Part shown: positions 1 to 25,590 of the stretch, one piece after another
Layout of the letters: every line of letters begins with the position of its first letter
How positions within the stretch are numbered: position 1 is the stretch's first letter
IMG/VR virus record: IMGVR_UViG_3300035661_000306
Coordinates: 1 to 25,590 of that record
Source of the DNA: a virus
Length of the DNA stretch: 25,590 nucleotides
Strand: one strand, 5' to 3'
The notes under the pieces: model-generated
Seen by the model: only the letters and a program-made list of their open reading frames with translations
Database searches by the model: none
Told to the model about the DNA's origin: nothing
Made by a program: the position numbers and the translations under genes

Positions 1-57
1 ATAAGGGTGTCAGCCGGGTAGAATAGTTCGAATTTACTCCAGAAACCGGGTTATTAA
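1..57. other. Presumed host flank at left edge
   Basis: No gene is visible here. If the element starts with the TG dinucleotide at 58, these bases are host DNA. The inverted-repeat match continues outward to 49, so the true border could instead be near 49. No 5-bp direct duplication matching the right flank was found at any symmetric border position tested. Confidence 0.4.
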
Positions 58-82
58 TGTACGAACGCAAAATATTTGAGAA
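49..82 (+). repeat. Left terminal inverted repeat
   Basis: This 34-bp stretch matches the reverse complement of 25549-25582 at 27 of 34 positions, with the outer eight bases (GGTTATTA) identical and the inner TGAGAA identical. It contains TG-T-ACGAA at 58-65, which pairs with TG-C-ACGAA at the other end, the kind of TG...CA terminus known for Mu. Paired, inverted and lying outside all coding genes, the two copies are best read as the ends of the transposable prophage. Confidence 0.75.
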
Positions 83-105
83 CGATTTCGCACGCTATTT
101 GAGAA
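67..105 (+). promoter_or_regulatory. Putative transposase-binding sites L1 and L2
   Basis: Two copies of the motif GCA-N3-TATTTGAGAA occur in the same orientation at 67-82 and 90-105, 23 bp apart. The same motif occurs in inverted orientation at the right end (25483-25498 and 25549-25564). Mu-type transposases bind several such sites at each end to build the transpososome; assigning these sites to the transposase at 18569-20497 is inference. A further partial copy (GATTCTCATTTAT, the reverse orientation) at 249-261 is identical over 13 bases to part of the rightmost site and may be a third left site. Confidence 0.65.
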
Positions 106-268
106 TAAAAAACGCTGAAATCGCAACATTTTAGGGGCAATAAAAAGGGGGATATAAGTATATGGCGCCTGCCAAATTAATCGTTTATAGCACATCTGTG
201 AGCATGATTTTTAGCCAATAGACCTTATCAGCACTCCGACAGCTCCCCGATTCTCATTTATGGACGGG
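106..268. other. Non-coding left-end segment
   Basis: No plausible gene is seen. Besides the partial binding-site copy at 249-261 there is a weak GCA...TGAG resemblance at 190-205. The stretch probably belongs to the end region on which the transposase assembles. Confidence 0.4.
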
Positions 269-303
269 AAAAGGGCGGGCACAGAGGCTGAACCCCGCCT
301 TTT
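269..303 (-). terminator. Intrinsic terminator of the leftward late operon
   Basis: The arms 269-279 and 293-303 form a GC-rich hairpin (AAAAGG-CGGG against CCCG-CCTTTT with one bulged base). Read on the minus strand it lies about 20 bases after the stop of the last leftward gene and ends in a short T run, as expected for a factor-independent terminator. Confidence 0.65.
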
Positions 304-325
304 AATATTGCTCCCGACGGTTGAT

Positions 326-1129
326 TCAGTAATTCATGATAAGAAGCTCGGTCGCACGAGGCCGGGTTTTTGACGGTGCGCCGTGCCGAATTCCTCTAGC
401 CAAAATTGGCCGCTCGTGCTCGATTATCCGGCATCCGGAGTATAGCTCCCTAATGTCCGGATGGTCGAAATAGCTGAGGCAGAATCTGCCTTTGATATTC
501 AGCAGTAGGTCGGCCAAGTTCGCGTGATCGTCACGAGTGAAATTTACCTCGTGATTGTTATAGTATGATTCGGTATTATAATATGGAGGGTCTATGTAGA
601 ACAATGTTTCAGACCTGTCAAATTTTGGAATTATATCTGTATAGTTAAGGTGCTCAATCATGACGGTGGAGAGGCGGCAGTTAATTGCATCGAGGCGCCG
701 CAGGAATGCCGTCCATGACGTGTTGGCGACACGCCTCGGCTTGATGTCATATGCCCAGCCTCCATAGCCGGCGAATGATTGCACCTGCTTGGTCGCGTAC
801 GCGATTGCTTTATCGATGTCCGGCGCGCTTTCATCTGATTGGAGAAAGTTGATAGCCTCATAATACTGTTCCCGGCTGTGGAGTGTCCACGTGGCCTTAT
901 GCCGGAATATGTTATAATTATCACGAACGATTTTGAAAAGGCGAACGAGATTTGAATTGAGGTCGTTATATATCTCGGTTGCAGATGGTTGTTTTTTGAA
1001 AAGCACCCAACCCGCACCGCCGAATACTTCGACGTATGCGAGTTCTTGATAATCTCGCGGGAAATTTTCAATTATCCAATTCGCGAGAGCGGATTTTCCG
1101 CCAACGTAACGAAACACGGCTCCTCCCAT
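326..1129 (-). CDS. DNA adenine methylase (D12 class, Dam-like)
   Basis: This 267-aa protein is a D12-class N6-adenine DNA methyltransferase that would transfer a methyl group from S-adenosylmethionine to adenine in DNA. The substrate-binding start RYVGGKSALANWI (residues 7-19), the cofactor motif VEVFGGAG (33-40), YNDLN (54-58) and the catalytic DPPY (180-183) are in the family order, and the length is normal for the family. It is the last gene of the leftward late operon, six bases after the spanin-like gene. The ATG at 1129 is possible, but a GTG at 1117 has a GGAGGA immediately upstream and could be the true start. Phage copies usually protect the genome from host restriction; that role is inference. 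Confidence 0.9.
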   Translation of the reverse strand: MGGAVFRYVGGKSALANWIIENFPRDYQELAYVEVFGGAGWVLFKKQPSATEIYNDLNSNLVRLFKIVRDNYNIFRHKATWTLHSREQYYEAINFLQSDESAPDIDKAIAYATKQVQSFAGYGGWAYDIKPRRVANTSWTAFLRRLDAINCRLSTVMIEHLNYTDIIPKFDRSETLFYIDPPYYNTESYYNNHEVNFTRDDHANLADLLLNIKGRFCLSYFDHPDIRELYSGCRIIEHERPILARGIRHGAPSKTRPRATELLIMNY

Positions 1130-1135
1130 TTTAAA

Positions 1136-1675
1136 TTATCTCTTCAATAAAATGATTGGCGTTGCAATAGCAGCAACAGCCGCCGCAACACCACACCAAA
1201 AATTATCATACCACGGTTTATCAATGCCCACTATTCGTGTTTCAATAAGCGTATCTGTTTGTTTAATTATTTTTTGGTTAACAGTGCCGGTATAATTAAG
1301 CAGTAGATTCCCACCAGTATCCGGTATAGCGGTAATCCGAATAGTCATATTAGAATCTACTATCGAACCGACATAGGCAGTTTTAGAGACTGCCGAGTCA
1401 ATTGATTCTGCAGATGAATCCGGAGGTAAAATTATTTCGGCATTATCTTGAGTAATCGGATGGTGCTTCTTTTGCACCATAACGCTTTGTTTTGAAAGCA
1501 CAGCGATGCCAGTCAGAGGTTTCGCAACTAATTCGACAGTAGGAGACCCTTTGTGCAAGACGATATCGGGAACATCGGCGCGCGGGGCTTCCTTTTTTGC
1601 GTGCATAAACAAACATGAGCCGAGGCCGGCAAGGAACAGAACCAATACAACTATTATTATTGTTGAACGATTCAT
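1136..1675 (-). CDS. Candidate unimolecular spanin (lipoprotein with C-terminal TM)
   Basis: The protein is about 179 aa from the ATG at 1675, which has AGAAAGG upstream inside the end of the endolysin gene. Residues 5-18 are strongly hydrophobic and lead to a lipobox-like L-G-S-C with the cysteine at residue 21. The C-terminus carries a second hydrophobic segment (about the last 20 residues, ending ILLKR) that could span the inner membrane. An outer-membrane lipoprotein end plus an inner-membrane anchor is the plan of u-spanins such as T1 gp11, which fuse the two membranes at the end of lysis. The gene directly follows the amidase, the usual place. No sequence family was recognised, so a membrane-anchored lysis accessory protein is the fallback. 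Confidence 0.55.
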   Translation of the reverse strand: MNRSTIIIVVLVLFLAGLGSCLFMHAKKEAPRADVPDIVLHKGSPTVELVAKPLTGIAVLSKQSVMVQKKHHPITQDNAEIILPPDSSAESIDSAVSKTAYVGSIVDSNMTIRITAIPDTGGNLLLNYTGTVNQKIIKQTDTLIETRIVGIDKPWYDNFWCGVAAAVAAIATPIILLKR

Positions 1676-1676
1676 T

Positions 1677-2324
1677 TTAACCTTTCTGATTTGATAAGAA
1701 TTGTTGAAGTTTCTCGAGCGGAAAAGCCGGAGATACATCGGACTTGTCAGCCCTGAAATTGTGATGCGAACAGACACCACGAAACACCTTAAAATTTTGA
1801 TTCACATTCCACGATTGGTCTACTATTGCAGGAATGTTCCATCGATGGCAGATGTCGGCGCAGAGTTGAGCGACTGCATCGAATTGCGCCCGCGTGTATG
1901 ATGCATAGAATTTAGAGCCCCGCCATAACGGAACATTCACATAGGCATCTTTATATTCCGCATTGCCGTCGAGCCAAAACATTTTGACCTGGGTTCCGAC
2001 AACTTTCTGCATGAGCTGACCCTCGTTTACAATTTCAATTGTGATGCCTGCCTTTTCAGCGGCTAACAATTCGGGTGCTTCACCTGGCTTGTGAATGAAG
2101 AGAGTGACCGCCCAGTATTGCTCTTCGACGCATTGATAGATTGTGCCGTCTTTATCTATAACATAATGAGCGGCGCATTTGTTGGTCCCGTGATCGGAGA
2201 GCCACCAATTGATGGGACTTGCCGCATTGGAGCTCACGGTGTGGTGCAGAACGATAAACCGCTTATCTGTTGCAACCGCATGGATTTCGTTATCCGGGAA
2301 AATTCTTTTGACTATATTCATCAC
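1677..2324 (-). CDS. N-acetylmuramoyl-L-alanine amidase endolysin
   Basis: This 215-aa protein has the Amidase_2/T7-lysozyme fold signature: VLHHTV with zinc-binding His27, AHYVID around His53 with the DG turn, ITIEIVNEG (95-102), and C-terminal CSHHNFRADKSD with candidate zinc ligands His187 and Asp196. It would cut the bond between muramic acid and the peptide stem of peptidoglycan. There is no signal peptide, so it should need a holin for export. It overlaps the upstream tail gene by four bases (ATGA) and its stop lies one base before the spanin-like start, which marks a tightly coupled lysis pair at the end of the late operon. Confidence 0.9.
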   Translation of the reverse strand: MMNIVKRIFPDNEIHAVATDKRFIVLHHTVSSNAASPINWWLSDHGTNKCAAHYVIDKDGTIYQCVEEQYWAVTLFIHKPGEAPELLAAEKAGITIEIVNEGQLMQKVVGTQVKMFWLDGNAEYKDAYVNVPLWRGSKFYASYTRAQFDAVAQLCADICHRWNIPAIVDQSWNVNQNFKVFRGVCSHHNFRADKSDVSPAFPLEKLQQFLSNQKG

Positions 2325-3691
2325 GTGTGAAATGTTATTGAATTGAAAGCCTCGACGAGGTCGAGCGTGGTTTGATTTTTTGCAATTGAAAATTTTGCCG
2401 TGCGAATTCTAAAAATCTTCTGCAGGCGATTTGAATAGAAGAAGTATGGCTCGTTGGTGTCGAGGTAGAGCAGACCTCGTACACGTGCAGTGACCACGAG
2501 GCGCTTCCTGACCACGCAATCATATATAATGCCCGATTGATGATAGGCGGTTGGAATGAACAGGTGATTAATCAGGGAGTTCTTGTCGCTCCATTGCGAA
2601 GCATCGTAATTGAGAATGCGGCAGGAATTTTGTGCAATTCTTACAGTGGTGAAGTTGCCGAGAGTTGAGACGTAACCATTATGCTGCCCATCATAGAGCA
2701 TCTGATCGGAAACAGACACGATTGTTTTTAATCGTGTTCCGGTTGTGCCGATATTGGTGAATTCATAAGGCGGGAACATTATTTCTCCTGCATCATCGGT
2801 CGTGTTGTTTGGCTTCAACACCGAGATTGTGAATGCACCGGAATCGTTAGCGAACCTTATATTGGTTATTACAAAATCACGTTTCGAGGAATAATTGTTT
2901 TTTGAGAGGTCGATATCGTCAAGTGCATACATTGGACTGCCGTCATAGTACACAGGAGCAATAAGAAACTTATTAAAAGGAATTGAAATGAGAGAAGCGC
3001 CGATGTTCAGAACCATAGACTGGATAGCATCGCCGATGGTGGTGTATATTGAATCGAGACCGAACAGCGGCCGAACCTGCATTTTAATTTGATAATCACC
3101 GGTGAGGTCATAGCGATATGGGAAATTCGACAAATCATAGACCAAGAATTTTACTTTGTTAACAACATCCGGCTTCATTGTTACATCATCGAAGCTGTAT
3201 TGCAAGAGCACAGTGAGTGCATTCATCATTGGATATGGGTTCTCGGTGCCATATATGCCGACTGGAGACTTAGCGAATATTCCTGCAGCAACGCCGAGGA
3301 CATCGACCGTTAATGTGCGCTGTTGCGGGTCACCGGATGGATTCTGATTTGAATCAATGACCCCGCAGAAAAAGTTGGCCCAGGTGCCGGAGCGCAGCAC
3401 CTGAATCTCAACATAGATCGAGTACGACTGTACACGATTCCAAAAAAGTATATAGTCCGAGTTTGAATTGAAATAAAGCGTGATGGTTTGCTTCGGGGCT
3501 GTCATTTTATAATCAAAGTCGAACAGTGCCCCCGTTTGTAAATCATCTATGCTCACGAGCTTGGTTGAATCCGGGAACATATATGTGAGCGTGTCAAAGT
3601 TGGTGAACCGGACACGCACTTTTCCGACTGGATAAATGACAGAATTTGTTACGAGCTGCGGATAAGCGCTTTCCTCTTCGGCCATGCTCAT
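2321..3691 (-). CDS. Tail tip/baseplate-like protein
   Basis: This 456-aa protein starts two bases after the tape measure gene stop, the position of distal tail or baseplate proteins in siphovirus tail operons. The sequence is rich in beta-strand-like alternation (for example QTITLYFNS and YSIYVEIQVLRSGTW near residues 70-105) with no signal peptide or TM segment. No catalytic motif was recognised. Its position and composition suggest a distal tail or hub protein that connects the tail tube to host-recognition proteins; a receptor-binding role is also possible. It is co-translated with the endolysin through an ATGA overlap. Confidence 0.55.
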   Translation of the reverse strand: MSMAEEESAYPQLVTNSVIYPVGKVRVRFTNFDTLTYMFPDSTKLVSIDDLQTGALFDFDYKMTAPKQTITLYFNSNSDYILFWNRVQSYSIYVEIQVLRSGTWANFFCGVIDSNQNPSGDPQQRTLTVDVLGVAAGIFAKSPVGIYGTENPYPMMNALTVLLQYSFDDVTMKPDVVNKVKFLVYDLSNFPYRYDLTGDYQIKMQVRPLFGLDSIYTTIGDAIQSMVLNIGASLISIPFNKFLIAPVYYDGSPMYALDDIDLSKNNYSSKRDFVITNIRFANDSGAFTISVLKPNNTTDDAGEIMFPPYEFTNIGTTGTRLKTIVSVSDQMLYDGQHNGYVSTLGNFTTVRIAQNSCRILNYDASQWSDKNSLINHLFIPTAYHQSGIIYDCVVRKRLVVTARVRGLLYLDTNEPYFFYSNRLQKIFRIRTAKFSIAKNQTTLDLVEAFNSITFHT

Positions 3692-3693
3692 TG

Positions 3694-6453
3694 CTATAAA
3701 CTCCTGCGATTGAGTTCATCGGAGTAAGCCTTATTTGCTCCATATATCTTATCGTGACCAATTTCAAACTGAATGGTCTTAGCCCAATTGGTAACGGCTT
3801 CTGTATGTTCGCGTGCGGCATTAATAAAGTCGGCGGTGCTTGCGCTGACCGATGGTGTTGTGCGGCCACCCGGACGAGTTTGTCCGGATGATGATAAACC
3901 GAAAAGCGAAAATACATCTGAGATGATTGAACCGCCCCCGGAGACGACATCGCCGGCGAGTGACTTGAGTGTGTTTTTAATCATGAGGTCGGACTGCGCC
4001 TGCAACCACTGATTAATTATATTACGGATTGAGTTGATGGCGGATTGTTCGATACTCAACCACACACCGTCCCAGAAATCTTTTGCCTGCCTGGTGACGT
4101 TAAACAACTGATTGAACATTCCCTCGAAACCCGCCTCGATGGCCGTGATTCCGACCATCGTGGCTTCGTGATTTTGTTTCCAGAGTTCGACCTGCTGCGT
4201 GAGCACGGCATCGTCGTGAATTTGATTGATTCTATCTATGTCTTTGAAATATTGCTCGCGAGTAATGACGTCATCATTAAGAAGTTTTTGCAATTGCGCG
4301 CGGCGGTCTGCCCACTCGTTATCGAGCTGATTGACGCGGCGCTCTGATTCATTTTGCAATTGTGCTTCCGTGAGCTGCCTATCGAGTTGATTATAGTTTT
4401 CACGGCCACGCTCGGCGGTTTGCGAAAGTTCATCCCAATATTTTTTTTCTGCCTCGAGTGATGCAGCGTGTTCAGCTTCCTCGATGGCGAGTTCTTTTTT
4501 CGCATAGAGCTCGGCAAGCATTTCTTTATACTGACGACGTTTTTCATCGTCTTTTATGTTCTGGTCTGCCCACTCTTCTTGCTGAATTATTTCATTTTGC
4601 AGTTTTGAAATTTCTTTATCAGGACCATCGGGCATGAGCTCGGTTTGCAGTTGACGAAGTTCCTGCGCAAATTTTTGAATCTCTGTTTTTATTTTTTCAC
4701 GCTGTTCGGAAATGAACAACAGTATCTTGCTTTTGCCATCTGCTGTTTTTGCACTATTGCTGTTTGTTTCGCCGTTAATGATGTTGGTCGCGGTCTTATC
4801 GAGTTCATCAAGTTCCTTTGTCCAATTATCGTGACTGGCTTTGAGCGCCCGCTCAATAGATGCAATGCTATCGCCTCCCTGGGCCTCAACCTTTTCAGAT
4901 AAATTCAACTCATTTATTTTAGCAAGATTGGCGGTGAGCTTTTTTTGCAATGCCGATTTTTTTGAGCTATAATTTTTTGCACTCACATCAAGCATATCGT
5001 TCTGAGCCTTAAGGCGTTCGTTCTCGGCTTCGAGCTGTTCACGGGTTTCGCCTGCAGTGCCCTTTGGCGATTTTTTATCAAGCGCGTTGAGCCGATTTTG
5101 CGCATAGCTGAGTGCATCGGTCAGATACGCAATTTGATTTGTGAGGTTTTGAACCTCAAGTTTCCGCTTTTCGTTTTGTTCTTGAGTGAGGAAAACACGA
5201 GCGCCGCTCTTGCTCGTATTATAATAATATCCATTATCATTCTGTGAAATGCCTTGCAGTTGAGATTGCAGGGCTGAGAGCTGAGTGCGACTATAGTTGA
5301 TTGTCCAGTTCAACTGCTCGCGACTCTGTGCATCAATCTCCTGATGGTTGGAATTGATGGTCCCCTGACGTGTCGATTCAAAACGTTCCTTAACTTCTTT
5401 CGCGTGATTATATGCCTTTGCCAATTCACCGAGCCCATAGGTGAGGGCAGCGACGGCGGCTGTTACGCCAGTGAATGCCACAATGCCCGTTGCAGACGCG
5501 AGGGAAAGACCAAACAACTTCATAGATGACATCGCGGGTATGATGCCCGTCGTTCGCAATATTCCGTATGCTGCAGTCAATTGACCAATTGTGATCACGA
5601 CACCGCCGAGAGTTGGACTGAGATTTTTCGCGGCAACGGCCGCCTCGCTGATTGCATCGATGAACGGACTGACAAGACCTGCCTGCATGGTGGCCGCAGA
5701 TTTTTGCAAAGCGCCGACACTCTTTTCCATTTGATTGAGCTTGAATGCATCGGTCTTTTGAATTGCATCGTTGACGGCGCCATATTTTTGCGCCAACAAA
5801 TCGAGCACGAACGCACGACCTTGCTCGGCTGTGCCTGTCGCAATGATTGTTTTCATCTGCTCTTTTTGTTCGGCACTAAGCACGACGCCCATCTGCCTCA
5901 GCTTGCGCATTCCCTGCAGTGGGTCTTCGAGAATGATGCCGAGGTTACGGGCTCCCTCAGCGACGTCTGATTTCATAACCTGTGCCAACGCGAGAGACGC
6001 CCGCGTGGCTTTTGGTATTTCATCATGCCCGATATTTTTGAACGTGAGCAGCATCTGCTCCGCTTCAATGATTTGCGTTTTAGTGGCGAGAGTCAACTTA
6101 GAATACGTCACGGCAAGCTTTTCAATTTCCGACACCGTATATCCTGCAGCAGCGCCGTTGGATGTTATGACTCCGGACACCGTTGCAAGCGTGAGCTCGT
6201 ATGAATGGATTTTCTCGATGCCGGAAGCGAACATAGATTCAACCGCCTGGAATGACTGCTTTATGCCACCGATTGCAAGGCCGGCATTGGTGAATGATGC
6301 AGACATTTGTTTGCTGAATTCACCAACGAGAGTTTGACCGAATCGGAATGAATTGAAGAACTCGTTGGCAACCTTTTGCACACCAGAGAGAGAAACGTTC
6401 GCTTCTTTCCCATCGATGTTGACTTTAAGGTTTATATCTTGCGGGTTATTCAT
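3694..6453 (-). CDS. Tail tape measure protein
   Basis: At 919 aa this is the longest gene in the window. It has an N-terminal helical region, a hydrophobic alanine/glycine-rich segment around residues 280-345, and long charged, glutamine-rich coiled coils around 455-760, the classic build of a tape measure protein that fixes tail length and may enter the host envelope. From the approximate rule of 1.5 angstroms per residue the tail would be about 130-140 nm. It follows the tail assembly chaperone: its ATG overlaps the stop of the frameshifted chaperone extension (AATGA at 6450-6454). Several long antisense reading frames inside it are shadows. Confidence 0.9.
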   Translation of the reverse strand: MNNPQDINLKVNIDGKEANVSLSGVQKVANEFFNSFRFGQTLVGEFSKQMSASFTNAGLAIGGIKQSFQAVESMFASGIEKIHSYELTLATVSGVITSNGAAAGYTVSEIEKLAVTYSKLTLATKTQIIEAEQMLLTFKNIGHDEIPKATRASLALAQVMKSDVAEGARNLGIILEDPLQGMRKLRQMGVVLSAEQKEQMKTIIATGTAEQGRAFVLDLLAQKYGAVNDAIQKTDAFKLNQMEKSVGALQKSAATMQAGLVSPFIDAISEAAVAAKNLSPTLGGVVITIGQLTAAYGILRTTGIIPAMSSMKLFGLSLASATGIVAFTGVTAAVAALTYGLGELAKAYNHAKEVKERFESTRQGTINSNHQEIDAQSREQLNWTINYSRTQLSALQSQLQGISQNDNGYYYNTSKSGARVFLTQEQNEKRKLEVQNLTNQIAYLTDALSYAQNRLNALDKKSPKGTAGETREQLEAENERLKAQNDMLDVSAKNYSSKKSALQKKLTANLAKINELNLSEKVEAQGGDSIASIERALKASHDNWTKELDELDKTATNIINGETNSNSAKTADGKSKILLFISEQREKIKTEIQKFAQELRQLQTELMPDGPDKEISKLQNEIIQQEEWADQNIKDDEKRRQYKEMLAELYAKKELAIEEAEHAASLEAEKKYWDELSQTAERGRENYNQLDRQLTEAQLQNESERRVNQLDNEWADRRAQLQKLLNDDVITREQYFKDIDRINQIHDDAVLTQQVELWKQNHEATMVGITAIEAGFEGMFNQLFNVTRQAKDFWDGVWLSIEQSAINSIRNIINQWLQAQSDLMIKNTLKSLAGDVVSGGGSIISDVFSLFGLSSSGQTRPGGRTTPSVSASTADFINAAREHTEAVTNWAKTIQFEIGHDKIYGANKAYSDELNRRSL

Positions 6454-7006
6454 TTAATTCGCTTCCATTCAAACAGGGATTGTTGTTTGCTGTTGACTCG
6501 ATGAATCAGTTTGATTATGTAAAATCTAAAAAATTGTTCCGGGGTTAGCTTTCTCAAATAATGTGCATCCACAGGGTTGTTATCGGATGCATCGATGAGC
6601 AGGGTCTCATATAGATCAAACTTGATTGTCGTGGACTCCGGATCGACGTTGTATTTAGCGAGATCGTTTATTTCTCTAACGATTTTTTGATAAGCTCCGG
6701 TAAGTCGTTCGATTTCCGCGCGGTAGACTTCATAGACTCGACTCGCATTAAAAAAAAAGATTGTATGACATCCATGATTTGCTCTTCAGTAAAATCTCCA
6801 GAGGCCACCGGATCGACAGTATCTTGTGCCGGGATGAGGACGGCTTCGATAATTTTTTTCGCGGCTTCTGGATTGAACGAGAGGATGAATGAACCCTCTG
6901 GCGAGATTTGGCGAAGAAGATTTTCAATTTCGATGAGTTCATCGATGGTATTTTTTTTGAATTTATAATCACGGTTTTTTACCGTGAAAATTTTTTCGTG
7001 TTTCAT
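6450..7006 (-). CDS. Tail assembly chaperone, -1 frameshift fusion (G-T type)
   Basis: The zero-frame codons TTT TTA at 6754-6749, preceded by T, form the canonical slippery heptamer T-TTT-TTA. After a -1 slip, reading continues from AAT at 6749 through 99 open codons to a TGA at 6452-6450, giving a fusion of about 185 aa (86 + 99). The second frame has no ATG of its own over its roughly 110 open codons (only an internal GTG at 6572), yet looks like real protein (YEVYRAEIERL, YLRKLTPEQFFRFY). It fills an otherwise empty 214-base gap and overlaps the tape measure start. This is the arrangement of lambda G/GT, in which the T part binds the tape measure. No downstream pseudoknot was recognised by eye. 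Confidence 0.75.
6668..7006 (-). CDS. Tail assembly chaperone, short form
   Basis: The 112-aa protein (start ATG with AAAGGAGC upstream) sits directly before the tape measure gene, where phages of the lambda type place the chaperone that coats the tape measure during tail assembly. The N-terminal part reads like a small alpha/beta protein with a helix-rich second half (IDELIEIENLLRQI, residues 21-34). At residues 84-86 the codons TTT-TTT-TTA lie in a run of nine T, which allows a -1 ribosomal slip into the frame that continues to 6450. Without slipping, translation ends at 6668. Confidence 0.7.
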   Translation of the reverse strand: MKHEKIFTVKNRDYKFKKNTIDELIEIENLLRQISPEGSFILSFNPEAAKKIIEAVLIPAQDTVDPVASGDFTEEQIMDVIQSFFLMRVESMKSTARKSNDLPELIKKSLEK

Positions 7007-7029
7007 TTTTTTTTGCTCCTTTACTTTTT

Positions 7030-7749
7030 TTATAAACTGTATTTTTTCTTAAGGTAAAGTTCAACCTTTTGGCGCTCTGCAGTTGATAACTCCCGGTTAT
7101 ATAGAATTATTTCGCTTATATATCCATTGAACGGGAAAGAAGAATCGCTGTTGCCCATTGTTAATTTATCAGCGGTAACTGTCGCGACTTTTGTGCCTGT
7201 TCCTTTCAGTATACCATTAACCCAAAGGCTGATGAGCGAGCTCGAACTTTTAGTAGCTGACGTGTAATAAACTGAATTGGTAACCAAGCTGTTATTGCCT
7301 GCACCGACAAAACCAACAGCAAAATTTCCGAAACGTATATTTTGTGTTACCGCGATATCGAGTGCCGTATATTGATTGCCTCCCCAAGAAACAATTATTT
7401 GCTCGGCTGTTCCGGATGTTGCCGGAGAGAATACGACGAACAAACTGTAAGGCGGCGTTGTGATGGTTGAGTTTGAAATGCTCTTGAGAATGTCATCCAC
7501 GCCATCGAATTTGATTGAGGGCTTATTATTGAGACCAGTTGCACTATACAATGGTCTTAGACCGGTATAACTCTGCGCCAAGTGATTGCCGTTCCCGGAT
7601 AAATCTGAGAACTGAGAAACAAAATTACTTCCATCTTTCGTGATAGAGCTCAAACGAGTTGCATCATACCATGCATTCAACCCGGAGAGTTTTGCCGGGT
7701 TGAATGCACGACGTGCCGACTGAGTGAGTGAGACAGAAAGGCTTATCAC
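7030..7749 (-). CDS. LamG-like (concanavalin A-fold) virion protein
   Basis: The protein is about 239 aa from a GTG at 7749 that overlaps the upstream stop as GTGA. Upstream in-frame sequence is a cysteine-rich shadow of the previous gene, so the longer reading was not used. Motifs LNAWYDATRLSS, DLSGNGNHL and PSIKFDGVDD, and the late YISEIILYNRELS, are typical of LamG/concanavalin A-like lectin domains of about 200 residues, which bind sugars. It lies between the putative tail tube and tail chaperone genes, so a surface-exposed tail or fibre protein that binds host or environmental glycans is likely; this role is inferred. Confidence 0.7.
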   Translation of the reverse strand: MISLSVSLTQSARRAFNPAKLSGLNAWYDATRLSSITKDGSNFVSQFSDLSGNGNHLAQSYTGLRPLYSATGLNNKPSIKFDGVDDILKSISNSTITTPPYSLFVVFSPATSGTAEQIIVSWGGNQYTALDIAVTQNIRFGNFAVGFVGAGNNSLVTNSVYYTSATKSSSSLISLWVNGILKGTGTKVATVTADKLTMGNSDSSFPFNGYISEIILYNRELSTAERQKVELYLKKKYSL

Positions 7750-8405
7750 TGAGCTATTCCCCAGTTGACTTTTTTGGAATTTACAACAAGGCCGATTTGC
7801 GCTGATGCATCCTCGATGGTTACGAAGTGACCGTTTGCAATTGCTTCCGTGTTTCCTGCATCCCAAAGTGTTTTGCGAACAAAACTGTTTGCAGGAATGC
7901 TTACAGAAATGTTGGTTGCATTCCCGAGATAGAGAGAGCACGTTACGGTGCTCACCGAGCTGTTAACAAGAAATACTTCATCGATGACATAACCTGAATC
8001 AAGGTTATACGTGAATTCCTCATCGAGAGGGACAGTCGCATGGAATGAAAGTAGGTTGGGGTTGGTTACATCCGGAGCAGGCGCAACAGTTGAGCCTGAA
8101 ACGGTAATCGTTCCAGAGAAGAGCACTGCAGGCGGTGTCGCGCCGGCATCGATGAACAGATACGTTACGTTTGCACCTGGCAGAATTGACATTTCAGCGG
8201 CATCGAGATGAATGGTATATCCCACGCCCACGTTGATGGTGATCTCTCCCGGTTGACCACCAAGAGCAACGGAGCGCTTTTGCATGACCGCAATAGAATT
8301 AATTAAGACAAGAAGAATAACCTTATCGCCCGCGGCTGCAGCGGGGCGTGCAAAACTTTCGTCATGCTGAACGCCGAGACTGCCAACGAAATTATGTGAA
8401 GTCAT
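7746..8405 (-). CDS. Hypothetical virion protein (beta-rich, fibre or decoration type)
   Basis: This 219-aa protein was not recognised. It is rich in short hydrophobic beta-like stretches, alanine, valine and threonine (GTITVSGSTVAPAPDVTNP near residue 100), without charged clusters, signal peptide or TM segment. It sits between the putative tail tube gene and the LamG-like gene, and its stop overlaps the start of the latter, so the two are probably translated together and may form one appendage. A purine-rich GGTGG precedes the ATG. Confidence 0.55.
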   Translation of the reverse strand: MTSHNFVGSLGVQHDESFARPAAAAGDKVILLVLINSIAVMQKRSVALGGQPGEITINVGVGYTIHLDAAEMSILPGANVTYLFIDAGATPPAVLFSGTITVSGSTVAPAPDVTNPNLLSFHATVPLDEEFTYNLDSGYVIDEVFLVNSSVSTVTCSLYLGNATNISVSIPANSFVRKTLWDAGNTEAIANGHFVTIEDASAQIGLVVNSKKVNWGIAQ

Positions 8406-8413
8406 TTTACCAC

Positions 8414-9334
8414 CTATGCATTAAAAGTGAGTGTTGACGAAGCAAGGCTGGCAGCGGCGGGGATGACTTTGCCTTTGAAGAGCATGTCCATTGATGAAGA
8501 GGATTTGCCCCTGTTCATCTGTACGTCGAGGCTGAGCGCGTTGGGCCTGAAGTCGAACGTCTCAAATGCAGAAGTGCTGATGCCAACTTTTTCAATAAAA
8601 TTCAAGCCGATGCCGAACGGCATTTGTTTGAGGTTGTTATAAAGAGAAATGGAAGCATCATTCAACGTGAAACGTGCTTCTATGTCGAGATAATTAACCG
8701 GAGCCTGCCCATAAAGGTTTGCATCACCGGATTCGGTTTTAATGGTGATGCTTCTTTTCGTAATGTTTGAGAAGTCGCTTGAGAACAACTGCGAGTACGC
8801 ATTTGTCGTCGGGTCAATGTAGGAGAGCGCAATCATGTTAGGCATAGACACGAGGTCTTTGTTGAAATATTGCCCACTGGTCGCCCAAGGCGCTGTTGAC
8901 GCATTGTACAGCGCATCGTTTATAATCAAGCTGTGGTCGGCCTCAGGAATTGAGTTCTCGAGAGTTAGTTTGAGCAAGCGTGTGCTCTCGGTGATGCTGA
9001 GCTCGAAGCCCAAACCGAAACCGTTTTTGTTCGAGAAATTCATAATCTTTCCATCGGGAAGCAAAATTTGCGCATCCACCGCACCGTCGGGAATCATGTA
9101 TAAAATCATGTTCGCGAGCTGAGCCAGGCGAGCCTGATAGGTTGACGGAGTGAGCGACGTCTTGATTTTGTTTGGAATTTCAATGTTGTGGTCTGTGGCC
9201 GGACGTTGGTCACCCAACCATTTGAGGTCTGCCTCGGATGTGAACCCAAGTGGGAACGCATATTGCTGAGTTGTGCCGAGCGTGTTCTTTTTGCAGATTA
9301 AAATTTTACCTGCACCTGCCGGTGTAAATGACAT
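8414..9334 (-). CDS. Putative major tail (tube) protein
   Basis: The start is the ATG at 9334, preceded by GGAG ten bases upstream; the in-frame arginine-rich sequence before it overlaps the previous gene and was left out. The 306-aa product has no TM segment, a compact N-terminus (MSFTPAGAGKI) and beta-rich repeats (VNYLDIEARFTLND, LSLDVQMNRG). Its size and its place upstream of the chaperone and tape measure genes fit a tail tube protein. Family-level recognition is lacking, so a tail sheath-like or other abundant tail protein cannot be ruled out, though no sheath-sized gene is present in the window. Confidence 0.5.
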   Translation of the reverse strand: MSFTPAGAGKILICKKNTLGTTQQYAFPLGFTSEADLKWLGDQRPATDHNIEIPNKIKTSLTPSTYQARLAQLANMILYMIPDGAVDAQILLPDGKIMNFSNKNGFGLGFELSITESTRLLKLTLENSIPEADHSLIINDALYNASTAPWATSGQYFNKDLVSMPNMIALSYIDPTTNAYSQLFSSDFSNITKRSITIKTESGDANLYGQAPVNYLDIEARFTLNDASISLYNNLKQMPFGIGLNFIEKVGISTSAFETFDFRPNALSLDVQMNRGKSSSSMDMLFKGKVIPAAASLASSTLTFNA

Positions 9335-9338
9335 ATAT

Positions 9339-9584
9339 TTAATTCTCCGTGTTCGTGTTCGTGTTAGAATCTTCAGCGGCCTTAGCCGTTTCAATTTGTT
9401 TTTGCACCGTTGTGGCGCCGAATGCTAATCCACCAAGCGCAATGCAAGCGGTGGAGGTATCAATCTTGTTAATCACTGTCATATAGATTAAACAGAAACA
9501 AACGCACAGCGTTATTAGAATTGCATTGAACCGGATGTTATTATATGGCCCGGTGTGCGAAATGAGGCTTAATAAGCTGTTCAT
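9339..9584 (-). CDS. Small two-TM membrane protein, holin candidate
   Basis: This 81-aa protein has a hydrophobic segment at about residues 20-39 (AILITLCVCFCLIYMTVI) and a second, weaker one at about 46-60 (ACIALGGLAFGATTV), followed by a polar tail (EDSNTNTNTEN) encoded by a short hexamer repeat. It overlaps the previous gene by four bases (ATGA) and ends four bases before the tail protein start. Size and topology fit phage holins, which release the endolysin, but the gene is some 7 kb from the endolysin within the same operon. Confidence 0.5.
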   Translation of the reverse strand: MNSLLSLISHTGPYNNIRFNAILITLCVCFCLIYMTVINKIDTSTACIALGGLAFGATTVQKQIETAKAAEDSNTNTNTEN

Positions 9585-9883
9585 CGCATGGTCTCATATT
9601 GTTGGTTTTTTTCACGGCACAACATCCGGACGTTGTGTTCAATGGTCATCAATAACTTTGTTTGTTCAATCATTTCCTCATATTGAGCACGTTTAATATT
9701 GGTTATCAACGAGTCGTGCGAAATGAGTTTTTCTTCAGCACGGCTCACGCGATATTCATTAACGAACCATGTGCCAGAAACCCCCACAATGACCGTGAGT
9801 GCGGCAATGGCAAGATGACTCCACTTAACTATTGCAACGATGGCGCCATCTGATTCAAGATTTTGTTTCTGCTCTTCGCTCAT
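9581..9883 (-). CDS. Small single-TM protein with coiled coil
   Basis: The 100-aa product has one TM segment at about residues 19-40 (VKWSHLAIAALTVIVGVSG) followed by a charged helix (YRVSRAEEKLISHDSL onward) that can form a coiled coil. The plan resembles small phage membrane proteins of lysis clusters, such as holin partners or inner-membrane spanins, but the family is not recognised. ATGA overlaps with both neighbours show co-translation with the other two membrane genes. Confidence 0.5.
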   Translation of the reverse strand: MSEEQKQNLESDGAIVAIVKWSHLAIAALTVIVGVSGTWFVNEYRVSRAEEKLISHDSLITNIKRAQYEEMIEQTKLLMTIEHNVRMLCREKNQQYETMR

Positions 9884-10269
9884 ACGAATAAAATTAAAAG
9901 TGAAATAATAGCGAGAATAATTTTAATGACAGGGTTTGCAAATTTCTCCAACGGATCGGACGTGAGCGCACCGCGGGCGAAAAATGATTTTCCACGCAAC
10001 ACGTTCAGCAGACCATCGAACAGCAGCCACCACATTGCTGAAATGAAAATCAACAGCTTGATGGCAAGGACACTGATGCCAATTGTGGACACGAGCGCAA
10101 AGGCAATGACCAAGAACCATCCGGAGAATTGCACTATGTGCCAATTACGTGATGCGTTCTGGGCTTCATCCGCGTTTTGAGAATATCGCGCAACTTCACG
10201 CAGCCAATTCTCAAACACCGCAATTGCCATGAATGGTATCAAAAATGAAAAAAGATAAAATAATTTCAT
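9880..10269 (-). CDS. Multi-TM membrane protein
   Basis: From the ATG at 10269 (AAAGGG upstream) the product is about 129 aa with roughly four hydrophobic segments: residues 1-20 (LFYLFSFLIPFMAIAVF), about 45-65 (FLVIAFALVSTIGISVLA), about 66-82 (LLIFISAMWWLLFDG) and the C-terminus (IIKIILAIISLLILFV). It is the first gene after a hairpin region that separates it from the head genes, and it overlaps the next gene by four bases. Function is unknown; together with the next two genes it forms a compact membrane-protein cluster. Confidence 0.55.
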   Translation of the reverse strand: MKLFYLFSFLIPFMAIAVFENWLREVARYSQNADEAQNASRNWHIVQFSGWFLVIAFALVSTIGISVLAIKLLIFISAMWWLLFDGLLNVLRGKSFFARGALTSDPLEKFANPVIKIILAIISLLILFV

Positions 10270-10279
10270 GCTACCCTTT

Positions 10280-10402
10280 ATAAAATGTGCCCCGCGCATG
10301 GCAGCGAAACAGGGCACACCAGTATGGATTGATGATGATAAAATTCGGCTGGGTCGGCCCGCACTCGCTGGAGGCGTGGGGGTTTGGGTTGACCCAAGCA
10401 CC
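10280..10402 (-). terminator. Hairpin region between head genes and membrane/tail genes
   Basis: The gap contains two perfect inverted repeats: TTGGGT/ACCCAA at 10384-10397 just after the spike-base gene, and TGTGCCC/GGGCACA at 10286-10318. On the minus strand the second hairpin is followed at once by TTTTA. It may be a weak terminator or attenuator that sets the ratio of head to tail transcripts. Confidence 0.4.
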
Positions 10403-10407
10403 GATTA

Positions 10408-10674
10408 TTAATATTGCGCTACTATTCCGCTCGCTGTTGTTCCAGTTACATTGACTTTTCTGATTCGGCCAACGAGCGTGAAATTATCAGGGACTGTTAG
10501 CGTGACAGCGTCCGTATCATCAACTGCCACGCATGAGATTGTTCCACCAACGGCGATATACAACTGACGAGAGACAACCGGGAGTTCATCGGTGTCGCTT
10601 GGCGTTACCGCATATTGCTTGCGGAAAGGGGCAATGCTATCAGCGGGACGAGTGTCTGTTGCTATGACCGGCAT
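10408..10674 (-). CDS. Head spike-base/decoration-like protein (Rcc01079 type)
   Basis: This 88-aa protein has the pattern of the small spike-base proteins first noted in the Rhodobacter gene transfer agent (Rcc01079): a segment with DTDEL...SRQLYIAVGGTI, then a C-terminus RIRKVNVTGTTASGIVAQY. Such proteins sit on the capsid as the base for head spikes. It follows the major capsid gene by one small gene and overlaps that gene's stop by one base (TAATG), as expected for a head accessory protein. Assignment is from remembered family pattern, not a search. Confidence 0.6.
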   Translation of the reverse strand: MPVIATDTRPADSIAPFRKQYAVTPSDTDELPVVSRQLYIAVGGTISCVAVDDTDAVTLTVPDNFTLVGRIRKVNVTGTTASGIVAQY

Positions 10675-10889
10675 TATTTTGGTTCCTCGATTTCAGTGAT
10701 TGAGAAACGCTGCGAATAGATTAAAGTCTGTGAGGCAAGGGCTTCATCACTTTGGACTTTCACAGCATAAGCATCCCAGGCATCTGATTCTGACGCGGCC
10801 TGCACGGTTACGGTGATGTCATCCTCCAGCCTGTTGTTGGCCAGAGGATTCACCACGAAATTATAGTTTTGCTTTTTTTGTTTCGCCAT
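10674..10889 (-). CDS. Small hypothetical head-operon protein
   Basis: This 71-aa soluble protein begins with a lysine/glutamine-rich stretch (MAKQKKQNYNF) and continues with a beta-rich, acidic part (DDITVTVQAASESDAWDAYAVKV). It lies 11 bases after the capsid gene stop and is coupled to the spike-base gene. It is not recognised; a minor head or head-completion role is plausible from position only. Confidence 0.5.
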   Translation of the reverse strand: MAKQKKQNYNFVVNPLANNRLEDDITVTVQAASESDAWDAYAVKVQSDEALASQTLIYSQRFSITEIEEPK

Positions 10890-10900
10890 GTTGCACCTGA

Positions 10901-11857
10901 TTAGAATCTGACACGGGTGATTCTGCGATATGCATCGTTACGCTCGACCACGAGGTTGGCGTGCAATGACAGGCGAGCAACGCCCTCCGGCTGAACCTCC
11001 GCGTTCTCGAAATCCTGCAGATAGAAGCCTGAGTTGCTTGAGTAGCATACGCCTTGTTCCTCGGCGAATCGAACAACGTGGATTGATGTGCAGTCCGAGT
11101 TTGTTCCGTCGGTTTCGGTGCTTGGCTGCGTTGATGCCTGCACGGGCACGAGCGGGACGTTGTTGAAAGTGTTGACCAGTGTCCCGAATTCGGTTACGGT
11201 CTGGCCGAGAGCGCCTATGCGTTTCGCGATTGAAGTCAGGCGAGCAATTGCCTTTTGGTTGAGGATAATGGCATTTGCACCCGGCACCTGGAAGAGCGTT
11301 GACTGAAGGAGTTCAACGAGTGCGTTCTCGTTTGCCGTTGTGTTAACTTGCAACGAGCCAGACGAAACGACCATCGCGGCCTGTTCCGCAGTTGTGAATC
11401 CGAGGGCGGCAGTCTGTCCAGCAGCAGCTGCATCTTTGACAAACTGCGCGAGCCCGAGCATTTGGTTGTTGGAACCGGTTCCTTGGAGCATGTGATCCTG
11501 AACCTCCTGACCGATTTTGAGGGCCAGGTTTGAGAGCTGTCGCATGGCAAAATTAACAAGGCCAGGGGCACCGGCAATTTTAGCATCGAGCTGTCGAAGT
11601 AAATCGACCGTGAGCTCCCTTGTATAGAGAGCCTGCGTGATGCCCGTTGCAACCGGAGAATTAGCGTCACGCTGCGCGGTCGCATTTTCAGCACGAGCTG
11701 CTGAGTTGTTGAAAACACTTTTATCAGGCACATGCGGGAAGAAGCTTGTGTCGGTTCTGAACTCAGCAAATTCAAAGAGCGGATAGAGCTCCATGATTTT
11801 GGCGAGCAGTCCGGCACCCCTGCCTGACAATGTTGAAATCTGTTGAATCTTGGCCAT
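10901..11857 (-). CDS. Major capsid protein (HK97 fold)
   Basis: This 318-aa protein looks like an HK97-fold phage capsid protein: an N-terminal segment with FAEFRTDTSFFPHVP, a long helix (QALYTRELTVDLLRQLDA to LALKIGQEVQDHMLQG, about residues 75-125) that matches the spine helix, a central NAIILNQKAIARL turn, and a beta-rich C-terminus (RLSLHANLVVERNDAYRRI). It is placed directly after the scaffold gene, with an intergenic gap of about 20 bases. No prohead protease gene is visible nearby, so maturation may occur without one. Confidence 0.8.
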   Translation of the reverse strand: MAKIQQISTLSGRGAGLLAKIMELYPLFEFAEFRTDTSFFPHVPDKSVFNNSAARAENATAQRDANSPVATGITQALYTRELTVDLLRQLDAKIAGAPGLVNFAMRQLSNLALKIGQEVQDHMLQGTGSNNQMLGLAQFVKDAAAAGQTAALGFTTAEQAAMVVSSGSLQVNTTANENALVELLQSTLFQVPGANAIILNQKAIARLTSIAKRIGALGQTVTEFGTLVNTFNNVPLVPVQASTQPSTETDGTNSDCTSIHVVRFAEEQGVCYSSNSGFYLQDFENAEVQPEGVARLSLHANLVVERNDAYRRITRVRF

Positions 11858-11879
11858 TAGAATCCTCGACTGTGATTAT

Positions 11880-12389
11880 TTAGTTAGTAAGATTGGTCGT
11901 CTGGAGAATGTACTCGAGACGTTTGTTTCCGGTCTTTTGCGAACCACCGGCTGTTTGTGGTTTCTGAGAGTCTTTCGCATCGCCCACGATTGGGTTAACG
12001 GCTGCAATGATCGCGGCAGTACCGTCGAAATCTTTCGCGGCCATTGCCTTATACGTCTTGATGATCTCGTCGTTCTGCGCTGGAATTTTTTTATCAGCAA
12101 TTGCCTTGGTGATGAGCTCATCAATTTTCTTTTGCTGTTCGGCCTGTGCCGATGCCTGAAATGTCGCTTCGAGAGCGTTATTTTTTTCCGTGAGCTTTGT
12201 GACAGCATGTATGAGCGATTGTATCTGTACTGCTAAGTCATTGGTCTGCTGTTGTGTCTCCTCTTTTTTTTCTGCATCCGGTGCTGGTGCAGGAGCGGCG
12301 GCAGGCACCTCAGGCTCAGGGAGCAAATCAATGTCCGCCTTTTTATCAGGGAAAAGCTTTGATAAAATTTCTTTAATTGTTGCAGGCAT
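11880..12389 (-). CDS. Capsid scaffolding protein
   Basis: The 169-aa product has a proline/alanine/glutamate-rich linker (PEPEVPAAAPAPAPDAEKK, about residues 24-42), then a helical, coiled-coil segment (about 50-105), and a C-terminal region with EIIKTYKAMAAKDFDGTAAII that resembles the scaffold part of Mu I/Z-type proteins. Low hydrophobicity, high helix content and its place just before the major capsid gene are the usual signs of a scaffold that guides head assembly. It is the first gene of the leftward operon, with GAGGACAAA before the ATG. Confidence 0.7.
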   Translation of the reverse strand: MPATIKEILSKLFPDKKADIDLLPEPEVPAAAPAPAPDAEKKEETQQQTNDLAVQIQSLIHAVTKLTEKNNALEATFQASAQAEQQKKIDELITKAIADKKIPAQNDEIIKTYKAMAAKDFDGTAAIIAAVNPIVGDAKDSQKPQTAGGSQKTGNKRLEYILQTTNLTN

Positions 12390-12526
12390 TTTGTCCTCGA
12401 TTAAATTAATTCACGTTGACGATGCGTAAAATTACTAAGGGGCAAAAATCATTAGCAGACGGATGCGGATATGGAAGACAATATTTTATAGAATAGCATA
12501 AATTTTGCGAAACGTTTGGAGACAAT
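12390..12526. promoter_or_regulatory. Divergent late promoter region
   Basis: This 137-base gap separates the leftward scaffold operon from the rightward packaging operon, so both late promoters should lie here or very near. AT-rich sequence (TATTTTATAGAATAGCATAAATTT at its right half, in parts TATAGAAT and CATAAATTTTG) could supply a rightward -10. No convincing -35/-10 pair was found, as would be expected if an activator is needed. Confidence 0.45.
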
Positions 12527-12880
12527 ATGCTTTACGATTTTGGTGACATTTCAGACCTGCTGAACCCGGTGACAAAGGAAATTTTATCCGATGAGGATTT
12601 GTATTCAAAGTTCGCATGGAGAGCACGCAGCCTGATGCGTGATGAATATGGCGCACGGGTTGAGGTGATTAAAAGTTACCCGTGGGTGCAGACGGTTTTT
12701 GCAAGTATACTTGAGAAATTGTGCCTCGTGCGGCGTGACGGTGTGAGTGATGAATTCGTGAAGCGGGTGAATGATGAATATGATCGTGCGCTTGAGTTAC
12801 TCCGGAGACGAAAGGTGACCAACCCAGGACAGCGCTCTCATACAGGTATTATTCTCGACGATTATAACACGGATTTATGA
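12527..12880 (+). CDS. Small phage protein, possible head-tail connector
   Basis: The 117-aa product is mostly helical and charged (SKFAWRARSLMRDEYGARV around residues 27-45; VKRVNDEYDRALELLRRR around 79-96). The ATG has GGAG five bases upstream. It is the first rightward gene, ahead of terminase and portal genes. The size and helical make-up fit Mu gp36-like or other small connector proteins, but no family motif was recognised. Confidence 0.5.
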   Translation: MLYDFGDISDLLNPVTKEILSDEDLYSKFAWRARSLMRDEYGARVEVIKSYPWVQTVFASILEKLCLVRRDGVSDEFVKRVNDEYDRALELLRRRKVTNPGQRSHTGIILDDYNTDL

Positions 12881-13259
12881 TTTTGAAAAAAGAGTGCTTT
12901 TTTAAAAACATGCTGAAAGGCTATGAATTGTTTGTTTTCAAGTCCGAAACAAACAAAATAATTTTATCCTTTTTGGACAGAATTAACACAGAATTAACCT
13001 TTTGTTTTCCTTTTATTTTCAAAACGTGGACTAATGTTTCCTTTTTGTGGACAAACATGGCTTTTTTTTGGACAGAATTAACCTTTTGTTTTCCAAGTGT
13101 GGACAAAAAACGAGGCAATATATTTGTTCAAACAACTATTAGATAGGCTTTTACTGGGCTTTCCGGGCATTTGGAGGCAGACAGACAGCGGCACAGTGAT
13201 TTTGAGGCGATTTTTCACAAGCCATTAATCGAGAATTAATAAAAAAAGAAAGTTTAAAA
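12881..13259. repeat. AT-rich non-coding region with phased TGGAC repeats
   Basis: There is no convincing gene in this 380-base gap. It contains five TGGAC(A/T) boxes starting at 12974, 13027, 13048, 13069 and 13100, with spacings 53, 21, 21 and 31 bases, all close to multiples of 10.5. A 20-bp perfect direct repeat is present at 12991-13010 and 13075-13094 (84 bases apart), and TTTTGGACAGAATTAAC occurs at 12971 and 13066. A weak AT-only hairpin (12886-12903) follows the preceding gene. The region lies almost at the midpoint of the element. Confidence 0.65.
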
Positions 13260-13745
13260 ATGTTGACCATGAATTTATTGCAACAAGCAATTTTAGATTT
13301 CCTTAATCAGTTTGTCGCAGACGGAAAAGCACTTGCCGGCGTCAAGGTTAAACTGGCGCCAACGAGGCCGCAACGACCGGAGGAGATTGGCATTGTCAAC
13401 GACACTCTGTTAATATGGGTTGAACCGAGCGATCAACCATTCAGCGACCAGAGCGGATATAGCCCGGTGCGCAATGTTAATGTTACCTTGTTTGCCTGTT
13501 CTAAGGCACCCCGAGGTGATTGGGCAAGGACGAGGTGTCTGCAGGTTGGCGACCTGGCTGAGCGTGTTATTTGGATTGGCGATGAGAGTTTGCAAAATCT
13601 ACAAAACTATCTCGACAGCCTTGCTGTGAATGTTGATGAGTCACCTTCGCTTGTGAAATATAAATCGCAAGTTGAGTACGACGGTTGGTATGCAGATTTT
13701 GCGGCCGCTGCATTTGAATTTACTATCACAGTTTTGAAAGGCTAA
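13260..13745 (+). CDS. Tail terminator/neck-like phage protein
   Basis: This 161-aa protein has an initial helix (LLQQAILDFLNQFVADG), a beta-rich middle (DTLLIWVEPSD, VRNVNVTLFACSK) and a final strand (AFEFTITVLKG), a plan seen in tail-completion proteins that take part in joining head and tail. A second in-frame ATG three codons on (13269) could also be the start. It lies just before the terminase genes. No family could be named with certainty. Confidence 0.5.
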   Translation: MLTMNLLQQAILDFLNQFVADGKALAGVKVKLAPTRPQRPEEIGIVNDTLLIWVEPSDQPFSDQSGYSPVRNVNVTLFACSKAPRGDWARTRCLQVGDLAERVIWIGDESLQNLQNYLDSLAVNVDESPSLVKYKSQVEYDGWYADFAAAAFEFTITVLKG

Positions 13746-13747
13746 TT

Positions 13748-14233
13748 ATGGGAAAACGAAGAGCCCTCAGTGAAATGCAGATGAAACAAATTGCGACGTG
13801 GGCGGTGATGAATCCTGAGATGACTCAAAGGGAACTTGCTCTCAAATTCAATTGCAGTGAAGCTCAAGTACGTTATTCATTTGAGAAATTTGGCGATGTG
13901 GCTGTATTTTCACAGAACACACGCAGCGGCCGAAAGGCTCTCACGCAGATTCTCGCGGACACGATTGATAACGACGAGAACATCATGCGTGAGGAACTTA
14001 AAAACATTATTGCCAAGCTGATGGTTGACAGCGAAATGGAAAGCACGTCGAAGCTCCAACTGCTGAACATGGCCTCAACGATTAAAGTTAAACTTCAGAA
14101 AGTTTCTATGCAAAACCACATGCGGGATTTGGATGCACGCACCGTGGCCGCCATCATACGGCGCTATGAGCCGAACGCAAGCGACGAGGACATAATTAAA
14201 ATTTACAAAGAGGAGCGGAAAAAACTTGGATGA
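13748..14233 (+). CDS. Terminase small subunit-like protein
   Basis: The 161-aa product has an N-terminal helix-turn-helix (MTQRELALKFNCSEAQVRYSF, in the range of residues 24-45), followed by a helical oligomerisation region (EELKNIIAKLM and LNMASTIKVKLQKV). It precedes and overlaps by eight bases the large terminase gene. Small terminases bind phage DNA and start packaging; in Mu-like phages this means recognising the end region of the integrated genome. The identification rests on HTH, size and position. Confidence 0.7.
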   Translation: MGKRRALSEMQMKQIATWAVMNPEMTQRELALKFNCSEAQVRYSFEKFGDVAVFSQNTRSGRKALTQILADTIDNDENIMREELKNIIAKLMVDSEMESTSKLQLLNMASTIKVKLQKVSMQNHMRDLDARTVAAIIRRYEPNASDEDIIKIYKEERKKLG

Positions 14234-15899
14234 GTTTTCATTTCTCGAATCTGATTTTCTCAAATACCGCGAGAAAATTACCGGAGGTGTTTTCCCCGAA
14301 GGCTCGGAATTCAAGGAATCGGAAAAAACTCCGGAGGCACGCAGGCGCAGGATGCTCAAGGCGCAAAATGATTATTGGTATTTTGATAAGACCTATTTCC
14401 CACCGACCTATTATCACGATGGTTATGCTGAGCCAAACGCAATGTTGAGATATATTGTCTATGCAGCTCAGTCACCGGGTATACACATTATACTGGGGCC
14501 CCGTGGACACGGTAAGTCGCCAACGGGAAAAAAGGTTTTGCTTTGGCTCTACCTCACCGGCCGCCTGTCGCTGGCAGCCGTGTTCTCCGCAAACCTACGG
14601 GTAAGCGGAAACATGATGTCGGACATTTATATGTTGGCACATTTCAACCCACGCATTAAGTCGGACTATGCAATTGATTTTACGAAAGCGAACGCAGACC
14701 AGTTGCAGTTTTTCTATAAAAATTCCGAGGACAGAAAAACGTTTTGCTTTTGCACTCCATTTTCGGAAGAGCGTTCATCGAGAGGTACGAACAAATTGTT
14801 TGACCGATTGCGGTTCACATTGGGTGATGACATTGAATCGAACACATCGAGTCTTTCAACCAACGCAGTCAAAGACAGGATTCAATTGCTATCAGAGACA
14901 TTTCTTTCGATGGCGATGAACAGCACGTTTTTGATTTTCGGAAATGATTTTTCCGAGCACTCTGCGCTTCACAGGTTGAAGCTGATGGAGGCCGATGGCA
15001 TTGGAGCGGCACATGTTCACGTTCAATCGTTCGCCGCCTGGTATGACAGACCTGTTGACATTCAACTTCCATCGATAAAAGCAATGCGTGCGCTAGACTC
15101 AAACCGGCTGAGCAGACGTGCACGACTGCGGGCCGATTTGGTGAATCCAGGTGTGCTGCATATTAAAGCTGGCCCGCTGTGGCCCGAGCGATACCCCGCA
15201 ACAAGCGAGGCTGAACTGAGAGAAATGCTGCAGCCAATTGATTCAAGTGATTGGCAGGGAAACTTTATGGCTGACCCCACGCCACCGGAAGGAGATTTTT
15301 TCAAGCGAGAAAATTACAAGGAATGGAGCTCACTACCGACGGACATAGTGAGCGTGATTTATTGCGACCCTAATCTTTCAAAAAAAGGCAAGGGTGACAC
15401 AACGGCTATTGTGGCGCTTGGCTACAGCCCATCGACTGATTTGTTTTACATCAATGATGCCGCATGCAAAAGCTTCAGCAACACGACTGATTTGCTTGAC
15501 ACATTACTCAGGGTGCGAGCCCGATGCATCCGGGTGGCCGGTGTTGGGTTTGACGGTAACGTTAACCAAGAGAGCCATTGGAGCGAGCACGTGAAAAACT
15601 ATTCACGCATCACCCGGTTGGCATTGCCGCCGATACAGTACATGCATTATCACGTGAACATGATCGCAAAGAATTTGCAGATACGATATGACGAAGGGAA
15701 GCTGCTCTTTCCGCCGGAGTTCGCGAAATCAAAAGATGGACGTGAATTCCTGAAACAGTTTTTTTCTTTCACTGGCATTAAAAAAGGCGGCCTTGACGAT
15801 GCTCCGGATGCGTTGATATGCGCACACGAGTTGCTCTACGACCGGAACATCATTCGCAAACAAAGGCAAGTAACTAAATCAATTCCAGATTTTTATTGA
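14226..15899 (+). CDS. Terminase large subunit
   Basis: This 557-aa protein would be the packaging ATPase and nuclease. The ATPase part shows a Walker A variant GPRGHGKS (91-98) and a Walker B-like FTLGDDIES (197-205); the RNase H-like nuclease part shows CDPNLS with Asp381, GVGFDGN with Asp443, and DDAPDALICA with Asp524/Asp525 and Asp528. The start is a TTG at 14226 with AGGAG ten bases upstream; no in-frame ATG occurs for 40 codons. Length fits Mu-type large terminases. It overlaps the small subunit gene and ends nine bases before the portal ATG. Confidence 0.9.
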   Translation: MDEFSFLESDFLKYREKITGGVFPEGSEFKESEKTPEARRRRMLKAQNDYWYFDKTYFPPTYYHDGYAEPNAMLRYIVYAAQSPGIHIILGPRGHGKSPTGKKVLLWLYLTGRLSLAAVFSANLRVSGNMMSDIYMLAHFNPRIKSDYAIDFTKANADQLQFFYKNSEDRKTFCFCTPFSEERSSRGTNKLFDRLRFTLGDDIESNTSSLSTNAVKDRIQLLSETFLSMAMNSTFLIFGNDFSEHSALHRLKLMEADGIGAAHVHVQSFAAWYDRPVDIQLPSIKAMRALDSNRLSRRARLRADLVNPGVLHIKAGPLWPERYPATSEAELREMLQPIDSSDWQGNFMADPTPPEGDFFKRENYKEWSSLPTDIVSVIYCDPNLSKKGKGDTTAIVALGYSPSTDLFYINDAACKSFSNTTDLLDTLLRVRARCIRVAGVGFDGNVNQESHWSEHVKNYSRITRLALPPIQYMHYHVNMIAKNLQIRYDEGKLLFPPEFAKSKDGREFLKQFFSFTGIKKGGLDDAPDALICAHELLYDRNIIRKQRQVTKSIPDFY

Positions 15900-15907
15900 G
15901 GCAAAAA

Positions 15908-17107
15908 ATGGCATTTAATCCATACAGCTACCGCACCCGTGTCTATCCCACGTTGCGTGATTTTTATAATTTGTGCGACAAGGCCGACAGCCCTAATATT
16001 AAGAATCGCGATATCGTCAGCTTTTTCCGGACGATTCGGAGGCCGTTGGTAATCAACACCAAACTAAAGGGCGTTGTTGGGACACGCAAGGCGGCGCTCG
16101 AGTGTTTTGATTGGGAGATAGTGGTTGAGGATGCGAACAAATTTGATGCATGCACGATAACCACTCGCACCAAGCGTGAAATTAATAAACTGATTGCCCG
16201 GCAACTTGACCACGTGCTCTATGGTAAGTTCCTCGCAGAACTTTTGGTTGTCACTGATATGAGCGGCGGAAAGACACAGCAGCTTGTTAAGGTCAACAGA
16301 ATTTTGCAGCCGTGGAAGTTTGACGTGCTTGATGACAAGCTCTATCTCATTGAGCAGAATATATTAACGCCTACATCGCTCGGTTATAAAGTTACCGAAG
16401 TAACAGACCAGACTAATTATCTATTAACCTATGAGGATGAGGAGGAGCCCGGAGGCCTGTTGCGAGGTATAATCATAGACGAGATAATGCGCTATGACAT
16501 GCTACTGGAAAATGCAAATTATTTGAGAAAGCTCAAGGGCATTCTCCAGATTGTGAACAAGGGAGGCTCAGACGAGGATCAGGCAGCAGCGGAAAGTGCC
16601 GCGCAAACAGTCATTCGTGACAACTATGTTGTTACGAGCGATTCAATAGAGTTTAAGTTGAATGAAATTGCAAAGGCCGGCTCTGCGGGCTTTGAAACAT
16701 TTTCAAAATCGATTCAGGATGAAATCACTATCGCAGTGCTTGGCCAGGCCAATACAACACAGCTGCCACACTCCGGTGGAAGCCGTGCAGCCCTGCAGGT
16801 TCAGAAAATGATTTCAGCGGATTTATTTTACAGCGATATGAACCGGGTTGAGACGTTAATCAACCGTTATCTGTTGCTCGACTATCGGTTGAACTATGAT
16901 TCAAACGCTGATGAATCGCCGTATCGCTTTCGATTCAATCTTGAGCAGGAGGAGGATGTCGAGAAAAATGCGATTGCAATTCGCGAGATTCTAAACTCAG
17001 GCATTCCGCTTATAATTGAGGAGATTTATAAGAAGCTTGGCTTCAGTGTTCCATCTAAAGGAGATAGAACTCTTGGCGGGTCATTCGTTGCGACGAGTAG
17101 TGTCTGA
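15908..17107 (+). CDS. Portal protein (DUF935, Mu gp29-like)
   Basis: From the ATG at 15908 (GAGG six bases upstream) the product is about 399 aa, close to the lower range of DUF935 portals. Characteristic stretches are VVGTRKAALECFDWEIVV (about residues 55-72), LHVLYGK-like DHVLYGKFLAEL, LQPWKFDVLDDKLYL, the helix-rich KSIQDEITIAVLGQANTT and FRFNLEQEEDVEKNAIAIRE near the C-terminus. The protein would form the 12-subunit ring through which DNA enters and leaves the head. It directly follows terminase and overlaps the next gene by one base (TGATG). Confidence 0.85.
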   Translation: MAFNPYSYRTRVYPTLRDFYNLCDKADSPNIKNRDIVSFFRTIRRPLVINTKLKGVVGTRKAALECFDWEIVVEDANKFDACTITTRTKREINKLIARQLDHVLYGKFLAELLVVTDMSGGKTQQLVKVNRILQPWKFDVLDDKLYLIEQNILTPTSLGYKVTEVTDQTNYLLTYEDEEEPGGLLRGIIIDEIMRYDMLLENANYLRKLKGILQIVNKGGSDEDQAAAESAAQTVIRDNYVVTSDSIEFKLNEIAKAGSAGFETFSKSIQDEITIAVLGQANTTQLPHSGGSRAALQVQKMISADLFYSDMNRVETLINRYLLLDYRLNYDSNADESPYRFRFNLEQEEDVEKNAIAIREILNSGIPLIIEEIYKKLGFSVPSKGDRTLGGSFVATSSV

Positions 17108-17664
17108 TGGATTTTACAAGTCTCCTGAATATAGCCGGTCAGGAAGTCCTTTCCGATATCATAGAGAACATTCAGGCCGGGCACGATTATAACGGGAAGA
17201 GTTACCAATATTCAACCAAAGCATTTTGGATGCCATATAATCCACGGCTGTATAAATTATTAGGCGGCAAAGAGGAAGCTGAGGCGGGTAAGCTTTTCAG
17301 AATAACCGCAAACCCGTGGACTGGCAGATTGGGTATATTGATGCTCGAGGGCGAGGGTTACAACGCATTCAAGAAGAAAGTATATCCGGGCGCTTACAAT
17401 CACTTTCTTACAATCACCGGCAGCATGTTGCGTGGTATGCGGGTTATTCGCAAACAACAGGAGTCGCTCACCATCGGGTGGACTGATGCAAGGAACATTG
17501 CCAAAGCATTCTACCTCAACGTCGCTGGTGCAGGAAAGGGCAAAATGCTTTGGAAATTTTTGGGCATTACCGAAAAGCAGAAACAAGAACTATGCAAGCA
17601 TCTTCAGGTTGAGGCGAGCAAAATTGTTTCTTCCGCCATAGATGATGCGTTTAAAAATAAATGA
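17107..17664 (+). CDS. Mu gpG-like virion morphogenesis protein
   Basis: The 185-aa protein matches the pattern of phage virion morphogenesis proteins related to Mu gpG and P2 tail-completion proteins: an N-terminal helix (LLNIAGQEVLSDIIENI), a basic middle, GSMLRGMRVIRKQQESLTIGW, then the tell-tale KFLGITEKQKQEL before a final helix. These proteins act in head-tail joining. It starts on the last base of the portal stop codon. In Mu the F protein sits between portal and G; here that gene is missing at this place (see the gene at 23848-24498). Confidence 0.75.
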   Translation: MDFTSLLNIAGQEVLSDIIENIQAGHDYNGKSYQYSTKAFWMPYNPRLYKLLGGKEEAEAGKLFRITANPWTGRLGILMLEGEGYNAFKKKVYPGAYNHFLTITGSMLRGMRVIRKQQESLTIGWTDARNIAKAFYLNVAGAGKGKMLWKFLGITEKQKQELCKHLQVEASKIVSSAIDDAFKNK

Positions 17665-17665
17665 G

Positions 17666-17893
17666 CTAATCCTTTTTAATGGCTCCCCGCAAATGTTTTT
17701 CAATTGCTACTAACAGATATACAGCAGCTCCCAGGCCGAGCGACAGCAATGCCGGGGTGACGGTCATTGAGACCGCAATAAAATCAACCTTGAACGCATA
17801 GTATATTGAAACGAAAATGCCGACGAAGCCCAGAACGATGAGGAGCTGAGCAATTGCGAGCATTCCATAATTAGGCGCTATCTCCTTAACCAT
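17666..17893 (-). CDS. Two-TM membrane protein beside the repressor
   Basis: The 75-aa product has two clear TM segments, about residues 12-33 (LAIAQLLIVLGFVGIFVSIYY) and 40-63 (AVSMTVTPALLSLGLGAAVYLL), with a basic C-terminus. The ATG has a strong AAGGAGG. It follows the repressor gene by 31 bases on the same strand, so it should be expressed in the lysogen; superinfection exclusion is a reasonable guess. Its size would also fit a holin, and it ends two bases from the convergent late gene. No family recognised. Confidence 0.55.
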   Translation of the reverse strand: MVKEIAPNYGMLAIAQLLIVLGFVGIFVSIYYAFKVDFIAVSMTVTPALLSLGLGAAVYLLVAIEKHLRGAIKKD

Positions 17894-17924
17894 ATAACCT
17901 CCTTTTATCTTACCCGCGACCGGG

Positions 17925-18308
17925 CTATGTCTTATGCCGAGATTTAAGTTTTAGATTCTCGGCTACTTTAGTAACTCCATTAACCTGACGAGTGAGTTCA
18001 GATATACCATTACGAAGCGCCTGATTCTCTGCCTCCAATTCCTGCATTCTAGCGTTTTGTGCTTTTGCCATATTTTTACTCGCATCATTCCCAGTTAATA
18101 GCCAATCAATACTGCAACCTAATTCCGATAGCCTAATTAATATTTCAGCACCCGGGGCCCGACCGTCGTATATATACTTCTGGATATTTTGAGGCCTCAT
18201 ACCGAGTGCGATCGCAAACTCCTTCAATGATTTGAAGTTTGCTAGTCCAAAATCACGCATCCTGCTGCCGATTGTATCGGGGCCTGAATGCTCTTTCGCA
18301 ACTCTCAT
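17925..18308 (-). CDS. CI-type repressor
   Basis: This 127-aa protein has an N-terminal XRE/CI helix-turn-helix (LKEFAIALGMRPQNIQKYI, about residues 28-46) with GRAPGAEILIRLSELGCSIDWLLTGND (49-75), a pattern common to CI/Bacteriophage CI repressor N-domains. Instead of an S24 self-cleaving peptidase domain there is a short leucine-zipper-like coiled coil (MQELEAENQALRNGISEL, about 88-105), so RecA-driven self-cleavage is not expected. It is transcribed away from the Cro/transposase operon over a shared operator region and is the likely lysogeny keeper. Confidence 0.85.
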   Translation of the reverse strand: MRVAKEHSGPDTIGSRMRDFGLANFKSLKEFAIALGMRPQNIQKYIYDGRAPGAEILIRLSELGCSIDWLLTGNDASKNMAKAQNARMQELEAENQALRNGISELTRQVNGVTKVAENLKLKSRHKT

Positions 18309-18393
18309 AATAATCTTATTGTATTGTAAATAATGCTTGACTTTAATAATACGATTGTATTATTTTAGAGTCATAAAATTATGACAACAATCT
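18309..18393. promoter_or_regulatory. Switch region: early promoter with operator palindrome
   Basis: A perfect palindrome AATAATAC-GATT-GTATTATT occupies 18345-18364. It overlaps a rightward promoter candidate with TTGACT at 18337-18342 and TATTAT at 18358-18363 (spacer 15, shorter than ideal). A looser related site (TTATT-N8-AATAA, about 18317-18334) lies over a leftward -10 candidate (TACAAT on the minus strand) close to the repressor start. Repressor bound to the palindrome would block the early operon. Confidence 0.65.
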
Positions 18394-18582
18394 ATGCAAA
18401 TAATGAGCTGCCACAAAAGAAAAAAAACATTGAAAGAAATTATCCAGTCTAAAAAGGCCAAGGTGACACAGGAACGCCTTGCAGAGTTGACTGGATATTC
18501 CCAAAGCCAAATCTCCAGAGTCATCAACGGGCAACGCAATAGCCCGGAATTAGAGAGGTTAATTAGAAATGCTATCGCTTGA
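18394..18582 (+). CDS. Cro/Ner-type regulator
   Basis: The 62-aa protein is little more than one helix-turn-helix domain: TQERLAELTGYSQSQISRVINGQ (about residues 28-50), an XRE/Cro-like pattern. It is the first gene of the rightward early operon, opposite the repressor, as Ner in Mu or Cro in lambda. The start may instead be the ATG at 18403. It overlaps the transposase gene by 14 bases. It should turn down the repressor and later the early promoter. Confidence 0.75.
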   Translation: MQIMSCHKRKKTLKEIIQSKKAKVTQERLAELTGYSQSQISRVINGQRNSPELERLIRNAIA

Positions 18583-20497
18583 CGAATATATTCAACAAAC
18601 CGGATTAACTAAGCGGTCGGTCTACCGCAAGTTAGCACAGCGGAACATACTCCGCATGCGAATTGATGGAGAGGTCGTAATTCTTGATGAGAAAGACCTT
18701 ATGCAAATGAGCCTGTCGCACGTGACGAGGGCTCAGATTCTGCAGAACATAAAGACCGACCTCGATTCCATGATTGTGCAGGCCTCTCGATTGATTGAGA
18801 CGAATCAGGCGCAAGAGCGCATTGATTTGATACAGCAGATTTCAGACCAGGCGGATGCATGGGAGGCGAAAGGATTTCCGCTAAAGGGCTACTCTGTAAA
18901 ATCAATCTACAGAAAACTTTTGATTTTGAAAAAGTCGGAGCGACCCACTCCGGAAGCGCTCGCCCGCAGACAACGGTCTGACCGCATGCAGATACGCAAC
19001 AAAGTTCTCTCCCGGAATTTTGAGCGACTGCTGCCGCTCGCGAGCGCACTCTATTTTGAGAATGCCAAACCAAACATCCGGCTGTTGGTTGACCTTATTC
19101 GTGAGTATGCGATGCTGAACGAAGATTTTTACGAGTTCGCATCTATACATAGAGATGTACTCGCGAGGAATTTAAAAAATGCCTTTGAGCAATCCGGATT
19201 CAAGAGCCTGCACCAATTCTTGAACCATCATAACGCATGGCGCGAGAAACTGCCGACAGTTATTGGCGCGTTCACCGATGATATGAATTTCATGGATTGG
19301 ATTGGAGGGGATGACCACAAATCTGACGTCTCGGGTGTTTGGGTTTATGACCCAGTTGCCGGAAAGAACGTGATGAAGCAGGTGCAGACCTGGGCGTGGA
19401 TTGAAATGAAAACACAACGTGTGCTTGCCCGTGTGACCAAAGCCGGGCCGATCACCTCCGAGGACGTGATTAAATCGGTTATAGAGGTCGTACTAAAATA
19501 CGGCCTGCCTAATTGCGGGTTCATAGTTGACAATGGTGTGGGCTATTCCGAAGAGGTAAAGCGTTTTTTTCTTCGCCTCGAATCACACAAGGCAATTTTG
19601 AAACCGTCGAAAGGTTACACCCCGACAAACAAAGCAAACCTTGAGCGGATATTCAGGTACTGGAAAGAGGAGATGGATGCCTTTTATAATAATTTTGTCG
19701 GCCCCGACAAGCGCTTGGAATCACGTCACTCCGGATTGGTTCTCTCGCCTGAGCCGTGCGAAATTTCGATTGATGAATATGACCGGAACATCGAACAGTT
19801 CCTCAACGGCTTCTATTCGAGCCGCCATCGCAGGAGAATCATAAATGGTAAGGCGGTTAATCTATCAATCGCTGAGATGTATGACCAACTTTATCAGAAT
19901 TTTACTCCAGATTTTTCGATTAATGGAGCAAAGATTCGCTACGCACTTTGTGACGAATATGTTAAGCCGTTTGATTCTAAGATAATTATCAAGGGGCATA
20001 CCTACATTGAGACAGAGGCGCTTCCAGTTTCATTCAACGGACAAAATTTCAAAGTTTTTTACAACCGGTTTGACCCATCCGAAATTGATATATACGCGCT
20101 TGACCTATTGATTGACCGGACAACGGGAGAGGTGTGGAACCGTGGCGACTTTGTTGCCACCCTCAAAAACATTCGGATGGCAGATAATAAATATAAAATT
20201 GTTGCTGAAGCACGCAAGCGTGCTCAGAAGGCACACAAGCAGCTTGCCGAGGCTATTGTCGGCGAGCAGGTTGAAATAACCGGCGCCCTCCCGGTTAATG
20301 TTGGAGTTGCGGGTGATGTTCACGACCAACGCATTGAATTTGTAAGAGACGTGAAGGCACAACTTGGACACGCCCTTTCACATATATCGATTGAGCCTAT
20401 AAGCGCTCAGCAAGGCGAAATAGGAACACCGGCTGAAACAGCGACTCCGTTAGTTGACGAGTCCGATGCGGTGAGTTGGACAATAGACGAGGACTAA
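18569..20497 (+). CDS. MuA-like DDE transposase
   Basis: This 642-aa protein would cut the phage ends and join them to new target DNA in replicative transposition. The N-terminus has a helix-turn-helix (LTKRSVYRKLAQRNI, residues 13-27). The catalytic RNase H-like core (rve type) has FMDWIGGDDH with Asp249, FIVDNG with Asp321, and NKANLERIFRYW with Glu359, giving a D-71-D-37-E core. A beta-barrel-like region follows (IKGHTYIETEALPVSF, about 475-495), and the C-terminus ends acidic. Length is close to MuA. AGAGAGG precedes the ATG by ten bases. The next genes contain no MuB-like ATPase. The likely target sites are the inverted motifs at the element ends. Confidence 0.92.
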   Translation: MLSLDEYIQQTGLTKRSVYRKLAQRNILRMRIDGEVVILDEKDLMQMSLSHVTRAQILQNIKTDLDSMIVQASRLIETNQAQERIDLIQQISDQADAWEAKGFPLKGYSVKSIYRKLLILKKSERPTPEALARRQRSDRMQIRNKVLSRNFERLLPLASALYFENAKPNIRLLVDLIREYAMLNEDFYEFASIHRDVLARNLKNAFEQSGFKSLHQFLNHHNAWREKLPTVIGAFTDDMNFMDWIGGDDHKSDVSGVWVYDPVAGKNVMKQVQTWAWIEMKTQRVLARVTKAGPITSEDVIKSVIEVVLKYGLPNCGFIVDNGVGYSEEVKRFFLRLESHKAILKPSKGYTPTNKANLERIFRYWKEEMDAFYNNFVGPDKRLESRHSGLVLSPEPCEISIDEYDRNIEQFLNGFYSSRHRRRIINGKAVNLSIAEMYDQLYQNFTPDFSINGAKIRYALCDEYVKPFDSKIIIKGHTYIETEALPVSFNGQNFKVFYNRFDPSEIDIYALDLLIDRTTGEVWNRGDFVATLKNIRMADNKYKIVAEARKRAQKAHKQLAEAIVGEQVEITGALPVNVGVAGDVHDQRIEFVRDVKAQLGHALSHISIEPISAQQGEIGTPAETATPLVDESDAVSWTIDED

Positions 20498-20502
20498 AAT
20501 GT

Positions 20503-20913
20503 ATGGACAGAAAAGTTTTTGACACTGGAAGCGAGTGCGAATCCGGGCACGAATTGATACGGTTCAGCGGGCTTAATTGTCCTCTATGCATAGAACGTAA
20601 AGCTTGGAACGAAGCCTCTGAAAGTTGGGTCGTTACGCTCGATGGTATGATGCGACTGAATAACGATTATTTGATTTCGGATGCCAGCAAACAGGCTGAA
20701 ATTGAGAGTATAAAGACGCAATATGCTAACATCCAGAAGCTTATCTCAGACAAATCGATTTTGCAATACAATAGACTTCAAAAAGTCCTGTTCGAGTATC
20801 AAAGTTCAATCGCGCTTAAAAACTCACTCATAAGTGAGTTAGATAAAGAAATTATTGAACTAAAAAAAATGGTTATCGGATACAGGACACGTTTACAGAT
20901 TACTAACTTATAA
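20503..20913 (+). CDS. Zinc-ribbon plus coiled-coil early protein
   Basis: From the ATG at 20503 the product is 136 aa. An N-terminal C-x3-H-x9-C-x2-C set (CESGH ... CPLC) could bind zinc, and the second half is a long coiled coil (about residues 55-130, EIESIKTQYANIQKLISDK then LISELDKEIIELKKMV). It takes the place directly after the transposase where Mu has its B gene, but has no Walker A motif or other ATPase sign. Function is unknown; a transposition accessory role is only suggested by position. Confidence 0.6.
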   Translation: MDRKVFDTGSECESGHELIRFSGLNCPLCIERKAWNEASESWVVTLDGMMRLNNDYLISDASKQAEIESIKTQYANIQKLISDKSILQYNRLQKVLFEYQSSIALKNSLISELDKEIIELKKMVIGYRTRLQITNL

Positions 20914-20926
20914 TAAAGGAGCGAAA

Positions 20927-21283
20927 ATGGAAACTTTAGCAATTGGTCAGACTGGACTTATCACGTTAAACGAGGGCATTGAAAAAATGTCCCCAAAAAA
21001 ACAAAAAGCGGTTATCGTTGATAACTGCAGAGACCTAATTATTCAAGTTACCGAAGCTATGAGCGAAATAAATGCCGCAAGGGCTGAGGAGAAACAATTA
21101 ACTGAATGGCTCGCCCGGACAAAGGAAGGCAAAAGGCTAAAAGCTTTGAAGTCTATTCAACGTAATCAGAAAAAGGCGTCTGATACTCTTTTGCAGCAAT
21201 ATGCGGGAATGCTAAAGTTAGCTACGGCGCTTGGGTTCAACGTGACGGATGAGCTCAAAAAAATGGAGCGCATCAATGGCTGA
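20927..21283 (+). CDS. Hypothetical early protein
   Basis: The 118-aa product is helical and charged, with EINAARAEEKQLTEWLARTK (about residues 47-66) and a lysine-rich RLKALKSIQRNQKKA; it is likely a small DNA-associated or coiled-coil protein. A good GGAGCGAAA precedes the ATG. It overlaps the GemA-like gene by eight bases. No family recognised. Confidence 0.6.
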   Translation: METLAIGQTGLITLNEGIEKMSPKKQKAVIVDNCRDLIIQVTEAMSEINAARAEEKQLTEWLARTKEGKRLKALKSIQRNQKKASDTLLQQYAGMLKLATALGFNVTDELKKMERING

Positions 21284-21737
21284 GTTCAACCGGAATCGAT
21301 GCAACGCAATGCTCCACCTACTGAGCCGCAAGATTTGCGGCTCAGATATGGCGCTTCGGTCGATGTTAGAAGCTCAGGGTCATTCATCGACATTAGAGCT
21401 AACGGATGCAGAGGCGAAGGAGATGCAGCATCAACTTTCTGATGCTCTTGCGAAGGCAAACGCTTCGCTGAACTCTATTAGCGATTCTGATAATCAAATG
21501 ACCCTAAGCCAACGCAGTGCCATTATCAGAATTGCCAGGTATGAATTTTACTGGACTCCGCAAGCAACCTTTTCATACATACTTGGAACCTGCCCTCACC
21601 TGCGTAGCCAATTGAGCAAACACGAGATAAAAATTTCAAAGCTCGGCGCACTCTATCAAATCATGTCGTTAGAGGATGCCGACAAAGTTATTAAACGTCT
21701 TGATAAAATAAAGGATAGGAATGATGAAGCGAATTGA
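21276..21737 (+). CDS. GemA-like regulator (Mu gp16, DUF1018 type)
   Basis: From the ATG at 21276 (GGAG eight bases upstream) the product is about 153 aa. It has the two-part pattern of Mu gp16/GemA proteins: an N-terminal half with MLHLLSRKICGSDMALRSML and LTDAEAKEMQHQLSDAL, then LSQRSAIIRIARYEFYW and a C-terminal LGALYQIMSLEDADKVIKRL. GemA of Mu affects host gene expression and DNA topology. The gene lies in the early operon as in Mu. A longer start at 21249 would overlap the preceding gene more deeply and has no better ribosome site. Confidence 0.65.
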   Translation: MAEFNRNRCNAMLHLLSRKICGSDMALRSMLEAQGHSSTLELTDAEAKEMQHQLSDALAKANASLNSISDSDNQMTLSQRSAIIRIARYEFYWTPQATFSYILGTCPHLRSQLSKHEIKISKLGALYQIMSLEDADKVIKRLDKIKDRNDEAN

Positions 21738-21924
21738 GGAAATGGAGCTGAACCTCAACGATGTGATTGCGGAAGCAAAGGAAATGTTTCCGAACTCTGA
21801 CACCTGGGCGCAGGACTATCTTGACGAAATGCGCACGAGATGGACAATGCCAAACGGGCAAAAAATGTCCGTCATGTTACGATATAGTTTGATTTCCCTC
21901 CTCGCATGTTTTTACAAAAACTAA
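21721..21924 (+). CDS. Small hypothetical early protein
   Basis: The 67-aa product is acidic at its N-terminus (MMKRIEEMELNLNDVIAEAK) with a hydrophobic C-terminal helix (YSLISLLACFY). Two adjacent ATG codons (21721 and 21724) compete as start. It overlaps the end of the GemA-like gene and is part of the tightly packed early operon. Not recognised. Confidence 0.5.
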   Translation: MMKRIEEMELNLNDVIAEAKEMFPNSDTWAQDYLDEMRTRWTMPNGQKMSVMLRYSLISLLACFYKN

Positions 21925-21931
21925 GGTCAAC

Positions 21932-22147
21932 ATGTCAGATGAATTAAAATATAAAATCAACGACCCGGTTATCTATGCCGGAGCAAATTACACCGTGGTT
22001 CAATCCGGGCCCCGAAAATTGAAATTGCGGAGCTGCAGAGATGCAAGCCTTATTGTTGGCACTAATCCAGATGACCCGATGCTGACACCGGGGCAGATTA
22101 TTAATTTAATCGGAAGCGCAAAGAGGGAATCAAATGAAAAAGAGTAA
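21932..22147 (+). CDS. Small hypothetical early protein
   Basis: This 71-aa protein has a beta-rich, SH3-like look: KINDPVIYAGANYTVVQSGP then KLKLRSCRD. It begins seven bases after the previous stop and overlaps the next gene by 14 bases. Not recognised. Confidence 0.5.
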   Translation: MSDELKYKINDPVIYAGANYTVVQSGPRKLKLRSCRDASLIVGTNPDDPMLTPGQIINLIGSAKRESNEKE

Positions 22148-22346
22148 CGTGCCTGATGCATTCGGGCCAGTGATTAAGCCTGAGATTAAAGAGACTACCG
22201 AGGACTATAGAACTCTTCCGCTGTTTGCCACGATTGATAGATCGAACAGTGATGAGCCTAAAAATTCAGAAGAACATAAAAATGAGGAGCTCGCTGAACA
22301 GAGACCGGAGGTAAAGAGATTGGAGCAAGAGAGTGAGAAGCATTAA
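22134..22346 (+). CDS. Small acidic hypothetical protein
   Basis: The 70-aa product is highly charged and probably disordered in its second half (SDEPKNSEEHKNEELAEQ). It overlaps the preceding gene and, by 14 bases, the Com-like zinc finger gene. Function unknown; an anti-restriction or regulatory role cannot be shown. Confidence 0.45.
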   Translation: MKKSNVPDAFGPVIKPEIKETTEDYRTLPLFATIDRSNSDEPKNSEEHKNEELAEQRPEVKRLEQESEKH

Positions 22347-22458
22347 GGTCGTTTGTAAAAAATGTGAATGGACTGGGCTTCGCAAAGCTGCTTCGGTTCA
22401 CCGGGTTTGTCCGAAATGTAAATCAGCGGTTATCGTTAAAAATAAAAATAGATTATGA
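22333..22458 (+). CDS. Com-like zinc-finger protein
   Basis: This 41-aa reading frame starts with GTG at 22333, with GGAG seven bases upstream. It has two CxxC pairs (CKKC at 8-11, CPKC at 26-29) separated by 14 residues, followed by SAVIVKN. This closely resembles the zinc finger of Mu Com, which activates translation of the DNA-modification gene mom. As with com and mom, the next frame overlaps its end (TTATGA), and here that next frame looks like the start of a DNA methyltransferase. The match is from pattern and context; a generic zinc ribbon is the alternative. Confidence 0.65.
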   Translation: MRSIKVVCKKCEWTGLRKAASVHRVCPKCKSAVIVKNKNRL

Positions 22459-22682
22459 ATTTAAGTAACTCGAAAGATTATCAGGTAGTAAGTCTATTTT
22501 CAGGCGTATGAATGTTTGACGTGGGCGCAATGTTCGCAGGAATTGATACTCTTTATATAAACACTGAATGTATCTGCGCAATCAATTCCGCGACGGTTAA
22601 TGGATTAATCACTGTTCGCCTTTCCTCCGGAGAGGTTTTTCATGTAATTGCAAGTTTTGAAGAATTTTTTCAACCAGCATAG
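22455..22682 (+). pseudogene. Remnant of C5 cytosine methyltransferase start
   Basis: The ATG at 22455 overlaps the Com-like stop. The frame reads YQVVSLFSGV, then a TGA at 22509-22511, then MFDVGAMFAGIDT, which together match motif I of cytosine-C5 methyltransferases (SLFSG-GG-D-G...AG) with the first glycine of GG replaced by a stop and the second by Met. After this, homology is lost; catalytic PCQ and ENV motifs are absent. Total frame is 75 codons to TAG at 22680. The part after the stop may be a small gene of its own (see next entry). Confidence 0.5.
22512..22682 (+). CDS. Possible small protein after the methylase remnant
   Basis: This 56-codon frame begins at ATG 22512. Its second part, LYINTECICAINSATVNGLITVRLSSGEVFHVIASFEEFF, shown here as pieces LYINTECICAI, LITVRLSSGEVF and SFEEFF, has the shape of small FlbD-like beta proteins known in many phages. 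There is no strong ribosome-binding site, so it might be a fusion point left by deletion of the methyltransferase body rather than a working gene. Confidence 0.35.
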   Translation: MFDVGAMFAGIDTLYINTECICAINSATVNGLITVRLSSGEVFHVIASFEEFFQPA

Positions 22683-22733
22683 ATAGAAGTAATTAACAAC
22701 GATTTTCCAATCAACAAATGGTAGAGGTTAAAA

Positions 22734-23228
22734 ATGGATATAAAATCATTCGACGATTTGGGCTTATCACTGAGCAAACTTGCACAGGTGGAAAGCTCAA
22801 TTTATAAACTCGAGAACGATATGAATAAACTTATCGATTCTGTCAAAGCAAAATATGCTGAAAAATCAGAACAGTTGCGCACCGAACAAGTTTCTCTTCG
22901 CACCGACATTGAGGTTTTTTGCAGGCAGAACAAGGAAGAGTTTGAGAAACAGCGCTCTCGCGAGTTTCCGCACGGGACAGTTGCCTTTCGCAACAATCCT
23001 CCAAAAGTCGCACAGTTGAGCAGAAAATTTTCAGTGGCGACGAGCCTTGAGCTTGTAAAAAAAATCATGAAAAAATATATCCGCACGAGAGATGAAATCA
23101 ATAAGGAAATGATTCTCGCCGATTATGCGGGTAAAATTATTGATGATAAAAAGCTGGCATCTGTAGGCCTCCGAATAGACAGCGAGGAATCTTTTTCAAT
23201 CGATGTAAAACGTGAAGAGCTTAATTAA
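22734..23228 (+). CDS. Gam-like host-nuclease inhibitor
   Basis: The 164-aa product has the Mu Gam plan: an N-terminal coiled coil (SSIYKLENDMNKLIDSVKAKY, then EQLRTEQVSLRTDIEVFC), then the conserved core FPHGTVAFRNNPPKV (around residues 78-92) and a C-terminal helix-strand part (LASVGLRIDSEESFSIDV). Mu Gam dimers bind double-stranded DNA ends and block host exonucleases such as RecBCD; it is related to bacterial Ku. The ATG has AGAGG upstream. It is placed late in the early operon. Confidence 0.85.
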   Translation: MDIKSFDDLGLSLSKLAQVESSIYKLENDMNKLIDSVKAKYAEKSEQLRTEQVSLRTDIEVFCRQNKEEFEKQRSREFPHGTVAFRNNPPKVAQLSRKFSVATSLELVKKIMKKYIRTRDEINKEMILADYAGKIIDDKKLASVGLRIDSEESFSIDVKREELN

Positions 23229-23244
23229 TTAAATTCCTCCACCG

Positions 23245-23264
23245 GGGCGGGTAAGCTCCCGCCC
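23245..23264 (+). terminator. GC-rich hairpin after gam
   Basis: GGGCGGG at 23245-23251 and CCCGCCC at 23258-23264 form a perfect 7-bp stem with the loop TAAGCT. It stands between gam and the next gene and is followed by ATCTTATT, not a clean T run, so it is more likely an attenuator or RNA-processing or stabilising element than a full stop. Confidence 0.5.
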
Positions 23265-23282
23265 ATCTTATTAGGAAATATA

Positions 23283-23600
23283 ATGCGAACAAAAAAAGAT
23301 GATAGCTCAAGGGCTTTTAACGCAGAACAAATTGCATCAATCGCTGGGTCGAGTGTCTCGAATGTTTATAAGGTATCCGCCGGTTTACGCCAATCTGAGA
23401 AGATACAGGAGCTTTTGTCCATTACAAGAGCTGATATAGTTGAACTATTTACCGACCCGCGGATGCTCGAAATCTGTAACCTGGCAATTGATCGCCACAA
23501 AGACCGTGAAGTAAAAAAATATGCATCATTGGTTTACAATCTTAGCGTTAAGCTCCAGAAGGGCACTGGTACTAAGCACACAATCGAGGACGGCATCTAA
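23283..23600 (+). CDS. Hypothetical early protein with HTH-like N-terminus
   Basis: This 105-aa protein has AFNAEQIASIAGSSVSNVYKV (about residues 12-32), which resembles a helix-turn-helix, followed by helices containing ADIVELFTDPRMLEICNLA. AGGA precedes the ATG. Mu-like phages often encode a middle regulator at this stage, but no specific family was recognised. Confidence 0.5.
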   Translation: MRTKKDDSSRAFNAEQIASIAGSSVSNVYKVSAGLRQSEKIQELLSITRADIVELFTDPRMLEICNLAIDRHKDREVKKYASLVYNLSVKLQKGTGTKHTIEDGI

Positions 23601-23851
23601 TGGTTTGCAAGGGCGAAAAATGCGATTGCGAAAAATTTACTGTGATTAAATGTTTCCGAAATAAAAAAAGAGTAAACGGTAAGTGGGTCTTTTCGGACAC
23701 CGTTGATACTCGGATTATTGCATGCAATGTATGTTCAAGGCAGTATCTGACTGAGTCGGTTATGATTTCGGAATTAGTTCCACACAATTACAAGCGCCAC
23801 GAACGACCGCTTGATAATAATTCTCAAACACTATATTTATTCGACCTATGA
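23600..23851 (+). CDS. Small cysteine-rich protein
   Basis: The 83-aa product has cysteine groups at its N-terminus (CKGEKCDC) and centre (CNVC), which could bind zinc. Its start overlaps the previous stop (TAATG) and its stop overlaps the next start (ATGA), so it is translated within a coupled trio. Not recognised. Confidence 0.55.
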   Translation: MVCKGEKCDCEKFTVIKCFRNKKRVNGKWVFSDTVDTRIIACNVCSRQYLTESVMISELVPHNYKRHERPLDNNSQTLYLFDL

Positions 23852-24498
23852 AATTTGATGTTGCAATCAGGCGAATTTTGCGCCGCTATTATGATTCAGG
23901 ACGTGCGACTGAAATAAAAACTCAGGGCGTTCTTGAAATTAAAAAATATATACTATCTCATGGTGGTTTGTGGGTAGACTATCAATCCAGAATCCAAGAT
24001 ATAAACAAAGCTGTTGTTACTATGATGGCCGATGAATTTGCTAATGCACACAAAATACAGACTTCGTCTGATGAAATTAAAATGCTGAAGAAAATAAATG
24101 AAAAATTTGTGAGCAAATTATCAGACCGTCGAGCTGAGGCTATGAGAATCATGGAACACGCAATTATAAAAGCCCATGACTCCGGAGCTGATTGGCAGAC
24201 TATAGCCAGAAAAGGTCTTATAAAATTAGACCTATCTGAGCATCAAATAGAGACCGAAATCTACACAACATCTGCGGCGATTGATAACGTCGGTCGAATT
24301 ATTGATTTTCGTTCTGCAGGTATAAAAAATTTAATTTACCAAGGCCCTGAACCGCAAAGACATTTCTGCGTTGAGCATTATAAAAAAGTCTATTCTATTG
24401 ATGATGTTAATAAGATGGTTAATGATTTTGGAGAACCTGCGGCGGCTTATTGCGGAGGCCCCAACTGTCACCATCGATGGGATGCTTATAACAAATAA
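23848..24498 (+). CDS. Mu F-like/SPP1 gp7-type minor head protein
   Basis: The 216-aa protein has a helical N-terminal two-thirds and a C-terminal module RHFCVEHYKKVYSIDDV...GGPNCHHRWDAY with cysteines and histidines spaced like the C-terminal part of SPP1 gp7/Mu gpF minor head proteins (FC...GK...GG-NCRHRW). In Mu this gene sits next to the portal; here it is the last gene of the early operon, 6 kb from the portal. It is shorter than Mu gpF. Either a relocated head gene or a reuse of the module in another role is possible. A terminator follows directly. Confidence 0.6.
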   Translation: MKFDVAIRRILRRYYDSGRATEIKTQGVLEIKKYILSHGGLWVDYQSRIQDINKAVVTMMADEFANAHKIQTSSDEIKMLKKINEKFVSKLSDRRAEAMRIMEHAIIKAHDSGADWQTIARKGLIKLDLSEHQIETEIYTTSAAIDNVGRIIDFRSAGIKNLIYQGPEPQRHFCVEHYKKVYSIDDVNKMVNDFGEPAAAYCGGPNCHHRWDAYNK

Positions 24499-24524
24499 AA
24501 AAGCCCGGTTGACCGGGCTTTTTT
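24497..24524. terminator. Strong bidirectional terminator
   Basis: AAGCCCGGT (24501-24509) pairs with ACCGGGCTT (24512-24520) around a TG loop, extended by four A on the left and four T on the right. It ends the early operon on the plus strand and the cargo operon on the minus strand. Confidence 0.9.
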
Positions 24525-24525
24525 A

Positions 24526-24822
24526 TTATTTATTTCGCATTTCTCGCCGCAACTGGTCTAGATTTTCCCGCATTAAAGTGGCCGCTTCTTTTGGTGAATT
24601 TTTAGGCTGCATAAAAAAATATAAATCAAGCGCTTCTAATATCGCCCACAGATGTTTAAGAGATAGGAAAAAAGACCCTGATTCCGCTCTCTTAATAGTC
24701 GCCAAACTAACGCCTGAGCGTTCAGCTAAATCCTCTTGGCGCATTCCAAGGGCTTTACGTCGTTCTCTAATAAAATTACCGGTTATTATCCTGGCCGCTA
24801 CCAGACTTTCATGACTTACCAT
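24526..24822 (-). CDS. XRE-family regulator
   Basis: The start is the ATG at 24822 with AAGGATAAAC upstream; earlier in-frame sequence lies inside the neighbouring gene. The 98-aa product has a canonical XRE helix-turn-helix, MRQEDLAERSGVSLATIKRAE (about residues 27-47), with SLKHLWAILEALDLYFF after it. It overlaps the end of the upstream 140-aa gene by 14 bases. It probably controls its own promoter; a short inverted repeat overlaps that promoter's -35 box. Confidence 0.8.
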   Translation of the reverse strand: MVSHESLVAARIITGNFIRERRKALGMRQEDLAERSGVSLATIKRAESGSFFLSLKHLWAILEALDLYFFMQPKNSPKEAATLMRENLDQLRREMRNK

Positions 24823-25231
24823 GTTTATCCTTAATTGAATTAATTTTGGAATTAATCGCGTCGATAATTTCAGAAGCTGAACTATCACCGGTAAAATACA
24901 TCTCGTTCGGCATGTTTTGGTCGGGGTTATAGAATCTCTGGCGAGTTTGATCGTTATCGGAGATTACAACTGAAACATGGTATTCATATAAGTCGTCCAT
25001 ATTTCGGGCGTTGCCAGAGTGGTCTGCTATGCGCAGCTCTATGCAAGGGCTATCATCTTCATCTTCATCAAATGGAATTATGTTATATTTTCCCCCGAAA
25101 TAATTCTGTACGTCCCAAAGCAAATGCAGTGTTTGCTTCTCGCGAGCCTCTGCAGCTTCACGTTCAGCCATTTCTTCGAGTTCTTCGGGGGTATATTCGA
25201 TTTCGTCTGAAAGGTTATTTAAGTGTTCCAT
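24809..25231 (-). CDS. Acidic hypothetical cargo protein
   Basis: This 140-aa protein begins with an acidic helix (YTPEELEEMAEREAAEAREK, residues 13-32), then a mixed region with DEDEDDSPCIELRIADHS and EYHVSVVIS. It is not recognised. It is paired with the XRE gene as an independent unit beyond the early operon's terminator, with its own promoter. The pair may act in defence, exclusion or toxin-antitoxin function; the sequence alone does not show which. Confidence 0.55.
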   Translation of the reverse strand: MEHLNNLSDEIEYTPEELEEMAEREAAEAREKQTLHLLWDVQNYFGGKYNIIPFDEDEDDSPCIELRIADHSGNARNMDDLYEYHVSVVISDNDQTRQRFYNPDQNMPNEMYFTGDSSASEIIDAINSKINSIKDKHGKS

Positions 25232-25291
25232 TGTTATTTACGCCGCATTTGTATTCCGGTTGCCGCCCGGATTTAAATTAATGTTTAAGTA

Positions 25292-25320
25292 AATATAGCT
25301 CAAATATGACACTTTGTCAA
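25292..25320 (-). promoter_or_regulatory. Sigma70-type promoter with operator, cargo unit
   Basis: On the minus strand TTGACA (25320-25315), a 17-base spacer and TATATT (25297-25292) make a near-consensus housekeeping promoter, about 60 bases before the 140-aa gene. The inverted repeat TGACA-CTT-TGTCA (25307-25319) covers the -35 box and is a likely operator. More TGTCA boxes stand upstream at 25363, 25370 and 25393. The spacer also holds ATATTTGAG, a partial copy of the end-binding motif. Confidence 0.75.
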
Positions 25321-25482
25321 GTTATTTTTTTTAAAATTTCAATTCCGAATTTATACATCACCTGTCACATGTCACTAATTTTCTATTTTTGGTGTCATTT
25401 AGTCGTTTTATGGGGGATTTATTGTTTGATTTTGGCGAAAAAATTAGAATTAATAATTTGATTAAAGGTCTTTTCCCATTTT
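25321..25482. other. Non-coding right-end segment
   Basis: No plausible gene; the open frame in this region and beyond is AT-rich, has no ribosome site and covers the terminal repeat. The stretch holds the TGTCA boxes and lies between the cargo promoter and the right-end binding sites. Confidence 0.45.
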
Positions 25483-25564
25483 TTCTCAAACATTATGCTT
25501 TTACAAAGTTTGAAAATTGGAGATATTTAAGATATTTCGATTTCCAGATTCTCATTTATCGTGC
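25483..25564 (-). promoter_or_regulatory. Putative transposase-binding sites R2 and R1
   Basis: On the minus strand GCATAATGTTTGAGAA (25498-25483) and GCACGATAAATGAGAA (25564-25549) match the left-end motif GCA-N3-T-N2-TTGAGAA in inverted orientation. All four copies share GCA, T at position 7 and TGAGAA. The centre spacing is 66 bases here against 23 at the left, so the two ends are not equal, as is also the case in Mu. Confidence 0.65.
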
Positions 25565-25582
25565 TTTCGTGCAATAATAACC
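25549..25582 (-). repeat. Right terminal inverted repeat
   Basis: This is the partner of the repeat at 49-82 (27 of 34 positions match on reverse complement). A CA dinucleotide at 25572-25573 would be the terminus matching TG at 58. The remaining 17 bases to the window edge are presumably host DNA or the outer part of the repeat. Confidence 0.75.
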
Positions 25583-25590
25583 TTGCCGCC

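Follow-up and report, generated by a model that had tools for sequence, protein, structure and literature searches.

The stretch of DNA analyzed here (the window, 25,590 bp) is a complete IMG/VR contig in itself, and Pfam and phrog matches identify within it a Mu-type gene set of Mu transposase, Gam, Mu portal, terminase, head and tape measure proteins. The features that define its organization are the following, where G numbers denote related elements:

1..57, no strand: presumed host DNA flank, outside the conserved end
58..105, +: tail-side end (Mu attR-like), with a TG tip at 58 and transposase-site-like 16-mers at 67-82 and 90-105 (23 bp start to start)
251..266, -: weak third site in inverted orientation close to the tail-side end (score 8.7)
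326..1129, -: adenine methyltransferase of the D12 class, at the tail-side end (PF02086, 2.2e-23)
1677..2324, -: N-acetylmuramoyl-L-alanine amidase, lysis (PF01510, 3.8e-19)
3694..6453, -: tail tape measure protein (phrog_27166, 9.1e-19)
10901..11857, -: major head protein (phrog_212, 1.1e-14)
14226..15899, +: terminase large subunit (phrog_38, 6.9e-40)
15896..17107, +: Mu-type portal (PF06074, 3.7e-30)
17666..25231, no strand: early block, which as a whole has the opposite orientation to that of G5 and G3
17925..18308, -: HTH repressor-like gene (PF01381, 1.1e-4, just under the cut-off)
18394..18582, +: small HTH gene in a Ner-like position (PF01381, 7.5e-9)
18569..20497, +: Mu-type DDE transposase, MuA-like (PF02914, 1.3e-6, above the cut-off; phrog_310, 2.2e-20 over residues 68-567)
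20927..21283, +: helical protein of ~120 aa, encoded a short way after the transposase at the place expected for MuB (AlphaFold2 helices, mean pLDDT 82.5)
21249..21737, +: GemA-like protein (PF06252, weak, E 0.016; 35-42% in relatives)
22734..23228, +: Mu Gam-like end-protection protein (phrog_491, 1.4e-29; PF07352, 1.4e-26)
23848..24498, +: putative MuF-like head protein, assigned from its sequence pattern alone (conserved among relatives, without a Pfam match at 0.001)
25483..25573, -: early-side end (Mu attL-like), with a CA tip at 25573 and two sites, 25549-25564 and 25483-25498, that lie 66 bp apart
25574..25590, no strand: presumed host DNA flank, outside the conserved end

The features expected of a Mu-type phage include a MuA-kind DDE transposase and TG...CA tips with site arrays at both ends, all of which are present, together with strong portal and Gam matches and a GemA match that is weak by Pfam but conserved in relatives. 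Since the early block is inverted relative to G5 and G3, it is transcribed towards the near end, and the early blocks of G491 and G466 have this same orientation relative to the end. No match to the Mor late activator was obtained among the early ORFs scanned.

An earlier note on this DNA had described an inverted match between its two ends, and the match is real: positions 49-82 agree with the reverse complement of 25549-25582 at 27 of 34 positions, the top ungapped 34-mer between the two 200-bp ends, whereas the best among ~1,940 random internal 200-bp pairs was only 23/34. The four terminal copies of GCA-N3-T-N3-TGAGAA that it listed are likewise present, with GCANNNTNNNTGAGAA exact at 67 and 90 on the plus strand and at 25549-25564 and 25483-25498 on the minus strand. 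It had, however, treated these sites as a property of the ends and missed three exact internal copies (2601+, 6551- and 16514+); across the whole window the motif has seven exact matches versus 0.12 expected. Of the two ends, the left one is the tail-gene end (attR-like) and the right one the early-gene end (attL-like).

The inverted match extends 8 bp beyond the TG and CA, as GGTTATTA, which occurs in no relative and is therefore not counted as part of the conserved end. For this reason element bounds of 49 and 25582 were abandoned, and the tips were placed at ~58 and ~25573; TG at 58 and CA at 25573 delimit the same 25,516 bp as calculated before. At 7/13 ends the distance between the outer site's end and the TG is exactly 25 nt. 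The tip positions are uncertain by 1-2 nt, as the direct repeats in G3 and G491 point to 23-24 nt instead of 25. The presence of inverted GGTTATTA just outside both tips counts against the best explanation of the window.

Partial third copies had also been proposed near each end. The one at 249-261 is weak (score 8.7), yet G5 has a counterpart close to the corresponding end, a strong site (23.7) that is likewise inverted; the one at 25295-25310 is not supported, as a matrix scan gave nothing there of score 8 or more. A target duplication in the window was also considered and dropped, since its flanks of 57 and 17 bp have no common 5-mer beside the tips.

Family members were reached through terminase searches; single-sequence searches with the transposase returned nothing in phage records, viral contigs or genome contigs. 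When these relatives were checked, the end sites were found to travel with the transposase: pairs spaced by 23 bp and/or 64-66 bp, usually one per end, occur in nine elements with transposases 26-40% identical to that of the window. The 23-bp pair of the window's tail end is also found in G5, G3, G10 and G491, and the 64-66-bp pair of its early end in G5, G3, G483, G491, G608, G625 and G466. G9 is the only stretch lacking a family transposase that has such a pair, and the terminase relative G4 has no end arrays. Homology stops at these ends, where the relatives adjoin host chromosomal sequence, for example inside a histidine-kinase-like gene (G3) or an RNase H gene (G466). The host loci differ among G3, G466, G491 and G625, and a reading of the G5 flanks showed no gene common to both sides. 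TATAT is present on either side of G3 and likewise of G491, but the host frame at G3 would be compatible with 3 bp, and there is no such repeat in the window or G5. With a Mu transposase inside, end sites common to divergent relatives and unrelated host DNA outside, the original reading of a Mu-type element is supported, having withstood both of the refutation checks that the note proposed. Its description as small for a Mu-type phage is correct relative to Mu (36.7 kb), but the size is ordinary for its own lineage (about 28-31 kb), which is found in Ignavibacteria.

In the transposase, the putative catalytic residues D248, D321 and E359 are an invariant D/D/E in a three-way alignment, and the two D residues align to MuA. 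The predicted structure is poor (mean pLDDT 47), and the case for binding therefore rests on sequence; on this basis the 16-bp sites of both ends are most likely the binding sites of the DDE transposase. A search with a MuB query able to find itself gave no match in the window, G3, G5, G10 or G483, and one match for G491, but on another contig. In the window and nine relatives, moreover, the transposase is not followed by any ATPase-sized ORF, so by sequence this lineage has no MuB. The MuB/TnpB target-capture ATPase beside the transposase has been called a signature protein of transposable phages (PMC8705779). The ~120-aa helical protein after the transposase is conserved across the lineage; being fixed beside the transposase, it may assist transposition, and it is a candidate for a new target-selection or assembly factor.

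End-type sites also occur in the interior of the window:

2601..2616, +: weaker interior site, GCATCGTAATTGAGAA (matches the pattern of the earlier note exactly; score 11.5)
6551..6566, -: interior end-type site, intergenic, GCACATTATTTGAGAA (exact motif; score 23.0)
8758..8773, +: weaker interior site, TCGTAATGTTTGAGAA (score 15.0)
14257..14272, -: interior end-type site within the terminase gene, TCGCGGTATTTGAGAA (score 19.9; added by the matrix from relatives' ends)
16514..16529, +: interior end-type site within the portal gene, GCAAATTATTTGAGAA (exact motif; score 20.3)

By using a matrix built from the ends of relatives, with the tested element left out, 14 strong interior sites (score at least 17) were found in five elements versus ~0.2 expected. 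In G466, the one variant element, the outer end site carries TGAAAA and the three interior sites TGAAA; because these interior sites follow the end variant, ends and interior sites are probably read by the same protein. The sites of G10 are evenly spaced at 4.3-5.0 kb, a pattern noticed after the threshold was chosen and less even in other elements, so no weight is placed on it.

One alternative is that a phage regulator uses the interior sites as operators, comparable to the 'stoperators' of mycobacteriophage repressors, and that the ends merely share them. The genome-wide dispersal of the sites and the presence of several HTH genes would fit such a role, but in the window, G5 and G3 the repressor/Ner intergenic region contains no strong site, the sites occur on both strands regardless of gene direction and mostly within genes, and the same motif makes up the spaced pairs at the tips. 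A stoperator-like repressor motif was thus rejected, as the early operators are without a site, and we regard the operator reading as improbable. It is very unlikely that the interior sites arise by chance or from codon usage and that only the end sites matter, even though G491 and G483 have one or no strong interior site and TTTGAGAA is able to encode common dipeptides. The leave-one-out enrichment exceeds 50-fold, the strict pattern is limited to phage sequence in ten host genomes (~29 Mb), and the interior sites of G466 track its end variant. In addition, about 11 sites were observed in coding sequence versus ~0.4 in synonymous shuffles, so the excess, most of which lies in coding sequence, is not explained by codon choice. 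A further proposal, which we put forward tentatively and judge rather less likely than its negation, is that dispersed transposase sites mark phage DNA as self, providing a MuB-free genome immunity that would coevolve with the end sites. The genome immunity of Mu is mostly MuB-independent and its basis is still open (PMC7350765).

The smaller size relative to Mu and the lack of MuB could also indicate a dead prophage or phage remnant; there is little to recommend this reading, since the named genes are open, both ends are intact, the gene set matches that of the closest relative G5 and MuB is missing from all relatives. That the terminal repeats belong to a phage genome that is linear or circularly permuted, or result from faulty assembly, and are not transposition ends is scarcely credible: although the record is a whole contig ending 57 and 17 bp beyond the tips and shows no target duplication, the same ends adjoin host chromosome in relatives with a Mu transposase, inspection by eye shows no direct terminal repeat at the record ends, and a multi-site inserter is expected to assemble as a contig stopping just outside its ends. 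Taken as a whole, the window is thus best explained, with high confidence, as one complete Mu-type transposable phage genome of ~25.5 kb that has short host flanks and would transpose, presumably replicatively, without MuB.

Mu transposition has been viewed as the work of two proteins, with the ATPase MuB choosing the target and keeping insertions off the element's surroundings. In the mechanism proposed for the window, the transposase would bind the 16-bp sites as a 23-bp-spaced pair at the tail side and a 64-66-bp-spaced pair at the early side, then pair the two ends and direct insertion into A+T-rich target DNA without MuB, possibly assisted by the ~120-aa helical protein. The protein that reads the ends would probably also be bound at the scattered interior sites, for which the favoured role is marking phage DNA as self: transposase bound there would keep new insertions out of phage DNA.

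A literature search that fell short of most subscription journals found no papers on MuB-less transposable phages or dispersed transposase sites, and none on Mu-like phages of Ignavibacteria. A natural MuB-free lineage shows what a transposase manages with other help, and it supplies small transposition systems originating in Ignavibacteria. Dispersed end-type sites suggest, in testable form, how a large jumping element might avoid self-insertion, a question open even in Mu (PMC7350765); if true, self-marking would be a genome immunity without MuB that is written into coding sequence.

Like Escherichia phage Mu (Muvirus; MuA/MuB), the window has a DDE_2 transposase, Gam, a Mu portal, TG/CA tips and asymmetric end sites (in Mu, R1-R2 22 bp and L1-L2 105 bp). 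It differs from Mu in its length (25.5 kb vs 36.7 kb), a lineage without MuB, a 16-bp, TGAGAA-type site and an early block that faces the other way with respect to the near end. Mu is also without interior end-type sites (best interior score 13.0 vs 16.6-28 at its ends), and two relatives of the window (G3 and G491) show TATAT-like targets, whereas the reported Mu consensus is CYSRG (PMC5977238). Bacteroidota phages with a transposase and ATPase, such as the fF4-like Flavobacterium prophages (PMC7761591) and, in an outline comparison, hankyphage (PMC12135933), resemble the window in their transposase-led early region, Mu-type portal and DNA-modification gene near one end, but the fF4-like phages have an ATPase after the transposase (PMC7761591) that the window's lineage lacks. 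A MuB-like ATPase (307 aa) is likewise present in IMGVR_UViG_3300025000_000328 (G001, L003/L004), whose transposase is of another clade and unmatched by that of the window; this phage nevertheless has homologous terminase, portal, head, Gam and MuF-like genes, and TTTGAGAA repeats within its first 150 bp.

The ends of this element are real and conserved across its lineage. An earlier note had claimed an inverted match of 27 of 34 positions between them, which was confirmed (the best of ~1,940 internal 200-bp comparisons reached 23 of 34), and had placed copies of the motif GCA-N3-T-N3-TGAGAA at the ends. The four end copies stood, and three more, which the note had missed, lie inside (2601, plus; 6551, minus; 16514, plus), giving seven exact copies in the window against 0.12 expected. 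A TG exactly 25 nt ahead of the outer-site end occurs at 7 of 13 ends, both window ends included, and this spacing favours 58 and 25573 as the tips. The window record is the entire virus contig in IMG/VR. Just outside the tips lies an inverted GGTTATTA (49-57 and 25574-25582), for which a single insertion with target duplication does not account; the 8-bp GGTTATTA match was present in none of the relatives, and it perhaps reflects two independent T/A-rich targets.

Single-sequence searches with the window transposase did not find these relatives; a search with its terminase led to related contigs in IMG/VR and GTDB. Most comparisons drew on G3 (IMGVR_UViG_3300012931_000058), G5 (CAIWCR010000029.1), G10 (IMGVR_UViG_3300048576_000580), G483, G491, G608, G625 and G466. 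A transposase alignment search, which came after that with the terminase, matched 10 of 391 genomes from the class of Stygiobacter (Ignavibacteria) and 1 of 395 sampled across its whole phylum. G5 (G005:C29), a nearly complete 28-kb lineage member, is binned in a Parcubacteria MAG, probably wrongly.

By synteny, the left end of the window is the tail-gene end and the right end the early-gene end. In fixed-spacing scans, sites 23 bp apart form one pair at the tail-gene end in each of the window, G5, G3, G10 and G491, and G10 has a further, weaker pair at 22 bp in its interior. At the early-gene end, the window, G5, G3, G483, G491, G608, G625 and G466 each have one pair spaced 64-66 bp. Of the stretches lacking a family transposase, G9 alone (IMGVR_UViG_3300025120_014399), a 57-kb contig with no detectable family transposase, held a spaced pair (23 bp, at 11396-11434), which can be read as either a relict end or another phage.

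Beyond the conserved ends is host DNA. The left flank of G3 gives a weak Pfam match (E 0.0012) to a histidine-kinase ATPase domain, part of which it seems to encode, and its right flank, judged by eye, looks like the preceding portion of such a kinase. G466 interrupts an RNase H gene. TATAT adjoins both tips in G3 and G491, although the G3 reading frame would suit a 3-bp overlap, not 5. No target duplication was found in the window or G5, as would be expected if their two flanks stem from different insertions.

The window encodes Mu Gam, Mu portal, terminase, major head protein, tape measure, amidase and adenine methyltransferase, plus:

18569-20497, Mu-type DDE transposase (PF02914, phrog_310)

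Two catalytic aspartates of this transposase line up with MuA, and D248, D321 and E359 are invariant in an alignment with two relatives, E359 being the putative catalytic glutamate from its ER-F context. Compared with G5 and G3, the window has its early block (17666-25231) flipped as a unit, which points the transposase gene to the near end. G491 and G466 carry the block oriented as in the window relative to the end, but sit apart from it on a transposase tree of moderate support, where the window clusters with G5 and G483; the flip therefore seems to have occurred more than once. Close to the early-side end, an HTH gene and its partner (24526-25231, minus strand) lack counterparts in the other elements and are possibly cargo.

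A MuB-like query from the MuB-bearing relative G1, which recovers itself, had no match in the window, G3, G5, G10 or G483, and its sole match in G491 was a gene on another contig. Small genes instead follow the transposase in the window, nine relatives and the distant transposases G6 and G8, including a ~120-aa protein whose window copy is predicted to be helical (mean pLDDT 82.5). Since transposase plus ATPase is taken as the signature of transposable phages (PMC8705779), the lineage departs from that definition and is classed as a variant. G1, whose transposase differs greatly from those of the MuB-less lineage, has five TGAGAA copies at its left contig end (L003, 1-160), and the motif core may thus be older than that lineage.

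With a scoring matrix built leaving the tested element out, interior sites scoring at least 17 numbered 3 in the window, 5 in G5, 2 in G3, 3 in G10 and 1 in G491, against ~0.2 in all in Markov sequences and one, in G9, across 173 kb of control DNA. Synonymous codon shuffling left 3.4 of the 14, 3 of them intergenic and out of its reach; 11 sites are coding, against ~0.4 expected. A strict form of the motif turned up 11 times across ten host genomes (~29 Mb) and never outside phage sequence: nine of these matches are on phage contigs, and the other two are at early-side ends that lie at a host contig's edge. The outer end site of G466 reads TGAAAA, and its interior holds three TGAAA sites but no TGAGA site; in six other elements the tally is twelve of TGAGA and zero of TGAAA (1 in 455, exact test). 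That interior sites follow the end variant suggests that one protein reads both alike. End-type sites in G10 (L041/L042) fall at 3823, 8157, 12709, 17149, 22180 and 26572, in nearly even steps of 4.3-5.0 kb.

The transposase would presumably bind these sites, and the element would move by replicative transposition. Operator-type regulation, the main alternative role for the interior sites, is disfavoured, as the early operators lack sites and the interior sites are mixed in orientation. MuB confers cis-immunity on Mu. Mu genome immunity is largely independent of MuB and its basis is unknown (PMC7350765). Given this and the absence of MuB here, the reading we favour, tentatively, is that interior sites might mark phage DNA as self against self-insertion. 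In Mu, unlike this lineage, no interior site scores near the end sites. The ends of Mu have the same asymmetry as those here: R1 and R2 are 22 bp apart, and L1 is separated from L2 by 105 bp.

Follow-up and report, generated by a model that had tools for sequence, protein, structure and literature searches.

A conserved, phased T-heptamer points to −1 frameshifting in a probable tail assembly chaperone of uncultured Mu-like phages

Introduction

Is the stretch that separates a short open reading frame from the tape measure gene of a metagenomic phage contig truly empty, or does it encode the second half of a tail assembly chaperone, which ribosomes reach by a one-base backward slip within a run of T residues? 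To our knowledge, almost all long-tailed phages have a frameshifted tail chaperone. We addressed this question in record IMGVR_UViG_3300035661_000306, a metagenomic virus contig of which the whole 25,590-base stretch analysed is here called the window. Its genes include those for a transposase of the Mu type (Pfam DDE_2, E 1.3e-6; also phrog_310) and for a D12-class N6-adenine DNA methyltransferase at 326-1129 (Pfam MethyltransfD12, E 2.2e-23). TerL and portal lie on its plus strand, and most capsid, tail and lysis genes on its minus strand; the same divergent order of TerL/portal versus capsid/tail is present in related records L002, L003, L004 and L005.

Results

Slip site and second frame

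The frame-0 codons of ORF1, which runs from an ATG at 7006 to a stop ending at 6668 (Table 1), read CAA TCT TTT TTT TTA ATG at 6763-6746, TCT to ATG being codons 83-87. The T-TTT-TTA heptamer originally predicted at 6755-6749 is thus borne out base by base and, because the run comprises nine T (6758-6750), a second heptamer, T_TTT_TTT (6758-6752), overlaps it in phase; both have the form X_XXY_YYZ. The −1 frame then stays open for 99 codons as far as the tape measure gene, where its TGA (6452-6450) overlaps the tape-measure ATG (6453-6451) as ATGA. The coordinates and lengths of the original prediction are therefore correct, as is its arithmetic for the predicted fusion (86 + 99 = 185 aa). Its remark that gene-finders would leave 6454-6667 empty is also reasonable: the −1 frame lacks an ATG, its earliest GTG and TTG lie 183 and 198 nt past the heptamer start, and the ORF list contains no ORF of at least 60 aa for this region.

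Table 1. Features of the tail region in the window and +1 extensions in related records
Feature	Position	Strand	Basis or motif
Tape measure protein, 919 aa	3694..6453	minus	phrog_27166 tail length tape measure, E 9.1e-19
−1 frame extension (gpT-like), 99 codons (6749-6453) + TGA (6452-6450)	6450..6749	minus	translation; relatives' extension profile; codon score
Slip site TTTTTTTTTA with phased heptamers T_TTT_TTT and T_TTT_TTA	6749..6758	minus	sequence; T_TTT_TTN phased in 11/12 same-layout records
ORF1, probable frame-0 tail assembly chaperone (gpG-like), 112 aa + stop	6668..7006	minus	open frame; relatives' profile; weak fold resemblance
Probable major tail (tube) protein	8414..9394	minus	position only, upstream of chaperone in usual order; no family match
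Candidate +1 tail chaperone extension, frame-0 UUU_CGN	L040:1778-2468		TCC TTT CGA
Candidate +1 tail chaperone extension, frame-0 UUU_CGN	L041:5589-6231		
Candidate +1 tail chaperone extension, frame-0 UUU_CGN	L042:11180-11807		TCC TTT CGA
Candidate +1 tail chaperone extension, frame-0 UUU_CGN	L046:11923-12607		
Candidate +1 tail chaperone extension, frame-0 UUU_CGN	L047:10277-10961		
Candidate +1 tail chaperone extension, frame-0 UUU_CGN	L048:9552-10254		
Candidate +1 tail chaperone extension, frame-0 UUU_CGN	L049:8271-8985		

A run of 99 open codons has a chance of about 0.002 at the local base composition, and openness by itself is modest evidence; it is conservation, described below, that lifts the −1 frame far above chance. 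Beyond the ORF1 stop, this frame also has the best codon score among the six. No stable 3' stem-loop was found in the window (best z +0.73), nor a conserved one across the records, and nothing resembling an SD-like element was obvious by eye upstream of the slip site; such stimulatory elements often accompany programmed −1 sites but do not do so universally. Suggestive 3' stems in L038, L007 and L008 (z about −3.5, −3.5 and −2.6) are not significant alone, since each is the top one among 12 windows.

Comparative sample

About 25 related records were collected by TerL profiles and their tail regions then fetched, and 12 of them, the window included, form a same-layout set in which an open −1 frame comes after an ORF and leads on to the tape measure gene. 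The overlap definition and the choice of kept records were settled during the search, so the statistics below are rough. Direct queries of viral_contigs with the fusion or the capsid returned no relatives, a first scan of genome_contigs gave no matches, and a close relative of the window is absent from the collections searched. The closest found is L029 (CAIWCR010000029.1), with 51% identity in TerL and 40% in the tape measure protein, on a contig binned as Parcubacteria; this bin may be wrong, as other relatives belong to Melioribacteraceae. Contigs binned with Ignavibacteriota are also among the relatives. The link of L051 to its TerL is unsure, the two being on different contigs of one bin.

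Conservation of both proteins

Protein-level conservation is directly observed in both frames. A profile built from relatives' ORF1 sequences, with the window left out, placed the window's ORF1 first of 451 frames (E 2.4e-9). A second profile, made from the −1 extensions of L050, L038, L039, L007 and L002, again with the window left out, ranked the window's −1 frame at the top of 451 open frames (E 6.7e-9; runner-up 0.24), and leave-one-out extension profiles succeeded for all six close members, the window included, and for L043. They failed for L044, L045, L051 and L052, whose extensions have no detectable homology to that of the window; as the heptamer is present in these records, it and the layout have been kept despite replacement or divergence of the extension.

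Neither ORF1 nor the extension has a Pfam or PHROG family. Using structure models of middling confidence (pLDDT 68 and 78), Foldseek against the PDB ranked the HK97 tail assembly chaperone 2ob9 first, a weak match (E 0.57), and VIA against 2ob9 gave Z 3.8 with an rmsd of 4.3 over 75 residues. The first-ranked match in BFVD was an Arthrobacter phage tail assembly chaperone (E 7e-3), and tail assembly chaperones recurred among the viral matches, while no fold matched the extension at E 0.001. Position immediately ahead of the tape measure gene, as in G/GT-type pairs, together with layout and weak fold resemblance, suggests that the pair is a tail assembly chaperone.

Conservation of the heptamer

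A phased T_TTT_TTN is present within the overlap in 11 of the 12 same-layout records, and in these records the −1 frame is open for 78-104 codons. The relatives had been examined for second-frame stops and for a lost T run, and this outcome supports the originally predicted hidden −1 extension of a tail assembly chaperone. The T runs at the 11 sites measure 9, 6, 9, 9, 7, 6, 8, 9, 10, 9 and 8 bases and every one is in the required phase; the two T6 sites are the exact ribosomal heptamer. The remaining long ORFs of these records contain 22 T_TTT_TTN in 41,130 codons, a background at which about 0.3 would be expected by chance over all twelve overlaps. With the amino acid sequence fixed, the synonymous codons seen have a joint chance of 2.4e-9, uncorrected for relatedness of the records; the heptamer statistics assume independent records, which is not strictly true, but the relatives' ORF1 proteins share only 10-30% identity with that of the window. 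L045 (57% G+C) keeps its heptamer although no other in-phase XXXYYYZ occurs in 3,198 codons. Selection on the T-heptamer itself is evident across very diverged phages.

The exception is L008, which has GAT TTT CTC where the heptamer is expected; a single tRNA may slip there on U_UUU, or there may be no slippage. Its region 1476-2101 has a homologous-looking layout to L044, with a stem-loop a few bases downstream of GAT TTT CTC.

Alternative origins of the second frame

The fusion could instead arise if RNA polymerase slipped on the T9 run and added a U to some transcripts, which would then be translated in the ordinary way. Bacterial RNA polymerase slips efficiently on runs of nine A or T, and Thermus dnaX makes use of nine T (PMC5009743); moreover, T9 is found in the window, L038, L039, L002 and L052, and T10 in L051. 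However, runs of at least nine T are not kept throughout: at five of the 11 sites, in L050, L045, L043, L007 and L044, the same layout is present at only T6, T7 or T8. Constant phase is needed by ribosomal slippage and not by polymerase slippage, and a run that varies from six to ten T at constant phase, with T6 enough in two records, points to −1 slippage on the ribosome. We therefore regard polymerase slippage as an unlikely sole source of the fusion, though both processes may contribute in the window, where the run is T9.

Two other readings fare worse. Long homopolymers are error-prone in sequencing and assembly, and the source is a metagenomic virus contig, such that a miscounted T9 could have split one continuous gene. 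We rejected this, and consider it scarcely credible, because ten other records have the same −1 relation at T6-T10 in a single phase, and L050, with only T6, still requires a shift. That the second frame is a separate gene entered by re-initiation, or a decayed remnant, is very improbable: possible start codons do occur near the site in L045 and L008, but the window's −1 frame is without ATG and its first GTG or TTG is far inside, L050 has no start codon at all, and conservation of the extension begins at the slip site, with the frame open in every relative. Re-initiation was rejected on these grounds.

Relatives with a +1 extension

In seven other TerL relatives (L040, L041, L042, L046, L047, L048 and L049) the extension lies in the +1 frame. 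Each of the seven overlaps contains exactly one TTT_CGN, 5-9 codons before the stop, against a background of 10 per 29,004 codons, and leave-one-out profiles placed every +1 extension first in its own record (E 4.5e-9 or better). The −1 and +1 extensions are at best putative homologues, with an hhalign probability of 12%, although their last helices resemble each other by eye. In the TerL tree the shift modes do not form clean clades: L016/L041 (+1) and L019/L044 (−1) are sisters with 100/100 support. That sister TerL genes are paired with different modes implies either that tail modules have been exchanged or that the mode switches, and it suggests tail module exchange between +1 and −1 relatives. 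On balance, we lean towards a single TerL-linked Mu-like group that reaches the fusion in two ways, by −1 shifting at U_UUU_UUN (11 records) and by +1 shifting at UUU_CGN (7 records), with modules exchanged or modes switched among its members.

Discussion

Our results make it highly probable that the locus encodes a G/GT-type tail assembly chaperone pair produced by programmed −1 ribosomal frameshifting. The majority of ribosomes would read ORF1 to its stop and yield the short protein, while a minority would move one base back on the U run, by tandem slippage at U_UUU_UUA, U_UUU_UUU or both, and add 99 further codons to give a fusion of about 185 aa. If the phage follows lambda, the short form would coat the tape measure protein and the extension would recruit the tail tube subunit. 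The anatomy of the site, the conservation of the second-frame protein, and the conservation and phase of the heptamer can be read directly from the records; from them we infer that both proteins are made, that the slippage takes place on the ribosome and at an efficiency that leaves most ribosomes in frame 0, and that the products serve as chaperones.

These findings correct how a lineage of uncultured Mu-like phages is annotated, in which gene-finders would miss half of the tail chaperone, and they add a probable chaperone family that lies outside the recognition of Pfam and PHROGs. The relatives with UUU_CGN sites further offer a natural setting in which to compare −1 with +1 shifting of one gene.

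The slippery site of lambda is GGGAAAG, and no sequence similarity of the window's chaperone to lambda G/GT was found. The likeness is one of layout: lambda G/GT consists of two overlapping frames between a tail protein and the tape measure gene, with a −1 shift towards the close of the first frame and a fusion that ends just before the tape measure gene (PMC5009743). The original prediction had described the locus as a copy of lambda G/GT with a different slippery sequence, and while the layout holds, the novelty does not, as T-heptamers were already known at such sites (PMC3091744, PMC3931495, PMC4378225); only the final A differs from known tail-chaperone T-heptamers.

The E/E+E' pair of P2 shares with the window a T-heptamer, TTTTTTG, a −1 shift and the lack of a downstream hairpin, and T-heptamers also occur in three Burkholderia phages (PMC3091744); Smp131 and xanthomonad prophages have T7G/T7C slip sites (PMC3931495). 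P2-like phages, to which similarity was compared through family libraries, differ from the window in being contractile-tailed and integrase-based and in having G or C rather than A as the Z base. The D3112/PaMx73 siphophages are Mu-like and transposing, as the window is, and hold its best GenBank-phage TerL matches (JBD26 and others), but these are only about 26% identical over 43%, and the site predicted in the tail assembly gene of Pseudomonas Mu-like PaMx73, T_TTT_TTC, has C as its Z base (PMC4378225). Phage Mu, also a transposing phage, has a frameshift at the same gene position, in the gp41 region, but its shift is −2 (PMC5009743, PMC3498833).

Outside phages, U_UUU_UUA of HIV-1 gag-pol has the same seven bases as 6755-6749, although the systems are unrelated. 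HIV needs a 3' stem-loop, whereas none was found in the window. The U_UUU_UUA motif also shifts in E. coli (PMC5009743). More unusual than the window's T-heptamer is the +1 UUU_CGN set: we found no earlier report of such a tail-chaperone shift in phages in the literature searched, which is no proof of absence, and its motif is the P-site slip motif of the influenza PA-X +1 site, UUU_C with CGN following, as in UCC_UUU_CGU (PMC3498833).
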